From positions 6,262,001 to 6,326,000 of the forward strand of contig NZ_CP055153.1 of assembly GCF_014075995.1 (NCBI RefSeq): DNA of 64,000 bases. The letters run 5' to 3'. Of this stretch, positions 1 to 64,000 are shown one piece after another. How positions within the stretch are numbered: the first letter of the stretch is position 1; each line of letters starts with the position of its first letter. The notes beneath the pieces were generated by a model. That model worked only from the letters and a program-made list of their open reading frames with translations. It had not been told where the DNA came from and did no database searches. Position numbers and translations under genes: made by a program. The stretch is from Adhaeribacter radiodurans (GTDB taxonomy: Bacteria > Bacteroidota > Bacteroidia > Cytophagales > Hymenobacteraceae).

Positions 1-1833
1 GGTACCCCCTGGACTACCCCCGGCGGCGATTTTAATCCAACGGCTTCTGCCAGTACGGGTGATGTTGCAACAGGTCCTTTGGTTATTTCTGATTTAACCG
101 CTGATGTTCAAGCCTGGGTAGATAACCCAGCGGGTAACTTTGGGTGGCTTTTAAAAGTAGTAAACGAGGAACCTACCTTTACGGCTAAGCTCATTGCTTC
201 ACGAGAAAATACTGTTGAATCCCTCCGGCCCATTCTGAGTATCACCTATACCCTTAACGAAGGCTGGGACCAGCGCTATGGCGGTTTGGGCAACGAAGGC
301 TTTACCACTATTATTAAAACAGCGGATGGCGGCTATTTATCCGGTGGTTATACCAACTCTAACGTGAGCGGCGATAAAACCCAACCTAGTCAGGGCAAAA
401 ATGATTATTGGATTGTAAAAAGTGATGACTTGGGCAAGAAACTCTGGGACAAACGCTTTGGGGGTACGGATGATGATTACCTGAATCGCATTATTCAAAC
501 GAAAGACGGCGGTTTCTTATTAGCGGGGTCTTCCTTATCGGGTAAAAATGGCGATAAAACAGAGACAAGCCGGGGAAACCGGGATTACTGGGTAGTAAAA
601 ATAAATAAGGAGGGCACTAAGCAATGGGATAAACGGTACGGAGGCTCGGGCTACGACGAGCTCAAAAAAGTTATTCAACTTTCTACCGGCGAATACATTT
701 TAGCAGGTTACAGCAACTCCCCGGCTGGCGGCGATAAAAGCCAAAATAGCCAGGGCAAAAACGACTTCTGGATTGTTAAAATAAACAATACAGGTAGCAA
801 AATTTGGGATAAACGCTACGGTGGTAACTTAGATGAGGCTTTAGGAGGCATTGTGCAGACCTCAGATGAGGGCTATTTGTTAGGTGGCAGTTCCTTATCA
901 GGCAAGAGCGGCGATAAAAGCAGAGTAAACCGTGGAGGCAACGATTTCTGGTTAATCCGGTTGGATAAAGATGGTACTAAAATCTGGGATAAAACCTATG
1001 GTGGCAGCGGTCACGACGAAGTTTATTCTGTCGGAAAAGTAGGCAACAATTTCTTTATCTCTGGCCAGAGTAATTCTCCCGCCGGCGGCGATAAAACGTT
1101 GGGCAGTCAGGGCGGTAAAGATTTTTGGTTGATGAAAATTTCGAGTACAGGTGCTAAAGTGTGGGACCAGCGCTATGGCGGCAGTTTAGACGAAGAATTA
1201 CGGGCTAGTATCCAGACGCGGGATGGCGGGTATTTACTGGCTGGTAAATCGTTCTCAAATAAAAGTGGCGACAAAACCCAAGACAGCCAAGGCAGTAGCG
1301 ATTACTGGATCGTGAAAACCGATGCCAACGGCAAATACCAGTGGGATAAACGCTACGGGGGCATCGATGCCGAAGAACTTCGGGCAGTTATTCAAGGAAA
1401 TGACGGTAGCTTCTTGCTGGCCGGTAAATCAACCTCGGGGGTGAGTGGCAATCGAACCCAACCCAGCCAGGGCGGTTATGATTTTTGGCTGGTGAAGGTA
1501 GCCCCGGAAACTACACCCATTGTAACAGCCAGAGAAATCATGTTGGTAGCAGAACCGGCAGCAGAAGCAACACTCAGTCTGCTCCAGGCTCACCCCAATC
1601 CGTCTTCGGGTACGTTTATAATTAGTTTTGCTTTGCCCCAAACGCAACCTGCTCAAGTAAAAGTGTACAATAGCCAAGGCGGGGAAGTAGCCAATTTGTT
1701 TACCGGTGAGGCGCAAGCCAACCAAAAATATCAGGTTGAATGGCAAGCCGGAAAGCAAGCATCTGGAATGTATCTATTGCAACTACAAACCCCAACGCAA
1801 AAGCAACAACAGAAATTACTATTAACGAAGTAA
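1..1833 (+). CDS. Truncated T9SS-sorted surface protein: DNRLRE-like domain + seven-repeat propeller (array gene 1)
   Basis: The frame is open from base 1, so the 5' end lies outside the window; a TTG at 79 is not a convincing start. Residues 1-80 or so (LTADVQAWVDNPAGNFGWLL, then ASREN and RPILSITYT) resemble the end of a DNRLRE (CBM96-like) domain. Seven repeats of about 58-60 aa follow, each beginning W-D-x-x-Y/F-G-G and ending D-Y/F-W-x-V-K. The protein ends in a T9SS type A sorting domain (HPNPSSGTF ... GMYLLQLQT ... KLLLTK). The seven repeats align blade for blade with the last block of the six downstream paralogs, but here they follow a different N-terminal module. It is probably exported by T9SS to the cell surface. 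Its ligand is unknown. Confidence 0.85.
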   Translation, partial: GTPWTTPGGDFNPTASASTGDVATGPLVISDLTADVQAWVDNPAGNFGWLLKVVNEEPTFTAKLIASRENTVESLRPILSITYTLNEGWDQRYGGLGNEGFTTIIKTADGGYLSGGYTNSNVSGDKTQPSQGKNDYWIVKSDDLGKKLWDKRFGGTDDDYLNRIIQTKDGGFLLAGSSLSGKNGDKTETSRGNRDYWVVKINKEGTKQWDKRYGGSGYDELKKVIQLSTGEYILAGYSNSPAGGDKSQNSQGKNDFWIVKINNTGSKIWDKRYGGNLDEALGGIVQTSDEGYLLGGSSLSGKSGDKSRVNRGGNDFWLIRLDKDGTKIWDKTYGGSGHDEVYSVGKVGNNFFISGQSNSPAGGDKTLGSQGGKDFWLMKISSTGAKVWDQRYGGSLDEELRASIQTRDGGYLLAGKSFSNKSGDKTQDSQGSSDYWIVKTDANGKYQWDKRYGGIDAEELRAVIQGNDGSFLLAGKSTSGVSGNRTQPSQGGYDFWLVKVAPETTPIVTAREIMLVAEPAAEATLSLLQAHPNPSSGTFIISFALPQTQPAQVKVYNSQGGEVANLFTGEAQANQKYQVEWQAGKQASGMYLLQLQTPTQKQQQKLLLTK

Positions 1834-1858
1834 TAAAAGTAAATATATGCGTCTCATA

Positions 1859-1886
1859 AAGCCGGGTAGTATCTTCTATCCGGCTT
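1859..1886 (+). terminator. Hairpin terminator after array gene 1
   Basis: The arms AAGCCGGGTAG and CTATCCGGCTT pair with one G-U and are followed by a T-rich stretch. The same GCCGG(G/C)TAG stem recurs after array genes 2 and 3, so it was probably copied with the genes. Confidence 0.75.
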
Positions 1887-2100
1887 AATTTTGTGATACA
1901 GTTTTTAAATATTTTTGGCAGTTAGGGCTCATCCATTACAATAAAAAGTACTCTAAAATTTATCCTTTCGCTACCTACTATCAGCCTGGTTGCGCCTCTT
2001 TTTATCCTTTCAATCTCCAGAACTTTTAAGCAAAAACATTTAGTAAAATTCAGTATAAATGCTTAATTTATAGAGTAAATAAAAGAATATCAACTGCCTT

Positions 2101-2133
2101 TATTTACTAATTCTACTTTCTGGCTGTCAATCT
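2101..2133 (+). promoter_or_regulatory. Conserved leader element upstream of array gene 2
   Basis: It starts TATTTACTAATTCTACTTTC and continues TGGCTGTCAATCTTT. It aligns with similar stretches before array genes 4, 6 and 7, all starting about 100-125 nt before the ATG (here 104 nt). It could be a promoter, an operator or an untranslated-leader element; the sequence alone does not decide which. Confidence 0.5.
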
Positions 2134-2204
2134 TTCAGCTGCTGGTGAGCCGGTAGTCTCGTGCCTTTATATTTTACTTTTACCTTAATTAATTGCCCTA
2201 TCCA

Positions 2205-5200
2205 ATGAAACTATCATTACTCTTTTTCTGCCTAAACTTTAAATTTTTTAATATCTGCAGGCAATGTCTACTTCTTATGTTGCTATTCTGGGCTACTTCT
2301 TTAATTAGAGTTTTTGCCCAAGACAAGATCTGGGATAATACTTTAGGGGGATACCAATCAGATGAGCTTAAAGCTATGGTAGTAACACCAGATAGGGGTT
2401 ACTTACTGGGTGGTACTTCCTGGACTGGGAAAAGCGGTGATAAAAGTACGAGCAGAAGAGGGGCCAATGATTATTGGGTACTAAAGACAGATAAAAACGG
2501 AATAAAGGAATGGGATAAAAGCTTTGGGGGAAGCGGCCAGGATGAATTACAGACCATGATAGCTACCCCGGATGGTGGCTTTTTGTTAGGTGGGTTCTCC
2601 TCTTCAGGTAAAAGCGGCGAGAAAAGTGAAGCAAACCGAGGAGGAAACAACGGAACTTATGACTACTGGGTGGTAAAAATTGGTGCCAATGGCACTAAAC
2701 AATGGGATAAAACCTTTGGCAGCAATGATTTTGATGAATTAAAAACTCTGGTAGCTACCCCGGACGGCGGTTACCTGCTAGGCGGTTCTTCGCAATCTGG
2801 CGGAATAAGTGGCGATAAGACCCAGGAGAATAAGGGTTGGATTGACTATTGGGTGATAAAAGTAGATGCAAAAGGAAACAAACTCTGGGATAAGACTTAC
2901 GGCGGCAACGATGAAGATAAATTATTATCCATGGTAACTACTCCTGATGGGGGATATTTACTGGGAGGGCATTCTACATCGGGCAAGAGTGGAGATAAAA
3001 GTGAAACAAACAGGGGTTTACTCCAAAGAGGGTTTTATGAAACTTCGGACTACTGGGTAGTAAAGGTAGATGCCAATGGAAATAAAATCTGGGATAAAAC
3101 CTTTGGGGGCAGCGAAGCCGATCACTTAACAACAATAGCACTTACAAAGGATGGGGGTTATTTGCTGGGGGGCAGCTCTTATTCTACCGCTAGTGGCGAC
3201 AAAACGGAAGTTAGCCGGGGTAGTGGTGATTATTGGCTCGTTAAAATAAATAGTAACGGTAAGAAGCTATGGGATAAAACCTTAGGTGGGAATGATTATG
3301 ATCAGCTTACGGCTATTGTTACTATTCCGGGTTATGGCTATCTGTTGGGAGGCTGGTCTTTCTCTGGTATAGCAGGCGATAAGTTAGAAGCCAATCGGGG
3401 CCGCGAAGGATATACAACGTATGATTATTGGATTATTAAAATAGATGAAAATGGCAATAGAAGTTGGGATAAAACCATTGGGGGGAATCTGAATGACGAA
3501 TTAGCGGCTTTAGCGGTTACCGATAAGGGTTACTTGCTCGCCGGAACTTCCAGTTCGGCTCAAAGTGGTGATAAAAGCGAACCCGAAAGAGTAAATGATT
3601 ACTGGATAGTAGAACTGCAGGAAAGCGGCAAAAACTGGCAGAGCATTACCTTTGAACCTGTCTTAAACAAAACATTAGATAATAAGCCTTTTCCGCTTTT
3701 CGTTTCTTCTAGTTCAAAACTACCGGTTACCTTAAGCGTGGTCTCCGGCCCGGCTATTCTTAAAAATAATATAATTACCCTCACTGGTACAGGCTTGGTT
3801 ACCATTAAAGCTTCGCAGGCCGGCGATGACCGCTATTTCCCGGCTCAGGATGTTTACCGTAGCTTTCTGGTTGAGAATGTATCAGCGTTTACCAAACTCT
3901 GGGACAAACGTTACGGGGGCAATTTTTATGATTACTTCGAAACCATTATCTCCACCCCGGAAGGCGGCTATTTACTGGGAGGAGATTCAGATTCGGAAAG
4001 GAGTAGCGATAAAAGCGAAGCTAGCCGGGGCCGCAACGATTACTGGATAGTAAAGACAGACAGTAAAGGCGTTAAACTTTGGGATAAACGCTTTGGCGGA
4101 AATGGCATTGAGAATTTAGGGGCTCTGGTGCCCACTCCAGATGGTGGTTATTTGCTGGGTGGTTTTTCCGATACTGGCAAAAATGGCGATAAAACCCAAC
4201 CGAATAAAGGTTATTTGGGATCTACTGATTACTGGATTATAAAGCTAGATTCTGATGGCAATAAAATTTGGGATAAGACCTTTGGTAGTAATTTCTCCGA
4301 ATTTCTTACTGTAATTATTCCTACAGCAGATGGCGGCTATTTATTAGGTGGTTATTCTAACTCGGATAATGGAGCTGACAAAACGGAAGCTAGTAGAGGG
4401 GAACGTTCGTTTGACTACTGGTTAGTAAAGATAGATGGCACTGGTACTAAACAATGGGATAAAACTTTTGGGGGTATTGGCGATGATAATTTAACTTCTA
4501 TTATTTCTACTCGCGATGGCGGTTATTTGGTGGGCGGCTTTTCAAACTCAGGGAAAGAGGGAGATAAGTCGGAAGCTAATAAAGGTCATTCAACGGCGGA
4601 CTTTTGGGTGGTTAAGATAGATGGCTCGGGCAACAAACAATGGGATAAAACCTTGGGTGGCACTGGAACCGACGAACTGAGTGGCCTGCTGGAGATCGCC
4701 AATGGAAGATTTTTGTTAAGTGGTTCTTCGGATTCAAAAATAAGTGGCGATAAAACGCAGAACAGTTATGGGGGCAAAGATTATTGGTTACTCCAGATGG
4801 ATGATAAAGGCAAGAAACTCTGGGATAAAACGTACGGGGGAAATAGCAGAGATAAATTAAATACTCTTGCCACTACCCTGGATGGTGGTTACTTACTCGG
4901 TGGGGAATCTAATTCTAAAATAAGTGGTGCTAAAAGCCAGATTAATCGAGGCGGTACGGATTATTGGGTAATCAAAATAAATAATAGCGGGGAGATACTC
5001 TGGGATAAAACTATTGGCGGTACTGGTAACGATGAGTTATTCTCTGTAATGGTAAATCCGGATGGCAGTTATTTATTAGGCGGAACTTCCAGGTCAGAGA
5101 TAGGAGGTGAGAAAAGTGAAGCTAGCAGAGGCTTCGCCGATTACTGGTTGGTGAAAACAAAAGAAGCCCAGCCCTTTACTGCTCAGTGGAATATGCGTTA

Positions 5201-6761
5201 CGGTGGTTCGGGTACGGATAATCTTACTTCCGTGACTAAAACTTCGGATGGAGGTTACTTAAGTGGGGGGTACACCAACTCCGGCGTGGGTGGAGACAAA
5301 AGCCAGCCGAGTCAGGGCAAATATGATTATTGGATTGTGAAAAGTGATAAAAATGGCAAAAAACTCTGGGACAAACGCTATGGCGGCAGCGAAGATGATT
5401 TTCTTAACCGCGTCTATCCCACCAGAGACGGCGGGTATTTACTCGGTGGTAGTTCGCTATCGGGAAATAGCGGCGATAAAACGGAAGCTAACCGGGGCAA
5501 TTGGGATTACTGGATTGTAAAAGTAGATAAACAGGGCAACAAAGAATGGGATAAAACTTTTGGCGGCAGTAGTTCCGATAACCTCCGGAAAGTGTTGCAA
5601 CTACCATCCGGCGAGTACGTGTTAGGTGGCAACAGCGGTTCTCCTAAAAGCGGGGATAAAAGCCAGGCTAGTTGGGGTAGTAGTGATTACTGGATTATAA
5701 AGCTCAGCAGCACCGGCGAAAAGCTCTGGGATAAACGCTATGGTGGCAACCTGGAAGAAAAACTAGGTAGCTTTAGCGACACACAAGGTGGGGGCTTTTT
5801 GCTGGCAGGTAGTTCTTACTCGGGCATCAGCGGCGATAAAAGTCAAGTAAGCCAGGGCAATAACGATTTCTGGCTGGTGCAAATTGATCAGGATGGAAAC
5901 TTACTCTGGGAAAAAACCTTGGGCGGCAATGGGCAGGAGGAGGTGTACACTTTAGGAAGAAGCAATGGTACTAACTTGTTTGTGGCGGGCACGAGTACCT
6001 CCGGTAAGAGTGGCGACAAGAGCCAGGCGAGTAGGGGTAAAAAAGACTACTGGCTAGTAAAGATAGATGCCAAGGGAACCAAACTCTGGGATAAAACGTA
6101 CGGCGGCAGCCAGGACGACGAATTACGCTTTAGTGAGTTTGCCACCGGTGGGCATTATATTCTGGCTGGGTACTCGTATTCAGGTATCGGCGGTGATAAA
6201 ACGCAAGCCAGCCAAGGCAGTAGTGATTATTGGATAGTAGAAGCAGATGAAAAAGGCGAAAAAATAGTGGATCAGCGATTTGGTGGTAGTGGCACCGAAG
6301 AACTAAGAACAATCTTTCAAACCAAAGACGGTGGGTTGCTCTTAGGTGGTCGCTCCGACTCGGGCGTGAGTGGCGATAGAACGCAGCCCAGCCAAGGAGG
6401 AATGGATTACTGGCTCGTGAAAGTAGCTCCGGTAAGCAGTCCGATTGTAGCAGCCAGAGAAGCCCTGCCAATGACCACTGAGCCAGTAAAGGAAGCCAAG
6501 CTAAACTTGTTAAAAGTGTACCCAAATCCATTCAGAGACAGAGTAACCGTGAGCTTTACTTTACCCCAAACGCAACCAGTTAGTGTGAAGGTGTACAATA
6601 ACCAAGGTAAAGAATTAACAACTTTGTTCCGGGGCGAAGCCAAAGCCGATCAAACGTATGAAGTAGAATGGCAAGCGAACAACCAAGCCGCTGGTTTGTA
6701 CTTTTTACAAATGCAAACCCCTACTACACCCCAGCAACAAAAACTGCTCTTAACGAGGTAA
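2205..6761 (+). CDS. Giant T9SS-sorted triple seven-repeat propeller protein (array gene 2)
   Basis: I chose the ATG at 2205 over the in-frame TTG at 2193 because it begins a normal signal peptide (MKLSLLFF, long hydrophobic run, cleavage near VFAQ). The product is 1518 aa. Approximate layout: seven repeats at 41-475, an Ig-like domain at 477-560 (SITFEP ... LPVTLSVVSGPAIL), seven repeats at 564-985, seven repeats at 990-1405, and a T9SS type A sorting domain at 1435-1518 (VYPNPFRDRVTVSFTLPQ, ending KLLLTR). The repeat is W-D-K-x-Y/F-G-G, about 8 aa, T-x-D-G-G-Y-L-L-G-G, S-G-D-K-S, D-Y-W-V-V-K, D-x-x-G. I see no cysteine outside the signal peptide. It has its own terminator and leader element. 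It is likely a secreted, surface-anchored beta-propeller protein; binding partner unknown. Confidence 0.88.
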   Translation: MKLSLLFFCLNFKFFNICRQCLLLMLLFWATSLIRVFAQDKIWDNTLGGYQSDELKAMVVTPDRGYLLGGTSWTGKSGDKSTSRRGANDYWVLKTDKNGIKEWDKSFGGSGQDELQTMIATPDGGFLLGGFSSSGKSGEKSEANRGGNNGTYDYWVVKIGANGTKQWDKTFGSNDFDELKTLVATPDGGYLLGGSSQSGGISGDKTQENKGWIDYWVIKVDAKGNKLWDKTYGGNDEDKLLSMVTTPDGGYLLGGHSTSGKSGDKSETNRGLLQRGFYETSDYWVVKVDANGNKIWDKTFGGSEADHLTTIALTKDGGYLLGGSSYSTASGDKTEVSRGSGDYWLVKINSNGKKLWDKTLGGNDYDQLTAIVTIPGYGYLLGGWSFSGIAGDKLEANRGREGYTTYDYWIIKIDENGNRSWDKTIGGNLNDELAALAVTDKGYLLAGTSSSAQSGDKSEPERVNDYWIVELQESGKNWQSITFEPVLNKTLDNKPFPLFVSSSSKLPVTLSVVSGPAILKNNIITLTGTGLVTIKASQAGDDRYFPAQDVYRSFLVENVSAFTKLWDKRYGGNFYDYFETIISTPEGGYLLGGDSDSERSSDKSEASRGRNDYWIVKTDSKGVKLWDKRFGGNGIENLGALVPTPDGGYLLGGFSDTGKNGDKTQPNKGYLGSTDYWIIKLDSDGNKIWDKTFGSNFSEFLTVIIPTADGGYLLGGYSNSDNGADKTEASRGERSFDYWLVKIDGTGTKQWDKTFGGIGDDNLTSIISTRDGGYLVGGFSNSGKEGDKSEANKGHSTADFWVVKIDGSGNKQWDKTLGGTGTDELSGLLEIANGRFLLSGSSDSKISGDKTQNSYGGKDYWLLQMDDKGKKLWDKTYGGNSRDKLNTLATTLDGGYLLGGESNSKISGAKSQINRGGTDYWVIKINNSGEILWDKTIGGTGNDELFSVMVNPDGSYLLGGTSRSEIGGEKSEASRGFADYWLVKTKEAQPFTAQWNMRYGGSGTDNLTSVTKTSDGGYLSGGYTNSGVGGDKSQPSQGKYDYWIVKSDKNGKKLWDKRYGGSEDDFLNRVYPTRDGGYLLGGSSLSGNSGDKTEANRGNWDYWIVKVDKQGNKEWDKTFGGSSSDNLRKVLQLPSGEYVLGGNSGSPKSGDKSQASWGSSDYWIIKLSSTGEKLWDKRYGGNLEEKLGSFSDTQGGGFLLAGSSYSGISGDKSQVSQGNNDFWLVQIDQDGNLLWEKTLGGNGQEEVYTLGRSNGTNLFVAGTSTSGKSGDKSQASRGKKDYWLVKIDAKGTKLWDKTYGGSQDDELRFSEFATGGHYILAGYSYSGIGGDKTQASQGSSDYWIVEADEKGEKIVDQRFGGSGTEELRTIFQTKDGGLLLGGRSDSGVSGDRTQPSQGGMDYWLVKVAPVSSPIVAAREALPMTTEPVKEAKLNLLKVYPNPFRDRVTVSFTLPQTQPVSVKVYNNQGKELTTLFRGEAKADQTYEVEWQANNQAAGLYFLQMQTPTTPQQQKLLLTR

Positions 6762-6778
6762 ATAAAGCAAAATTTACT

Positions 6779-6816
6779 AAAAGCCGGCTAGGATCTATCC
6801 TGCCCGGCTTTTTTTA
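6779..6816 (+). terminator. Hairpin terminator after array gene 2
   Basis: AAAGCCGG...ATCTATCC...CCGGCTTT is followed by a run of T. It belongs to the same stem family as the hairpins after array genes 1 and 3. Confidence 0.8.
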
Positions 6817-7243
6817 TTCTGAAAGGTAAAGGCTACCTTCTACTGTTTCGCTTAAGAGAATGGGCTACTTTTGCAATATTCCAAGCCTTGTTTTTGGGAT
6901 TTACTGGTAAAAACACGTACTAATTGCAGTTAAGCTAATACATGGCTATTGCTTATGTAGAATAATTTTATGCAGCAGAGCTAAACATTATACTAATAAA
7001 GAAGGGCTAATTGCTTCTTCTAACAAGAACGATCCAATTAAAAATAAAAATTATTTTAAATTAATAGGTAACAATCTGCCTGCTAGCGGAATTTAGGAAT
7101 ACATCTGCAAATGGGAGTTATCTATTTCAACTATTGCAAATTACCCAATCAATTTTTTATGTAGAAATAGTAAAATCCTAAAAGCAGAACACGATTTCAG
7201 GTTTAACAATAGCATTATTTTACTCACTAATATTTTACATTCT
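6817..7243. other. AT-rich intergenic stretch before array gene 3
   Basis: I see no gene, RNA or strong inverted repeat here. The leader element found before array genes 2, 4, 6 and 7 is not recognisable. A weak CTGCTAGCGGAA near 7078-7090 could be a decayed version. Confidence 0.4.
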
Positions 7244-10200
7244 ATGAAAAAACCTTTATCTAATTTCAGCAGGGTTTCATTAACCCCGGTATTAGCGCCC
7301 AGGTGGCGTGGCTTCTCCGTTATATTGTTACTTCTTTTAACGCTTCCGGTTCTCACTTTTGCCCAAAATAAAATTTGGGATAAAACTATTGGCAGCAGCG
7401 ATTGGGATGTATTAAGTAGTATCCAACAAACCCAGGACGGGGGTTATATTCTCGGTGGCTACTCCGGTTCCAATATCAGTGAGGATAAATCTCAAAATAG
7501 TAGAGGCGGTGATGACTTTTGGGTAGTAAAATTAAATGCAAGTGGCGCTAAAGTTTGGGACAGAACCTTGGGTGGTACTTCCGATGATTTCTTAACTTCC
7601 ATACAGCAAACCAGCGACGGCGGCTATATTCTGGGCGGCAGATCACAGTCGGGTATAGGAGGCAATAAATCACAAGCTAGTAAAGGCGAATGGGATTATT
7701 GGGTAGTAAAATTAGCCGCTAATGGTACCAAAGCCTGGGATAAAACTTTAGGCGGCAGCGGAAACGACTATTTGTATTCAGTGCGTCAAACCAGCGATGG
7801 CGGTTATATTTTAGGAGGTTGGTCAGACTCGGGTATTGGTGGCAATAAAACCCAGGCCAATAAAGGCGAATCGGACTACTGGGTTGTAAAATTAAATGCT
7901 AATGGTAGCCAGCTTTGGGATAAAACTTTTGGTGGTAACCAGGCCGATGAATTAGCGGCCTTGGAGCAGACCAATGATGGTGGCTATATTCTGGGTGGTT
8001 TTTCTTCTTCTGGTATAAGTGGCGATAAATCGCAAAATTCCCGAGGCTTTAAAGATTACTGGGTTATCAAAATTTCCGCTAATGGTAATAAATCCTGGGA
8101 TAGAACCTATGGTGGTGCTTCCGATGATAATTTAACTTCTTTGCACCAAACCAACGATGGCGGCTATATTCTAGGGGGATCTTCTTACTCCGAAATAAGC
8201 GGTGAAAAATCTCAAGCCAATAAAGGAGATACAGATTATTGGGTAATAAAAATAGGTGCTAATGGTACGAAAGCTTGGGATAAAACCTACGGCGGAAACC
8301 AAGCCGATGATTTAGCAGCTTTGCAGCAAACCTCAGATGGGGGCTATGTTCTGGGCGGTACTTCCCGTTCAGGTCTTAGCGGCGATAAATCCCAGACAAG
8401 TAAAGGTATAGAAGATTTTTGGGTAGTTAAACTGAAAGCCAATGGCAGTAAATTCTGGGAAAGAACCCTTGGTGGATCTCCCAATCCTAATCCTTTAGCT
8501 TCTCTGCAACAAACCAGCGATGGTAATTACATTCTGGGTGGTTCTTCTATTAATGATGCTTCCGGCGATAAATCCGAAGATTCTAAAGGCTCTAATGATT
8601 ATTGGATCGTAAAACTGGATAACAGTAATACCAATATTAGCCAAACCATCAATTTCAAACCTATTCCTTATAAAAGTTTAGGCGATGCGCCATTTGCTCT
8701 ATCTGCCACCGCCACTTCCGGGTTGCCTGTCTCTTTTAGTGTAGTATCTGGCCCGGCAACTATAAACAACAATATGGTTACGGTAACAGGTTTAGGCGAA
8801 GTAACCATTAAAGCTTATCAGGCCGGGAATGCAAATTATCTACCCGCCGAAGCCACCCGTACTTTTTTAGTTCGCAACGATATTCAAAAACCCTGGGATA
8901 AAACCTTTGGGGGTACTAATCTGGACAAGCTTACTGCTATGGTGGCTACGGAGGATGGCGGCTATTTGCTAGGAGGTTCTTCATTATCCGGCATCAGCGG
9001 CAATAAAACTCAGGCCAACAGAGGAAGAGAAGACTACTGGTTGGTAAAAACCGATAAACAAGGCAAAAAACTTTGGGACAATTCTTACGGCGGCAAAGGA
9101 GTCGATAATCTTACTTCTATTTTAGCTACTCCCGATGGGGGATATTTACTGGGCGGTTCTTCAGCTTCGGGTATTTCTGGAGATAGAAGTCAGGTAAACC
9201 GGGGAGGAACCGATTATTGGGTTGTAAAAATAGATAGCGAAGGAAACAAGCTTTGGGATAAAGCTTACGGCGGCAATATGGCCGATAATTTAACCGTGTT
9301 GCTGGCTACTGCCGATGGAAATTATTTGTTGGGTGGCGCCTCGACCTCGGGTGTTACCGGCGATAAAAGCCAGGCCAGTAAAGGCGATACCGACTATTGG
9401 GTAATAAAAATAAACGAAGACGGTGACAAGCTTTGGGATAGATCTTACGGTGGCAATAAAGCAGACGAGTTAGCGGCTATTGTCGCTTCAGATAATGGCG
9501 GTTATTTACTGGGTGGTTCTTCGGCTTCGGGCATTAGCGGCAATAAGAGCCAAACCGCCCGTGCCAAAAAAGATTACTGGGTAGTACGTATTCAGGAAAA
9601 CGGCGCTAAAATCTGGGATAAAACTTTTGGCGGTTCTCTGGATGCTTTTGAGCAAGGCGGCTGCGACCCCTCCACCGGAGAAGATTGCAATTTCTACTTC
9701 GGGGAATCTATTCTATCGTCTCTAGTAGCTACTCCGGATGGTGGCTTTTTGCTGGGCGGCTCTTCCAACGCCAATCAAGGTGCTGAGAAAAGTGAAGATA
9801 ACCTGGGCGGCGACGAATATTCTTACTTTATAAAAAGCTATTGGGTAGTAATGATAGATCAGGATGGCCAAAAAGTATGGGATAAAACTTATCAGGGCAT
9901 CTCAGATGCCCCATCCGATGGCCAGGGCTGGTTCTTTGTAACCGGAAATTCTATCCTGAACAAGATTGTTCCAATGGCTGATGGGGATTATTTACTGGCG
10001 GGTACTTCTAATGGCAGTAAAGGAGCTAGCAAAAGTGAAGATCCCCGGTTTGAAGATCCGGAATCGCCGGCACGGGATGATTATTGGGTAATAAAAATAG
10101 ACGGAGAAGGTACTAAAAAGTGGGACCGTGTTGTAGGAGGTTTCAGCAATGACTTTTTAGCAGATATTGTTCCGGCAGGTGAGGGCGAATATGTGTTGGG

Positions 10201-11911
10201 TGGTTCTTCGGCTTCGGGCATAGGCGCAGATAAGAGTCAAGCAAACTGGGACCCGAGCGGCAATTATTATCAAAGATCTGACTACTGGATCGTAAAAATA
10301 AAAGTAGAAGAACAACCGCTTTCGGCTCAATGGAATAATCGTTACGGCGGTGCGGGTAACGATGCCTTTACGGTAGTTATTAAAACCGCTGATGGCGGAT
10401 ACCTGTCAGGTGGCTATACCAATTCCGGCATAAGTGGCGATAAAAGCCAAAGCAGCCGCGGCCTGAATGATTACTGGATTGTGAAATCTAATGCTGCAGG
10501 GAAAAAGCTCTGGGACAAACGTTTTGGTGGTACCGGTGATGATTATCTGAACACCATTATTCAAACTTCTGATGGCGGCTTTTTACTCGGGGGTAGCTCG
10601 CTTTCGGAAGTGAGTGGCGATAAAACGCAAGCCAGCCGCGGTAACCGCGATTTCTGGATCGTGAAAATTAGTAGCACGGGCATTAAGCAATGGGATAAAC
10701 GCTACGGCGGCAGTGGCTATGATGAACTCAAGAAAGTACTCCAACTCTCAAACGACGAATACGTGCTGGCAGGCTTGAGCAACTCCCCGGTAAGCGGCGA
10801 TAAAACCCAGGCTAGCCGGGGCGGACAAGACTTCTGGGTGGTAAAAATCTCGGGTAACGGTACTAAGATTTGGGATAAACGTTACGGCGGTTCCTTAAAC
10901 GAGAACCTGGAAGGTTTAGCCTTAACCCTGGACGGCGGGTATTTACTGGGCGGCAGTTCGTACTCGGGTATTAGCGGCGACAAAACGCAGAACAGCCGGG
11001 GCGGCAGCGATTATTGGGTAATCCGGGTAAATAGCGCGGGCACAAAGGTGTGGGACAAACGTTTTGGCGGAAGTGGCGAAGACAACCTAATGGACTTGGG
11101 TAGTACGGGCACGAACACGGGTAACTTCTTTATTGCCGGGCACAGTACCTCCGGCGCCGAAGGAGATCGCAGCCAAAATAGCCAGGGTGGCAAAGATTTC
11201 TGGATGCTTAAAATAAACGCTAGTGGCGACAAATTATTCGATAAGCGCTTTGGCGGCAGCAGTGATGAAGGGCTGCGCACAATCTTGCTGACCAGTGATG
11301 GCGGCTACTTACTGGCGGGCCGTTCCGAGTCGGACCAAAGTGGGGATAAGACTCAAGGCAACCAGGGTTCGAGTGATTACTGGATCGTAAAAACTACCAG
11401 CACCGGCGAAATGCTCTGGGACAAACGCTTTGGTGGCAATGGCTACGACGAAATCCGGACGGCGGCCCAAACGGAAGATGGTGGTTTTATCTTGGGAGGA
11501 AGGTCAGATTCCGACGCGAGTGGCGATAGAACGCAGCCCAGCCAGGGTGGGTACGATTACTGGTTAGTGAAAGTAGCTCCGCAAAACAGCCCAATAATAG
11601 CTGAAAGACAAGTTGCTCCGGTAGTACCCGCTACGGTGCAGGAGGCTACACTTGACCTGCTGAAAGCGTATCCTAATCCTTTCCGGGAAAAAGTAAAAGT
11701 AAACTTTACTTTACCGCAAACGCAACCAGCCAGTGTAAAGGTGTACGACAATCAAGGTAGAGAAATAACTACCTTGTTCCAGGGCGAAGCCAAAGCTGAT
11801 CAGAAGTATGAAGTAGAATGGCAAGCCAGTAATAAAGCAGCCGGAATGTACTTCTTACAACTGCAAACTCCTACTACTCGTCAGCAACAAAAAATACTCC
11901 TGACGAAGTAA
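7244..11911 (+). CDS. Giant T9SS-sorted triple seven-repeat propeller protein (array gene 3)
   Basis: The ATG at 7244 starts a signal peptide (MKKPLSNF ... LPVLTFAQ); the product is 1555 aa. Layout: seven repeats at 41-463, an Ig-like domain at 464-547 (LGDAPFALSATATSGLPVSF), seven repeats at 547-1020, seven repeats at 1025-1442, and a T9SS type A domain at 1470-1555 (AYPNPFREKVKVNFTLPQ ... KILLTK). Blades 5 and 6 of the middle block carry insertions. Blade 5 holds the only cysteine pair I found (GGCDPSTGEDCNF). The insert is shared in position with array gene 4, so these two are close relatives. It is inferred to be an exported surface protein. No catalytic motif is visible. Confidence 0.88.
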   Translation: MKKPLSNFSRVSLTPVLAPRWRGFSVILLLLLTLPVLTFAQNKIWDKTIGSSDWDVLSSIQQTQDGGYILGGYSGSNISEDKSQNSRGGDDFWVVKLNASGAKVWDRTLGGTSDDFLTSIQQTSDGGYILGGRSQSGIGGNKSQASKGEWDYWVVKLAANGTKAWDKTLGGSGNDYLYSVRQTSDGGYILGGWSDSGIGGNKTQANKGESDYWVVKLNANGSQLWDKTFGGNQADELAALEQTNDGGYILGGFSSSGISGDKSQNSRGFKDYWVIKISANGNKSWDRTYGGASDDNLTSLHQTNDGGYILGGSSYSEISGEKSQANKGDTDYWVIKIGANGTKAWDKTYGGNQADDLAALQQTSDGGYVLGGTSRSGLSGDKSQTSKGIEDFWVVKLKANGSKFWERTLGGSPNPNPLASLQQTSDGNYILGGSSINDASGDKSEDSKGSNDYWIVKLDNSNTNISQTINFKPIPYKSLGDAPFALSATATSGLPVSFSVVSGPATINNNMVTVTGLGEVTIKAYQAGNANYLPAEATRTFLVRNDIQKPWDKTFGGTNLDKLTAMVATEDGGYLLGGSSLSGISGNKTQANRGREDYWLVKTDKQGKKLWDNSYGGKGVDNLTSILATPDGGYLLGGSSASGISGDRSQVNRGGTDYWVVKIDSEGNKLWDKAYGGNMADNLTVLLATADGNYLLGGASTSGVTGDKSQASKGDTDYWVIKINEDGDKLWDRSYGGNKADELAAIVASDNGGYLLGGSSASGISGNKSQTARAKKDYWVVRIQENGAKIWDKTFGGSLDAFEQGGCDPSTGEDCNFYFGESILSSLVATPDGGFLLGGSSNANQGAEKSEDNLGGDEYSYFIKSYWVVMIDQDGQKVWDKTYQGISDAPSDGQGWFFVTGNSILNKIVPMADGDYLLAGTSNGSKGASKSEDPRFEDPESPARDDYWVIKIDGEGTKKWDRVVGGFSNDFLADIVPAGEGEYVLGGSSASGIGADKSQANWDPSGNYYQRSDYWIVKIKVEEQPLSAQWNNRYGGAGNDAFTVVIKTADGGYLSGGYTNSGISGDKSQSSRGLNDYWIVKSNAAGKKLWDKRFGGTGDDYLNTIIQTSDGGFLLGGSSLSEVSGDKTQASRGNRDFWIVKISSTGIKQWDKRYGGSGYDELKKVLQLSNDEYVLAGLSNSPVSGDKTQASRGGQDFWVVKISGNGTKIWDKRYGGSLNENLEGLALTLDGGYLLGGSSYSGISGDKTQNSRGGSDYWVIRVNSAGTKVWDKRFGGSGEDNLMDLGSTGTNTGNFFIAGHSTSGAEGDRSQNSQGGKDFWMLKINASGDKLFDKRFGGSSDEGLRTILLTSDGGYLLAGRSESDQSGDKTQGNQGSSDYWIVKTTSTGEMLWDKRFGGNGYDEIRTAAQTEDGGFILGGRSDSDASGDRTQPSQGGYDYWLVKVAPQNSPIIAERQVAPVVPATVQEATLDLLKAYPNPFREKVKVNFTLPQTQPASVKVYDNQGREITTLFQGEAKADQKYEVEWQASNKAAGMYFLQLQTPTTRQQQKILLTK

Positions 11912-11930
11912 ATAATTCTAATTGTATAAG

Positions 11931-11970
11931 TAAGCCGGGTAGCAAGAATGCTATCCGGCTTACTTTTTTT
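11931..11970 (+). terminator. Hairpin terminator after array gene 3
   Basis: TAAGCCGGGTAGCA and TGCTATCCGGCTTA form a long stem with a very short loop, followed by CTTTTTTT. Confidence 0.85.
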
Positions 11971-12108
11971 TCTGGAGTAATACCAATGCCGATAATTGCT
12001 AAGCTTTCTATACTTACTCCTATTCTCCGTCTATTATATTTACTTTATTTAGAAAATAGTAAAATAGCGGAGGCAGATGTAATAGATAGCATGGAATTAC
12101 TCTCTGAT

Positions 12109-12885
12109 TTAAAGAACACCATGGGTAAGAACATAACCTGTTAATTCAACGGTGCTATTAAGACCTGCCTTTTTTAATATATTTTTGCGGTGAGTTCTTA
12201 CTGTTTCCTGGCTGATACATAAGCTTTCGGCAATAAGGCGGCTGCTATACCCTTTTAACAAGAGCTTTATAATGTCCCGCTCCCGGGCACTGAATACTTC
12301 TTCTGATTTATTGAACTGCAGACTTTGCGGGTTGATATGAAAAATCTCCTGCGTATAACGGTTCATTTGCAAAGCTTGTGGTACTTGGGTAACCCCCAAG
12401 TAAGAGATGTCGGTATAGATGTTGGAGAAAACAAAAGGAATTTTATCTTCATCAAAGTACAGCGGAATGCACTGATGTTGAACCGTAATTATTTTGCCAT
12501 CTTTTCTTCGGGCCCGGTAAAAGTAAACGAAAAAGATCAGCTCTCTTTCTTCTACCGGCCGGCTTTTAAAATACTGCATGCCTAATTGGGTTACCAATAT
12601 GTTAAACTTAGTATCTTCCGGCAAACCAAATTGCATCGAGAACTCGGCATCCTGAGCTAATATTTCGGCTGCCGAGTAACCGCTCACCTCTTCGCAATCG
12701 CCGTGTACCAAACCCATGTGCCAAGTACTTAGATTAGACACAATAACAAAGAAATGGCCAATGGTCCATAAATTTTTTACTAAAGGATGATTGGCTAATT
12801 GTTGCTGGTATTGATTATCTGAGACCAGAAAAGGATGCTGGTCAAGTTTCAATGCTTTTTTAAGGTCTAGTGCCAAGTTTTGCAT
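12109..12885 (-). CDS. PAS domain-containing LuxR-type transcriptional regulator
   Basis: The product is 258 aa from the ATG at 12885; a TTG two codons upstream is less likely. Residues about 45-165 look like a PAS sensor fold (YSAAEILAQD, then FYRARRKDGKIITVQHQCIP and a closing FSNIYTDIS). Residues about 198-256 are a LuxR helix-turn-helix (FSARERDIIKLLLKGYSSRL, ISQETVRTHRKNILKKAGL). There is no receiver domain, so it probably senses a ligand or redox state directly through PAS. It is the only gene breaking the giant-protein array and reads the opposite way. A perfect palindrome lies 42 bp before its start. It may regulate itself or the neighbouring genes, but this is inference. Confidence 0.88.
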   Translation of the reverse strand: MQNLALDLKKALKLDQHPFLVSDNQYQQQLANHPLVKNLWTIGHFFVIVSNLSTWHMGLVHGDCEEVSGYSAAEILAQDAEFSMQFGLPEDTKFNILVTQLGMQYFKSRPVEERELIFFVYFYRARRKDGKIITVQHQCIPLYFDEDKIPFVFSNIYTDISYLGVTQVPQALQMNRYTQEIFHINPQSLQFNKSEEVFSARERDIIKLLLKGYSSRLIAESLCISQETVRTHRKNILKKAGLNSTVELTGYVLTHGVL

Positions 12886-12926
12886 AATCAAAAGTTTAAT
12901 TAGTCGGCGAAATGTACTTATCTAAA

Positions 12927-12946
12927 AATACCCCAATTGGGGTATT
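12927..12946. promoter_or_regulatory. Perfect 20-bp palindrome before the PAS-LuxR gene
   Basis: AATACCCCAATTGGGGTATT is a perfect palindrome ending 42 bp from the ATG of the divergent regulator gene. Size and place suit a dimeric operator. I did not notice a second copy in the window. Confidence 0.6.
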
Positions 12947-13094
12947 GATTGTTCTTTTCCTTAACTCTAATTTAGTCGAAACATTTCAAACCCTAAAGAT
13001 TTCGTTATATTTTTTCAAAGTTTAGTATTATACGCTTTTAATGAAGTATTAAAAATAAAAAATTTAAGAGATTGTATTAAACCTCATTCCCCAA

Positions 13095-13172
13095 CTCTTT
13101 CTCCGGCCGGAGAAGGAGTGCTAATCTCAATAGGAGCTTTGCCCAAATCCCTCTCCGGCCCGAGAGGGATTT
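13095..13172. repeat. REP-like pair of GC-rich hairpins
   Basis: Two GC-rich inverted repeats stand out in AT-rich surroundings. The first is centred on TCTCCGGCCGGAGA (about 13099-13112). The second, at 13143-13172, has perfect 12-bp arms CAAATCCCTCTC and GAGAGGGATTTG. The CCCTCTC/GAGAGGG form resembles dispersed palindromes of Bacteroidota genomes. They lie between divergent genes, so they are unlikely to be terminators. Confidence 0.6.
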
Positions 13173-13328
13173 GCTTAGGGCGAGATTAAAAAAAGCTTAG
13201 CTAAATGATGCAGCAAGCCTATGAAAAAAATTGGAGTAATACTAGCTGCTCCTACTTCAATTTTGTTCGCTACCAAAAAGTTAATTTTCCATAGTTATAC
13301 TTAATCATTATTTAAAACTTAATAAATA

Positions 13329-13362
13329 ATATTTAGTAAATAATTAAGAATTTACTAAATAT
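13329..13362. promoter_or_regulatory. 13-bp inverted repeat before array gene 4
   Basis: ATATTTAGTAAAT and ATTTACTAAATAT are perfect inverted copies separated by 8 bp, about 135 nt before the ATG of array gene 4. The TTTACTAA half also begins the leader elements of genes 2, 6 and 7. Operator or promoter role is inferred. Confidence 0.45.
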
Positions 13363-13395
13363 AGAATAAAAGGAAAGCACCGCAACATACTTTTC

Positions 13396-13427
13396 TTTAC
13401 CGGCTCTTCTTCTGGCAGCTGAAGCTA
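13396..13427 (+). promoter_or_regulatory. Conserved leader element upstream of array gene 4
   Basis: TTTACCGGCTCTTCTTCTGG followed by CAGCTGAA matches the elements before genes 2, 6 and 7 with a one-base gap, and starts 100 nt before the ATG. Confidence 0.45.
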
Positions 13428-13495
13428 AAGGTCTGCTTGCCATCTTTTAACCAAAACGCATTTTGTACTTCTTCTTTAATATAACCAATTCTTTT

Positions 13496-16400
13496 ATGCA
13501 AACACCTTTATCTCTTTTTGGCCTAACTCAACTAAATCGGGCTATGGTGCCTGATTGGCGATTTATTAGCCTTTATCTATTATTAATTCTGTGCTTTCAA
13601 TCTAAAACCTTTGCCCAAAATATAATCTGGAATAAAACTTTTGGCGGTAGTAATCAGGAAGTGCTAAGCTCAGTACAACGGACGAATGATGGAGGCTACA
13701 TTCTGGGAGGTTGGTCCGGTTCCGGAATCAGCGGTAATAAAACGGTAGCTTCGAAAGGAGCGAATGATTTCTGGGTAGTAAAGCTTAAGGCGGATGGCAG
13801 CAAAGAATGGGAAAAAGCCATTGGCAGTGAGGGAAATGATCACCTGGTTTCGGTACAACAGACCCGTGATGGCGGCTTCATTCTAGGTGGTGTTTCTGAC
13901 GGCGGAGTATCCGGTGATAAAACGGAAGATCGTAGAGGTAGAGCCTATACCTGGGATTATTGGATAGTAAAATTAAATGCCAATGGCAGCAAAGAATGGG
14001 ATAAAACTTTTGGTGGCGGGGAGGGAGATTGGGGAGATGAATTAACTTCCCTTCAGCAAACCAGTGATGGTGGGTATATTCTGGGAGGATGGACGGATTC
14101 TGGCAAATCAGGAGATAAATCCGAAGGGAATAAAGGCGTCTACGATTTTTGGATAGTAAAAATAAAGTCCGATGGCAGCAAAGAATGGGATAAAACGATT
14201 GGGGGTGATAATGGGGATTATTTAACCTCAATGCAGCAAACCCGTGATGGCGGGTATATTCTGGGAGGCGCATCTGGTTCCGGAAAAAGCGGTGATAAAA
14301 CTCAAGCCAATAAAAGCGGAGATTATTGGGTAGTAAAGCTGAAGTCCGATGGCAGCAAAGAATGGGATAAAACGATTGGGAGTGATAATGGGGATTATTT
14401 AACCTCGGTGCAGCAAACCCGTGATGGCGGGTATCTGCTAGGTGGATATTCTTCTTCTGGTATTAATGGCCATAAATCAGAAGCTTCAAAAGGCAGTGAT
14501 GATTATTGGATTGTGCAGCTGCAGGCCGATGGCAGCAAAGTTTGGGATAAAACCATTGGTGGAAAGAATTACGATCAATTAACTTCCCTTCAGCAAACCA
14601 GTGATGGCGGGTATATTCTAGGTGGATATTCTAATTCTAAGCCGAGTGGGGATAAATCTGAAGAGAGAAATGGAGAGGAAGGGGAAGGCTACTTTAACAC
14701 TTCAGATTATTGGGTAGTAAAGTTAAATGCCGACAGAAGTAAAGTTTGGGACAAAACCGTAAAAGGTAAAAAAAATAGTCATAACAAGCTGGCTGCTCTT
14801 CAACAAACAAGTGATGGGAATTTTATAGTGGCTGGCACTTCTAATTACAGCTCAGGTCTCAGTGATTACTGGGTAGTGAAATTGGGTGATAGTGGCCGGA
14901 ACATTCCCCAAGCTATTACTTTTGAGCCCATTGCTTATAAAAATAGTACGGATAAACCTTTTGCTCTTTCTGCTACAGCTACTTCCGGGTTGCCCGTAAC
15001 TTTTAGCGTGATATCCGGCCCGGCAACCGTAAAGGGTAATATGGTAACCATAACGGGTTTAGGCGAAGTAATTATTAAAGCGTATCAGGCGGGCAATGCT
15101 ACCTACAAGTCGGCTGAAGCCACCCGCACTTTTCTGGTACGAGATGACATTCTGAAATCCTGGGATAAAACCTTCGGGGGCACTAATCTGGATCAACTTA
15201 CGGCTATGGTGGCTACTTCCGATGATGGCTATTTGCTGGGCGGTTTTTCAACTTCCGGTGTTACTGGTAACAAGAGCCAAGCCAATAAAGGAAAAAAAGA
15301 TTACTGGCTGGTAAAAACAAATAAACAAGGGCAAAAAGTCTGGGATAAAGCTTTTGGTAGCAGTGGGTCGGATAGCCTTACTTCCATAATTGCCACTCCC
15401 GATGATGGGTATTTGCTGGGGGGATCTTCCAATTCTGGTAAGAGCAATGATAAAAGTCAGGCTAGTAAAGGGAATACCGATTACTGGATAGTAAAAATAG
15501 ATAGCCAGGGTAACAAACTCTGGGATAAAACTTATGGGGGTAATAAGGCCGATAATCTATCCGCTATTTTGGCTACCAGCAATAGGCAATACCTATTAGG
15601 TGGCTCTTCTAATTCTGATAAAAGCGGGGATAAAAGCCAGGCAGGGAAGGGCAAAAGTGATTACTGGTTAGTTCTGATAGATGAATTGGGCAACAAAATT
15701 TGGGACCAAACCTACGGGGGTGATAAATCCGATAATTTAGCGGCTATCATAGCTACGAACAATGGCGGCTATCTGGTAGGTGGTTCTTCTGCTTCGGGAA
15801 AGAGTAGTGATAAAAGCCAGGAAACCCGTGGATTGGAAGATTATTGGATTTTACGCTTAAAAGCCGATGGTACCAAGTTGTGGGATAAAACCTATGGCGG
15901 TATTACAGAAGCTTTCCAAGTTGAAGATTGTTTTGAAGAAGATCCAGCTAATTGTTTTTACCTGAACGGGCGGTCGGTTCTGACTTCCCTGGCCGCAACC
16001 CAGAATGGGGGCTTTATGCTGGGGGGTTCCTCCAACGCAGCTAAAGGAGGGGAAAAAAGTGAAGACAATTTAGGTACCTTTTTGTACAATGATTATTTAA
16101 CCGATTACTGGGTGGTAAAAATTGATGAAAACGGAAATAAGGTATGGGATAATACGTACAATGGTTTAAGTAAAAATCTTCCCGATGGACATTATTGGTC
16201 TTTTTTTACTGGAAATTCTACCCTGAAAACTATTTTTCCTACTACTGATGGCAATTATTTACTGGCTGGTACTTCGGATGCAGATAAAGGAGTGGATAAA
16301 AGCCAGGAAAGTAGATTTGAAGATCCTTACTCTTCGCAAAGAGATGATTATTGGGTAATAAAAATTGATGAAAGCGGCACTAAGATAAAGGACTGGACTA

Positions 16401-18163
16401 TTGGCGGTTTTAGTAATGATCATCTCACTGCTATTGTGCCGGTTGCTGAAGAAGGCTATGTGTTGGGTGGCTATTCCGTTTCTCGATTAGGCGCTGATAA
16501 AAGTGAAAACTCTTGGGATATAAGTGAAAACTTTAGAGAAAGTTCAGACTACTGGATTGTAAAAATAGAAGAAGAGCTACCTCTTACTGCCCAGTGGAAT
16601 ATGCGTTACGGTGGTTCCGGAAACGAAGGCTTTACTACTATAATTAAAACAGCAGATGGAGGTTATTTATCAGGCGGCTATTCCGCTTCAGGCGTAAGTG
16701 GCGATAAAAGCCAAGCTAGCCAAGGTAAGAACGACTACTGGATTGTAAAATCCGACAAGGACGGCAAGAAGCTATGGGATAAACGCTATGGTGGTTCTGC
16801 GGATGATTATCTAAACCGGATCATCCAGACGAAAGATGGCGGCTATTTACTGGCGGGAAGTTCTTTGTCGGGCAAGAGCGGGGACAAGTCCGAAGCAAGT
16901 CACGGAGATCGGGATTACTGGCTCCTCAAGATTGATAAAGTGGGCACGAAAGAGTGGGACAAGAGCTATGGCGGAAGTGGTTATGATGAATTGAAGAAAG
17001 TCTTACAGCTAAGTACGGGAGAATATATTTTAGCAGGGTACAGTAACTCGCCGGTAAGTGGAAATAAAACGCAGGCGAGTCAAGGAGGCAATGACTTCTG
17101 GATAGTGAAAATTAGTAGTAAGGGAGAGAAATTCTGGGATAAGCGGTATGGTGGTAAGGAAGAAGAAGTATTAGGTGGCATTGTACCAACAGCAGAAGAA
17201 GGTTTCTTACTGGGCGGTAGTTCCTGGTCGGGTAAAAGCGGCAATAAGACAGAAGCAAGTAGAGGTAAGAGTGACTTCTGGTTAGTAGCAGTAGATAATG
17301 AAGGCCAGCAACTCTGGGATAAGACTTACGGGGGAATAGGTGAAGATCAAGCCTTCTCTCTAGGCAAAGCAGGTAAGGATTACTTTATTGCTGGACAAAG
17401 TGATTCACCAGCAGGATTAGATAAAATCAGAGATAGTCAGGGTGGCTTAGATTACTGGCTCTTGAAAGTTAGTAGTACGGGCGAGAAGGTGTGGGATAAG
17501 CGGTATGGTGGCAGTAAAGATGATGAACTACGTGCCAGTATTCAAACCCAGGATGGCGGGTATCTGTTAGCAGGTAAGTCTTTCTCCAACAAGAGTGGCA
17601 ACAAGCGGCAAGATAGTCAGGGATCAAGTGATTACTGGATGGTGAAAGCCGATAAGGAAGGCCAGTATGAGTGGAGTAAAACTTTTGGCGGTAGCGGAGC
17701 CGAAGAACTAAGAGCCGTTATTCAGACGAGTGAAGGAGGGTACTTGTTAGGTGGAAAGTCGGATTCAGGAGTAAGCGGCGACAGAACCCAGCCGAGCCAA
17801 GGAGGAACCGATTACTGGTTGGTGAAGGTTGCTCCCGAAGATAGTCCGATAGTAGCGGAAAGGGAAGCCACCTTGGTAGCAGAGCCAATAGTTAAAACCG
17901 AATTAAGTCCATTAACGGTTTACCCCAATCCAGCCAAAGATCAGGTAACTATTCGTTTTACTTTGCTGCTAACACAAGATGTTAGCTTAAAGGTGTATAA
18001 TAATCAGGGGCAAGAAGTATCTACTATATTTCAGGGAGAAGTGCCGGCCAATCAAACCTATACTTGTAAATGGAACGCTGGTACTCACTCAGCTGGTATT
18101 TACATCTTGCGATTACAAACCAAAGAACAGGATAGCCACCGGAAAATAATGCTCGTCCGTTAA
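13496..18163 (+). CDS. Giant T9SS-sorted triple seven-repeat propeller protein (array gene 4)
   Basis: The ATG at 13496 (MQTPLSLFGLTQ ... SKTFAQ) gives a clean signal peptide; the longer frame starts at a TTG at 13463. The product is 1555 aa. Layout: seven repeats at 40-467, an Ig-like domain at 468-551 (AITFEPIAYK ... SGLPVTFSVISGPATV), seven repeats at 551-1027, seven repeats at 1031-1442, and a T9SS type A domain at 1470-1555 (VYPNPAKDQVTIRFTL ... KIMLVR). Middle blade 5 carries an insert with two cysteines (EDCFEEDPANC), as in gene 3. The last block is almost the same as in genes 6 and 7. Function beyond surface display is not visible. Confidence 0.88.
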   Translation: MQTPLSLFGLTQLNRAMVPDWRFISLYLLLILCFQSKTFAQNIIWNKTFGGSNQEVLSSVQRTNDGGYILGGWSGSGISGNKTVASKGANDFWVVKLKADGSKEWEKAIGSEGNDHLVSVQQTRDGGFILGGVSDGGVSGDKTEDRRGRAYTWDYWIVKLNANGSKEWDKTFGGGEGDWGDELTSLQQTSDGGYILGGWTDSGKSGDKSEGNKGVYDFWIVKIKSDGSKEWDKTIGGDNGDYLTSMQQTRDGGYILGGASGSGKSGDKTQANKSGDYWVVKLKSDGSKEWDKTIGSDNGDYLTSVQQTRDGGYLLGGYSSSGINGHKSEASKGSDDYWIVQLQADGSKVWDKTIGGKNYDQLTSLQQTSDGGYILGGYSNSKPSGDKSEERNGEEGEGYFNTSDYWVVKLNADRSKVWDKTVKGKKNSHNKLAALQQTSDGNFIVAGTSNYSSGLSDYWVVKLGDSGRNIPQAITFEPIAYKNSTDKPFALSATATSGLPVTFSVISGPATVKGNMVTITGLGEVIIKAYQAGNATYKSAEATRTFLVRDDILKSWDKTFGGTNLDQLTAMVATSDDGYLLGGFSTSGVTGNKSQANKGKKDYWLVKTNKQGQKVWDKAFGSSGSDSLTSIIATPDDGYLLGGSSNSGKSNDKSQASKGNTDYWIVKIDSQGNKLWDKTYGGNKADNLSAILATSNRQYLLGGSSNSDKSGDKSQAGKGKSDYWLVLIDELGNKIWDQTYGGDKSDNLAAIIATNNGGYLVGGSSASGKSSDKSQETRGLEDYWILRLKADGTKLWDKTYGGITEAFQVEDCFEEDPANCFYLNGRSVLTSLAATQNGGFMLGGSSNAAKGGEKSEDNLGTFLYNDYLTDYWVVKIDENGNKVWDNTYNGLSKNLPDGHYWSFFTGNSTLKTIFPTTDGNYLLAGTSDADKGVDKSQESRFEDPYSSQRDDYWVIKIDESGTKIKDWTIGGFSNDHLTAIVPVAEEGYVLGGYSVSRLGADKSENSWDISENFRESSDYWIVKIEEELPLTAQWNMRYGGSGNEGFTTIIKTADGGYLSGGYSASGVSGDKSQASQGKNDYWIVKSDKDGKKLWDKRYGGSADDYLNRIIQTKDGGYLLAGSSLSGKSGDKSEASHGDRDYWLLKIDKVGTKEWDKSYGGSGYDELKKVLQLSTGEYILAGYSNSPVSGNKTQASQGGNDFWIVKISSKGEKFWDKRYGGKEEEVLGGIVPTAEEGFLLGGSSWSGKSGNKTEASRGKSDFWLVAVDNEGQQLWDKTYGGIGEDQAFSLGKAGKDYFIAGQSDSPAGLDKIRDSQGGLDYWLLKVSSTGEKVWDKRYGGSKDDELRASIQTQDGGYLLAGKSFSNKSGNKRQDSQGSSDYWMVKADKEGQYEWSKTFGGSGAEELRAVIQTSEGGYLLGGKSDSGVSGDRTQPSQGGTDYWLVKVAPEDSPIVAEREATLVAEPIVKTELSPLTVYPNPAKDQVTIRFTLLLTQDVSLKVYNNQGQEVSTIFQGEVPANQTYTCKWNAGTHSAGIYILRLQTKEQDSHRKIMLVR

Positions 18164-18370
18164 CCTACTGATATTACTCCTGGTTAAAGGTACTCCTTGC
18201 AATTACGACAAGAGGTACTTTCCTCCATTAAAGGTTTTAGTTTAGAGTTGAACCTACCCGCGAATACCACTTAAGTTAATATGTCATATGTCAGCTAGTC
18301 ATCTCAGTCTTTTATGGACTTAACTTTCTTCTCTTCCTTTTCATTTATTTAGTCAAAGAAACAAATCTTT

Positions 18371-21300
18371 ATGAAAACACCTCTATTCCAATTTCAAGCA
18401 GCTAAACTATGGCGCTTACTTCGGACTAAATCCCTATGGGCAGTAATAATTATTCTCTGTGGTTTCTTTCTTACCCCTATTCGGCTTACGGCGCAAGTTA
18501 AACTCTGGGACAAAACCTTCGGGGGAAGTAAGGAGGATATTTTCAGAGCGATGAAGAAAACGAGTGACAACGGCTTTATTTTGGGGGGAGTTTCTGGCTC
18601 CAGTCAATCCGGTGATAAATCTCAGGCTAATAAAGGTGGGACGGATTATTGGGTAGTGAAGTTAAAGGCTGATGGCAGCAAAGAATGGGATAAAACCTTT
18701 GGGGGTAGAAACGTGGATGAATTACAATCCATTCAGCAGACCAAAGATGGCGGGTATATTTTAGGGGGTACTTCTCTTTCGGGCAAGTCGGGCGATAAAA
18801 CTGAGGTGGGTAAAGGAGAATCGGATTACTGGATTGTAAAATTAAATGCTAATGGTACTAAAATATGGGATAAAACTTTAGGTGGCAGCAATTCTGATTG
18901 GTTAACCACCGTGCAACAAACCAATGATGGCGGTTATATTCTGGGAGGATATTCGCACTCCGGTAAGAGCGGCGATAAAAGCGAAGAAAATAAGCAAGCT
19001 CTTAATTTGCATGGTAATAAACAATCTGATTATTGGGTTGTAAAAATAGATAATAGCGGTAACAAACTCTGGGATAGAACCATTGGCGGAGATGGCAATG
19101 ACAGATTAACCAACTTAGTTCATACCCCTGATGGCGGCTATTTACTGGGCGGCTCTTCGAATTCTGAAAAAAGCGGCGATAAAAGCGAACCTAGAAAAAG
19201 TGATTGTACGGATGATTCCTTCTATTTTGAAGATTCATTTTGGGGCGAACCCTGTCCTGATTATTGGATCGTTAAGATTACCGATAAAGGTGTTAAACAA
19301 TGGGATAAAACGTATGGAGGATCTAGTTTTGATATCCTAAATGATTTGGTTGTTTCTCCTCAAGGAGGTTATTTATTAGGCGGGCGCGCCGACTCGGATA
19401 TTGGTTTAGATAAAAGTGAGCCTACCCGGGATGAGCCAAATAGTTATAATGAAAAAGGAGACTATTGGATAATTAAGATTAAGGCGGATGGCACCAAGGA
19501 ATGGGACAAAACCTTTGGTGGCAATAAAACCGATGATTTAAGATCGTTATTACCTACCCCAGATGGAGGTTATTTACTGGGAGGCTATTCTAGTTCCAGT
19601 AAGAGTAGAGAAATGTCCGAGCTTAGAAAAGAGGTGGAAAGCTTTTGGGTAATAAAGATTGATGCCCAAGGTAGTGTGCTTTGGGATAAAACCTTCAGCA
19701 ATGTCAATCAATTTATAGATGTTACTCAATCTACAAATGAGTTTTCCCTTGAAATGGCATTAACTTCTGATGGCAATTGCCTGGTGGCCGGACAAGCTTA
19801 CTCGGGAGCAAAAGAATGGGATAAAAGTCAAGCAGGCTATGGAGCTACTGATTTTTGGGTAGTAAAGCTAGGTATTCCCAATAAGAAAGTACAGACTATT
19901 ACCTTTACTCCCACTGATCAAGGTCTAAGCAATTCCCCGTTTACCTTATCAGCCGAGGCTAGCTCGGGGTTGCCGGTTACTTTCAAACTTGTTTCCGGAC
20001 CAGCTACTCAAAAAGGTAATCAGTTACACTTTACTGGTTACGGTATAGTGGTAGTAAAAGCCATCCAGGCGGGTAATGCCACCTACAGCCCCGTAGAACA
20101 TACCACTAGCTTTAGGGTTCAAAGATTCCCGAAACAACGGGATAAAACCATAGGAGGTAAGGATGCAGATATGTTGGCCGATATGGTGGCTACTCCCGAC
20201 GGTGGATATTTGTTAGCCGGTTCTTCTGCCTCGGGAACCAACGGAGATAAAAGTACGACCAGTAAGGGCGAATCGGATTATTGGTTAGTAAAAGTAGATA
20301 AGGATAAAAATAAGGTATGGGATAAATCTTATGGCGGTTCAGGTATTGAAACTATTTCTACTATTATCCCAACTCCGGATGGGGGCTATTTACTAGGGGG
20401 CACTTCTGATTCGGGAAAAGAAGACGATAAAAGCGGACTCAGTAAAGGAATGCTGGACTTCTGGCTGGTAAAAGTAGATGCTGATGGTACAAAACTCTGG
20501 GACAAAACGATTGGCGGAAATTTAAATGATAATCTTACTACAATTTTAGCTACTCCAGATGGAGGTTTTTTATTAGGGGGAGATTCCAAATCGGGTAAGA
20601 GTGGAGATAAAAGTGAAAGCAACAAAGGTATCTTAGATGAAAATGGCCAAGTTAATTCAGACTTCTGGGTAGTGAAGATAGATAGTGAGGGTAAAAAACT
20701 CTGGGATAAGACTTTAGGTGAAAAATTCGATGATAATTTAACCTCTATAATAGTTACCCCTGATGGCAATTACCTAGTTGGTGGGAAAAGGGATATAGAT
20801 TCAGACCATTTTTCCGATTATTGGGTAGTAAAGATAAACCAACAAGGGAAGCAACTCTGGAGCAGAGCTTATGACCATGAATGGTTTGATCAATTAACAT
20901 CTATGATAGCTACTCCTGATGGCGGTTATTTATTGGCAGGTAATTCTGGTTTTGAAGGAAGATATCCTTTCTGGGTAATTAAAATAGATGCGAATGGTAA
21001 TAAAATTTGGGATAATCTCTTTAGTGGGTCTATGATTCCATGTGGTTCTGGTTGTGATTCATACTTTTCCAAACCAATAGATATAGTCGCAATACCAAAT
21101 GGGCATTATTTATTAGCTGGTTATACCTATACAAATCAAGGTGGCGATCGAAGCGAGGAAACAAGAGGCAAGGATGATTACTGGCTCCTGGAGATAGATG
21201 AGAATGGACAACGAATTTCGGATAAATCTTTTGGCAGCAGTAGTACAGATGTGTTAACCGCTATGGTGGCTTCTCCTAATGGTGGTTACCTACTCGGCGG

Positions 21301-22993
21301 TTACTCTAACTCCAATGCTGACTGGGAAAAAAGTGAAGATAGTAAAGGCGATTATGACTTCTGGCTGGTAGAAACGCAAATTACCGCCTTCCCTCCTTCT
21401 ACTCTAGAGGCCTGGAATTTACGCTATGGCGGTAATAGCCTTGATAACTTCACCACTGTTATACAGACTGCAGATGGAGGCTACCTACTCGGAGGCTATT
21501 CCTCTTCCAAACAAGCCGGCGATAAAAGCCAAGGTAGTTACGGTAAAACGGATTATTGGGTAATGAAAACGGATGCCGATGGTAACAAACTTTGGGATAA
21601 ACGCTATGGTGGTTCGGGTCGGGAGTACCTAAACAGCATTGTTCCTACTCCGGATGGTGGTTTCCTGCTAGGAGGCAGTTCAGACTCTAAAGTAGACGGA
21701 AATAAAACTGCTGTTAATAAGGGTGGTAAGGATATGTGGGTAGTAAAAATAAATAGTAGCGGAGAAATACAATGGGACCAAAGTTATGGCAGTAGAGGAA
21801 ATGAAGACTTACGTAAAATCAGACCCTTACCATCTGGATTATATCTGTTGGCCGGGTACAGCGATTCTCCTGTTAATAGGGATAAAACCCAAGCCAGCCA
21901 GGGAGGTCTGGATTACTGGTTAGTCAAGATTGATATTTTTTATTATGGGTTCAAACGCTGGGATAAACGGTACGGCGGAGCAGCAAATGATTACCTAGAA
22001 GATGCAGTCGTGTTAGAGAATGAAGATTTACTTTTAGGCGGCACTTCTTTCTCTTCTGCTACTGGTGATAAAAGCCAGGCTAGTCAAGGTGGCTCCGATT
22101 TTTGGGCTCTTCGTATTAATAGCCAAGGAGATAAGCTCTGGGATAAAAGTTATGGTGGCAACGACCAAGACCAACTCCATTCTTTACTTAGTATTAATAA
22201 AGACACCATTCTTCTGGCCGGCCAAAGTGCCTCGGGTAAGAATGGAGATAAGAGTCAGGAAAGTAAAGGAGGCAAAGACTTTTGGTTGCTGCAAGTAGAT
22301 GGTAAAGGAGAAAAGCAATGGGATAAAACCTACGGGGGCAGCAGTGACGAAACTTTACGTTCTCTGATTTCAGATAATGACGGAGGATACGTACTAGGCG
22401 GTACATCCTTCTCCGGAATAAGTGGCGATAAGAGCCAAACTAATCAGGGTAGCAGTGATTACTGGTTAGTTAAAACCAATAATCAAGGCGAAAAACTCTG
22501 GGACAAACGCTTGGGTGGTAACCAACAAGAAGAACTCCGGGCCGTGTGGATTACCGATGATGGTGGGTACTTACTAGGCGGGCGCTCTAACTCTGATGTA
22601 AGTGGGGATAGAACGCAGCCCAGCCAGGGCGATAATGATTTCTGGTTGGTGAAAATTGCGCCGGAAAAAACACCGATTGTAGCTGAAAGAGAAACTACCC
22701 CAGTACTAGCCATATCAGTAAAGGAACCCACCCTACATCTGTTAAATGCCTATCCGAATCCAGCAAGAGAACAGGTAACCGTTAGCTTTACGCTGTCCCA
22801 AACGCAGGCTGCTAGGGTGAAGGTGTATGATGTTCAGGGAAGAGAAATTACTACCTTGTTCCAGGGCGAAGCTCAAGCCAATCAGATGTATAGAGTAGAA
22901 TGGCAGGCAAGTAACAAACCGGCAGGATTATATTTCTTACAACTGCAAACTCCTGCTATTCTCCAGCAACAAAAACTACTCTTGACAAAGTAA
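18371..22993 (+). CDS. Giant T9SS-sorted triple seven-repeat propeller protein (array gene 5)
   Basis: The ATG at 18371 opens a signal peptide (MKTPLFQFQ ... PIRLTAQ); the product is 1540 aa. Layout: seven repeats at 44-503, an Ig-like domain at 505-588 (QTITFTP ... SGLPVTFKLVSGPAT), seven repeats at 588-1008, seven repeats at 1012-1430, and a T9SS type A domain at 1455-1540 (AYPNPAREQVTVSFTLSQ ... KLLLTK). Two blades have inserted loops with cysteine pairs: first-block blade 4 (SDC ... EPC) and middle-block blade 6 (PCGSGC). Several middle blades are degenerate (WSRAYDHEWFDQL, WDNLFSGS), yet the count stays at seven. Its last block is the most diverged of the array. I do not recognise the shared leader element upstream. 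Confidence 0.87.
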   Translation: MKTPLFQFQAAKLWRLLRTKSLWAVIIILCGFFLTPIRLTAQVKLWDKTFGGSKEDIFRAMKKTSDNGFILGGVSGSSQSGDKSQANKGGTDYWVVKLKADGSKEWDKTFGGRNVDELQSIQQTKDGGYILGGTSLSGKSGDKTEVGKGESDYWIVKLNANGTKIWDKTLGGSNSDWLTTVQQTNDGGYILGGYSHSGKSGDKSEENKQALNLHGNKQSDYWVVKIDNSGNKLWDRTIGGDGNDRLTNLVHTPDGGYLLGGSSNSEKSGDKSEPRKSDCTDDSFYFEDSFWGEPCPDYWIVKITDKGVKQWDKTYGGSSFDILNDLVVSPQGGYLLGGRADSDIGLDKSEPTRDEPNSYNEKGDYWIIKIKADGTKEWDKTFGGNKTDDLRSLLPTPDGGYLLGGYSSSSKSREMSELRKEVESFWVIKIDAQGSVLWDKTFSNVNQFIDVTQSTNEFSLEMALTSDGNCLVAGQAYSGAKEWDKSQAGYGATDFWVVKLGIPNKKVQTITFTPTDQGLSNSPFTLSAEASSGLPVTFKLVSGPATQKGNQLHFTGYGIVVVKAIQAGNATYSPVEHTTSFRVQRFPKQRDKTIGGKDADMLADMVATPDGGYLLAGSSASGTNGDKSTTSKGESDYWLVKVDKDKNKVWDKSYGGSGIETISTIIPTPDGGYLLGGTSDSGKEDDKSGLSKGMLDFWLVKVDADGTKLWDKTIGGNLNDNLTTILATPDGGFLLGGDSKSGKSGDKSESNKGILDENGQVNSDFWVVKIDSEGKKLWDKTLGEKFDDNLTSIIVTPDGNYLVGGKRDIDSDHFSDYWVVKINQQGKQLWSRAYDHEWFDQLTSMIATPDGGYLLAGNSGFEGRYPFWVIKIDANGNKIWDNLFSGSMIPCGSGCDSYFSKPIDIVAIPNGHYLLAGYTYTNQGGDRSEETRGKDDYWLLEIDENGQRISDKSFGSSSTDVLTAMVASPNGGYLLGGYSNSNADWEKSEDSKGDYDFWLVETQITAFPPSTLEAWNLRYGGNSLDNFTTVIQTADGGYLLGGYSSSKQAGDKSQGSYGKTDYWVMKTDADGNKLWDKRYGGSGREYLNSIVPTPDGGFLLGGSSDSKVDGNKTAVNKGGKDMWVVKINSSGEIQWDQSYGSRGNEDLRKIRPLPSGLYLLAGYSDSPVNRDKTQASQGGLDYWLVKIDIFYYGFKRWDKRYGGAANDYLEDAVVLENEDLLLGGTSFSSATGDKSQASQGGSDFWALRINSQGDKLWDKSYGGNDQDQLHSLLSINKDTILLAGQSASGKNGDKSQESKGGKDFWLLQVDGKGEKQWDKTYGGSSDETLRSLISDNDGGYVLGGTSFSGISGDKSQTNQGSSDYWLVKTNNQGEKLWDKRLGGNQQEELRAVWITDDGGYLLGGRSNSDVSGDRTQPSQGDNDFWLVKIAPEKTPIVAERETTPVLAISVKEPTLHLLNAYPNPAREQVTVSFTLSQTQAARVKVYDVQGREITTLFQGEAQANQMYRVEWQASNKPAGLYFLQLQTPAILQQQKLLLTK

Positions 22994-22998
22994 ACCCC

Positions 22999-23036
22999 AG
23001 CAAGCGGGATGAGAACGTTCTCATCCCGCTTGCTTT
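22999..23036 (+). terminator. Perfect 18-bp stem terminator after array gene 5
   Basis: AGCAAGCGGGATGAGAAC is followed directly by its exact reverse complement and then TTTTT. Its sequence differs from the terminators of genes 1-3. Confidence 0.85.
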
Positions 23037-23165
23037 TTGAAATAGTTTTTTCATCTGCAACATCTAAAGTGGTATCCATTTTATGCTTCTATATTTTAGA
23101 AACACTTCCCTATACTAAAGAATAAAACCATTCGTGAAAATAGGAAAAGGTAAGCCTCTCTTTAA

Positions 23166-23200
23166 TATTTACTAACCCTCCTCTCTGGCTGGCGAACTTT
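23166..23200 (+). promoter_or_regulatory. Conserved leader element upstream of array gene 6
   Basis: It starts TATTTACTAACCCTCCTCTC and continues TGGCTGGCGAACTTT, 101 nt before the ATG. It is the best match to the copy before gene 2. Confidence 0.5.
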
Positions 23201-23266
23201 CAATTAAGGCCAAGTCATGTATGCGCAAACGTACTTCTTACCTTTCAAATCTTAATTTCAATCCTA

Positions 23267-26200
23267 ATGAAAATACTTATAAATCTTTCCTTAAAGGTTC
23301 AATTAACCCGGACATTAGCGTTCCACAAGCGCAGCATCTGGCTAATCTTTTTACTACACCTAAGCCTCCCACTAGTAAGTTTCGCTCAAATCAAGACTTG
23401 GGATAAAACCTTCGGCGGTAATTCTTATGATTTTCTTACTTCTGTAGTAAATACTTCGGATGGTGGTTATTTACTAGGCGGTACTTCCAATTCTAATAAG
23501 AGCGGGGACAAGAGTGAAACTGGCCGGGGGCCAAAAGGTAACCGATACCAGGATTATTGGATAGTAAAAACTGACAATAAAGGTAAAAAAATGTGGGAGA
23601 AAACCTTTGGCGGAGAAAATTATGATTTTCTTAAGGCAGTAGTAGCTACACCGGATGGGGGCTATCTGTTAGGTGGTTTTTCTTCCTCGGGTAAGAGTGA
23701 GGATAAATCGGAAGCAAACAAGAGTAAAGAGTCGTATTATTCTGATTACTGGTTGGTAAAGATAGATGCCAATGGTAAAAAGGAATGGGATAAAACCTAT
23801 GGTGGGGATGGCGATGATGAACTCTACGCGATGGTAGCGGCACCAGATGGAGGGTATTTATTGGCAGGTCCGTCCGGATCAGATAAAAGTGATGATAAAT
23901 CAGAAGATAATAAAGGAGGTAAAGATCAACATGGGAATATCTCCTCCGATTACTGGATAGTAAAGATAAAAGCAGATGGTACAAAAGTCTGGGACAAAAC
24001 TATAGGCGGCAAACTTGATGACCGCTTAACCTCTTTGTTAGTCACAGCAGATAAAGGGTATTTACTCAGTGGTTATTCTATTTCCGAAAAGAGTGGGGAT
24101 AAGAGTGAAAATAAGCTGGGCAACTGGGTGGTTAAGCTGGATGTTGAAGGCAAAAAAATATGGGATAAGACTTTTAGCTACGGCGGCGACGTATCTGATT
24201 GGGCGTACAATAAGGTGAGTGCCTTGCTAAACACCCCAGATGGCGGCTACCTGGTCGGTACTAATGCTCCCTCAGGTAAGAAAGAAGACAAGAGTACGTC
24301 TTATGCCGGGTATTGGATAATAAAAATAGATTCCCAAGGAAAAAAGCAGTGGGATAAAACTTATGGGGGCAGTTTCAGAGATGAATTTAGAACCATGATT
24401 ACTTCTCCGGATGGGGGATACTTATTAAGCGGTATTTCTAACCGGAAAAAAGCAGGGGATAAGAGCGATGACAAAAAAGGGTATTGGATAGTGAAGATAA
24501 AGGAAAACGGTACCAAAGAATGGGACAGAACTTATGGCAGCGTTAATAATCATAATTTAGGTGAAGAACCCTCACTGAAGGCACTGGTACCTACCAGCGA
24601 TGGCGGCTTTCTAGTTGGGGGAAATTCCAGTTTAGGTGTCGACGGAGATAAGACGGAAGAGAGCCGGGGAGAATATGACTACTGGGTGGTGAAAATAGCC
24701 CTTACCAAGAAGAAAGAACAAATTATTACCTTCCCTACTCCCCTAATCACCAAAACCTTAGGAGATGCGCCTATTACCCTTTCGGCCAAAACTAGCTCAG
24801 GGTTGCCAGTTACCTTTAGCCTGGTATCCGGACCAGGCACCCTCAAAGGCAAAATCCTTGCGTTTACAAATCTAGGCACTATTAAGGTAAAAGCCTCGCA
24901 GGCGGGTAACGCGACGTATGCCGCTGCCACGGATGTTTTCCAAACCATTATTGTGGATGTACCCACTCCGGTTACCAAAGTCTGGGATAGAACTATAGCA
25001 GGAGAGTTTAACGACCTAATGGTAGCTACCCCAGATGGAGGATTTATAATGGGCAATTCCTCTAGGCTAACCAAGATAAATAAAGAAGGAACCAAAATAC
25101 AAGACATAAACATCACTTTTGATTTTTGGCTTGGAAGCCTATTAATAACTTCGGATGGGGGATACCTGTTAGGTGGAACTCCTCCTTTTGGGGTTGGAGC
25201 CGGTTATTCAATAGTTAAACTAAATAGCAATGGTACCACCGAATGGGAGAAGGATTTTAAAAGTGATTGGTCTACTACTGTCTTTAGCACCATGGTGCCT
25301 ACCCAGGATGGTGGCTATTTATTAGGCGGTTATAGTGAATCTGGTATTTACGGCGATAAAAGTGAACCGAGCCGAGGTAGTAGCGACTATTGGATTATAA
25401 AAATTGATAGTAAGGGCAATAAGATTTGGGATAAAACCCTAGGTGGGAATGAATGGGATAATCTTACTGCTATGTTAGCTACCCCAGATGGAGGTTTTGT
25501 ACTCGGAGGTTCTTCCAATTCAGATAAGAGTAATGATAAAAGTGAAACTTACCGGGGAGATTTTGGGGAAAACCAGGCTGTTCCTTCGGACTACTGGATA
25601 GTAAAAATAGATGCTGCAGGTAATAAGCAATGGGATAAAACTTATGGTGGAAATAATAGAGATGACCTTTCGGTAATAGTGGCTTCTCCGAATGGAGGGT
25701 ATTTATTAGGAGGCACTTCTTATTCGGATAAGAGTAGTGATAAGAGTGAATCCAGCCGGGATTCTCCTAACTCTTACAAAGGTGACTATTGGGTAATTAA
25801 AATAGATGCCATTGGTAAAAAGCTTTGGGATAAAACCATAGGCGGCAATCAAGAGGATTACCTAAGAGCTATAGTGCCTACTGAAGATGGAAATTATTTA
25901 CTCGGAGGTTCTTCTACCTCGGGCGTGGGGGAAGATAAAAGTGGGCAATATCGGGGAGGGAACTCGTTTGGCCAGGATGGTGATTATTGGATAGTAAAGG
26001 TAGATAATACCGGTAAGAAAATGTGGGATGAGAACTTTGGTACCAGCAGAAGGGATGATTTCACGGCTTTACAGGTCAGTACTGATGGAAGTTATTTGCT
26101 AAGTGGTACTTCCAACGCCGGCATTGATGGGGACAAAACAGAATTCTCCCGGGATCCAGATTCTATGCAGGGCATGAACCAAGATTATTGGCTGATAAAG

Positions 26201-27799
26201 ATAAAAGAAGATCTGTCCTTAACGGCGCAATGGGATCTGCGCTACGGTGGTTCTGGCAACGAAGGCTTTACTACTATAATTAAAACGAGTGATGGTGGAT
26301 ACTTAAGTGGAGGTTATTCCGCTTCAGGAGTAAGTGGCGATAGAACTCAAGCGAGCCAGGGTAAGAACGACTACTGGATAGTAAAATCAGATGCAAACGG
26401 CAAGAAGCTATGGGACAAACGCTATGGAGGTTCTGCAGATGACTACTTGAACCGGATCATTCAGACAAAAGATGGTGGTTATTTACTGGCGGGTAGTTCC
26501 TTATCGGGAAAAGGTGGCGATAAAAGTGAAGCAAGCAGAGGAGGCAGGGATTATTGGATCGACAAGCTAGATAAGCAAGGAAAGAAAGAGTGGGACAAGA
26601 GCTATGGCGGCAGTGGCTACGATGAACTCAAAAAAGTACTCCAACTCTCTACTGGAGAATACCTGTTAGCCGGTTACAGCAACTCCCCCGTGAGTGGGGA
26701 GAAAACACAGGCGAGTCAGGGTGAGAATGATTACTGGTTAGTCAAGGTGAGTTCTACCGGAGAGAAGCTGTGGGATAAACGCTATGGCGGTAATTTAGAA
26801 GAAGAGTTAGCAGGGATCGTGCAAACAGCGGAAGGTGGTTTCTTGTTAGGGGGTAGTTCCTGGTCTGATAAAAGCGGCAACAAAACAGGAGCTAGTAGAG
26901 GTAAGAGTGATTTCTGGCTAGTAGCCGTAGATAAAGAAGGTAAGCAACTCTGGGATAGAACTTACGGAGGAAAAGGTGAGGACCAAGCGTACTCATTAGG
27001 CAAAGCCGGTAATACTTACTTTCTAGCCGGGCAAAGTGATTCTCCAGCCGGATGGGATAAGACAAGAGATAGTCAGGGAGGCTTAGACTACTGGCTCTTA
27101 AAAGTAAGTAGCACGGGAGAAAAGGTGTGGGATAAGCGGTATGGTGGCAGTAAAGATGATGAGCTGCGTGCCAGTATTCCTACTCAGGATAGCGGGTACT
27201 TATTAGCCGGAAAGTCTTTCTCCAACCAGAGTGGCAACAAACGGCAAGATAGCCAGGGTTTAAGTGACTATTGGATGGTGAAAGCCGATAAAGATGGGCA
27301 ATATGAGTGGAGCAAAACCTTTGGCGGCAGCGGTGCGGAAGAACTAAGAGCCGTGATTCAGACCAGCGAAGGCGGGTACTTGTTAGGCGGTAAGTCCTAC
27401 TCAGGAGTAAGTGGCGATAGAACGCAACCGAGCCAAGGTGGATATGATTACTGGCTGGTGAAAGTAGCTCCGGAAGCTAAATCTATTGTAGCTGAAAGAG
27501 AAGCTACCCTGGTAGAAGAAATTCCATTGCCAATGGAACAATTCAGTTTAAAAGCTTATCCAAATCCGTCCTCTGGAAAGTTTACGGTAAGCTTTACTCT
27601 ACCGCAAACCCAGAATGCTAGCTTAAAAGTATACGACAATCAAGGAAGAGAAATCACTACTTTGTTCCAGGGTGAAGCAAAAGCTAATCAGAAGTATGAG
27701 GTAGAATGGCAGGCAAACAACAAAGCGGCTGGATTATTTTTCTTGCAACTGCAAAACCCTACTCTCCGGTGGCACCAGAAATTGCTAATAGCCAAGTAA
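23267..27799 (+). CDS. Giant T9SS-sorted triple seven-repeat propeller protein (array gene 6)
   Basis: The ATG at 23267 opens MKILINLSLK ... LPLVSFAQ; the product is 1510 aa. Layout: seven repeats at 43-480, an Ig-like domain at 482-566 (LGDAPITLSAKTSSGLPVTF), seven repeats at 566-980, seven repeats at 986-1400, and a T9SS type A domain at 1425-1510 (AYPNPSSGKFTVSFTLPQ ... KLLIAK). The first three blades of the middle block are badly decayed (WDRTIAGEFNDL, IQDINITFDFWL, WEKDFKSDW), but seven units can still be counted. The leader and first codons resemble gene 7, and 86 bp of the C-terminal region are identical to gene 7, so the two are recent duplicates or exchange sequence. Confidence 0.88.
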   Translation: MKILINLSLKVQLTRTLAFHKRSIWLIFLLHLSLPLVSFAQIKTWDKTFGGNSYDFLTSVVNTSDGGYLLGGTSNSNKSGDKSETGRGPKGNRYQDYWIVKTDNKGKKMWEKTFGGENYDFLKAVVATPDGGYLLGGFSSSGKSEDKSEANKSKESYYSDYWLVKIDANGKKEWDKTYGGDGDDELYAMVAAPDGGYLLAGPSGSDKSDDKSEDNKGGKDQHGNISSDYWIVKIKADGTKVWDKTIGGKLDDRLTSLLVTADKGYLLSGYSISEKSGDKSENKLGNWVVKLDVEGKKIWDKTFSYGGDVSDWAYNKVSALLNTPDGGYLVGTNAPSGKKEDKSTSYAGYWIIKIDSQGKKQWDKTYGGSFRDEFRTMITSPDGGYLLSGISNRKKAGDKSDDKKGYWIVKIKENGTKEWDRTYGSVNNHNLGEEPSLKALVPTSDGGFLVGGNSSLGVDGDKTEESRGEYDYWVVKIALTKKKEQIITFPTPLITKTLGDAPITLSAKTSSGLPVTFSLVSGPGTLKGKILAFTNLGTIKVKASQAGNATYAAATDVFQTIIVDVPTPVTKVWDRTIAGEFNDLMVATPDGGFIMGNSSRLTKINKEGTKIQDINITFDFWLGSLLITSDGGYLLGGTPPFGVGAGYSIVKLNSNGTTEWEKDFKSDWSTTVFSTMVPTQDGGYLLGGYSESGIYGDKSEPSRGSSDYWIIKIDSKGNKIWDKTLGGNEWDNLTAMLATPDGGFVLGGSSNSDKSNDKSETYRGDFGENQAVPSDYWIVKIDAAGNKQWDKTYGGNNRDDLSVIVASPNGGYLLGGTSYSDKSSDKSESSRDSPNSYKGDYWVIKIDAIGKKLWDKTIGGNQEDYLRAIVPTEDGNYLLGGSSTSGVGEDKSGQYRGGNSFGQDGDYWIVKVDNTGKKMWDENFGTSRRDDFTALQVSTDGSYLLSGTSNAGIDGDKTEFSRDPDSMQGMNQDYWLIKIKEDLSLTAQWDLRYGGSGNEGFTTIIKTSDGGYLSGGYSASGVSGDRTQASQGKNDYWIVKSDANGKKLWDKRYGGSADDYLNRIIQTKDGGYLLAGSSLSGKGGDKSEASRGGRDYWIDKLDKQGKKEWDKSYGGSGYDELKKVLQLSTGEYLLAGYSNSPVSGEKTQASQGENDYWLVKVSSTGEKLWDKRYGGNLEEELAGIVQTAEGGFLLGGSSWSDKSGNKTGASRGKSDFWLVAVDKEGKQLWDRTYGGKGEDQAYSLGKAGNTYFLAGQSDSPAGWDKTRDSQGGLDYWLLKVSSTGEKVWDKRYGGSKDDELRASIPTQDSGYLLAGKSFSNQSGNKRQDSQGLSDYWMVKADKDGQYEWSKTFGGSGAEELRAVIQTSEGGYLLGGKSYSGVSGDRTQPSQGGYDYWLVKVAPEAKSIVAEREATLVEEIPLPMEQFSLKAYPNPSSGKFTVSFTLPQTQNASLKVYDNQGREITTLFQGEAKANQKYEVEWQANNKAAGLFFLQLQNPTLRWHQKLLIAK

Positions 27800-27805
27800 G
27801 TCAGC

Positions 27806-27862
27806 TTCCTGTAAACAAAAGACTGATAAGGTATATTCTATCCAGCTTTTTGTTTACAGGAA
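27806..27862 (+). terminator. Long hairpin after array gene 6
   Basis: Perfect 15-bp arms TTCCTGTAAACAAAA and TTTTGTTTACAGGAA flank a 27-nt loop shortly after the stop codon. It lacks a clear poly-T tail, so the terminator role is likely rather than certain. Confidence 0.6.
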
Positions 27863-28041
27863 AACAATTGCTTTGGCAGCTAGTGTCTACTAATTGATTT
27901 CAGCGAAGATTATTTATTCTTGCTTCCCCTTGTTTTCGCAAAAAGTATGGTTTGCAGTTCTTCTAAATTATAAGAACATCTTCATGAAATTTTTAATAAA
28001 CTCATTCTTAAAGGTGTAGAAAATAAATAAGTAGCTCCGTA

Positions 28042-28076
28042 TATTTACTAACCTCCCTACTTGGCTAGCAGACCTA
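28042..28076 (+). promoter_or_regulatory. Conserved leader element upstream of array gene 7
   Basis: It starts TATTTACTAACCTCCCTACT and continues TGGCTAGCAGACCT. It begins 123 nt before the ATG and aligns without gaps to the gene 6 copy. Confidence 0.5.
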
Positions 28077-28164
28077 AGCTTATCTACTGGTAGATTTTTT
28101 TAAAGTAAAGCCTGACTTGTTTTGTAAACGCAATGCTCACTTTCTAATCTTAATCTCAAAACCA

Positions 28165-31100
28165 ATGAAAATACTTTTATATTTTTTCTTGTCTCAATTG
28201 AGCCAGCTATTCAACTGGTGCAATCCCTGCTTAATCTTATTTCTATCTCTTGGTTTCAAGACTATAATTTTCGCTCAAAACAAAGAATGGGATAAAACTA
28301 TCGGGGGTAGCAGCGATGATAAACTTTCAGCAATGATAGCCACTCCAGACGGAGGCTATATTCTGGGGGGCTTCTCCTATTCTAACAAGTCGGGTGATAA
28401 AACGCAAGGTAATAAAGGAGATTGTTATGGCTCTGGATGTTATACCAGTGATTTTTGGGTGGTAAAACTAAGTCCGGATGGTACGAAAGAATGGGACAAA
28501 ACCTTTGGTGGAGAACAGGATGATAAACTTAGGGCCATTATACCCGCCCCCGATGGCGGATATTTATTAGGTGGTTCTTCCGATTCGCCGGCTAGTGGCG
28601 ATAAAAGCGAGAGTAGTAAGGAAGTCCCGAATCAGGTTCGATATTATTCATCAGATTATTGGCTCGTAAAGATAGATGATAACGGGAAAAAAGTCTGGGA
28701 CAAAACCTTTGGTGGAGATGCGTACGAGGAACTTACCTCTTTAGCAACTACTCCCGACGGCGGTTTTTTAATAGGTGGCTTTTCCAATTCCGGGAAAGGG
28801 TATGATAAAAGCCAAACTAGTAAAGGAGCGGAAGATTACTGGATTATAAAAATAGATAGCCAAGGAAAGAAAATTTGGGATAAAAGCTTGGGTGGTGATA
28901 GCTATGATTATCTTACTTCCTTATTAAAAACCCCAGATGGCGGTTATTTACTAGGTGGTTTTTCCGCCTCAGGTAAGAGAGGAAACAAGAGTGAAGCCAG
29001 CCGGGATGGGCAAGATATTAATAATCGAGGAGATTATTGGGTAGTAAAAATTGATGCACAAGGGGAGAAAGTCTGGGATAAAACTTTAGGTGGGGATAGA
29101 AAGGATGAGCCTTACTCTCTGCTACGAACACCGGACGGGGGGTATTTAGTAGGGGGCTACTCGAACTCAAACCGAAGTGTGGATAAAAGCAAATCGGCAT
29201 ACGGGTACTGGGTAGTAAAACTTAAAGCTACCGGCGAGAAAGTTTGGGAAAAGGTATATGGAACTACTTATAATTATCCGCTCCAGAGCATGGTCGCTGC
29301 TTCGGATGGAGGCTACGTATTGGGTGGCAGCAACTATTACGTTGTCAAGATAAAAGAGGATGGCACCAAAGTGTGGGATAAAACTTTTGGCAGAGAAGTA
29401 CAGTTTAATGCCGATATTTTCTCTAGCCTGGTAGCTACGCCGGATAGAGGTTACCTGCTCGGCGGTTATTCTCGTTCGGACAAAGGGGGTTATAAAAGCC
29501 AAGATAGTAAAGGAGATTCTGATTATTGGCTAATAAAGATTAAGGACACAAATAAAATAACCCAAACCATTACCATCACTACTCCGCTTATTCTTAAGCA
29601 AGTAGGGGATGCGCCTTTTACCTTAACCGCCAAGGCTAGTTCCGGGTTGCCCGTTACCTTTAACGTGGTGTCCGGTCCGGCCACTCTAAAAGGCAATGTA
29701 CTCTCGCTTATCGGAGCCGGAAAGATTATAATTAAAATCTCGCAAGCGGGTAATAATGATTATAAGCCTGCAGCGGATGTTACCCAAACCATTATTGTGG
29801 ATAATCTTAGTCCGGTTACCAAGCTATGGGATAAAACCTTCGGTGGAATTTATAGTGATCGCCTTTCCACGCTATTACCTGCTTCAGATGGTGGTTATTT
29901 ATTGGGCGGAATTTCCCGAAAATCGCTGCAGAATGACCCGGGATTCTCCATCACTAAAATAGATAATAACGGAAAGAAGGAGTGGGAAAAAGACCTGGGT
30001 GGGGATAATGATACCCGATTAATTAAAGGGATAGTCGCTGCGGATGGGGGATATTTGTTCGGTGGTTCTTCTAATACTGCCTTTTTCTTAGAAGATACTA
30101 AGTTCTACATTGTTAAAACCAGCTCAGATGGCACCAAAGAATGGAGTAAAACTTTCTGGGGACCGGGTAATCTTAATAGCTTAATTGCTACGCCGGATGG
30201 GGGTTATTTGCTGGGGGGCAACACGTATGAATATAAAAAGGATGATAAGACCGAGGCGCCCCGGGGAAGTAGTGATTATTGGGTAGTAAAAATAGATGCA
30301 AACGGTAAAAAGCTCTGGGACAAAACTCTGGGAGGCAGTAAGGAAGATTATCTCACGTCCTTAATAGTAACTCAAGACAGGGCATACTTGATAGTGGGAT
30401 ATTCTGATTCTGAAAAATCAGGCGATAAAACCGAAGCCCAAAAGGGTACTTGGTTGGTGAAATTAAATACTGATGGAACTAAGGCTTGGGATAAAGTTAT
30501 AAGTGGCGGTAGTATTTCATCGTTGCAACAAACTAGCGATAACGGAATTATTTTAAGTGGTACTACATCGTCCAAAATGGATGATAGATCCGACACAGAT
30601 TACTGGTTGGTAAAATTACAGGCTAATGGCAGCCAAGAATGGGAGAAAACTTTAGGTGGCCCAGGTAACGATAGATTAATTGAAATAACAGCTACTCCGG
30701 ATGGCGGATATGTGTTGGGTGGCACTTCTACTTCGAAAATTGGATCAGATAAAAGTGAGGAGTCTCGGGGCGGTGAATTATATGGCGACTATTGGGTAGT
30801 AAAGGTAAATGCCACAGGCGTAAAAGTTTGGGATAAGACTTTAGGCGGTTATGATGAGGATTTTTTAGCAACTCTGTTGGTTACTCAAGATGGTAATTAT
30901 TTACTCGCGGGCACCTCTTACTCGGAAGCGAATGGCGATAAGAGCGAACCTAGCTTTGATAGAAGTTTGAGTCAAAGAGGAGATTACTGGATTGTAAAAA
31001 TAAAAGAAGACCTACCACTTACGGCCCAATGGAATATGCGTTATGGTGGCTCTAGGAACGAAGGTTTTACTTCGATTATCAAGACCAATGATGGCGGTTA

Positions 31101-32598
31101 CTTAAGTGGAGGTTATTCGGCTTCGGGAGTAAACGGCGATAGAAGCCAAGCTAGCCAAGGTAAAAACGATTATTGGATTGTAAAATCAGATCAGAATGGT
31201 AAGAAGTTGTGGGACAAAAGCTATGGTGGCAGTGGTGATGATTATCTGAACCGCATCATTCAAACGAAAGATGGTGGCTATTTACTAGCGGGTAGTTCCT
31301 TATCGGGCAAGAGTGGCGACAAGACTGAGGCGAGTAGAGGGGGCAGAGATTATTGGATTATAAAGGTTGATAAAGCCGGTGCGAAAGAGTGGGATAAGAA
31401 TTATGGCGGCAGTGGCTACGATGAACTCAAAAAAGTATTGCAACTAAGTACTGGAGAGTACCTATTGGCGGGGTACAGCAGCTCGCCGGTGAGCGGAGAT
31501 AAAACGCAAGCTAATCAGGGTGGGACTGATTACTGGTTAGTGAAAGTAAGTAGTTCGGGAGAGAAGCTCTGGGACAAAAGGTATGGTGGCAAAGAAGTAG
31601 AAGAGCTAAGTGGCATTGTACTAACAGCAGAGGGCGGGTTCTTGTTAGGGGGTAGTTCCTGGTCAGGTAAGAGTGGCAATAAGAGTGAGGAGAGTAGAGG
31701 TAAGAGTGACTTCTGGTTAGTAGCCGTAGATAAAGCAGGTAAACAACTCTGGGATAAAACCTACGGCGGCACAGGAGAGGATGAAGCCTACTCATTAGGA
31801 AAAGCGGGTAGTACGTACTTTCTAGCCGGGCAGAGTGATTCACCAGCAGGATTGGATAAGACGAGAGACAGTCAGGGAGGCTTAGACTACTGGCTCTTGA
31901 AAGTAAGTAGCACGGGAGAGAAGGTGTGGGACAAGCGCTATGGGGGCAGTAAAGACGATGAGCTACGAGCCAGTATTCCTACTCAGGATGGGGGGTATTT
32001 GCTAGCAGGCAAGTCTTTCTCCAACAAGAGTGGCAACAAACGGCAAGATAACCAGGGTTTAAGTGACTATTGGATGGTGAAAGCAGATAAAGATGGGCAA
32101 TATGAGTGGAGCAAAACCTTTGGTGGCAGCGGTGCGGAAGAACTAAGAGCCGTAATTCAGACCCAGGAAGGAGGCTTCTTATTAGGCGGAAAGTCTGATT
32201 CAGGAGTAAGTGGCGATAGAACGCAGCCGAGTCAAGGAGGCACTGATTACTGGCTGGTGAAGGTTGCTCCGGAAAGTACTTCTATTCAAGCTGAAAGAGA
32301 AGCTACCGTGGTAGAAGAAATTCCATTGCCAATGGAACAATTCAGTTTAAAAGCTTATCCAAATCCGTCCTCTGGAAAGTTTACGGTAAGCTTTTCTTTT
32401 CCCAAAAACCAAACCGCTACAGTAAAGATTTTTGACAACCAGGGTAATTATATAACTACATTGTTTCAGGGAGAAGCGCAGGCAGATCAAAGTTACCAGG
32501 TAGAATGGCAAGCTGCTAATAAGTTAGTAGGTTTATATTTCTTGCAACTGCAAACCCCTACTACTCGTCAGCAGCAGAAATTGCTTTTGACAAAGTGA
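28165..32598 (+). CDS. Giant T9SS-sorted triple seven-repeat propeller protein (array gene 7)
   Basis: The ATG at 28165 (MKILLYFFLSQLS ... KTIIFAQ) is preferred over the TTG at 28117. Its upstream bases also match those before the gene 6 ATG. The product is 1477 aa. Layout: seven repeats at 42-460, an Ig-like domain at 463-550 (VGDAPFTLTAKASSGLPVTF), seven repeats at 550-948, seven repeats at 952-1368, and a T9SS type A domain at 1393-1477 (AYPNPSSGKFTVSFSFPK ... KLLLTK). First-block blade 1 has a cysteine-pair loop (GDCYGSGCYTSDFW). Middle blades 3 and 5 are shortened. Probably a secreted surface protein; partner unknown. Confidence 0.88.
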   Translation: MKILLYFFLSQLSQLFNWCNPCLILFLSLGFKTIIFAQNKEWDKTIGGSSDDKLSAMIATPDGGYILGGFSYSNKSGDKTQGNKGDCYGSGCYTSDFWVVKLSPDGTKEWDKTFGGEQDDKLRAIIPAPDGGYLLGGSSDSPASGDKSESSKEVPNQVRYYSSDYWLVKIDDNGKKVWDKTFGGDAYEELTSLATTPDGGFLIGGFSNSGKGYDKSQTSKGAEDYWIIKIDSQGKKIWDKSLGGDSYDYLTSLLKTPDGGYLLGGFSASGKRGNKSEASRDGQDINNRGDYWVVKIDAQGEKVWDKTLGGDRKDEPYSLLRTPDGGYLVGGYSNSNRSVDKSKSAYGYWVVKLKATGEKVWEKVYGTTYNYPLQSMVAASDGGYVLGGSNYYVVKIKEDGTKVWDKTFGREVQFNADIFSSLVATPDRGYLLGGYSRSDKGGYKSQDSKGDSDYWLIKIKDTNKITQTITITTPLILKQVGDAPFTLTAKASSGLPVTFNVVSGPATLKGNVLSLIGAGKIIIKISQAGNNDYKPAADVTQTIIVDNLSPVTKLWDKTFGGIYSDRLSTLLPASDGGYLLGGISRKSLQNDPGFSITKIDNNGKKEWEKDLGGDNDTRLIKGIVAADGGYLFGGSSNTAFFLEDTKFYIVKTSSDGTKEWSKTFWGPGNLNSLIATPDGGYLLGGNTYEYKKDDKTEAPRGSSDYWVVKIDANGKKLWDKTLGGSKEDYLTSLIVTQDRAYLIVGYSDSEKSGDKTEAQKGTWLVKLNTDGTKAWDKVISGGSISSLQQTSDNGIILSGTTSSKMDDRSDTDYWLVKLQANGSQEWEKTLGGPGNDRLIEITATPDGGYVLGGTSTSKIGSDKSEESRGGELYGDYWVVKVNATGVKVWDKTLGGYDEDFLATLLVTQDGNYLLAGTSYSEANGDKSEPSFDRSLSQRGDYWIVKIKEDLPLTAQWNMRYGGSRNEGFTSIIKTNDGGYLSGGYSASGVNGDRSQASQGKNDYWIVKSDQNGKKLWDKSYGGSGDDYLNRIIQTKDGGYLLAGSSLSGKSGDKTEASRGGRDYWIIKVDKAGAKEWDKNYGGSGYDELKKVLQLSTGEYLLAGYSSSPVSGDKTQANQGGTDYWLVKVSSSGEKLWDKRYGGKEVEELSGIVLTAEGGFLLGGSSWSGKSGNKSEESRGKSDFWLVAVDKAGKQLWDKTYGGTGEDEAYSLGKAGSTYFLAGQSDSPAGLDKTRDSQGGLDYWLLKVSSTGEKVWDKRYGGSKDDELRASIPTQDGGYLLAGKSFSNKSGNKRQDNQGLSDYWMVKADKDGQYEWSKTFGGSGAEELRAVIQTQEGGFLLGGKSDSGVSGDRTQPSQGGTDYWLVKVAPESTSIQAEREATVVEEIPLPMEQFSLKAYPNPSSGKFTVSFSFPKNQTATVKIFDNQGNYITTLFQGEAQADQSYQVEWQAANKLVGLYFLQLQTPTTRQQQKLLLTK

Positions 32599-32617
32599 AA
32601 GCCTAGTATTTTAGTAA

Positions 32618-32657
32618 AAAGGCGGAATAGAAAAACTTCTATCCCGCCTTTGTTTTT
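32618..32657 (+). terminator. Hairpin terminator after array gene 7
   Basis: AAAGGCGGAATAGAA and TTCTATCCCGCCTTT pair with a single mismatch and are followed by GTTTTT. It marks the end of the array. Confidence 0.8.
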
Positions 32658-32776
32658 ATGCTAATTATAACTTTTCATATTTAGGATATCTCCATATCTA
32701 ACCCGATTCAGGCAGAGCAATATAAGAGGAAATACCAGTATCCTGCTAATTCTTAAAAGTTAGGCTGAACTAAAAA

Positions 32777-34336
32777 TTATTTTAGTAAATACTGCTGCGC
32801 CAATTGCGTAAATTCTTCTATTTGCTGTTGTTGCCACTTCTCCGAATAACCTAATTCCTGCGCCATCAAGCGAGCCGTTGCCGGAGCTAAACGTATGCTT
32901 TCGCGGGCATCTAACAACAAAGCTCTTACCCGGCGTGCCAGCACATCTTCTACATTTCGAGCCATTTCTTTGCGTACCGCCCAAATTACCTGCGCTTTTA
33001 ATATTCCTAGTTTTTGGCTTAAATATTCTCCTAATTCGGGTTGTTCAGCTATCAAGGCTTGAATATGCCCGGCATCAGTGCCATAATTACTTAAGCTATT
33101 AGCAGGATCAGGATTTGCTGCCCCATGTATTTTTAATTGACTGGTAACCGAAGGTTTATGGGGCCAATTTGCTACGCTTTCTATTTGGTCTATGGCTTCT
33201 TCGGCCATTTTTCGGAAGGTTGTCCATTTGCCCCCTAAAATGCTAACCAAACCGGAAGGAGCTACCATAATTTTATGACTGCGCGATACTTCTTTGGTTC
33301 CTTGCGCGCTTCCGTTTACCGCAGCCAAGGGCCGTAAACCGGCAAATACACTGCGCACATCCGCCCGCTTTGGCGAACGGGTTAGAAACCGCCCTGCTGT
33401 GCTTAAAATAAACTCAATTTCACTTTCCAGAGCTTGGGGCTCTAATGAAGCTTCCGTTACTGGCGTATCGGTAGTGCCTACTATTACTTTCCCGTGCCAG
33501 GGCACCAAAAATAAAACTCGGCCATCGTCGGTTTTAGGAACCATAAGCGCGAAATCGCCGGGCAAAAATTCTTTATCCAGCACTAAATGTACTCCTTGGC
33601 TGGGCCGGATGGAAGTCTTATTTTCCGGATTATCCATTTTCAGGATTTGATCGGTAAAAACACCGGTAGCGTTTAATACCATTTTGCCCCGGATAGTATA
33701 AGGTTGCTTATTTTCGGCGTCGTACGCTTGTACCGCAGTTAATTTTCCATTCTCATCTTTTAGTAAATTTGTTACGGCCATGTAATTAACCGCGTAACCA
33801 CCTTGCTCAAAAGTGGTTTGTACTACATTAATGGCCAATCTCGAATCATCAAATTGCCCGTCGTGGTACAAAACGCCGCCTCGTAGTTTGTGCGTTTTAA
33901 TAGTAGGTAAATGAGCAATGGTTTCCTGGGCAGAAATAGGTACTGATGGCCCTAGGCTAAGCTTTCCGGCTAATAAATCGTATAATTTTAAACCTACCGT
34001 AAACCAAGGCCGTTCCCACCAGCTATAGCTCGGAATAATAAAAGCCTGATTTTTCACCAGATGCGGTGCATTTTGGACGAGTAAACCCCGCTCAACGCTC
34101 GCTTCGCGTACCAATTTTATATCGCCCTGCGCCAGGTAACGCACGCCACCGTGTACCAGCTTGGTACTTTTACTGGAAGTTGACTTGGTAAAATCCGATT
34201 GTTCCAGCAAGAGCGTTTGGTAACCACGGGTAGCCGCCTCTAATGCTGCCCCAATGCCGGTAGCCCCACCCCCAATTATAATTAAATCCCAGGTAATATC
34301 GCTTTGAATAATCTGTAGAACCGAATTTCTATCCAT
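32777..34336 (-). CDS. glpD: Aerobic glycerol-3-phosphate dehydrogenase (FAD)
   Basis: A 519-aa flavoprotein of the GlpD/GlpA family, which oxidises glycerol 3-phosphate to dihydroxyacetone phosphate at the membrane and passes electrons to quinone. The N-terminal FAD-binding loop is visible (DLIIIGGGATG, glycines 22-24 and 27), followed by the family stretch SSKSTKLVHGGVRYL. The C-terminal region (about 390-519) fits the DAO C-terminal domain. Length is normal. It stands alone, convergent with array gene 7, with no glycerol kinase or facilitator in the window. Confidence 0.92.
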   Translation of the reverse strand: MDRNSVLQIIQSDITWDLIIIGGGATGIGAALEAATRGYQTLLLEQSDFTKSTSSKSTKLVHGGVRYLAQGDIKLVREASVERGLLVQNAPHLVKNQAFIIPSYSWWERPWFTVGLKLYDLLAGKLSLGPSVPISAQETIAHLPTIKTHKLRGGVLYHDGQFDDSRLAINVVQTTFEQGGYAVNYMAVTNLLKDENGKLTAVQAYDAENKQPYTIRGKMVLNATGVFTDQILKMDNPENKTSIRPSQGVHLVLDKEFLPGDFALMVPKTDDGRVLFLVPWHGKVIVGTTDTPVTEASLEPQALESEIEFILSTAGRFLTRSPKRADVRSVFAGLRPLAAVNGSAQGTKEVSRSHKIMVAPSGLVSILGGKWTTFRKMAEEAIDQIESVANWPHKPSVTSQLKIHGAANPDPANSLSNYGTDAGHIQALIAEQPELGEYLSQKLGILKAQVIWAVRKEMARNVEDVLARRVRALLLDARESIRLAPATARLMAQELGYSEKWQQQQIEEFTQLAQQYLLK

Positions 34337-34741
34337 TTTTGGATTTTTTGATTAAAGGAGGCTTGAGAATTTTGCTTCTGATGCTGCAATAAGCTTCTAT
34401 TTAGCGAGATAAGAAATTAATTAGTAAATAATTTAACGAGTAGTAAGAAGAATAAAAGTAACCTCCTCTTCTTAAACAAAAAGTAAATGCATCTTCTTAA
34501 ACAGAAACAGTTGGCAATAGTATCTTCTTTATAATTAAGCACTTTGTTTTATATGAAAAGCCTTGGTTTCGCCTGCTTTATAAATAGAAATGCATTTTAA
34601 TAAAATGTAACCAGAATACTTTTTCTATTTTATTTCAGCCAAATACCTATTTATTCGTAAGTAATTTCAAACAAAATAAATACTAAGCTGCTATTTATTA
34701 CTGAACCTATTTTATATAAATAACTATTTATTTAAACCAGA
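34337..34741. other. AT-rich divergent intergenic region
   Basis: No gene is seen between the divergent glpD and sugar dehydrogenase genes. TCTTCTTAAACA occurs twice in direct orientation (34467-34478 and 34492-34503), 25 bp apart. Promoters for both neighbours must lie here, but I cannot place them confidently. Confidence 0.4.
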
Positions 34742-36109
34742 ATGCATGTTATGAGAAAATTCCTGTTAGCCATTTGTAGTTTATTGTTTGCTATTAGTTT
34801 TACCGCCTGTAATTCAAAACAAAACTCCGACACTACCAATACTACTGGCTCTACCGAATCGGGAGATAGTACGGCAACTACGACTACAACCTCTGAAAAC
34901 GATACCCTGCCTAAACCCTTTGCTACCCCGCCCACGGCTAAAAATAGTAAAGTAATTGGCTGGCCTGCCGGCAAAACCCCTACAGCACCGGCTGGTTTTA
35001 CGGTAACCAAATTTACCGATAATCTGCGCAACCCTCGCTGGATTTACGTGGCTCCCAATGGCGATATTTTAGTGGCCGAAGCTAGTACCGAAGAAAGCAT
35101 TTTTAAAAGAGTGCAAAATGTAGGAACCGGCAAAAGTAAAAAAGTAAATACTGGCGGCAGCGCCAACCGCATTACTTTATTCCGCGATACCAATAAAGAT
35201 GGCAAGCCAGAGGTACATAAAACTTTTCTGGAAGACCTGCATCAGCCTCTGGGAATGTTAATTTTGAACGATGCATTTTACGTAGCCAATACCGATGCAC
35301 TTTGGAAATACCCTTATAAAACCGGTCAGGACCAGATAACTGGTAAAGGCGAAAAAATTCTGGATTTACCAGCGGGTGGTTATAATAACCACTGGACCCG
35401 TAACATTATCGCGAATGCCGATGGATCTAAAATTTACATTTCGGTAGGTTCGGGCAGCAACGTAGCCGAAAATGGATTAGATAACGAGCAGCGCCGGGCC
35501 AATATTCTGGAGATAAACCCCAATGGTTCCGGCGAACGTATTTTTGGCAGCGGTTTACGGAATCCGGTAGGTATGGATTGGGCTCCTGGTACCACTACTT
35601 TGTACACCGTAGTAAATGAGCGCGATAACTTGGGCGATGACCTGGTACCCGATTATTTAACCAGTGTGAAAGACGGCGGATTCTACGGCTGGCCATTTGC
35701 TTACTGGGGACCGCACCCAGACCCCCGCATGGAAAAAGAACAACAACCGGAAATGGTGAAGAAAACGTTGGTTCCGGATGTTCCCCTGGGCTCACATACA
35801 GCTAGCCTGGGCCTGGCTTTTTACGACGGGAAATTATTCCCGGAGAAATACCACAACGGAGCATTTGTGGGCCAACATGGTTCCTGGAACCGCTCTAAAT
35901 TTGTGGGTTATAAAGTTGTTTTTGTGCCTTTTAAAGAAGGGAAACCTGCTGGTAAACCCGAAAGCTTTTTAACTGGTTTTATTGCCAATGCCGATAAAAG
36001 TGAAGTGTACGGCCGCCCAGTAGGATTAGCTGTTTTACCTGATGGTGCCTTACTAGTGGCCGATGATGCGGCTAATACACTATGGTACGTACGCCCGAAT
36101 AAATCTTAA
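34742..36109 (+). CDS. PQQ-dependent sugar (sorbosone-type) dehydrogenase, lipoprotein
   Basis: A 455-aa lipoprotein. The signal peptide MRKFLLAICSLLFAISFTAC ends in a lipobox; the ATG at 34751 would suit it equally well. A Thr/Ser-rich linker (about 25-55) precedes a beta-propeller domain of the soluble glucose/sorbosone dehydrogenase family. Family signatures include GFTVTKFTDNLRNPRWIYV, PNGDILVAEAS, GLRNPVGMDW, GSWNRSKFVGYKV and PVGLAVLPDGALLVADD. Relatives oxidise sugars in the periplasm using PQQ. No PQQ synthesis genes are in view, so the cofactor may be taken up or made elsewhere. Confidence 0.85.
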   Translation: MHVMRKFLLAICSLLFAISFTACNSKQNSDTTNTTGSTESGDSTATTTTTSENDTLPKPFATPPTAKNSKVIGWPAGKTPTAPAGFTVTKFTDNLRNPRWIYVAPNGDILVAEASTEESIFKRVQNVGTGKSKKVNTGGSANRITLFRDTNKDGKPEVHKTFLEDLHQPLGMLILNDAFYVANTDALWKYPYKTGQDQITGKGEKILDLPAGGYNNHWTRNIIANADGSKIYISVGSGSNVAENGLDNEQRRANILEINPNGSGERIFGSGLRNPVGMDWAPGTTTLYTVVNERDNLGDDLVPDYLTSVKDGGFYGWPFAYWGPHPDPRMEKEQQPEMVKKTLVPDVPLGSHTASLGLAFYDGKLFPEKYHNGAFVGQHGSWNRSKFVGYKVVFVPFKEGKPAGKPESFLTGFIANADKSEVYGRPVGLAVLPDGALLVADDAANTLWYVRPNKS

Positions 36110-36120
36110 TTCTTTTTATG

Positions 36121-36147
36121 AAAAAGCCTCCAGTTGGGAGGCTTTTT
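36121..36147 (+). terminator. Terminator after the sugar dehydrogenase
   Basis: AAAAAGCCTCC and GGAGGCTTTTT are perfect arms around a 5-nt loop. The rest of the gap to 36529 is AT-rich with no gene or other clear signal. Confidence 0.9.
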
Positions 36148-36529
36148 CATAATTAAATTCGCCCATCGCCTTACAGGTTCCTTCTCTCAAACCTTATTCA
36201 AAATAGGCTCTGAATTTAGAAAGATACGTACCTTTTTCGGAGATTAATCCCGGATTACTTCTATCCGAACCTAGTTGTAACAGAATAAATGATATTATCT
36301 GTTATTTAAGAATTTCGCGTTAGCAATCTTTTTGTATTTTGTGGAATAATCATGGTGTCCGGAGACAAACCGGGATGTTGAATTATATTCACATTGCTAA
36401 TTTAATAACACAGATAAGCTATAGTTACTAAATCAGTGCTATAAAAAATTAAAGAGAATACTATTCCAGTTCGTATTTTCCGTTATTCTAACAGCTGCTT
36501 ATGTCAAAAATTATAATCCTGCTTTTTTA

Positions 36530-38026
36530 ATGGACCTCACGGAAACGCCAATTGCCGAAGCCCCACCTGTTACTACTAGTCATCCCAAACAATTGTATTT
36601 GTTGTTTTTTACCGAAATGTGGGAGCGGTTTTCTTTTTATGGCATGAAAGCCTTGTTGCTGGCGTACATGGTAACGCAACTTAAATTTTCCGAACCCAAG
36701 GGTTATGCTATATTAGGTTCGTACGCCGCTTTAGTATATACCATGCCGCTGTTTGGTGGCTTAATGGCCGACCGGTTTTTAGGTTACCGCAAAGCTATTT
36801 TATTCGGGGGTATTTTAATGGCGATTGGGCATATTGTTATGGCAGTGCCGCAAAGCTGGAGTTTCTTTTACGGCATGGCTTTTATTATTTGTGGTAATGG
36901 CTTTTTCAAACCCAATATTTCCAGCATAGTAGGTACTTTATACGCCGACAACGACCCTCGTAAAGACAGCGCTTTTTCCATTTTTTACATGGGCATTAAC
37001 ATTGGGGCAGCATTAGGCGGCTTGCTGTGCGGCTACGTAGGGCAACGTATAAACTGGCATTATGGCTTTGGCTTAGCCGGTATTTTCATGATTTTAGGAT
37101 TAGTTGTATTTAACATTGGCCAGAAATCGTTGCAACACCGGGGCTTACCACCCGATCCTATCGCTCTCAAAAAACCAATTTTTGCTGGTTTATCTACCGA
37201 AGTATTCATTTACCTGGGTTCGTTGTTAGTAGTGCCCGCCGTAGTAGCCATTTTTAACCGGTACGGAGTAATGGATTATATCATGTTCGGTTTAGGAATT
37301 ATATCGCTGGTTTACATATTATTTGTTGCCTTTCAGTTAAATGGAGCTGCCCGGAGTAAATTACTGGCAGCGTTAGTATTAATTGTATTTTCGACCTTAT
37401 TCTGGGCTTTTTACGAACAAAATTCCGGTTCGCTTAATTTATTTGCCATGCGCAACGTAGATATGCACGTAGCCGGTTTAGACTTACCCGCCTTATCGGT
37501 TAATAATTTTTTACCACCCGCCTGGGTAATTATTCTCAGCTTCTTTTTTGCCTGGCTCTGGCCCGTGCTTAACCGGAAAAAACTGGAGCCTTCCACGCCC
37601 GTAAAGTTTGGGCTGTCTTTTATTTTTGTGGGTTTAGGTTTTTACGTATTTTATGCTGCCTGTCAGTTAGGCGCTGCTACCGGTTTAATTTCTCTAGCTG
37701 CTTTTGTACTCGGGTACTATCTTATTATCTGCGGCGAGTTATGCCTTTCTCCTATTGGCTTGAGTATGGTTACAAAACTAGCTCCTACCCGCATGGTGGC
37801 TTTAATGATGGGAATTTTCTTTTTCGCTTCGGCAATTGGGGAATTTCTGGCGGGTAAGATCGGGGCTTTAATGAGCGTGCCGGAGAACGTAGTAGATAAT
37901 CCGGTACTATCGCTACCCTATTACGCCGCTATTTTAAGCAAAATTGGTTTTTGGTCGTTAGGTACGGGGGTGGTTTTAACGTGCCTGAGCCCACTTATTC
38001 GTAAGTGGATGGCCGATGTACGGTAG
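36530..38026 (+). CDS. POT/PTR family proton-dependent peptide transporter
   Basis: A 498-aa inner-membrane protein with about 12-14 hydrophobic segments. The N-terminus shows the POT signature around FFTEMWERFSFYGMKALLL (E-x-x-E-R-F-x-Y-Y-G type), followed by GGLMADRFLGYRKAI and FFKPNISSIVGTLY. These proteins import di- and tripeptides with protons. An N-terminal tail of about 20 residues is soluble. The chitinase gene follows in the same direction, 116 bp after the stop. Confidence 0.92.
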   Translation: MDLTETPIAEAPPVTTSHPKQLYLLFFTEMWERFSFYGMKALLLAYMVTQLKFSEPKGYAILGSYAALVYTMPLFGGLMADRFLGYRKAILFGGILMAIGHIVMAVPQSWSFFYGMAFIICGNGFFKPNISSIVGTLYADNDPRKDSAFSIFYMGINIGAALGGLLCGYVGQRINWHYGFGLAGIFMILGLVVFNIGQKSLQHRGLPPDPIALKKPIFAGLSTEVFIYLGSLLVVPAVVAIFNRYGVMDYIMFGLGIISLVYILFVAFQLNGAARSKLLAALVLIVFSTLFWAFYEQNSGSLNLFAMRNVDMHVAGLDLPALSVNNFLPPAWVIILSFFFAWLWPVLNRKKLEPSTPVKFGLSFIFVGLGFYVFYAACQLGAATGLISLAAFVLGYYLIICGELCLSPIGLSMVTKLAPTRMVALMMGIFFFASAIGEFLAGKIGALMSVPENVVDNPVLSLPYYAAILSKIGFWSLGTGVVLTCLSPLIRKWMADVR

Positions 38027-38142
38027 CCTCACAAATTACGTGTATATCTTACCTTACTCCGAAAAGAATATTCAGATTTTATAAAGCTAAATTCAAAATT
38101 TTACTTAATCTTAATGCTTATATAATACTACTACACTCCATT

Positions 38143-39300
38143 ATGCTAAAACTTACTACACTTTTTAAAAAGCAGGTCTACACCTGTTTATTATTTTCTT
38201 TACTACTAATTTTTTCTATTTCCGCACAAGGGCAGGCCCAAACAGCACCAGTTACCACAAAACCAGTTATTATCGGGTACGTGGGTGGCTTTCGGGGTTT
38301 GGTTAATACCGAAACTATCAGCGCCAATAAGTTAACGCACATTAATTATGCCTTCGTAAATGTAAAAGGCAACCGGGCTTTTCTTACGAATCTGGCCACC
38401 GACACTACTAATTTTCGGAAGCTAAACTTGTTGAAAAAGCAAAATCCGGAGCTTAAAATTTTAATTTCGTTGGGTGGTTGGGTCTGGAGCGAGAACTTTT
38501 CGGATGCGGTACTTTCCGATACCTCCCGTCAGGCATTTGCCGCCAGTTGCGTGCGCATCATGCAGGAAAATCAACTGGATGGAGTAGACATTGATTGGGA
38601 ATACCCAGCTATTAAAGGCGAAGAAGACAATATTTACCGTCCCGAAGACACTCAAAATTTTACTTTAATGTTTGCTGCGCTTCGGCAGGAACTAGACAAG
38701 TTACAAGCCCAAACCGGCAAAAAATACTTGCTTACTACGGCTATTCCTACTTTCATGGATTTTATTAACCACACCGAAATGGGCAAAGCACAGCAGTACC
38801 TGGATTATGTAAACTTAATGACTTACGATTATTCAGGCGGACCAGTAGCGGGCCACCACAGTAATTTATATGCTTCTAAAAAATATGATACCAAAGACTT
38901 CGCCGCCAAAGCCGTGAAAGATTATTCGGCGCTAGGAGTACCAACTTCTAAAATGGTTATTGGGCTGGCTTTTTACGGCAAAGGCTATGACCTGGCCGAA
39001 GCTAAAGGAAAAGGCATTGGCCAGAAAGTAATTAAACCTTCTGAAGGGGGTGGCTATACTAAGTTAAAAGATACCTTAATCAATAAGAACGGCTATAAAG
39101 CATACCGCGACAAAAAAGCCAAAGCGCCTTATTTATACAATGCTGCCGAAAAGAAATTTATTACTTACGAAGACGAATGGTCGATCCGGAATAAATGTAA
39201 GTTCGTGCTCGACAATAAACTGGCGGGAGTTATGTTCTGGGAATACAACTCCGATCCGAAAGAATATTTACTAACCGAGGTTAACCGCCACCTGAAATAA
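38143..39300 (+). CDS. Secreted GH18 chitinase
   Basis: I chose the ATG at 38143 because it starts a signal peptide (MLKLTTLFKKQ ... SISAQGQAQ). The longer frame from 38005 overlaps the transporter gene and adds non-signal sequence. The 385-aa product is a GH18 glycosidase: KILISLGGW is the substrate-side motif, LDGVDIDWEYP is the catalytic DxxDxDxE motif with the acid Glu153, and VNLMTYDYSG and MFWEYNSD follow. It cleaves beta-1,4-GlcNAc chains (chitin) outside the cytoplasm. No carbohydrate-binding module or T9SS tail is present. The GH20 gene at 44361 could finish the degradation. Confidence 0.92.
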   Translation: MLKLTTLFKKQVYTCLLFSLLLIFSISAQGQAQTAPVTTKPVIIGYVGGFRGLVNTETISANKLTHINYAFVNVKGNRAFLTNLATDTTNFRKLNLLKKQNPELKILISLGGWVWSENFSDAVLSDTSRQAFAASCVRIMQENQLDGVDIDWEYPAIKGEEDNIYRPEDTQNFTLMFAALRQELDKLQAQTGKKYLLTTAIPTFMDFINHTEMGKAQQYLDYVNLMTYDYSGGPVAGHHSNLYASKKYDTKDFAAKAVKDYSALGVPTSKMVIGLAFYGKGYDLAEAKGKGIGQKVIKPSEGGGYTKLKDTLINKNGYKAYRDKKAKAPYLYNAAEKKFITYEDEWSIRNKCKFVLDNKLAGVMFWEYNSDPKEYLLTEVNRHLK

Positions 39301-39343
39301 CAGGTTTTTACCACCAAAACTCTTCTTTTTTAATTACTTAATT

Positions 39344-39373
39344 AAGCCGGCACTTTTTTATACCGGCTTTTTT
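39344..39373 (+). terminator. Terminator after the chitinase
   Basis: AAGCCGG and CCGGCTT arms are followed by TTTT about 45 bp after the stop codon. Confidence 0.8.
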
Positions 39374-39439
39374 AATATATTGTCCAACAAAAATAGTAAC
39401 CGCTTCAAATTTTAAACTGCTAAACTAAAAGAGACAATT

Positions 39440-39877
39440 ATGAGCCACGTAAAAAATATTTTACAAAAGAAGGGTTATGCTACTATTACCATAGAATCTT
39501 ACTCTACGGTTTACAATGCTTTAGAGATGATGATGAAAAAAAATGTAGGCGCTTTGCTGGTAATGGAAGGCGAGAAATTTATCGGTATTTTTACCGAAAG
39601 AGATTACGCCCGCAAGGTAATTCTGGAAGGAAAAGCTTCGAAAAAAACGCTCATCAAAGAAATCATGAACGATCATCCGGTTACGGTAACTCCCGTTACT
39701 ACCATAAAGGAATGCATGAACCTGATGACCGATAAAGTAATTCGCTACCTGCCCGTGTTAGACGAAGATGAAAAAGTAGTAGGAATTATTTCGATGAGCG
39801 ATATTGTAAAGCATTTAATGGAAGAGCAAAAGTTTATTATTGATAGCCTGCAAAGTTATATCTCTAATCAACAATAA
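39440..39877 (+). CDS. Two-CBS-domain protein
   Basis: A 145-aa cytoplasmic protein made of two CBS domains, about 1-65 and 70-140. The first reads KNVGALLVMEGEKFIGIFTE followed by RDYARKV, the second VIRYLPVLDEDEKVVGIISM followed by SDIVKHL. CBS pairs bind adenine nucleotides and sense energy state. There is no attached enzyme or DNA-binding domain, so the output is unknown. Confidence 0.9.
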   Translation: MSHVKNILQKKGYATITIESYSTVYNALEMMMKKNVGALLVMEGEKFIGIFTERDYARKVILEGKASKKTLIKEIMNDHPVTVTPVTTIKECMNLMTDKVIRYLPVLDEDEKVVGIISMSDIVKHLMEEQKFIIDSLQSYISNQQ

Positions 39878-39951
39878 GATAGTATTTTCTGGTTAGTTTG
39901 GGCAGTAAGCACAAAAGGAATATGGCCCTATTCATCCAAATTTTGCGCATA

Positions 39952-39976
39952 GGTGTAGTGTAAACTACACCTTTTT
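39952..39976 (+). terminator. Terminator after the CBS gene
   Basis: GGTGTAGT and ACTACACC are perfect arms around GTAA, followed by TTTTTT. Confidence 0.85.
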
Positions 39977-40026
39977 TATTTGCCCGCAGCAAATAAAGTT
40001 AAAACAAATGAACTCCGTTAAACAGG

Positions 40027-40243
40027 TAAATTTAACGTGAGTTCGAGATAAGAAACACCCGCATAAAAAGTAAGTTAATCTTCTTTGATTCTGTCATTCT
40101 GGAAGAATCTAACCGGTTACTTGCTGGTTAGATTCTTCCAGAATGACAGGAATAGACGGGAAACTCTACAGTTTTATCCTTTTGGCTATTACAGATATGT
40201 TTTTTTGTTATGAAATGCCTATATCGAACTCACGTTAAATTTA
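40027..40243. repeat. Nested inverted-repeat element (MITE-like), 217 bp
   Basis: Outer perfect 20-bp inverted repeats lie at 40027-40046 (TAAATTTAACGTGAGTTCGA) and 40224-40243. Inside are perfect 24-bp arms at 40091-40114 (starting CTGTCATTCTGGAAGAATCT) and 40126-40149 around an 11-nt loop. No ORF is inside. The inner stem resembles the hairpin at 49309. A non-autonomous mobile or REP-type element is likely; I could not define a target-site duplication. Confidence 0.7.
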
Positions 40244-40358
40244 CGTTTAAGTAAAACGTGTCTTATGCAAGTTGTTACTATTGCTTGCTAATAAAACTTA
40301 CAAGTACTTATTACTAAAATTTAATTGTAACGGCATATTATACCGGAATAAAGTAAAA

Positions 40359-40574
40359 ATGGAAGAGCAGAAAAATAATCCGCTGCACGGCAAAACCCTC
40401 GAGATGATCTTGATTCATTTAGTAAATTATTACGGTTGGGAAGAGTTAGGCGCCAGAATTAATATAAATAGTTTTAACCATAATCCTAGCGTAAAATCAA
40501 GTTTAACCTTTCTCCGGAAAACGCCCTGGGCCCGCAAAAGAGTAGAAGACCTTTATTTAAAAACGTTGCGTTGA
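40359..40574 (+). CDS. VF530 family protein (DUF2132)
   Basis: A 71-aa protein starting at the ATG at 40359 ([15 protein letters not shown]); the longer frame uses a TTG and adds unlikely sequence. It matches the VF530 family pattern NPLHGxTLExIL, YGWEELGxRI, NPSxKSSLxFLRxTPWAR. Members are small helical proteins proposed to bind DNA, function unknown. Length is typical. Confidence 0.85.
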
Positions 40575-40581
40575 GAAGTAG

Positions 40582-40626
40582 TTAGAACGGAATGTAAAGT
40601 ACTGGTTACTGTTACTTCCGTTCTAA
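40582..40626 (+). terminator. Hairpin after the VF530 gene
   Basis: TTAGAACGGAA and TTCCGTTCTAA are perfect arms around a 23-nt loop, just after the stop codon. A poly-T tail is weak. Confidence 0.5.
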
Positions 40627-40712
40627 TTGATTTACTAATTTTAAAATAAAGGCTTCTGGTTTTAATGGTAATTTGAAACCAAGTTTCACATGGAACATTA
40701 GCCCAAAACTAT

Positions 40713-40973
40713 TTAGTAAAGCAATTTCTTAAAAGCGTTCAAGGTTTCCTGGCTGTTTTTAATGTGGCGGTACACTTGCAGGCAAAACCGTTTCACATGA
40801 CTATCCGTCATATCGCGATTATACGTTATACCATCCTGATCTTTCGTTCGAGTAATTAACAAAAACTCATCTGATTCCATTAGTCGGAGCATTGCCTGAA
40901 GCTTTTCCATGATTGCAATTTTAATTGGCTGATTAATTAGTTCATATTTGGTTGGGCGTGCTTTTTCCTGCAT
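40713..40973 (-). CDS. Hypothetical protein, 86 aa
   Basis: It starts at an ATG (MQEKARPTKYELINQPIKIA) and has a mixed charged, largely helical composition, no signal peptide and no cysteine pair. I recognise no family. The neighbours do not suggest a function. It is supported as a gene by the ATG start, its position in otherwise empty DNA and the lack of an overlapping frame. Confidence 0.55.
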   Translation of the reverse strand: MQEKARPTKYELINQPIKIAIMEKLQAMLRLMESDEFLLITRTKDQDGITYNRDMTDSHVKRFCLQVYRHIKNSQETLNAFKKLLY

Positions 40974-41341
40974 AAATATATGCCATTACAGCTTTGTGTA
41001 TTGTTCAGTTAATAAGCACTTTATATAAAACAATTATAATAAATAATTATAAAAAATAAAAATTTTACAAATTTTATTTATATATATAATATACCTAATT
41101 GTACTAAACAGTAGATAAATTTTAAAAAAAATCTTCCCGCAACTTGCTTTTATCTTCGGGAACTAGCAAAATCTAGTGCTTTCCTGATTGCTCTAGTATA
41201 AATCCCGGCAACATTCTGCCTTTCTATTTGTTTGCATCCAAACAGAATCTGGAGTAATTTCGGAATTCTCTTACTGCATTTATTTATAAGTTATACCAGC
41301 CTACCAACGTGTTGATTAAGAAGAATGGCGAAGCCAAAAGC
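40974..41341. other. AT-rich divergent intergenic region
   Basis: A very AT-rich stretch (about 41020-41100) with no gene. It must hold the start signals of the divergent neighbours, but I see no clear operator. Confidence 0.4.
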
Positions 41342-42484
41342 ATGAATTACGAAACCCGATACCAGGCCGCTCAGGTGGTAGCTGGCTCTGTGGAACAACA
41401 CTTTGCCCAACACATTGCTAATACCCAGCAAAACGGTGAACACGAGCTTGCAACGCCCCCTGAGGCCTTAACCATTGCTACCATTGTGGATGTTGCTTTT
41501 TGGGCCAGTCTCCGGCGCGAAGAAGGTCATTCTCCTAAAATTTCCCTGGCTTTTCTTTCTCCGGAACAAGCCGAACAGCCGCTTATATTTGATCAACGTC
41601 TGGCGCTTACTCCCAGTAGTCTTACCAAACTAGGCCCGGCAGTAGAGCGGCCCGGCATTCATTTAGGCGTTTGGGGCAAAGGCGAAGATTTATACGTTTG
41701 GGGAACTACGCGTATTATTCCGAGTATGTGTTTTGTACTGGAAGTGATTGAACCGGGCTTGTTGGTAATAAAACACCGTGGCCTGGATGGTTTTGGTAAA
41801 TTTGTAAACGTAGCGGTACTTAAAGGCGATAAAGTTAAAATTATAGACGAACAAAGTGCTAGTTTACCAGATTGCCCAGCCATGTTAACTTCGTTGCTAG
41901 GTTTTACTACTCCTTCGTCGTGGAATGGCTCTGTTGATGTGCTGGTACAATTAGCGGCCTCTATGCGGGCGCATGGCCGGGGTGGTACCTTGTTGGTAGT
42001 TCCGGCCGGCACCCAGGCTTGGCGCGAATCCATTATCCACCCTATTTCTTATGCGGTTCAGCCGGCTTATGATGGTTTAGCAACGGTAATACAGCAAGAA
42101 GCAGAAGAACAAAGCTCCCGTAACTGGCAGGCTAATATGCGATTAGCCGTAGAAGGAGTAGCTGGCCTTACCGCCGTAGATGGCGCCACTATTATTAACG
42201 ATAAGTACGAATTGCTGGCTTTTGGAGCCAAAATTCGTCGGCCGCCAGGCAAACCTTCGGTAGAGCAAATTGTAGTAACAGAACCTATTATTGATCAGGA
42301 ACCCATGATTATTCATCCCGCTCAAAACGGAGGCACCCGCCATTTATCGGCGGCTCAGTTCGTGTTCGACCAACGCGATGCCCACGCTCTGGTTGCTTCG
42401 CAAGATGGCCGATTTACTATTTTTTCCTGGTCACCCTGCGAAGGAATGGTTCACGCGCATAGAGTGGATAGCTTGCTGCTGTAA
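41342..42484 (+). CDS. Protein with a diadenylate-cyclase-like C-terminal domain (DACNV sensor type)
   Basis: The product is 380 aa from the ATG at 41342; GTG/TTG starts at 41309-41312 are possible. The N-terminal two thirds is a sensor-like region, probably the DACNV type, recalled from similar proteins rather than proved here. The last 115 residues resemble a DisA_N/DAC domain: DGATII (D280-G281-A282) matches the DGA motif, and GGTRHLSAAQF (R333-H334) lies where active enzymes have GTRHRAA. The second Arg of RHR is Leu. Active DAC enzymes join two ATP into c-di-AMP. Here activity may be lost, or it may act as a nucleotide sensor. No signal peptide or membrane segment is seen. Confidence 0.6.
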   Translation: MNYETRYQAAQVVAGSVEQHFAQHIANTQQNGEHELATPPEALTIATIVDVAFWASLRREEGHSPKISLAFLSPEQAEQPLIFDQRLALTPSSLTKLGPAVERPGIHLGVWGKGEDLYVWGTTRIIPSMCFVLEVIEPGLLVIKHRGLDGFGKFVNVAVLKGDKVKIIDEQSASLPDCPAMLTSLLGFTTPSSWNGSVDVLVQLAASMRAHGRGGTLLVVPAGTQAWRESIIHPISYAVQPAYDGLATVIQQEAEEQSSRNWQANMRLAVEGVAGLTAVDGATIINDKYELLAFGAKIRRPPGKPSVEQIVVTEPIIDQEPMIIHPAQNGGTRHLSAAQFVFDQRDAHALVASQDGRFTIFSWSPCEGMVHAHRVDSLLL

Positions 42485-42583
42485 TTAAGTAAAGAGGCAC
42501 AAGTATCAGGATAGTAGACACAAGGCTTTATTACATCTAACAGTTTTAATTTCAGCAACTTAAGCCAAATATATATTTATTAA

Positions 42584-42625
42584 ATAGATTAAATTAATTT
42601 CGTCTCTTTAGTAAATTTAATCTAT
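42584..42625. repeat. 12-bp inverted repeat in an AT-rich intergenic region
   Basis: ATAGATTAAATT and AATTTAATCTAT are perfect inverted copies with an 18-bp spacer, 134 bp before the PhoX-like gene. It could be an operator or chance AT-rich symmetry. Confidence 0.35.
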
Positions 42626-42758
42626 CCTAAGAGATTGCTGTGGGCAGTAATAGCAAACCAATTCAGCATTAAGTTTCTATTAAATTACGGGTAGTAATTG
42701 AAAATTCAGATAAAAACGGTTAAACTACAACTTAAAACCATTTATCTGTTTTACTACC

Positions 42759-44168
42759 ATGACAGTATCCCGACGCAATTTTATTAGAACATCTGGCTTG
42801 GTTAGCCTGGGCTTTGTGGGCTTAAATAATTTAGCTGCCCGTATGGCAATGGCTACCTTTCAGCCGGAGCAAACCATGCAAGTGGGTTATGGCCCTTTAA
42901 TTACCGAAACTGGTAGCCCGTTGAGCTTGCCCAAAGGATTCTCCTGCAAAATTATTTCTCGTAAAGGTAATCCAATGGCCGATGGCTTGTTGTCGCCGGG
43001 AGCGCACGATGGTATGGGATCCTTCGCTTTAAAAAACAATAAAGTACTCCTGATCCGGAATCATGAACTATCGCCGGGCACTTACGACAAAGGCCCCTAC
43101 GGTGAAGACAAAGCATTGCTGAGCAAGGTTGATAAAAGTAAAATTTACGATTTCGGGAAAGGCGAACAAACTTGTTTAGGCGGTACCACTACCATGGTGT
43201 TTAACGAACAAAACCAACAGGTTGAACTCGAATACCTAAGCTTAACTGGCACCATCCGGAATTGCGCCGGCGGCATTACCCCCTGGAAATCGTGGCTTAC
43301 CTGCGAAGAAACCCCACTCAAAAAAAATGAACTGGAGGGCGCCTTGGAACACGATCATGGGTATAATTTTGAAGTAAAAGCTTCCGATAAAGTTAAGCTG
43401 AATGATCCGGTACCACTTAAAGCCATGGGCCGTTTTGTGCACGAAGCAGTGGCCGTGCAACCCAATACCGGCATTGTGTACCAAACCGAAGACAGTGGGG
43501 ATAGTATTTTCTACCGCTTTTTACCTAACGCTTACGGCGAACTGCAAAAAGGAGGTAAATTACAATGTTTAGTATTAAAAGAATGGAAAAGCGCCGATAC
43601 CCGTAATTGGCCTGATCTTACCACAACTAAATTTCCAGTTAAAAAACAATACGACGTAGAGTGGCTGGATTTAGACGATGTAGAAGCACAGGAAAGTGCG
43701 CTCCGCATTCGTGGTTATAAACAAGGAGCTGCCCGTTTTGCCAACACCGAAGGCATTTGGTACGGTAAAAACGAACTTTTCTTTGCGTGTACCTCCGGCG
43801 GAGCAATTTCTAAAGGACAGATTTTTAGGTATGTTCCCAGCCCTTACGAAGGAACATACCGCGAAAAAGAAGCTCCGGGTAAACTGGAATTATTTCTGGA
43901 ACCTAACAATACCGAAATTTTTCAAAAATGCGATAACCTGACTATTTCGCCCTGGGGAGACGTAGTTATTTGTGAAGATACTTCTAACCCTCGCATTATT
44001 GGCATCACGCCTAAAGGTGAAACTTATGTTTTAGCGAAAAACGTAGGCTTTCCAAACTCCGAATTTGCTGGTCCGGTTTTCTCACCTTCGGGTCGGACTA
44101 TGTTCATAAATATTCAATCACCGGGTTTAACCATAGCTATTACCGGTCCCTGGAAAGAAAGAGTTTAA
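42759..44168 (+). CDS. PhoX-like phosphatase (DUF839 family), Tat-exported
   Basis: A 469-aa protein with a twin-arginine signal (SRRNFIRTSG) at the N-terminus, so it is folded before export. The body matches the PhoX/DUF839 family: LPKGFSCKIIS, GAHDGMGSFALKNNKVLLIR, NHELSPG, TTMVFNEQ, NCAGGITPWKSWLTCEE, RFVHEAVAV, YQTEDSGDSIFYRF, FANTEGIWY, CEDTSNPRI. PhoX enzymes are Ca/Fe-dependent alkaline phosphatases. Many DUF839 members are uncharacterised, so the substrate is uncertain. No Pho-related gene is adjacent. Confidence 0.85.
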   Translation: MTVSRRNFIRTSGLVSLGFVGLNNLAARMAMATFQPEQTMQVGYGPLITETGSPLSLPKGFSCKIISRKGNPMADGLLSPGAHDGMGSFALKNNKVLLIRNHELSPGTYDKGPYGEDKALLSKVDKSKIYDFGKGEQTCLGGTTTMVFNEQNQQVELEYLSLTGTIRNCAGGITPWKSWLTCEETPLKKNELEGALEHDHGYNFEVKASDKVKLNDPVPLKAMGRFVHEAVAVQPNTGIVYQTEDSGDSIFYRFLPNAYGELQKGGKLQCLVLKEWKSADTRNWPDLTTTKFPVKKQYDVEWLDLDDVEAQESALRIRGYKQGAARFANTEGIWYGKNELFFACTSGGAISKGQIFRYVPSPYEGTYREKEAPGKLELFLEPNNTEIFQKCDNLTISPWGDVVICEDTSNPRIIGITPKGETYVLAKNVGFPNSEFAGPVFSPSGRTMFINIQSPGLTIAITGPWKERV

Positions 44169-44360
44169 TAAAATTCATTAGCATAAAAGAATACCTAAGC
44201 GTGGGGATTATAAATATTTATACCGGCACTTAAGTATTCTTTTACGTTATCGTTTATCTTTCCCGTTAGTTTACAATGCTTGCTGGTAACAGATAACCTA
44301 TTTAGCAGCACTTCGCTGTAAAATGCAGATATTTTCTTCAACCACTTTATTCCGTACAGA

Positions 44361-46472
44361 ATGAGATATTTATACCTGCTGTTTTTATGTATTTCCTTCG
44401 TTAATCAAGTAAAGGCTCAAACCACAGATTTAGCCAATTTTAAGGAAAATTTTAAATTATTACCGCAGCCGCAAAAAATTGAAATTTTATCTGGTAAAGG
44501 ACTAGCTTCTACTTCTGTTAAGAATATTTTTTTAAATGGTAGCGCGCAAAAACCTGTGCTTTCCGGGTTGCTGGAAAACCTGCCGCTTAGTGCATCGGCG
44601 GGGAAAAACAGCTTAATTCTAACTATTTCATCTAATAACGATGTACCTGCCTCTCCTGAAGGATACTTTCTACGGGTAGAGAACGACCAGGTACATATTT
44701 CTGCCCGCGACCAGGCAGGTTTATTTTATGGCTGCCAAACCCTGAACCAACTCCTGGAAGATGCCCGTGACCAGCAAATTAAGATTCCGGCTTGTAAAAT
44801 AACCGATTACCCTGAGCTGGCATACCGGGCCGTGCACCTGGATTTAAAGCATCATTTAGATGCCGGGCATTATTATTACAACTTAATCGACCGTTTGGCT
44901 CAGGTAAAAGTAAATGCTGTTATTGTTGAGTTCGAAGATAAATTACGCTACCGGAAAGCTCCCAAAGTAGGAGCCAGCAACGCCATTTCCATTGAAGAAT
45001 TTGCCGCTATCAGCCGATACGCCCGCGACCGCAATATAGAAATAAGTCCTTTGGTGCAGGGTTTAGGCCACGCTTCGTTTATTTTAAAGCACGATCAATA
45101 CAAACCGTTAAGAGATGATCCAACATCTGACTGGGCTTTTGATCCTCTTAACCCTGCTACTTACGAGGTACAGTTCTCGCTTTATGCTGATGCCATGGCA
45201 GCTACCCCGTACGGTAAATACCTGCACATTGGCGGCGATGAAGTTGGTAAGCTGGGCATGTCGGAACTGGCCAAAAAATCCGGTAAAAAGCCCTTGGAAC
45301 TGCAAATGTACTGGCTAAACAAAGTGTGCGAGTATGCCCGCCAGCACAACCGTATTCCTATTTTTTGGGACGATATGCTTTTTAAGCTTTCCGGTTTGTA
45401 CGAAACTACTTATAATGACAAGCTTTCGCCGCAAAAAGTAGATAGCACCTGGCAGGCCAACGAGCAACGTTTAACCGAAAATCTTTCTTTGTTCCCGAAA
45501 GATTGCGTGTACATGCGCTGGAATTACGACACACCGGATATTTACGGTAATAAAAAAACCATTGACTGGTACAAAACCCACAATTTAAAAGTAATGGCTG
45601 CCACCGCGGCTCAAACCATGTGGCCTTTATTGCCGCGCGAAAATTCTAATTTTAAATCGATAAAAGATTTTAACCGGATTGCCGCTGATAAGAAAATGGA
45701 CGGTATTTTATGCACCGTTTGGGACGATTGCTCGCCGCACCACGAAACCGTGTGGCGGGGGCTGTACAACTTCGCTTTATTTAGCTGGAACAAAGCCGAT
45801 TTACCAGTAGGAGAAGTGAATGCTCTATACCGCCAACGGTTTTACGCCCCAGCTTTACGCCCAGCAAATTTTGAATTTCAGAATAGCTTAGAACAGGCTT
45901 TAACATTTTGGGAAACTGCTTTACTGGATAAAGGCCACCGCAACAACTATCCAACTAACATTGATTTGATTGAATTACCCAATTCTAAAAAACCAGGTGC
46001 CTGGAGCAAGCAATACCAAAATAAAATAAGCCGCGCTCAGGCAGAAGTGAACCGGTACGATCAAATTAAAACAACCCTAACCAAAGCCGAACAAGCTGCT
46101 ATCCGAAATCAGTATAATTTAGCGGTTATGCAGCAAATCAACGAGTTACAAATTTATCCGGCTAAGTTATTGTTGCTGCTAGCGCAGTACGATAAAGTAA
46201 AACCGGGTAAACAAAAACAAGCCGCCGGTCAACAAATTAGAGAGTACGTAGCTACTTTCCCGGAAGTAAGGAAACATTTTGAGGAAGTATTTTCGAAAAC
46301 CCGCTTCTTAGAAAACCCAGACGATTACCAGCTCGACGAAAACCATCACCATCATTTAGCTAACGGCACCAACAACAGCGATTGGATGTACGTTTACGAA
46401 CTGGAAATAAATAAAACAATCAACGATTGGTCGCCAGCAAAGAACGACGCTCGCCCAGCTGAAAGTCAGTAA
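44361..46472 (+). CDS. GH20 beta-N-acetylhexosaminidase
   Basis: A 703-aa exported protein with the signal peptide MRYLYLLFLCISFVNQVKAQ. A GH20b-like N-terminal domain (about 30-145) precedes the catalytic barrel. YLHIGGDEVGKLG carries the catalytic Asp293-Glu294 pair. YRAVHLDLKHH and KMDGILCTVWDDCSPHHET fit the barrel and active-site end. The C-terminal 150 residues are helical. It removes terminal GlcNAc/GalNAc from chito-oligomers or glycans. It pairs logically with the GH18 gene 5 kb upstream. Confidence 0.88.
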   Translation: MRYLYLLFLCISFVNQVKAQTTDLANFKENFKLLPQPQKIEILSGKGLASTSVKNIFLNGSAQKPVLSGLLENLPLSASAGKNSLILTISSNNDVPASPEGYFLRVENDQVHISARDQAGLFYGCQTLNQLLEDARDQQIKIPACKITDYPELAYRAVHLDLKHHLDAGHYYYNLIDRLAQVKVNAVIVEFEDKLRYRKAPKVGASNAISIEEFAAISRYARDRNIEISPLVQGLGHASFILKHDQYKPLRDDPTSDWAFDPLNPATYEVQFSLYADAMAATPYGKYLHIGGDEVGKLGMSELAKKSGKKPLELQMYWLNKVCEYARQHNRIPIFWDDMLFKLSGLYETTYNDKLSPQKVDSTWQANEQRLTENLSLFPKDCVYMRWNYDTPDIYGNKKTIDWYKTHNLKVMAATAAQTMWPLLPRENSNFKSIKDFNRIAADKKMDGILCTVWDDCSPHHETVWRGLYNFALFSWNKADLPVGEVNALYRQRFYAPALRPANFEFQNSLEQALTFWETALLDKGHRNNYPTNIDLIELPNSKKPGAWSKQYQNKISRAQAEVNRYDQIKTTLTKAEQAAIRNQYNLAVMQQINELQIYPAKLLLLLAQYDKVKPGKQKQAAGQQIREYVATFPEVRKHFEEVFSKTRFLENPDDYQLDENHHHHLANGTNNSDWMYVYELEINKTINDWSPAKNDARPAESQ

Positions 46473-46574
46473 ATTGTTTTATTTAAGTTCTACTATTTAC
46501 TCCATCAATTAAAGAATTAAGGTAAACCTGCCCAACGTAGATTTATCAAAAAGAATTTCGACCTTTACGAGTAA

Positions 46575-49121
46575 ATGTCATCTATTGCTTTATTCGATAC
46601 TTTACCTAATTTACCTGTTAAAGAAGCGCTTCCCAGGCTGCTTGCAGCTTTAGAAGATTCTACCCGCATTGTTCTGGAAGCACCACCTGGGGCAGGTAAA
46701 ACCACTCTGGTACCTTTGGCTTTACTAACGGTCTCCTGGCACAATGAAGGCAAAATTATAATGCTGGAGCCGCGCCGGTTAGCTGCCAAAGCTGCCGCTC
46801 AGCGCATGGCCGAATTATTAGGTGAATCGGTAGGCCAAACAGTGGGCTACCGGGTGCGGATGGAACGGGCTGTTTCTAACAAAACCCAAATAGAAGTAGT
46901 AACCGAAGGCATTTTAACCCGCTTGTTACAGGATGATCCTACTCTGGAAGGCATTGCCGCTATTATTTTCGACGAATTTCACGAACGAAGTTTACAAGCC
47001 GACTTAGGATTAGCCTTAGTCTTAGATGCCCAAACAGTATTACGCCCCGAATTGCGCATATTGGTAATGAGTGCCACCCTTGATGCTGCTACTGTAGGTC
47101 AGTGGTTGGAAGCTCCAGTTATCCGGAGTGAGGGCCGCATGTTCCCCGTAGAAACGCATTATATTTCACCCGCGGAAGTAGCTGCCGCCGGAAACCGCCC
47201 AATAGAACGACTGACGAATTTAATGCCTAAAACTATTCGCCAGGCTCTAACCCAGCATACCGATGGAGACGTGTTGGCCTTTTTACCGGGTTTAGGCGAA
47301 ATGCGGCAAGTCGCCCAACATCTGGAAAACAAACTACCCTCAAACACGCAGTTGCATGTATTACACGGCGAGTTAAGTTTGGCCCAACAACAGGCAGCCA
47401 TTCAACCAGCCGCTAAAGGTTACCGGAAAGTGGTACTGGCTACCAGTATTGCCGAAACCAGTTTAACCATTGAAGGAGTTAAAATAGTAGTGGATAGCGG
47501 CTTCTCGCGGGTACCAAAATTTGTCACCCGTACTGGCCTTACTACTTTAGCTACCATTCCGGTATCGCGAGCCGCCGCAGATCAGCGCCGGGGTAGGGCA
47601 GGCCGTTTAGGACCAGGTACCTGTTACCGCTTGTGGTCGCAGGCCGATCAGTTGCAATTACCAGAACGCCAAGTACCGGAAATTTGCGAAGCCGACCTAA
47701 GTAGTTTAGCTTTAGAACTAGCCATTTGGGGGATAAAAGATATTACCACTTTAAAGTGGTTGGATACTCCACCCACAGCAGCCTTAGCTCTGGCCCGCGA
47801 TTTATTACTGCGCCTCGAAGCCATGGATGCTACCGGAAAAGCAACCCGCCACGGGAAAGCTTTAGCCGCTTTAGGCTTAGCGCCTCGCTTAGGTCATTTG
47901 GTAATGCAAGGGCACGAACTGGGTTTTGGCTCTACTGCCTGCGCTCTGGCTGCTTTACTCGCCGAACGCGATATTTTGAAACCAGTAGAAACTACCCGCC
48001 TCAATCTGTTGCCCGATTTGCACCTACGGCTGGAACTGCTGGCTGGGCAACGCCCGCCTACTCCCGGTTTTATAACCGACGAAAATACCTTACGCCGCGT
48101 CCGCGAACAAGCCCGCCATTTACGCCAGCGCCTCCACGAACCAGATAGTCAAATTCAACCAGATGCAGTGGGTTTACTTACAGCTTTAGCTTACCCCGAC
48201 CGGTTAGCACAGCGGGAAACCTCCGGGCGAGTGCGACTCGTAACCGGACAGCGTGCTGCTTTAGCCACCGAGTTATTTTCCGAGGCAGAATTTTACGGCG
48301 TAGCGCAACTGGAAACTACTAACCAAACCCGGGTATTGTTGGCAGCACCTATTTCTAAAGCGGAAATATTGCAGCATTTTAGTTATCAACTGGAGCAAAA
48401 ACAGGAAGTACGTTGGGATGATACTGCTAACCGCATTATCGCTAGGCAAATTACCCGATTGGGAGCCCTGATTCTGGAAGAATCTAACCAAACAAAACCT
48501 GACCCGGAACTTGTTGCGGATGTCCTGCTACAAGCCTTACTGGAAAAAGGATTAGACCGGCTTCCCTGGTCTGACGAGGCACAACGAACTCGGCAACGCC
48601 TGGCATTTCTGCACCAACTGGAGCCAGAACGCTGGCCTAATGTTTCTGATGAAAGTTTAACTTCTACTGCTAGTGAATGGCTGCGGCCGCATTTAGTTGG
48701 TTTACGTTCGCTGGAGCAAGTAGCCCGGCTGGATTTTAATGAATTAGTATTGAATGATCTTTCCTGGGAGCAGCGACAGGAAGTGGACCGTTTGGCACCT
48801 ACGCATGTAACCGTACCCAGCAGCTCGCGCATTGCGGTAGATTATTCTGATATATCGGTACCTGTTTTAGCAGTACGCTTACAGGAAGTTTTTGGTATGC
48901 TGGATACTCCGAGGATCGGCGGTGGAAAAATACCTTTACTGATGCACTTGCTATCCCCGGCATCCCGCCCGGTACAGGTAACCCGCGACTTACGCAGTTT
49001 TTGGAACACCGGCTATTTTGAGGTTCGTAAAGATTTACGTGGGCGTTATCCCAAACACCATTGGCCCGATGACCCACTTTCGGCTCCACCTACCCGGGGA
49101 ACGAAGAAACGACCGGGTTAG
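46575..49121 (+). CDS. hrpB: ATP-dependent RNA helicase HrpB
   Basis: An 848-aa DEAH-family helicase of normal HrpB length. Walker A is PPGAGKTT (about 37-44), motif Ia LEPRRLAAKAAAQRMA, motif II DEFHERS (133-139, the HrpB variant of DEAH), motif III MSATLDA, and motif VI DQRRGRAGRLGPG. The C-terminal HrpB domain (WLRPHLVGLRSLEQV ... GGGKIPLLMHLLSPASRPVQ, then DLRSFW) is present. HrpB unwinds RNA in an ATP-dependent way; its role in most bacteria is unclear. Confidence 0.94.
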   Translation: MSSIALFDTLPNLPVKEALPRLLAALEDSTRIVLEAPPGAGKTTLVPLALLTVSWHNEGKIIMLEPRRLAAKAAAQRMAELLGESVGQTVGYRVRMERAVSNKTQIEVVTEGILTRLLQDDPTLEGIAAIIFDEFHERSLQADLGLALVLDAQTVLRPELRILVMSATLDAATVGQWLEAPVIRSEGRMFPVETHYISPAEVAAAGNRPIERLTNLMPKTIRQALTQHTDGDVLAFLPGLGEMRQVAQHLENKLPSNTQLHVLHGELSLAQQQAAIQPAAKGYRKVVLATSIAETSLTIEGVKIVVDSGFSRVPKFVTRTGLTTLATIPVSRAAADQRRGRAGRLGPGTCYRLWSQADQLQLPERQVPEICEADLSSLALELAIWGIKDITTLKWLDTPPTAALALARDLLLRLEAMDATGKATRHGKALAALGLAPRLGHLVMQGHELGFGSTACALAALLAERDILKPVETTRLNLLPDLHLRLELLAGQRPPTPGFITDENTLRRVREQARHLRQRLHEPDSQIQPDAVGLLTALAYPDRLAQRETSGRVRLVTGQRAALATELFSEAEFYGVAQLETTNQTRVLLAAPISKAEILQHFSYQLEQKQEVRWDDTANRIIARQITRLGALILEESNQTKPDPELVADVLLQALLEKGLDRLPWSDEAQRTRQRLAFLHQLEPERWPNVSDESLTSTASEWLRPHLVGLRSLEQVARLDFNELVLNDLSWEQRQEVDRLAPTHVTVPSSSRIAVDYSDISVPVLAVRLQEVFGMLDTPRIGGGKIPLLMHLLSPASRPVQVTRDLRSFWNTGYFEVRKDLRGRYPKHHWPDDPLSAPPTRGTKKRPG

Positions 49122-49308
49122 AAGCGAGGACTTTTTGCGGATTACACGGATTCGCGGATTTTAGAGCATATTTATATAAAATGTGTGTTTATTTATCTAT
49201 CAAAACTTTTTGAGTTCAAGAAATTGCAAGCTTAGCTTACCTTATTGTAAAATACTAGGTTTAATAAATGGCTAAAGTAGTTTGTAGGTAAAGAAACACC
49301 CTTAATTT

Positions 49309-49366
49309 TGTCCTTCGGGAGGAAGCTAATTACCTGCATAGCAAAATAGATTTTTCCCGAAGGACA
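49309..49366. repeat. REP-like hairpin with TGTCCTTCGGGA arms
   Basis: Perfect 12-bp arms at 49309-49320 and 49355-49366 enclose a 34-nt loop. The left arm with its flank (TGTCCTTCGGGAGGAAGCTAA minus the last base) matches the inner stem at 40092 at most positions, and both follow AAGAAACACCC. No gene is seen in the rest of 49122-49525. Confidence 0.6.
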
Positions 49367-49525
49367 GCTACTTTTAACTGCTTCCATCCATTTACTTTTA
49401 TTTTTTAAAATCTAATTAGCAGTTGCCAGATATACTATTTACACCAACAAAAAGTAAAAATTTCGTTAAAGATTCATTTGCTTTTAACAAAGACTTGATT
49501 ACTTCAACAGTAAAATAACTAACTA

Positions 49526-50419
49526 ATGCAGAAAATTTATTTAAGCGACGCTGGCCCTAAAGTATCCCCGGCAGTTTACAGTTTCCACCGTTGGCAAGAG
49601 GATGCTACTACTACTGCCGCCTCCATGGAAAAAATAGTAAATCTTTGTCTGGAATTAGGTATCAACACCTTCGACCATGCCGATGTTTACGGCTCTTACC
49701 ACGCTGAAGAATTGTTTGGTCAGGTAATTAGCCAGAAATCGTTTAAAAGAGAAGACATTGTTTTATTTACTAAATGCGGTTTGCGTTTACCACATCCTAG
49801 TCAGCCGGAGGTGCGGGTAAAGCATTACGACACTTCCCGCCAACATATTCTGCGCAACGTAGAAGAATCGCTTCGCAAACTAAAAACTGATTACCTCGAT
49901 ATTTTCCTTTTATATCATCTCGACCCCATCTCTAACCTGGAAGAAACAGCTATTACCTTGCGGCAACTAAAAGAATCGGGGAAGGTAAAAAATATCGGGG
50001 TAGCTAATTTCTCAGTTTTTCAGCATCAGTTACTGGCCGCTTACTTAAATATACCTATTGTAACCAACCACATTGAGTTGAATTTATTAAACACGCAGGC
50101 CTTGGATAATGGCCAGATTGATTACATTAAACAGCGCTACATGCGGCCACTGGCTTCCGGCCCACTAGCAGATGGAAGGATTGCCAATGGCACGGATGAA
50201 GTAGCGGTACGCGTCCGCCAGAAATTACAGGAAATTGGCCAGAAATATAACGTAGATATGGAATCGATTGCGGTAGCTTGGGTAATTAAATTAGGGGCTT
50301 TACCATTGTTGGGCACGCGCGATGAACAGCGGCTCCGAAATGCTGTTAATGCTTTTAATATTGATTTAGAGCATCAGGATTGGTACGAGTTGTACGCTAT
50401 TTCCAGAGGAGAAATTTAA
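49526..50419 (+). CDS. Aldo/keto reductase, YdhF type
   Basis: A 297-aa cytoplasmic NADPH-dependent oxidoreductase. The AKR tetrad is visible: Asp50 and Tyr55 (FDHADVYG), Lys83 (FTKCGLR), His131 (LLYHLDP). GKVKNIGVANF and the C-terminal cofactor stretch (LPLLGTRDEQRLRNAVNA) also fit. It reduces carbonyls of unknown identity. It stands alone, and a 32-bp-stem hairpin begins at its stop codon. Confidence 0.9.
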   Translation: MQKIYLSDAGPKVSPAVYSFHRWQEDATTTAASMEKIVNLCLELGINTFDHADVYGSYHAEELFGQVISQKSFKREDIVLFTKCGLRLPHPSQPEVRVKHYDTSRQHILRNVEESLRKLKTDYLDIFLLYHLDPISNLEETAITLRQLKESGKVKNIGVANFSVFQHQLLAAYLNIPIVTNHIELNLLNTQALDNGQIDYIKQRYMRPLASGPLADGRIANGTDEVAVRVRQKLQEIGQKYNVDMESIAVAWVIKLGALPLLGTRDEQRLRNAVNAFNIDLEHQDWYELYAISRGEI

Positions 50420-50485
50420 ATTTAATAAACATTAAAGATGGCGCGAGCGTCTTCGCTCGTGCCATCTTTAATGTTTATTAAATTT
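50418..50485. repeat. Very long perfect hairpin between convergent genes
   Basis: 25-bp perfect arms (50418-50442 and 50461-50485; AAATTTAATAAACATTAAAG outer part) continue into GCGAGCG / CGCTCGT around a TCTT loop, making a stem of about 32 bp. It could serve as a bidirectional terminator for the reductase and pseudouridine synthase genes. The GC core (GCGAGCGTCTTCGCTCG) looks like a dispersed repeat. Confidence 0.75.
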
Positions 50486-50525
50486 ATCAGTAAGTTAAGC
50501 ATTACCAATAATTCAATCTTTAAAA

Positions 50526-51500
50526 TTACCTTTTAGGTGAACCGCCTCTTCTTCCGTTACTCCTCGGGGCTGCATTCCGGTTGGCTGTAGGTTTACTTTT
50601 CCCAACACGGGGGCCAGAACCTGTTTTAGCAGGGCTTTTGGACCGCGGTTTACTGCCTGCGTTTTTTGCTGCGGTAATTGGTTTCCCAGATTCTTTATTC
50701 CCGGTTTCAGGTTTAGATTTCGGCCGGACAGAAGAAAAATCTTCTTCGTAAAAATTATCTTCCTTACCAGCACCATAGTTCTTGCTTCTGGCTTTACCAG
50801 CTACTACACTTTTAATTTCAGTTATTTCAATTTCAGTTAAGGCGCGCCACATGCCAACCTGTAATTTACCGGCCGTAAAATTATTGATACGGTTTCGTTG
50901 CAAATGCACCACTTTATAGCCTAAGGCCTCTACAATTCTTTTTACGTGGTGATTAGTACCTGGCTCCAGCACTATCCGAAAGCGATTGGTTCCCATTTTT
51001 GCTACAAAGTTCTTCTTGCGGGTAGCTCCGGGCTCGGGTATTCCGCCTTCACTTACCTTGGTTAAAAAATCGCCGGTAATTAATCTATCTACTGTTACCA
51101 GGTATTCTTTCTCGTATTTAGAATCGTTCTTGGTTATTTTGCGAACCAGTTCGGTATCGTTGCTTAAAAACAATAATCCTTCCGCTTCGCGATCCAGGAA
51201 ACCGATGGGTTGCAGAGAAGCGGGATAATTTAACGCGCTAATAATATTATTTCTAACGGAAAGATCGGTAGTAGTGGCAATACCCGCAGGCTTGTTAAAC
51301 AACAGAAAAACAATTTCTTCTTCGCGCACGTGTAAAATCTCATCATCAATCCGGACTTTATCGTTGGCGGTTACTTTGGTGCCCGGTTCGGGAATTTTAC
51401 CGTTTACCGTCACCCGGCCTTGCTCCAGTAATTTATCGGCTTCCCGTCTGGAACAGAAACCGGTATCACTGATAAATTTATTTAATCGCTTTGCTTCCAT
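50526..51500 (-). CDS. RsuA/RluF-type rRNA pseudouridine synthase with basic tail
   Basis: A 324-aa protein. An S4 RNA-binding domain (1-60: RLNKFISDTGFCSRREADKL ... GRVTVNGK) precedes the synthase domain with FNKPAGI and GFLDREAEGLLFLSND, where Asp103 is the catalytic residue. RluF-like enzymes make pseudouridine in 23S rRNA. The usual GRNRQIRRM stretch is GTNHHVKRI here, a divergence. The last 90 residues are rich in Lys, Arg, Ser and Gly (ending RRGGSPKR), probably disordered and RNA-binding. The family call is solid; the exact target base is uncertain. Confidence 0.85.
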   Translation of the reverse strand: MEAKRLNKFISDTGFCSRREADKLLEQGRVTVNGKIPEPGTKVTANDKVRIDDEILHVREEEIVFLLFNKPAGIATTTDLSVRNNIISALNYPASLQPIGFLDREAEGLLFLSNDTELVRKITKNDSKYEKEYLVTVDRLITGDFLTKVSEGGIPEPGATRKKNFVAKMGTNRFRIVLEPGTNHHVKRIVEALGYKVVHLQRNRINNFTAGKLQVGMWRALTEIEITEIKSVVAGKARSKNYGAGKEDNFYEEDFSSVRPKSKPETGNKESGKPITAAKNAGSKPRSKSPAKTGSGPRVGKSKPTANRNAAPRSNGRRGGSPKR

Positions 51501-51790
51501 AATTAAGGGTAACGTTGCTTAATTGTAAGTATAAATAGCTGCTTGTATAAATGCTTCAAGCAAAAATAATGAGCAGTCTTATTTTAAATTTTAATTTAAT
51601 TTTCTTTAATAATCTGGCAAAGGTAAGGATAACCTAACGCAAAGAATTTAAAATCTAAATCAACCTGACACTACTCTCTTTCTATTTCTAAATTTTTACC
51701 TCTAAATGGACTCTTGAGTTATTTAAAATACTATTTTAGTTTAAAAAGTAGCCTGTTTTTTAAATTTATTGAGCCCCAAGTTTTACAACC

Positions 51791-52375
51791 ATGAATCTTC
51801 AACCGCTTCTTGCTTATATTAACCAGTATATAACTCTTACCCCGGAAGAAGAAGCTACTTTGCTCGCAAAAGTAAGATACCGCAAATACCTGAAAGGACA
51901 GTTTGTGGTGCAAAGCGGTGATGTGTGCAAATACGAAAACTTTGTATTATCAGGCTGTTTAAAAACTTTTTACATAGATCCGGAAGGGCAGGAGCACATT
52001 GTAATGTTTGCGGTAGAAAACTGGTGGACGGCCGATTTAGGCAGCTTTATTACTCAAAATCCGGCCGACTTTAATGTTCAATGCCTCGAAAACACCGAAC
52101 TGGCTCAATTTGCCCACGAAGATCTGGAACAGCTCTACCAAGAAATTCCTAAACTCGAACGCTTTTTCCGGATTATTATTCAGAAAGCTTTTGTGGCTTC
52201 GCAAAAAAGAGTGGTAAATAGTTTTAGTCTGCCGGCCAAAGAGCGCTACCTGGCTTTTAAAAAACAATACCCACAAATTGATCAACGGGTACCGCAGTAC
52301 ATGATTGCTTCTTACCTGGGCATTACCAAAGAATTTCTGAGTAAAATCCGCAACCAGTTAATTCTGGAGCAATAA
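51791..52375 (+). CDS. Crp/Fnr family transcriptional regulator
   Basis: A 194-aa protein with a cyclic-nucleotide-binding-like beta-roll (about 20-115: KYLKGQFVVQSGDVCKYENF, LSGCLKTFYIDPEGQEHIVM) and a short C-terminal helix-turn-helix (VPQYMIASYLGITKEFLSKI). The effector is unknown. The SnoaL-like and DoxX genes follow in the same direction and may be its targets. Confidence 0.88.
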   Translation: MNLQPLLAYINQYITLTPEEEATLLAKVRYRKYLKGQFVVQSGDVCKYENFVLSGCLKTFYIDPEGQEHIVMFAVENWWTADLGSFITQNPADFNVQCLENTELAQFAHEDLEQLYQEIPKLERFFRIIIQKAFVASQKRVVNSFSLPAKERYLAFKKQYPQIDQRVPQYMIASYLGITKEFLSKIRNQLILEQ

Positions 52376-52470
52376 TTTTATTAAACAAGTTTAACCTCCT
52401 TTTTTAATCTACTTCATCTTATTTCGCGCCGTTTCTACTGAGCTTTGCTTAAACAATAACAACAAAGCTC

Positions 52471-52824
52471 ATGATAACTCTATTAGAAAAAATCAGCGAT
52501 TTAAACGACTTGGTTTTACAGGGTAAAGCCCTGGAAGCCTTCGAAAAGTATTACCACGACGACGTAGTAATGCAGGAAAACGAAAACACACCCACCTTGG
52601 GCAAAGCCGCTAACCGTCAGCGCGAAAACGAATTCTTCTCGTCCATTACCGAGTTCGGAGGAGCCCATCCTTTAAAAGTTACCGTGGGCGAAGGCGTAAC
52701 GATGGTGCAATGGCACTACGATTATACCCACAAAGATTGGGGCGTGCGCAACTACACCCAGGTATCGGTGCAGGAATGGCAAGACGGTAAAATAATTAAA
52801 GAACAATTCTTTTATGGCAATTGA
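52471..52824 (+). CDS. SnoaL-like (NTF2-fold) small protein
   Basis: A 117-aa protein with the one-domain NTF2/SnoaL pattern: LVLQGKALEAFEKYYHDDVV, then MQENENTPTLGK, VGEGVTMVQWHYDYTHKDWG and a closing WQDGKIIKEQFFYGN. Such folds act as small binding proteins or isomerases. The substrate is unknown. It lies 45 bp before the DoxX gene and is probably co-transcribed with it. Confidence 0.8.
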   Translation: MITLLEKISDLNDLVLQGKALEAFEKYYHDDVVMQENENTPTLGKAANRQRENEFFSSITEFGGAHPLKVTVGEGVTMVQWHYDYTHKDWGVRNYTQVSVQEWQDGKIIKEQFFYGN

Positions 52825-52869
52825 TCTTCAACAATCTAATACGTTAAATCCATTAGTCGAAATAAAGCC

Positions 52870-53322
52870 ATGAAAAACAAAATTTTTGAAACCGACAATT
52901 CGCTGGCTCCCCTTTTTCTAAGAATTGGCTTAGGATTAGTAGTATTTGCCCATGGCGCGCAGAAACTATTTGGCTGGTTTAATGGCTACGGCTTTACTGG
53001 CACTATGAAATTTTTCACCGAATCCGAAGGCCTTCCCTGGGTATTAGGTTTCCTGATTATTATACTGGAATCAATAGGGGCGCTGGCCTTGGTAGCAGGG
53101 TTTGCCACCCGCTTTTTGGCTGCCTCGCTGGGGTTATTAGCCTTAGGTATTATTTTAACTACCCGCATTGAGTTCGGATTTTTTATGAACTGGTTCAACA
53201 ACCAGGCCGGGGAAGGATACGAGTTCTTTATTTTCTGGATAGCTATGGCCTTTTCGCTTTTAATTACCGGTGGCGGAAAATACGCCGCCGATAAGTTATT
53301 AATAAAAAGCAAACTCAACTAA
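52870..53322 (+). CDS. DoxX family membrane protein
   Basis: A 150-aa protein with four hydrophobic segments and the DoxX signature (FLRIGLGLVVFAHGAQKLFG, WFNGYGFTGTMKFF, GFATRFLAASLG). The family is linked to quinone redox and thiosulfate or oxidative stress functions, but many members are uncharacterised. It probably forms an operon with the SnoaL-like gene. Confidence 0.88.
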   Translation: MKNKIFETDNSLAPLFLRIGLGLVVFAHGAQKLFGWFNGYGFTGTMKFFTESEGLPWVLGFLIIILESIGALALVAGFATRFLAASLGLLALGIILTTRIEFGFFMNWFNNQAGEGYEFFIFWIAMAFSLLITGGGKYAADKLLIKSKLN

Positions 53323-53350
53323 CAATTAATCAATCCTAGGATCAGCCCCA

Positions 53351-53387
53351 AAGCCCGGTGTTAAAGATTTCCTTTACTATCGGGCTT
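53351..53387 (+). terminator. Terminator after DoxX
   Basis: AAGCCCG and CGGGCTT arms with an inner TTAAAG/CTTTA pairing lie just after the stop codon. The poly-T tail is weak. Confidence 0.6.
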
Positions 53388-53583
53388 GTTGGTTAATTTT
53401 TAAATCTGTTTGAAAAAATATACATCCTGATCTTTTATTATAGCTAAATACTAATAAAAGAAATTCTGATTTCTAAATCAAAAAACTTATCTTACCATTA
53501 AAAATATACTTATAGTAACTATTTGTAAATCTATAATTTAGGATAGCATCTTCGAGTATTACTTTTAATGTAATTCTTTAATC

Positions 53584-54222
53584 ATGGCAACCTTAACTCC
53601 CGAAATGTTATATATGTACCGGCAACATCTGGAAACTTTTGTTTCTTTTACAGATGAAGAATGGGCCATTTTTGCGGAGCACCTTTATCTCCGGAATATA
53701 AAAAAACGGGAGGCTTTTATTACAGGAGGTAAAGTTTGCCACGAAATAGGATTTATTATTTCCGGTTCTTTCCGGTTTTTCTTTGTAAAAGAAGGCGTAG
53801 AAATTAGCAATTACTTTTGCTTCGAGAATGAATTGGTTAGCTCTTATAAAAGCTTTTTAAAAGATGAACCCAGTTTAATAAACATCGAGGCCTTAGAAAC
53901 TTCGGAGATTATCTGCTTCTCGAAACCGGCTTTGCTGCAACTAAGCAGTAATCCTAAAGTTGCCTTCAAAATGGAGCGTTTTGGTCGCTTGGTAGCCGAA
54001 TATTTAATTTGCTGTTACGAAGAACGTGTAGTTTCTTTTGTAACTCAAACTCCCGAAGAACGATATCAGCAACTACTCCAACAACAACCCGATCTCCTGC
54101 AACGCATTCCGCAACACTATGTCGCTAACTTTTTAGGCATTACGCCGGTGTCGCTTTCCCGCATCCGTAAAAGGATTTCGGCTGCTAGTACTAAAGAAAA
54201 GCATACTATTGCTGTAGCGTAA
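53584..54222 (+). CDS. Crp/Fnr family transcriptional regulator (second copy)
   Basis: A 212-aa protein with a cNMP-binding-like fold (about 25-120: YLRNIKKREAFITGGKVCHE, IISGSFRFFFVKEG) and a C-terminal helix-turn-helix (IPQHYVANFLGITPVSLSRI). It is a paralog of the regulator at 51791, flanking the SnoaL-DoxX pair on the other side. Target genes are unknown. Confidence 0.88.
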   Translation: MATLTPEMLYMYRQHLETFVSFTDEEWAIFAEHLYLRNIKKREAFITGGKVCHEIGFIISGSFRFFFVKEGVEISNYFCFENELVSSYKSFLKDEPSLINIEALETSEIICFSKPALLQLSSNPKVAFKMERFGRLVAEYLICCYEERVVSFVTQTPEERYQQLLQQQPDLLQRIPQHYVANFLGITPVSLSRIRKRISAASTKEKHTIAVA

Positions 54223-54468
54223 AAAAGTAAATTCCTGAAACTCCTTAAAGCAATTAATGTACTGTGGTTATTCCAAAACAATGGAGGAAATTATCTAGCA
54301 CCAAACTTCTTAGGCTGATGGTGGATAAATTTCTTATTTCCATTTTCTAACCGAATTAAAATTTAGAAATCAAACAAAATTTTAACCAGCGAAGCTCTTT
54401 ATTATCTTTTGTTAACGATTTAGGTGCCTTGCCCATCTTACCTTGCATGAGTAAAAAAGCAAATAATT

Positions 54469-55404
54469 ATGCATACCATATTAGGCGCTGGCGGACCCGT
54501 CAGCAATGCGCTGGCGCAAGAATTGTTAAAAAATAATCAACCTGTACGTCTGGTAAGCCGCCGTGAAATAAAAACAACGGAAAAAGCCACCTGGTTAGGA
54601 GCCGATTTAAAAAACTACCAGCAAGTATTACAAGCCGTACAAGGTTCCTCGGTAATTTACATGTGTGCCGGCCTCCGTTACGAAAAAAAAGTATGGGCTG
54701 CCGAGTGGCCGGTAATTATGCAAAATCTGATAGATGCGACTAAAGCCACCGGAGCCCGCCTTATTTTTTTCGATAATGTGTACATGTACGGCCACGTGCG
54801 CGGCCCTATGACTGAAGAAACGCCTTATAACCCCAGCAGTGTGAAAGGTGAAATTCGGGCGCGAGTAGCCGAGAAATTGATGGCAGAAGTAAAAGATGGT
54901 AATCTACGCGCTTCTATTGCCCGTGCTCCCGATTTTTACGGTGCCGAAAGCCTCAACAGTTTTTACGATTCTATGGTGCTGTATAAGTATGCCCAAAAAG
55001 CAAAGGCCACGTGGCTCGGCGACCCGTCCAGCAAACATTCTTTTATCTACATTCCGGATGCCGGCAGAGCAGTTTATTTACTGGGCCAGCGCCCTGAATC
55101 GGATAATCAAATCTGGCATTTACCTACCGCACCAGCCCTTACGGGGCATGAATTTATTCAGTTGGCGGCTAAAGCTTCTAATACTAAACCAAATTTTATG
55201 AAGGTAAATAAGCTGATGCTACAAACTATTGGTTTATTTAATAAAATGATAGGCGAAATCGCGGAGTTATATTATCAATACCAGTACGATTATGTATTTA
55301 ATTCCGATAAGTTTCAGAAAGCATTTCAAGTACAGCCTACTCCTTATGCCACCGGAATAAAGCAATTTGCTCCTTTTCTTCTAAATAAAGTAAAAAAAGA
55401 CTAG
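54469..55404 (+). CDS. NAD-dependent epimerase/dehydratase (extended SDR)
   Basis: A 311-aa Rossmann protein. The N-terminal nucleotide loop is HTILGAGGPVSNALAQEL. FFDNVYMYGHVRGPMTEETP carries the YxxxG/NVYMYG stretch usual in this group, and SIARAPDFYGAES and FIYIPDAGRAVYLLG follow. The substrate is unknown. It lies 246 bp after the second Crp gene and may be under its control. Confidence 0.85.
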   Translation: MHTILGAGGPVSNALAQELLKNNQPVRLVSRREIKTTEKATWLGADLKNYQQVLQAVQGSSVIYMCAGLRYEKKVWAAEWPVIMQNLIDATKATGARLIFFDNVYMYGHVRGPMTEETPYNPSSVKGEIRARVAEKLMAEVKDGNLRASIARAPDFYGAESLNSFYDSMVLYKYAQKAKATWLGDPSSKHSFIYIPDAGRAVYLLGQRPESDNQIWHLPTAPALTGHEFIQLAAKASNTKPNFMKVNKLMLQTIGLFNKMIGEIAELYYQYQYDYVFNSDKFQKAFQVQPTPYATGIKQFAPFLLNKVKKD

Positions 55405-55466
55405 TTCTTTGGACAACCGCCATCATCTTCTTATAATTAAGGCAGTTATCTAAATTTTATCTGCCT

Positions 55467-56672
55467 ATGCTCGCTGCCCGTACTGTCTCCTTCATGCCTA
55501 ACCTGTTTTTATTCTTGGCTTTCTGTTTTCTTTTACCGGGTTGTAATCAGAAATCAGCGAAACAAACCGAATCAGAAACGAATGTAGCTAGTACTCCACC
55601 TGGCTCCGCTATTGAGAGCAACCAACCCGCAACTGCCACTGAAAACTGGACCTTACAACCTTTTCAGAAACAAGATGCTATTAACCCTATTTTAGGGCCG
55701 GATAGCACTACTCAGTTTTTTTGTCCGGTTCGTCGGGCTACGGTTAAGTGGGAAGAAAAAGATGTTTTTAACCCGGCTGCGGTGGTGCGCAATGGCAAAG
55801 TACATTTACTGTATCGGGCTGAAGATAAAATAGGCAAGTTTGCCGGTACCTCCCGCATAGGTTTAGCCATTAGCGAAGATGGCTTACATTTTAAAAGAAT
55901 GCCGAAGCCCGTGTTATATCCCGATAACGATTTTATGAAAAAGTATGAGTGGGAGGGTGGCTGCGAAGACCCTAGAGTAGTAGAAACGCCCCAAGGTACT
56001 TACGTAATGACCTATACCACTTACGATGGCAAAACCGCCCGTTTGTGCGTGGCTACTTCCTCGGATTTACAAACCTGGGAAAAACACGGCTTAGCATTTG
56101 AAAAAGCTTACGCGGGCAAATACAAAGATACTTGGTCTAAGTCGGGGGCTATTGTTTGCCGCCGCAACGGCAACCAAATAGTTGCTACTAAAATCAACGG
56201 AAAATACTGGATGTACTGGGGTGATACTAACATGTTTATAGCTACCTCTGATGACCTGCTCGACTGGACGCCCATAGAAGAAAATAGTAAACTGGCTATT
56301 GCCTTTGGTCCCCGCCCTGGCCAGTTCGATAGCCGTTTGGTAGAACCCGGTCCACCGGCAATGCTCACCGATGCTGGTATTTTACTTATTTACAACAGCA
56401 TGAACCTGGATAAAGGAGGTAGCCCCACTTTACCGCCCGGCACCTATACCGCTGGCCAAATTTTACTCGACCCGAAAGATCCAACCAAAGTACTACAGCG
56501 CACCGCCAGTTACTTTATGAAGCCGGAAAAAGAATACGAAATTACCGGGCAGATAGGAAATGTCTGTTTTCTGGAAGGACTGGTTCACTTACAGGATAAG
56601 TGGTTTTTGTACTATGGCACCGCTGATTCTAAAATTGCCGTAGCTGTACATACTCCTGAGCAGGACAGATGA
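55467..56672 (+). CDS. GH130-like glycosidase/phosphorylase, lipoprotein
   Basis: A 401-aa protein with a lipoprotein signal (MPNLFLFLAFCFLLPGC; the ATG at 55494 is an equally good start) and a Ser/Thr-rich linker. The catalytic five-bladed propeller is of the GH130/GH43 type: DVFNPAAVVRNGKVHLLYRA, SRIGLAISEDGLHFKR, WEGGCEDPRVVE, TYVMTYTTYDGK, DLLDWTPIEEN. GH130 members phosphorolyse or hydrolyse beta-mannosides. It is extracytoplasmic, so a hydrolase or scavenging role is more likely than phosphorolysis. Confidence 0.82.
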   Translation: MLAARTVSFMPNLFLFLAFCFLLPGCNQKSAKQTESETNVASTPPGSAIESNQPATATENWTLQPFQKQDAINPILGPDSTTQFFCPVRRATVKWEEKDVFNPAAVVRNGKVHLLYRAEDKIGKFAGTSRIGLAISEDGLHFKRMPKPVLYPDNDFMKKYEWEGGCEDPRVVETPQGTYVMTYTTYDGKTARLCVATSSDLQTWEKHGLAFEKAYAGKYKDTWSKSGAIVCRRNGNQIVATKINGKYWMYWGDTNMFIATSDDLLDWTPIEENSKLAIAFGPRPGQFDSRLVEPGPPAMLTDAGILLIYNSMNLDKGGSPTLPPGTYTAGQILLDPKDPTKVLQRTASYFMKPEKEYEITGQIGNVCFLEGLVHLQDKWFLYYGTADSKIAVAVHTPEQDR

Positions 56673-56771
56673 GGTACGAATAATTTTTAGGAAATAAGTT
56701 TTTACCTTATTTCGCATACCTGATAACATACTTTAATGTAATTTGGCAAAGCACTAATAAGAATTTGTAAA

Positions 56772-57251
56772 ATGGCAGGTAATACCTTACAAAAATTAGC
56801 CGCTTATACCAGTTGGGCAAACCAGCGATTGTTAGAAATCCTGGAAAAATTCGGAAGCCAAATACCTTCTACGAGTTTGCATTTATTTAGTCATTTACTA
56901 AATGCCGAAATTATTTGGTTAGCCCGGATTCAACACCTGGAAAGTCCTGTACAAGTATTCGACGAACATACCTTGGCGGAGTGCCGAAGACTGCAGGAAA
57001 GTACATTCGAACGATTTATAGGCTTAGCAGATTCTTTACCTGAAGAATTAGAAACTCTGATAACTTATAAAAACACCAAAGGCGAAAATTTCACCACTTC
57101 TCTGGAAGACATTCTGATGCAGGTATTTAATCATGGTACGTACCACCGGGCGCAAATTGCCCGTGATTTACGCCAGAACGGATTAGAACCATTAAATACC
57201 GATTACATTACATTTGTGCTCGAAACCGGAGGATATCAGGAAGAGAAATAA
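56772..57251 (+). CDS. DinB family protein
   Basis: A 159-aa four-helix protein. His41, His121 and His125 (FSHLLNAE; FNHGTYHRAQ) form the usual DinB metal-binding triad. The enzymatic role is unknown; relatives include thiol-dependent transferases. It is convergent with the AsmA-like gene, with a shared terminator between them. Confidence 0.85.
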   Translation: MAGNTLQKLAAYTSWANQRLLEILEKFGSQIPSTSLHLFSHLLNAEIIWLARIQHLESPVQVFDEHTLAECRRLQESTFERFIGLADSLPEELETLITYKNTKGENFTTSLEDILMQVFNHGTYHRAQIARDLRQNGLEPLNTDYITFVLETGGYQEEK

Positions 57252-57303
57252 TAATGAAATTGCTTACAATTAATTAAATTACTCTAAGGGAACTCATTTT
57301 AAT

Positions 57304-57344
57304 AAAAAAAGAACCAGGCTGTTCCGCAACCTGGTTCTTTTTTT
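57304..57344. terminator. Bidirectional terminator between DinB and AsmA genes
   Basis: AAAAAAAGAACCAGG and CCTGGTTCTTTTTTT are perfect arms with A and T tails on both sides, suited to stopping both converging transcripts. Confidence 0.9.
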
Positions 57345-57363
57345 ATACCAATTTACTTTTTGA

Positions 57364-60300
57364 TTATTGCTTTTTAGAAGTATCTGCTGTCGGCTTCCGT
57401 TTATTAAATAAATTATTTAGCTTTTCAGAAGCTTGCTGCTTTAACTTTTGTTCGGCTTGCTGGGTACGTTTGGCAATTTCTTCTTTGGCTTTAGCTTCGG
57501 CTTCTAAGCGTCTACGGTTTACTTCCGCTCTTATACTATCTTCAGCTTTTTGCTTTTCCTGCTCTAGTCGCTGCTTGGCTACATCTACTTTCTCCTGTAC
57601 AATACTTTGTACCACTTGCTTGGCTTGATTTTTAGCACTGGCCGTTGAGAGAGATACTTTAGGATTTGTAACCGTACCACCTACATTCAAATTCATGGTT
57701 ACTCGTTCGGTACCTTTAATGTCTTTCACGCCGGTAAGTGATACCAGTTTAGCATTTAAAGCATTCCCTACTTTACCCGTAGGAACATCTAAGGCTAAGG
57801 CGTAAGTTAAACTACCATCAATGCCGTTAGTACCCGATACCGTAGTTTTAATATCCTTTACCGTAAAATCGAAAGGTTTCACCACTAAATTACCGCCCAC
57901 AATTTCCGCAGAAAAGCCTTTGTTCTCAATAGAAAAATTTTGCAATTCTTTAAAGTTAGTTACTTCACTAATCCGGTTCACAATAACATTATTCTGAACT
58001 ACCGCTTTTACTACTTCAATTAAGCCTTTACCGGTTAAAGTTTTGTAAACAGGCATCATATCAGGACCTAATTCGCCGTTAAAATTAAAATTAGTGGAGA
58101 ACTTACCATCCAGGAACTGCGCAATAGGAGCCAGAACCTTTATAGTGTTAAAAGCATTATAAGCCGATTTAAAATCAAGATTTTTAATATTTAACCCAAA
58201 AGTAAAACCTGGGTGCTGCAAATTTTTGGTATTGTAGGAACCATTAGTAACAAAAGAACCACCCAAAGCATTAAAGGATACCCCATCTAGTTTAGCCACC
58301 TGGTCGCGGAGGGTAACCGTTCCTTTTAAATTACTCAGGTTTAAATTGTCGTAAACTACCTGGTTAGCCGTTGTGTTTAAAACTACATCCAGGTTTTCGG
58401 GTACCGGAATTATACCCCCCTCAGCCTCAGGTGGTACAGGTTCGCCGTTTAGCTCGTCTACCATCCACTCATTCACATCAAAACGGGAAGAATTCATAGT
58501 AAAATTACCGCGCAAAGGCTGGTTTTTCCCGAACAAATAACCCATGTAATTGGATACCGATCCATCTAGCTGCACATCGCTTTTGCCAATAAAGCCTTTA
58601 AAATTATTTACCTGAATTTTCTCATTATTAAAAACAGTGTTAGCGGTAGTAATTTTCATACCTTGTGGTAGATCGGTGCTTTTGTAGTTCAGGTTAGTTA
58701 CCTGCATACTGCCGCTGGAAGTAATGTTGTCGTATTTACCGGCATCAATATCAGTCATTTTACCTTTGGCGGTAACGTCGGCATTAATGCGGCCGGATAG
58801 GGTAGTACCTTCAAGCGGGAAGATTTTGGTGATTTTAGTTAAATCCAAAATACCTTTTATCCGGGCATCAAAAGCGGGCTTGGCTATGTTTTGTACGGCT
58901 ACCCGGCCTTCGAGCGGCTCACCGTCCAGTAACATATTAAAACGTTCTATTAAAACTTTGGTATCATCGGTGTTTCCGGTGGTGTTGGTAATAGTAGAAA
59001 CCAGGTTCAGGTTTTGAATTGGCGCCGGAAATTGTTTGGCTTTTACAAAGCCATTGGTTAGGTTCATTTTGGCATTTACTACCGGCATTTGGGTTTTGGT
59101 GTAAGTACCTTTCGCCACCGCATCCACAAATAACAACCCGCGCAAAGTCATACCTTCTACCGGAAATACTTTGGTCATTTCGGCCAGGTCGATATTCGCT
59201 TTTACGTTACCATCCACTTTCATTGGTTCTAAGCCTTGAATGGAAGCTTTGGCATCTACCGGGTTTTTACCTAAATCCAGGTGCATTTTCCGAATGAGTA
59301 CATTTGTGTTGTTAATTACCCCATCTTTATTATCCACGTTCATATCAATATTGATATTAGTGGCCGCCTGAGGCAAGTCCGGATATTTAAACATGGCGTT
59401 GGAAACTTTTAAATCCGTACCGAAACCCGGCATAGAGGTGTCGTTTAGCGTACCTTTTACGTAGCCATTAAAAGCTACTTTACCCTCCGTTTTAATATTC
59501 TTAAATTTCTCGGTAAAAATTCCCGGCACTATGGATAAAATACTCTTAAAATCATTATCAGCCGATTTAAAGGTCAAATCCATATTAATGTCATCGCCAG
59601 GCATCTGCACAGAACCATCTAAGCCTAAACCAAACTCGTTTACCTTAATATTATTTTCTTTAAACATGTATTTCGATTGGTTTAAATCCATGGCCAAGGT
59701 TATATCGGCATCTAACCGGGTACTATCCAGGTAATCGAGGCCGGCATAATTAAAAGTAAATCCATCGGCCGTAGTGCGCGATTTCATATCAAACACATTC
59801 TGTTCAAAATCGCCGCTCCCATTATGATTCACGTGGAACGCCTCGGTACGGAAAGGAATACTTAAATCTTCGTACACTAAGGTGCCGTTGTTTATTTCCC
59901 AACCTTTAATGGCCATATTAAACTGATTAACCGTATCAGCGGGCGTTTCAACCTGCGTGGTATCAGTAATAAAAATATCCCAGTTAGCGCGGCCACTTTT
60001 TAGAACTTTTAATTTAAGTCGCGGATCCTGCAATTTTACCGAACGAACCTTTAATTTATCGCCGGCAATAACGCTCATTAAATCCAGACCCATACTAAAG
60101 TTAGGCAGCATAGCCAGGGTATCGCGCTGAAATGAATCCTGCCCGATAATAGTTAAATCATCAATGCTCAATGCCAAATTCGGAAAGTCGCGGAATAAGC
60201 TAATGCTAACGTTATCGGTCTGGTACAATACTTTTGCTTTTACATTTTTCGCAATTTGTTTATCCAGAACCTGCTTTATTTTATCCTTAAATAAGTAAGG

Positions 60301-60366
60301 CGTTAAAGCCGCAGCAGCTATTAACACCACAATAAAAATTACAAATCCTATAAATACTTTTTTCAT
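57364..60366 (-). CDS. AsmA-like family protein, 1000 aa
   Basis: A 1000-aa protein with one N-terminal membrane segment (MKKVFIGFVIFIVVLIAAAA) and a long beta-rich body with repeated D-L-T/L-D-G-S pattern, ending in AsmA-like sequence (GLIEVVKAVVQNNVIVNRIS ... NAKLVSLTGVKDI). The last 100 residues are charged and helical (KQRLEQEKQKAEDSIRAEV), a likely coiled coil. AsmA-like proteins are tied to lipid or outer-membrane assembly between the membranes. The exact role is unknown. Confidence 0.85.
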   Translation of the reverse strand: MKKVFIGFVIFIVVLIAAAALTPYLFKDKIKQVLDKQIAKNVKAKVLYQTDNVSISLFRDFPNLALSIDDLTIIGQDSFQRDTLAMLPNFSMGLDLMSVIAGDKLKVRSVKLQDPRLKLKVLKSGRANWDIFITDTTQVETPADTVNQFNMAIKGWEINNGTLVYEDLSIPFRTEAFHVNHNGSGDFEQNVFDMKSRTTADGFTFNYAGLDYLDSTRLDADITLAMDLNQSKYMFKENNIKVNEFGLGLDGSVQMPGDDINMDLTFKSADNDFKSILSIVPGIFTEKFKNIKTEGKVAFNGYVKGTLNDTSMPGFGTDLKVSNAMFKYPDLPQAATNINIDMNVDNKDGVINNTNVLIRKMHLDLGKNPVDAKASIQGLEPMKVDGNVKANIDLAEMTKVFPVEGMTLRGLLFVDAVAKGTYTKTQMPVVNAKMNLTNGFVKAKQFPAPIQNLNLVSTITNTTGNTDDTKVLIERFNMLLDGEPLEGRVAVQNIAKPAFDARIKGILDLTKITKIFPLEGTTLSGRINADVTAKGKMTDIDAGKYDNITSSGSMQVTNLNYKSTDLPQGMKITTANTVFNNEKIQVNNFKGFIGKSDVQLDGSVSNYMGYLFGKNQPLRGNFTMNSSRFDVNEWMVDELNGEPVPPEAEGGIIPVPENLDVVLNTTANQVVYDNLNLSNLKGTVTLRDQVAKLDGVSFNALGGSFVTNGSYNTKNLQHPGFTFGLNIKNLDFKSAYNAFNTIKVLAPIAQFLDGKFSTNFNFNGELGPDMMPVYKTLTGKGLIEVVKAVVQNNVIVNRISEVTNFKELQNFSIENKGFSAEIVGGNLVVKPFDFTVKDIKTTVSGTNGIDGSLTYALALDVPTGKVGNALNAKLVSLTGVKDIKGTERVTMNLNVGGTVTNPKVSLSTASAKNQAKQVVQSIVQEKVDVAKQRLEQEKQKAEDSIRAEVNRRRLEAEAKAKEEIAKRTQQAEQKLKQQASEKLNNLFNKRKPTADTSKKQ

Positions 60367-60636
60367 AAGGCGTTTTTACATTAAATAGCAACCGAAGTTT
60401 AGGGTCAAAGGTAACGTATACGTTAAACTTAGGTATTCATTAAGCGTTTTATCCGATGCTTATAATAACTTATTTTTGTAGTTCTACCTGAAAGTCCCAT
60501 ACTTTTGCTGGTTCAGTAAAATATTAGACAAGCAAACATACCTACTGGTTTAATAACAACGTTTTCCAGGAGGCCTTCGGTATTTACGATAATTAAGAAA
60601 GAATGTCCGGAGTAGGCTTATTCTTTTAAAAGGTTT

Positions 60637-61650
60637 ATGCGGGCTAAACAATTTACTTTTTTGTGTTTGTTCCTTTTTTTTGATTTCTGGGCCTGGGGTC
60701 AGGATTTTCAGTTTAGCCAACAATTTAGTAACCGCCTGCATGTAAATCCGGCTTTTGCCGGCCTCCGCTCCGATTATAGTATAGCTGCTGCTTACCGCAC
60801 TCAATGGCGTAACCTGGACAATGGTTTTGTTACTCAACAAATAGCGGCTGATTATAAATTTAAAAATAAAAAAACAGCGGCCGGCTTGGTAGCCTCTTTA
60901 GATAAAACCGGTAAGGCGGGTTTTACCCGCACGCAGGTAGGTGGCATCTATGCCTATCAAACGGCGCTTAACGAAAACTTTTCAGCCAGTGTAGCACTAC
61001 AGGCCTCGTATGGTTCGCAACGTTTTAGTTATACTGATTTAATTTTTGGCGATCAATTAAATGATAATGGCAGTATTAATCCTACTTCTCAGGAAAATTA
61101 TATCTACGATCCGATTTCTTACCTGAGCGTGGCAGCGGGAGGAGTGCTTTATAATAATCAGTTCTGGATCTCGCTGGCGGCGCATCATGCCAACCAACCG
61201 GATATTGGTTTCGGAATAGAATCTAAATTACCGGTAAAATTTACTTTAAATACTGGTTATAAATTTTACATTAATAATTACTACCGCGATGCTTACTTAT
61301 ATGAGTTTAGTATAACTCCCACCATTACGTATACCCAACAACAATTTTTCAAAAAAACTGACCTTGGTTTATACTTTACGTATACACCTGTTACGTTAGG
61401 ACTAATATACCGCGGGCTGCCTCTGAGCAGTAATTTTATGTATGACCAGTCAGTTGCTGTAATAACTGGCATTGTTTTAGAACCTTTTCGTTTAGCGTAT
61501 AGTTATGATGTAGTTTTTACCGGGGCTGGCAGCCGTACCGGAGGAGCACACGAAATAGCAATATCTTTTGATAAAATCGATTTCGATAAAATTTTCAAAA
61601 GCCGGGCATCTAAGAAAAATTATAAACATATCGCTTGCCCCGCATTTTAA
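60637..61650 (+). CDS. PorP/SprF family T9SS outer-membrane protein
   Basis: A 337-aa beta-barrel with the signal peptide MRAKQFTFLCLFLFFDFWAWGQ. The mature start DFQFSQQFSNRLHVNPAFAG, then the YRTQWRN motif, is the PorP/SprF signature. These proteins work with type IX secretion, often supporting export or anchoring of large surface proteins. The gldJ-like gene follows 60 bp later, so the two probably form an operon. They may serve the seven T9SS-tailed proteins at 1-32598, by inference. Confidence 0.9.
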   Translation: MRAKQFTFLCLFLFFDFWAWGQDFQFSQQFSNRLHVNPAFAGLRSDYSIAAAYRTQWRNLDNGFVTQQIAADYKFKNKKTAAGLVASLDKTGKAGFTRTQVGGIYAYQTALNENFSASVALQASYGSQRFSYTDLIFGDQLNDNGSINPTSQENYIYDPISYLSVAAGGVLYNNQFWISLAAHHANQPDIGFGIESKLPVKFTLNTGYKFYINNYYRDAYLYEFSITPTITYTQQQFFKKTDLGLYFTYTPVTLGLIYRGLPLSSNFMYDQSVAVITGIVLEPFRLAYSYDVVFTGAGSRTGGAHEIAISFDKIDFDKIFKSRASKKNYKHIACPAF

Positions 61651-61710
61651 ATAGTGTTATTATTGCATTAAATTCGGAAAATTAATATTTTTTAGGAGCC
61701 AACAACTTTT

Positions 61711-62952
61711 ATGAATTTGTTTAAATTTTTAGGTTACGTGGCGGCTGGTGCCGTTATTCTTACTTCCTGTAACAGAAATGCGAAGCCTACGAGCACTAAT
61801 CCGGGCGATATAAGCGCTAAAACCGGAATTGAGTACAACACCGATGAAGGTTTTCAGGTAGCCAGCTATGAGCCTCTCGCTGAGGGTCCGGGTTTGAAAT
61901 TTATTGAAGGTGGCCGTACTACTTTGGGCTCCATGGAAGAAGACGTAGCAATGACTCGGGATAATATCGAGCGTACCGTAACGGTTGCGTCGTTTTTTAT
62001 GGATGAAACAGAAGTGGCTAACATTCACTGGTTAGAATATTTATCTCATATCAAAAAAGATTCAGCCGAAGAAGTTTATACCAAAGCTTTACCCGATACT
62101 ACCGTTTGGGCAAAGGAATTATCTTTCAACGATCCTTACGAACAATATTACCTGCGTTATCCTGGTTTCCGTTTTTATCCGGTTGTGGGCGTAAGCTGGG
62201 AACAAGCCAATGATTACTGCTTATGGCGTACTGCTAAAGTTAACGAGAACATGGCCCGGAATGGTGGCAACACTGGAGGTGGCGGTTTTAAATTATTTGG
62301 TAAAAAGAAAAAAGGTGCTGCCGCTGAAGCTCCTGCTGAAGGTGGCTCTTTATCTATTGAATCTGGTTTAGTATTACCGAACTACCGCTTGCCCACTGAG
62401 GCCGAATGGGAGTATGCAGCGCAAGCTATGATTGGTACCCAACTAGACCAGGACGAAAACCAAACGAACAAACGTATTTACCCTTGGGATGGTCATCAAA
62501 TGCGTAACCCGTATGGCAAACACCAGGGCGAATTCTTAGCTAACTTTAAACGCGGCCGGGGTGACTATGCCGGTATTGCCGGTTCGCTAAATGATGGCGC
62601 TATGATTACCGAATGGGTATATGCTTATCCAGCTAACGACTTTGGTTTATATAATATGGCCGGTAACGTAAACGAATGGGTACAAGATGTGTACCGTCCA
62701 CTTTCGTTTCAGGATGTGGAAGACTTAAACCCGGTACGTCGGGGTGGTGGAATTAGTGACCCTGCAACTAATTACGATGCAGCTGGTTTCCAATCTTTAA
62801 TTACCGATGAAGTCCGGGTGTATAAAGGTGGATCCTGGAAAGACGTAGCTTATTGGTTATCACCGGGTACCCGCCGGTTTATGGCTCAGGATTCTGCTAC
62901 TTCTACCATTGGTTTCCGTTGCGCCATGATTAACACTGGTTCCAATAAATAA
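61711..62952 (+). CDS. gldJ: Gliding-motility/T9SS lipoprotein GldJ
   Basis: A 413-aa lipoprotein (lipobox ILTSC, Cys20) with a formylglycine-generating-enzyme-like (SUMF1) domain: LKFIEGGRTTLGSMEEDVAM, FFMDETEVANIHWLEYL, FYPVVGVSWEQANDYCLWRT, YRLPTEAEWEYAA, NMAGNVNEWVQDV, KGGSWKD, GFRCAM. The TGIEYNTDEGFQV start fits GldJ better than its relative GldK. A Gly/Lys-rich insert (about 190-215) lies in the domain. In Flavobacterium GldJ supports T9SS and gliding. The protein is probably structural, not catalytic. Confidence 0.82.
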   Translation: MNLFKFLGYVAAGAVILTSCNRNAKPTSTNPGDISAKTGIEYNTDEGFQVASYEPLAEGPGLKFIEGGRTTLGSMEEDVAMTRDNIERTVTVASFFMDETEVANIHWLEYLSHIKKDSAEEVYTKALPDTTVWAKELSFNDPYEQYYLRYPGFRFYPVVGVSWEQANDYCLWRTAKVNENMARNGGNTGGGGFKLFGKKKKGAAAEAPAEGGSLSIESGLVLPNYRLPTEAEWEYAAQAMIGTQLDQDENQTNKRIYPWDGHQMRNPYGKHQGEFLANFKRGRGDYAGIAGSLNDGAMITEWVYAYPANDFGLYNMAGNVNEWVQDVYRPLSFQDVEDLNPVRRGGGISDPATNYDAAGFQSLITDEVRVYKGGSWKDVAYWLSPGTRRFMAQDSATSTIGFRCAMINTGSNK

Positions 62953-62971
62953 TTAAAATATAATTTTATAG

Positions 62972-63002
62972 AAAAGGCTCGCCAATCAGCGGGCCTTTTT
63001 TT
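62972..63002. terminator. Terminator between gldJ and comF
   Basis: AAAAGGCTCGC and GCGGGCCTTTT arms are followed by TTTT. The stem lies between convergent genes. Confidence 0.8.
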
Positions 63003-63013
63003 GTTGACTTATA

Positions 63014-63718
63014 TTAAGCGGCAGCAATCGCTGCTACACTTACAGCTGCTGCTTTTGCATCTAATAGCACTAAAGCACAAGCCTCCAGGGTAGCACCGGT
63101 TGTCATAACATCGTCTACCAACAAAATGCGTTGGTTTTTCACCATTTCTGGTTGAATTACCGAAAACAATTGCCCTACGTTTTGCCACCGTTCCAGGCGT
63201 GTTTTCTTTGTTTGGGTACTTGTATCGGCTAAACGTTCCAGTACATTTGGTTGCCAATGGGTATCTAAAACTTGCGCTAGTCCTTTAGCAAAAGAATCCG
63301 ATTGGTTATAACCCCGTTTTCGTAATTTCTTCTTATGCAAGGGTACCGGAACAATCAAATCGAATTGTTCCTGATATTGGTATTCTTTTAAATCGGCGCC
63401 GTACCAATTGCCTAATATTTCACCTACCTCTTCGTGGCCATTGTATTTAAGCGCGTGTAGTAGCTGTTGTACCCGGCCAGAGCGGGTAAAAGTTAAATAA
63501 GCCAAAGCATGCTTAACGGGTACTTTGTTGTAAAAACGACTTAATAATTCGCTTTTCGCTCCAGTTAAAAGATGACTATTCGTATAAGGTAAATTCACCC
63601 GGCAATCGGTACAAATAGTTGTTTCGCCGCGGGCCAGTAGTTCATGGCATGCCAGACAGTCTTCCGGAAACAATAATGAAATAAAATCAGCAACTAAATT
63701 GTTAAGAGGGGTGAGCAT
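63014..63718 (-). CDS. ComF family protein (phosphoribosyltransferase-like)
   Basis: A 234-aa protein. The N-terminal zinc ribbon has Cys21, Cys24, Cys36 and Cys39 (CLACH ... CTDC). The C-terminal half holds the PRTase motif ILLVDDVMTTGAT (198-210), and LIVPVPLHKKKLRKRGYNQS is the family middle motif. ComF is needed for DNA uptake in competent bacteria, and related proteins are widespread. No other competence gene is nearby. Confidence 0.9.
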   Translation of the reverse strand: MLTPLNNLVADFISLLFPEDCLACHELLARGETTICTDCRVNLPYTNSHLLTGAKSELLSRFYNKVPVKHALAYLTFTRSGRVQQLLHALKYNGHEEVGEILGNWYGADLKEYQYQEQFDLIVPVPLHKKKLRKRGYNQSDSFAKGLAQVLDTHWQPNVLERLADTSTQTKKTRLERWQNVGQLFSVIQPEMVKNQRILLVDDVMTTGATLEACALVLLDAKAAAVSVAAIAAA

Positions 63719-63817
63719 ACCTTAGAGATAAATGCTAAATTTTGTAATTTTATAAACCTGAACTTTAGGATAACAAGGGTTTTAACCAGAACCAAAAATC
63801 AATTTACCAGATAGATA

Positions 63818-64000
63818 ATGAATAAAGTACAAGAATTTAATGATTACCGTTCGCGGATGAACGAAAAAATAATGGCGGCGGATAATAAAGTTATTAAACG
63901 CTTTTTTAACCTCGATACGAACGCCTACCAGGAAGGAGCTTTGGATGTAAAAACCAAAGAAATGCTGGGTTTAGCTTGTTCTATGGTATTGCGCTGCGAC
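63818..64000 (+). CDS. Carboxymuconolactone decarboxylase (AhpD-like) family protein, 3' truncated
   Basis: It starts at the ATG at 63818 (MNKVQEFNDYRSRMNEKIMA) and runs off the window after 61 codons. KTKEMLGLACSMVLRCD is the usual stretch just before the CxxC redox pair of the AhpD-like/CMD fold; the first Cys is in view. It is a short helical protein with peroxidase-linked or unknown function. It is divergent from comF. Confidence 0.75.
   Translation, partial: MNKVQEFNDYRSRMNEKIMAADNKVIKRFFNLDTNAYQEGALDVKTKEMLGLACSMVLRCD

Follow-up and report, generated by a model that had tools for sequence, protein, structure and literature searches.

A clade of tail-proximal propellers beneath variable heads in the predicted seven-bladed, T9SS-tailed repeat proteins of Adhaeribacter radiodurans

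The closest solved relative of the repeat proteins considered here is CylK, an enzyme whose catalytic residues are Arg105 and Tyr473. Its propeller domain (PDB 7RON, 7FH6-8) has seven blades, like the repeat blocks of our family. The extract of the CylK study drawn on here (PMC8916777) describes CylK as an alkylating enzyme whose N-terminal domain binds calcium and whose propeller participates in catalysis; the family proteins, in contrast, have several propellers per chain and a T9SS tail. Highly repetitive propellers share with the family both recently similar blades within one chain and several propellers per chain, but in the portion of the source used (PMC9218822) their blade number is a continuum from 2 to 47, whereas the family keeps seven per block at around 50% blade identity. 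T9SS type A cargo is similar in its C-terminal tail, which scores over cut-off, and in the presence of PorU in the genome, but the family places a monophyletic propeller between very different heads and that tail. Among domain models, the LipL53/SBBP-repeat lipoprotein entry (NF047494) shows repeat similarity of 69.9-133.6 bits in all four proteins scanned, short of its cut-off of 400, and the family proteins differ from those lipoproteins in not being lipoproteins and in carrying the T9SS tail. The delta-60 repeat model (TIGR02608) reaches 32.2 bits in one of the four, under its cut-off of 76.5.

The window, a stretch of 64,000 nucleotides whose base 1 is C2:6262001 of the source genome (G000), opens with a run of seven family genes, six of them complete (Table 1). 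A repeat HMM trained on the window's regular repeats recovers 21 repeats in every one of these six, matching the count that the original prediction had made from W-D-x-x-Y/F-G-G heads. The prediction that this count survives decay and insertion is likewise borne out: the decayed repeats of genes 6 and 7 score low, at 5-22 bits, yet are found in register, and the 23 raw matches in each of genes 3 and 4 return to 21 once two insert-bearing repeats, split in two by the HMM, are rejoined. All six share a layout of seven repeats, a spacer of 85-92 residues, seven repeats, a linker of 6-12 residues, seven repeats and a T9SS tail. This layout had been assigned to the whole seven-gene array, but gene 1, whose 5' end lies outside the window (whole gene C2:6261422-6263830), has instead a DNRLRE-like domain, one seven-repeat block of terminal type and a T9SS tail. 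The array also proves larger than the 32 kb from base 1 first proposed, being the 3' part of a cluster of about 88 kb, with 16 same-strand family genes within C2:6214445-6294595, or 17 counting a reverse-strand gene at 6206421. The spacer, which we presume to be Ig-like by resemblance, coincides with a beta domain in the AF2 model, but no Ig model of Pfam or NCBIfam matched it over cut-off in the three complete proteins scanned. A LuxR-type gene in the array was considered as a family-wide regulator and rejected: one copy was present in two of the four genomes searched, adjoining the array in both.

Table 1. Family genes in the window and the repeat blocks and tails they encode (window positions; for genes 2, 4 and 7 the likely ATG start is used, and the upstream TTG that opens the ORF is given in brackets)
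Feature	Position	Strand	Notes and basis
Gene 1 (5' cut by window)	1..1833	+	DNRLRE-like, one terminal-type propeller, T9SS tail
Gene 1 propeller, 7 repeats	265..1503	+	repeat HMM
Gene 2 (ORF from TTG 2193)	2205..6761	+	
Gene 2 propeller 1, 7 repeats	2331..3632	+	repeat HMM, AF2
Gene 2 Ig-size spacer	3633..3899	+	repeat HMM, AF2
Gene 2 propeller 2, 7 repeats	3900..5165	+	repeat HMM, AF2
Gene 2 terminal propeller, 7 repeats	5187..6425	+	repeat HMM, AF2
Gene 2 T9SS tail	6516..6749	+	
Gene 3	7244..11911	+	
Gene 3 propeller 1	7376..8626	+	repeat HMM
Gene 3 propeller 2 (blades 5-7 with inserts)	8894..10303	+	repeat HMM
Gene 3 terminal propeller	10331..11578	+	repeat HMM
Gene 3 T9SS tail	11666..11899	+	
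Gene 4 (ORF from TTG 13463)	13496..18163	+	
Gene 4 propeller 1	13628..14899	+	repeat HMM
Gene 4 propeller 2	15161..16573	+	repeat HMM
Gene 4 terminal propeller	16595..17833	+	repeat HMM
Gene 4 T9SS tail	17918..18151	+	
Gene 5	18371..22993	+	
Gene 5 propeller 1	18506..19870	+	repeat HMM
Gene 5 propeller 2	20141..21376	+	repeat HMM
Gene 5 terminal propeller	21413..22660	+	repeat HMM
Gene 5 T9SS tail	22748..22978	+	
Gene 6	23267..27799	+	
Gene 6 propeller 1	23399..24703	+	repeat HMM
Gene 6 propeller 2 (first two blades decayed)	24983..26209	+	repeat HMM
Gene 6 terminal propeller	26231..27469	+	repeat HMM
Gene 6 T9SS tail	27554..27790	+	
Gene 7 (ORF from TTG 28117)	28165..32598	+	
Gene 7 propeller 1	28288..29550	+	repeat HMM
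Gene 7 propeller 2 (some blades decayed)	29827..31008	+	repeat HMM
Gene 7 terminal propeller	31030..32268	+	repeat HMM
Gene 7 T9SS tail	32353..32586	+	

In the genome the family accounts for at least 54 loci and 3.1% of the bases. Family layouts vary: 7, 7+7, 7+Ig+7, 7+Ig+7+7 and one gene with 28 repeats, so that the arrangement originally taken as fixed is one among several. The number of repeats per block was assessed in 166 ORFs kept of 209, the other 43 being set aside because they were left open by the edge of the stretch retrieved or had no N- or C-terminal end. Exactly seven repeats were found in each of 342 blocks in intact-looking genes, a figure in which eight decayed blades (gaps of 40-75 residues between matches) are scored as blades and which includes two blocks from one of three frameshifted-gene pieces among the kept ORFs. 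The block rule permits a short-linker boundary only after seven blades, under which blocks of 5, 6, 8 or 14 would still show. The sole genuine departure among intact-looking genes is a 5+7+7 protein that has lost two whole repeats; the other departures, blocks of one and of eight matches among them, are confined to broken loci, and five of the 54 loci in the genome appear broken by a stop or frameshift. Among phylum-wide homologue stretches, counted with an HMM partly trained on the blades that it counts, 39 of 40 fit seven (32 directly and seven allowing for a split or decayed repeat), the remaining one being cut. The homologues thus lack the freely varying counts named originally as grounds for refutation, and seven characterises the repeat family phylum-wide, not the window array for which it was first noted.

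A constant seven might simply be inherited, the genes being copies of one ancestor with no constraint on blade number required. Blade order is indeed well kept by orthologues: among 12 pairs, six of the nine at 74% identity or more match fully one to one, and the other three show a one-blade difference, a two-blade difference and the loss of two blades, which also speaks against a rapid turnover of blades in orthologues. At 60-67% identity, the remaining three pairs have partly scrambled order in blocks 1 and 2. Blades of terminal propellers are positional matches in 302 of 315 cases. Inheritance alone nevertheless seems a rather unlikely explanation. Fourfold sites of paralogues are near saturation (0.33 against 0.26 at random in blocks 1 and 2) and phylum homologues at 25-55% identity still fit seven, while blade loss does occur, as the departures above attest, but is rare in intact genes.

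The fold proposed for the blocks, a closed seven-bladed propeller, is supported by the match to the CylK propeller, by the 28 strands of each modelled block and by a count that is kept at large divergence. Two AF2 models of the gene 2 protein have pLDDT of 90.5 and 88.1, with 28 strands, or seven four-stranded repeats in keeping with the repeat counts, in each of the three blocks, although the family alignment was supplied in register and may favour closed models. The CylK propeller is both the best sequence match (phmmer, E 1e-27, the matches covering the propeller part of CylK) and the best fold match. The clean closed-propeller superposition is that of a single block from the second model, which aligns with CylK at 2.3-2.7 Å over 424-435 columns; the other blocks are assigned by equal strand pattern and confidence, and the first model taken as a whole superposes poorly (8.4-11 Å over 472-508 columns). 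The pTM values are 0.55-0.56 and the arrangement of domains is therefore not fixed by the models. Open or solenoid repeats find no support in either the AF2 models or the CylK match.

With CylK as nearest solved relative, the family propellers might themselves be enzymes, as CylK and the virginiamycin B lyases are. We regard this as very unlikely, since the CylK active site, in the extract of PMC8916777, requires the N-terminal calcium domain, and Pfam and NCBIfam scans of four family proteins returned no such domain. Furthermore, some family heads are proteases themselves, the propeller there being an accessory.

A C-terminal T9SS sorting domain exceeds the curated cut-off in all four proteins scanned, and the tail noted originally for the six complete genes is present at all seven window genes. 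The PorU gene of the genome scores 1383 bits, and family ORFs contain 52 of the genome's 143 T9SS-tail matches. From these sequence features, export by the T9SS and display on the cell surface are predicted.

The more informative split in these proteins is not the 7+Ig+7+7 layout but that between a variable head and a conserved T9SS-proximal propeller. With blocks typed by identity in register and by tree (whole-block profile scores were dropped, being inflated by repeated self-matches), 132 of 135 tail-adjoining propellers fall in one clade, above which the heads may be more propellers, proteases, GEVED or DNRLRE. This modularity, one terminal propeller clade under many heads, is the new part; in the literature searched we found no description of a monophyletic propeller between differing heads and a T9SS tail. 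Of the 14 single-propeller proteins that have a tail and no large head, 13 fall outside that clade, and the base module is therefore not needed by every family member. Inserts of at least four residues are concentrated in two loops of one face (494 of 507, or 97%), and insert-bearing blades number 141 of 461 in block 1, 134 of 464 in block 2 and 18 of 475 in block 3. Outer propellers are divergent and insert-carrying, and the terminal propeller nearly insert-free, with lower variability at its top loops and inner strand, not at most bottom turns.

The terminal propellers of genes 4, 6 and 7 are 0.88-0.89 identical but their heads only 0.43-0.53, so that the two halves have different histories. 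Gene conversion is rejected as the sole cause of terminal-propeller similarity: the fourfold sites of these propellers have diverged substantially from one paralogue to another (mean 0.36; 0.49-0.56 among genes 4, 6 and 7, against 0.47-0.56 between species), and protein-level constraint therefore matters too, though these three genes look mosaic. Such mosaicism, the many tandem paralogues and the broken loci could together suggest a bank for antigenic or phase variation, switched or recombined to alter the surface. This, too, appears very unlikely: orthologous heads are stable between species, a search of six intergenic stretches revealed no evident promoter-flanking inverted-repeat pair that would mark an invertible promoter, and none of the 20 non-family window ORFs scanned was a recombinase. 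Between orthologues, outer propellers change no faster than the terminal one, and diversifying selection of the outer propellers therefore lacks support.

We lean, by a modest margin of confidence, towards a reading in which variable heads that bind at the surface sit on a shared base linked to the T9SS, the blocks folding as closed seven-bladed propellers. Export would proceed in two steps, into the periplasm by a signal peptide and across the outer membrane by the C-terminal tail. Each block would open with one blade strand and close after the next three, the first strand completing the last blade. The tail-adjoining propeller would be the conserved, nearly insert-free base beneath many heads, docking or presenting them, while outer propellers, with the Ig-size spacer between, may use the variable loops and inserts of a single face to bind differing targets, such as glycans or proteins. 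Seven would stay fixed since function and inheritance would act on whole propellers rather than on single blades, with blade losses seldom kept. More tentatively, and with some doubt, the T9SS-proximal propeller could be a dedicated docking module that binds a single shared partner (candidates being a T9SS component, an outer-membrane glycolipid or capsule) through its conserved top face and inner strands, and so presents any head.

With more than 300 homologous propellers, the family offers a natural series in which seven blades are kept while the blades drift to around 50% identity, so that the question of what sets blade number can be tested by comparison and by constructing versions with other numbers. 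The common terminal propeller points to an unnamed T9SS cargo module. If it is indeed a docking module, a large part of the secreted proteins of this lineage would share one undescribed anchor with a repertoire of recognition propellers.

The profile HMM built from regular repeats finds 21 repeats in each of the six complete genes of the window (genes 2 to 7; in genes 3 and 4, two insert-split repeats were rejoined in each), arranged as three blocks of seven: a spacer of 85-92 aa separates the first two, a linker of 6-12 aa the last two, and the T9SS tail comes at the end. This agrees with the original count and order. The description of a seven-gene array of this layout stands for these six genes but not for gene 1, which is truncated at the window edge and in the genome comprises a DNRLRE-like domain (the fragment within the window scores 26 bits, below the cut-off of 34), one block and a tail. 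Likely terminators follow four genes, a perfect inverted repeat after gene 5 and other stem-like repeats after genes 2, 3 and 6, so that the genes may be transcribed singly. The array has a GC skew of 0.13-0.24, falling to about zero beyond, which probably reflects genes on one strand that are rich in glycine and lysine codons. The LuxR/GerE-type regulator within it has a 90% copy inside the array of a second genome (G005) and none in G003 or G006; the downstream surroundings are sugar-using.

Coordinates of features in the window and of family loci elsewhere (C2, contig NZ_CP055153.1; G006, a genome compared)
Feature	Position	Strand	Remark
Window	C2:6262001-6326000		
Array region, family genes	C2:6206421-6294595		
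Six complete genes	window 2193-32598	+	
GC-skewed region	window 1-32000		
LuxR/GerE-type regulator	window 12109-12891	-	between genes 3 and 4; PAS-like part under cut-off
Inverted repeat	window 22999-23034		18 nt, no spacer, 3' of gene 5
Genes for POT transporter, GH18, PhoX phosphatase, GH20, GH130	window 36530-46472 and 55467-56672		downstream of array
1000-aa ORF	window 57364-60366	-	no Pfam match at 0.001
PorP/SprF-type T9SS membrane protein adjoining FGE-sulfatase-domain protein	window 60637-62952		same window as cargo array
21-repeat family gene	C2:6256879-6261230		directly upstream of gene 1; tail in separate 140-aa frame, apparently broken
Family gene	C2:3041286-3045983		single in-frame stop
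Family gene	C2:3046226-3050968		single in-frame stop
Family gene	C2:1749929-1753531		single in-frame stop; first block of one blade
Broken locus	C2:1754060		first block of eight hits
Four-propeller gene	G006 C1:4230564-4236599		28 repeats, two Ig-size spacers, 2012 aa

Beyond the array, family genes are grouped near 1.27-1.30, 1.75-1.80, 3.04-3.07 and 4.08-4.13 Mb of the 6.94 Mb genome, with lone genes elsewhere. The stretches taken hold 59 family ORFs, 49 intact-looking and ten pieces from five broken loci, giving 54 loci and 216,504 bases (3.1% of the genome), which are lower bounds since 150 of 237 first-look candidates were scored. The three stop-interrupted genes may be pseudogenes, sequencing errors or something else. 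Layouts differ among the intact genes of this genome: 26 have three blocks, 12 have two, 10 have one and a single gene has 5+7+7 repeats. The triple-block layout is thus common, not fixed; an 84-111 aa spacer separates blocks 1 and 2 in 25 of the 26.

What is nearly constant is the number seven. Repeats were counted in 209 ORFs, from stretches of this genome and its relatives plus three named loci. The 166 that look intact (three rows being pieces of frameshifted genes) contain 342 blocks of exactly seven, eight of the counted blades being decayed and recognised from gaps between hits; three ORFs have 14 repeats without a visible linker. The 5+7+7 gene is two complete blades short of its orthologue in G005, without a shift of reading frame: blade loss happens, with one case among the intact genes. 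Other numbers do occur in broken loci (see table). Across the phylum, 27 of 247 genomes gave a match at E 1e-25, and in 40 stretches from 25 of these, seven were found directly in 32, eight hits with one blade split by an insert in six, six plus a 58-aa gap in one, and six, cut by the end of the stretch, in one. Since seven persists in varied layouts and across the phylum, it is a property of the repeat family.

The propeller fold is well supported. YncE and the Photorhabdus lectins, which are seven-bladed, gave TM-scores of 0.62-0.72 (on target) with the first of two AF2 models of gene 2, built with 43 aligned relatives. Mean pLDDT is 90.5 and 88.1, and 28 strands are predicted per block. The best PDB match by sequence (E 3e-24; E 1e-27) and also by fold is CylK; the second model superposes on it at 2.3-2.7 A over 424-435 columns, for one of its two blocks, and the first at 8.4-11 A over 472-508 columns. 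With pTM at 0.55-0.56, the models do not fix relative domain placement. In each block the WD strand comes first and the DYW strand last, as would be expected if the block's first strand closed the last blade. The CylK propeller is described as seven-bladed, with calcium sites at blade junctions and long top-face loops (PMC8916777). Highly repetitive propellers, as described in PMC9218822, vary in blade number, whereas this family stays at seven.

Among 45 proteins called strictly as 7-7-7, a blade's best match in another protein lay at the same block and position for 302/315 terminal-propeller blades, 108/315 in block 1 and 171/315 in block 2. The positional signal left in blocks 1 and 2, reached by none of 500 shuffles (18 proteins of this genome), means that loss of register there is only partial, and it may represent saturation rather than shuffling. 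FastTree, run on 332 blocks, placed 132 of 135 terminal propellers in one clade (support 0.85; 0.98 for a 130-tip subclade), including 111/114 from multi-propeller chains and all 21 behind a non-propeller lead of >150 aa. Outside it fall 182/183 inner blocks and 13/14 single propellers that have a tail but lack a large head. In-register identity agrees with the tree. Heads above family propellers include DNRLRE-like, GEVED, S8 subtilase, M6 peptidase, RCC1, FG-GAP and PKD domains, with a reprolysin-like match under cut-off (18 proteins or heads scanned, the propeller not being beside the tail in three).

Inserts are concentrated on one face. In 68 proteins with 21 hits, 494 of 507 inserts of at least 4 aa fall in the loops joining strands 1-2 and 3-4, both on the same face of an antiparallel four-strand blade, and insert-bearing blades number 141/461, 134/464 and 18/475 in blocks 1 to 3. 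Position-specific entropy in the two top loops is 1.14 in block 3 versus 1.92 in block 1, and 1.34 versus 1.94; in the bottom turns the figures are 1.48 versus 1.05 and 1.79 versus 1.86. A larger set agrees in the main.

Among 153 paralogue pairs of this genome, blocks 1, 2 and 3 have fourfold-site identities of 0.33, 0.33 and 0.36 (0.26 at random); the range is 0.44-0.61 within the blocks of four pairs orthologous between this genome and G005. Terminal propellers of genes 4, 6 and 7 are 0.88-0.89 identical (fourfold 0.49-0.56) and their heads 0.43-0.53 (fourfold 0.25-0.34); identity changes abruptly at the linker between blocks 2 and 3, and the tails share just 0.39-0.73. The two halves of these genes differ in history. 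Faster change in heads was not found in the four orthologue pairs, which argues against rapid antigenic variation.

The titles and abstract openings surveyed in the literature gave no description of the repeat family or of a shared T9SS-proximal propeller; this is a lineage expansion of known kind with a head/base design that we did not find described. The genome encodes PorU and has 143 T9SS-tail matches, of which family ORFs account for 52. The anatomy of the family proteins suggests that they would be displayed at the cell surface, the outer propellers binding targets and the terminal propeller docking.

Follow-up and report, generated by a model that had tools for sequence, protein, structure and literature searches.

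A conserved turn in tandem beta-propeller proteins of Adhaeribacter radiodurans as a probable structural hairpin of a CylK-like blade

The short turn that recurs in a gene array of Adhaeribacter radiodurans is very probably a structural element, the hairpin between strands C and D of a CylK-like beta-propeller; calcium, if bound, would more likely be held at the loop that joins one blade to the next. The window analysed comprises 64,000 nt (NZ_CP055153.1 of assembly GCF_014075995.1, positions 6,262,001-6,326,000, forward strand), and all positions below refer to it. A preliminary description of this DNA had likened the turn to the Asp-box of beta-propellers and to short calcium loops and had considered metal or glycan binding at many sites. 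The beta-propeller fold is borne out by an AlphaFold2 model with seven blades. The proposed metal site would shift from a turn that only resembles a metal-binding one to the place where the solved relative has its calcium, between the blades, and this relocation makes a direct experiment possible.

The repeat of about 60 residues, with its conserved turn followed by W-D, is found in six complete genes and in the 3' part of a seventh, all on the plus strand. Each full protein has about 21 blades and is a chain of three seven-bladed propellers followed by a T9SS tail. The partial paralogous gene (1-1833) retains propeller 3 (259-1506) and a C-terminal tail. The first full gene (2193-6761, an ORF of 1522 aa) consists of propeller 1 (about 2319-3617), a linker domain (about 3618-3887; Ig-like is a label assigned in this analysis), propeller 2 (about 3888-5162), propeller 3 (5181-6431) and a Por_Secre_tail (6516-6746). 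The second (7244-11911, 1555 aa) has its propeller 1 at about 7361-8623, the linker at about 8624-8887, propeller 2 at about 8888-10303 and propeller 3 at 10325-11581, again with a T9SS tail. The same layout is seen in the genes at 13463-18163 (ORF of 1566 aa; propeller 3 at 16589-17836), 18371-22993 (1540 aa; propeller 3 at 21407-22663), 23267-27799 (1510 aa; propeller 3 at 26225-27472) and 28117-32598 (ORF of 1493 aa; propeller 1 at about 28270-29550, propeller 2 at about 29815-31005, propeller 3 at 31024-32271). The T9SS sorting tail PF18962 (39.6-44.5 bits, cut-off 27) and the T9SS type A tail TIGR04183 (31.3-43.5 bits, cut-off 23) are both detected in all six full proteins. Such a sorting tail on a chain of three propellers suggests that the proteins are probably secreted or held at the surface. 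The range 2329-32274, to which the repeats had been assigned, also contains a gene for a LuxR-type regulator on the minus strand (12109-12891), which lies outside the repeats.

How strict the turn is was counted in those strand C-D turns of the six full proteins that are free of gaps, 107 in all; six further turns with insertions were left out. The glycine is kept in 105 of the 107, the tryptophan in 102 and the aspartate following it in 94. The first position, seven residues before the tryptophan (W-7), is more permissive: D in 56 turns, N in 20, S in 12 and K in 11. N or D stands just before the glycine (W-5) in 50 turns. The pattern D-x-x-G-x-x-x-W-D is complete in 46 turns, against a mean of 0.26 and a maximum of 3 in 200 shuffles of the six proteins, and the stricter D.[ND]G...WD in 16. 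A conserved turn far above chance is confirmed; the earlier statement that D-x-x/N-G-x-x-x-W-D occurs almost everywhere is not. On a wider scale the first position is D 45%, N 22%, K 13% and S 10% in 712 full blades of the same genome, and D 61%, N 20% and S 11% at 330 sites of 55 propellers aligned across species. The alternation of D, N and S would fit a capping pattern. That D, with its 61% across species, is still the commonest residue there counts against a purely structural reading of the turn.

The AlphaFold2 model of propeller 3 of the last gene (31018-32280; pLDDT 96.9, pTM 0.93) is a seven-bladed beta-propeller with 28 strands. In all six of its internal C-D hairpins the turn is a five-residue gap between DSSP strands, with the tryptophan already in strand D. 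In the example D-Q-N-G-K-K-L-W-D (31189-31215, plus strand; residues 58-66 of the model) the loop 58-62 connects strand C (50-57) with strand D (63-69), to which W65 belongs. A weaker model of 7361-10324 (pLDDT 76.3, pTM 0.51), made up of 28 strands, a small beta domain and another 28 strands, has the five-residue C-D gap in all 12 internal hairpins. By its modelled position, the turn forms the hairpin of the third and fourth strands of a CylK-like blade. There, D, N or S would cap the five-residue turn by hydrogen bonds, the glycine would take the tight-turn position, and the tryptophan, starting from strand D, would pack within the blade itself or at the interface between blades. The turn would accordingly belong to the fold, on the bottom face of the wheel, and would be neither an Asp-box nor a calcium loop nor a glycan site.

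CylK is the best match of these propellers both by sequence (E 2e-27; profile E 4e-33) and by fold (E 5e-25, TM-score 0.84; the top match other than CylK has E 3e-8), and the similarity extends across the propeller. Structures of its propeller domain are available (PDB 7RON, 7ROO, 7FH6-7FH8). CylK shares with the window proteins the seven blades, an acid in the corresponding position of the blade-joining loop and the C-D turn itself, e.g., DSNGNQRW, DSDGNQVW and DKDGNQLW. Its blade-connecting loops are reported to bind blade-bridging Ca2+, with a similar site at each junction, and the passages on its calcium describe no site at the turn (PMC8916777). The proteins differ in architecture: CylK has a single propeller, fused to an N-terminal domain that binds calcium and contributes Arg105 to the active site, whereas the window proteins have three propellers in a row, a T9SS tail and only some 40-50 residues before the first propeller. 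Their B-C loop also carries an additional G-D-K-S segment, which, as judged by eye, is mostly absent in CylK.

The acid in the blade-joining loop stands ten residues after the tryptophan (W+10). D or E occupies this position in 95% of 709 blades from the genome, at 94% of 384 sites in the 55 aligned propellers, at 99 of 109 sites in the six window proteins and, as read by eye from alignments, in all seven loops of CylK. An example is D75 of the model (31240-31242, plus strand), between strand D and strand A of the next blade. By analogy to CylK, this residue would be the likely ligand, if calcium is bound. The idea of metal at many sites is retained in this changed form: the turn, where N, S or K often replaces D, is a poor metal site, but a blade-joining loop with D or E in 94-95% of its copies makes many calcium sites plausible at the junctions. 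Alternatively, the W+10 acid could be purely structural, a salt bridge or a turn cap, with no calcium bound at all. This is a serious possibility, although we consider it the less probable one. The K/R of the G-D-K-S segment, conserved to 98% in the blades of this genome, could be its salt-bridge partner; yet CylK, in which the K/R segment is mostly missing by eye and calcium has been reported at each blade junction, retains the acid.

The turn might also be a tryptophan-docking turn of the PQQ type, shared by descent. The consensus of that motif is A-x-D-x-x-T-G-K-x-x-W. Its spacing of four from glycine to tryptophan agrees with the turn, and the six proteins contain G.K.W 86 times, while shuffling predicts 3.0. 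The two motifs share a conserved aromatic at the beginning of strand 4, which in solved PQQ proteins contacts the succeeding blade. Of the consensus itself, only the G-W spacing agrees: the spacing from D to G is off by one, and the full docking consensus has 0 matches. No PQQ repeat family is listed for the window proteins, and PQQ_2 was matched by one of the 55 aligned propellers (E 0.00039). Common descent with the PQQ turn is rather improbable.

The predominance of D at W-7 and the frequent N or D at W-5 would suggest that the turn of every blade is a calcium loop, be it of the D-x-N-G, EF-hand or dockerin type. Loops of this kind hold a number of acidic or amide side chains at set spacings, an arrangement not seen at the turn: D-x-[DN] is present in just 22 of the 107 turns, K or Q takes the place of D in 14, and an acid stands at W-5 in only 14% of the 330 sites across species. 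The pattern D.[DNS].[DNS]G is found once in the six proteins, where 5.9 are expected by shuffling. CylK has the same turn and is reported, in the passages cited above, to bind its calcium in the blade-joining loops. A calcium loop at the turn is very unlikely.

The Asp-box has the consensus S/t-x-D/n-x-G-x-(T/s)-W/f/y, with G three residues before W and D two before G, and is typically an 8:8 hairpin, whose eight-residue loop includes the aromatic (PMC2716378). Like the modelled turn, it links the third and fourth strands of a propeller blade, with an aromatic in strand 4 and D and G nearby, and to this extent the likeness noted in the preliminary description stands. The details do not: in the window proteins G precedes W by four and D precedes G by three, the loop has five residues (as a DSSP gap, compared with eight in the literature description), and the tryptophan lies in the strand. 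The Asp-box consensus is matched nowhere in the six full proteins, for which shuffling predicts 3.1 matches, nor in the partial one. The core D/N.G..W/F/Y (5 against 17.8 expected) and the short form S/T.D/N...W/F/Y (8 against 21.8) also remain below chance in the six proteins. Pfam BNR (PF02012) appears neither in the family listing of the window proteins nor in the best 25 of 65 families listed for the 55 aligned propellers; a genome-wide BNR search was empty, but this 12-position model was equally silent in 14 control genomes. That the proteins are Asp-box propellers, with the motif in its true form or shortened or drifted, is the least probable of the readings considered. Glycan binding at the turn finds no support in these results; for genuine Asp-boxes, ligand binding is called highly unlikely (PMC2716378).

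At least 55 reading frames of the genome encode such propellers, adding up to 207 kb or 3.0% of its length. Exactly 21 (23 frames), 14 (10) or 7 blades (7) are present in 40 of them, which shows that the blades of this gene family come in multiples of seven. No Pfam repeat family scores convincingly for the blades among those listed for the window proteins. NF047494, the SBBP or LipL53-type propeller, is matched by all 55 aligned propellers at E up to 1 (best 5.5e-26); the six full window proteins reach 108-134 bits, far under the equivalog cut-off of 400 bits, and are not LipL53 equivalogs. The delta-60 repeat (TIGR02608; Pfam DUF5122) is another neighbour, TIGR02608 being matched by 31 of the 55 and by two of the six window proteins at about 6e-8, with a third at 0.4; the best score of 32.4 bits stays under its cut-off of 76.5. 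DUF5597 in one protein (27.3 bits, cut-off 23), where no single stretch passes, and PqqD, DAO, GBD_ATRN, Flg_new_2, FlgD_ig, TrpBP and WD40, all below their cut-offs, were taken as chance matches to the repeats. A literature search on blade-bridging calcium in propellers yielded the CylK work only, and a limited one on tandem paralogous T9SS surface beta-propellers, the delta-60 repeat, nvBagel and 8PRD propellers nothing relevant.

Propeller 3 varies little from one paralogue to another. The spacing after the B-C loop varies from 0 to 21 residues in propellers 1 and 2, whereas in propeller 3 it is 2-4 with the exception of three of 108 cases. Outer loops of variable length on propellers 1 and 2, next to a near-constant propeller 3, suggest that the former may bind and that the latter, with the tail, may carry or anchor them. 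It would be a bold and rather doubtful extension to see here some 50 secreted proteins of one to three propellers, with up to seven calcium ions per wheel and variable propellers 1 and 2 for recognition on a near-constant third. If true, a Bacteroidota bacterium would display a modular, calcium-stiffened recognition family. Propeller 3 of the genes at 13463, 23267 and 28117 is 88-89% identical in protein. Recent gene conversion was considered and rejected, since identity at fourfold sites is only 49-55% (and 25-34% in propellers 1 and 2). Prolonged purifying selection, possibly following an ancient exchange, fits this combination of high protein identity and low fourfold-site identity better.

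The range 2329-32274 covers six complete genes on the plus strand, as read from the translated window; a seventh gene of the same kind is represented by its 3' part at the start of the window. In each full protein, blades some 60 residues long are grouped by seven into three blocks (propellers 1, 2 and 3), and there is a T9SS sorting tail, from which secretion or surface display may be expected. A small domain separates blocks 1 and 2; by eye it looks Ig-like, and family searches gave it no name above cut-off. The sole minus-strand gene inside the array (12109-12891) encodes a LuxR-type (GerE) regulator, for which a PAS match stayed under the cut-off.

The turn between the third and fourth strands of each blade (C and D) had been described as reading D-x-x/N-G-x-x-x-W-D nearly throughout. 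The actual motif is less strict. The six full proteins yield 107 C-D turns free of gaps; 105 of these retain the G, 102 the W and 94 the D following W. Turns interrupted by an insertion were excluded; there are six, five of them connecting propeller 2 to propeller 3. The first D, however, is present in 56, N or D precedes the G in 50, and the complete D-x-[ND]-G-x-x-x-W-D is found in 16 of the 107. Across the genome's full blades the first position is D in 45%, N in 22%, K in 13% and S in 10% (712 blades with this position); the corresponding figures for 55 aligned propellers, taken from the window and from other genomes, are D 61%, N 20% and S 11% (n = 330). The calcium-loop-like part of the turn is its least conserved part. 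The repeat as such is far beyond chance: D..G...WD was observed 46 times, with 0.26 expected by shuffling.

An AlphaFold2 model of the third propeller (31018-32280; 55 sequences) has 28 strands, a pLDDT of 96.9 and a pTM of 0.93. Strand D opens the chain, and the other three strands of its blade close it. The turn comprises the five residues separating strands C and D, the W being residue 3 of strand D. A second model (7361-10324), into which only six sequences went, is weaker (pLDDT 76.3, pTM 0.51), and nine of its 13 low-confidence segments fall in propeller 2. Here two sets of 28 strands flank a small beta domain, and the C-D hairpins again show gaps of five residues.

The best solved relatives are the CylK entries (PDB 7RON, 7ROO, 7FH6-7FH8), by sequence (E 2e-27; 4e-33 with a profile) as well as by fold (E 5e-25, TM-score 0.84; first non-CylK match 3e-8), and they are also the best fold matches of the second model. 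CylK has the same turn. The turn is a structural hairpin of CylK-like propellers and, as a motif, ordinary. What CylK mostly lacks, when read by eye, is the segment G-D-K-S/T-Q/E of the family's B-C loop (blade profile positions 49-53), where 98% of 706 blades have K or R and 97% of 712 have D, N or E. A second solved set, PDB 8PRA-8PRS ("Cell surface protein", nvBagel4), shows weak sequence similarity (best E 1.6e-4).

The preliminary description also considered metal binding at many sites. This idea survives in part, at a different place. In CylK, calcium is reported to bridge the blades in the blade-connecting loops, with a similar site per junction (PMC8916777). The blade-joining loop of the window family reads G-G-x-x-x-[DE], its acid lying ten residues after the turn W. 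The acid is found in 95% of 709 blades of the genome, at 94% of 384 sites in the 55 aligned propellers and at 99 of 109 sites in the six window proteins; in CylK it is seen in all seven loops, as read from alignments. By this analogy the loop acid is a candidate calcium ligand, not the turn with its variable first residue. The correction is concrete and testable: calcium would bind in the blade-joining loop.

The likeness to an Asp-box, in turn, is limited to the same location in the blade: with a consensus x-x-S/t-x-D/n-x-G-x-T/s-W/f/y-x and a hairpin loop of typically eight residues (PMC2716378), against five here, an Asp-box is rejected by spacing and loop length, the six window proteins containing 0 consensus matches (3.1 expected by shuffling) and 8 of a short form (21.8 expected). 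The same paper describes the role of the box as structural, its conserved D and W as almost unavailable to ligands, and ligand binding by it as highly unlikely.

The turn is set in a large gene family, with blades counted in sevens. A blade profile built from the window proteins was scanned over 20 genome stretches and positions 1 to 40 kb of the window; 55 reading frames contained at least two blades. The family must be larger, since a genome search gave 271 matches, some at places outside these stretches. The 55 frames total 207,000 bases, or 3.0% of a genome of 6.94 Mb. When only those profile hits are counted that span one invariant strand B position, 23 frames have 21 blades, ten have 14 and seven have 7, a multiple of seven thus being present in 40 of 55. 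The remaining 15 comprise the six halves of three genes, each split by a single in-frame stop (contig C2 of the same genome, 1749929-1753531, 3041286-3045983 and 3046226-3050968), two shorter pieces next to each other (1754060-1756216 and 1756432-1758579), and seven frames that fall short of a multiple of seven, six by one blade and one by two. By a cruder count of all hits, among frames above 700 residues, 18 have 21, ten have 14, seven have 22, six have 7 and ten have other values; values above 21 are presumably due to hits split at insertions. By a simple pattern, 46 of the 55 frames carry the sorting tail. Many are clustered in tandem, near 1.27-1.30, 1.75, 3.04-3.07, 4.08-4.13 and 6.21-6.29 Mb of the contig, and at 1-32598 of the window.

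The three propellers differ in constancy. In the 18 frames with 21 hits, consecutive profile hits are separated by a spacer where the B-C loop ends. Its length differs among paralogues, ranging from 0 to 21 residues for propellers 1 and 2, whereas for propeller 3 all but 3 of 108 spacers measure 2-4 residues. The genes starting at 13463, 23267 and 28117 are 88-89% identical in propeller 3 and 43-53% in propellers 1 and 2. Because the fourfold sites of this propeller 3 are only 49-55% identical, the comparison points to purifying selection. Relative to the other window genes, propeller 3 of this subgroup is 53-64% identical. The pattern would fit a rather constant carrier propeller combined with two variable ones.

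Of 39 genomes searched with propeller 3 and its tail, counting that of the window itself, 37 contain a match. Among seven congeners, E was below 1e-200 in only three (G003, G005, G006); relatives at this level were absent from G001, G002, G004 and G007, the last being only 78% complete. Named relatives, from 78 loci kept of 94 found, belong mostly to Bacteroidota (Pontibacter, Rufibacter, Sabulibacter, Emticicia and others), alongside a small number of archaeal and other records. NCBIfam LipL53/SBBP was matched by all 55 aligned propellers, the full window proteins staying below its cut-off. In Pfam, no family scored better than E 0.001 with the seven propeller 3 blocks, the best being an EMC1 propeller family (one of seven, 0.0013); of the 55 aligned propellers, 2 gave weak matches to SBBP and 3 to DUF5122. 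Downstream of the array, the region 36530-46472 encodes a POT-family transporter (36530-38026), a glycoside hydrolase GH18 (38005-39300), a PhoX phosphatase (42759-44168) and a glycoside hydrolase GH20 (44361-46472).
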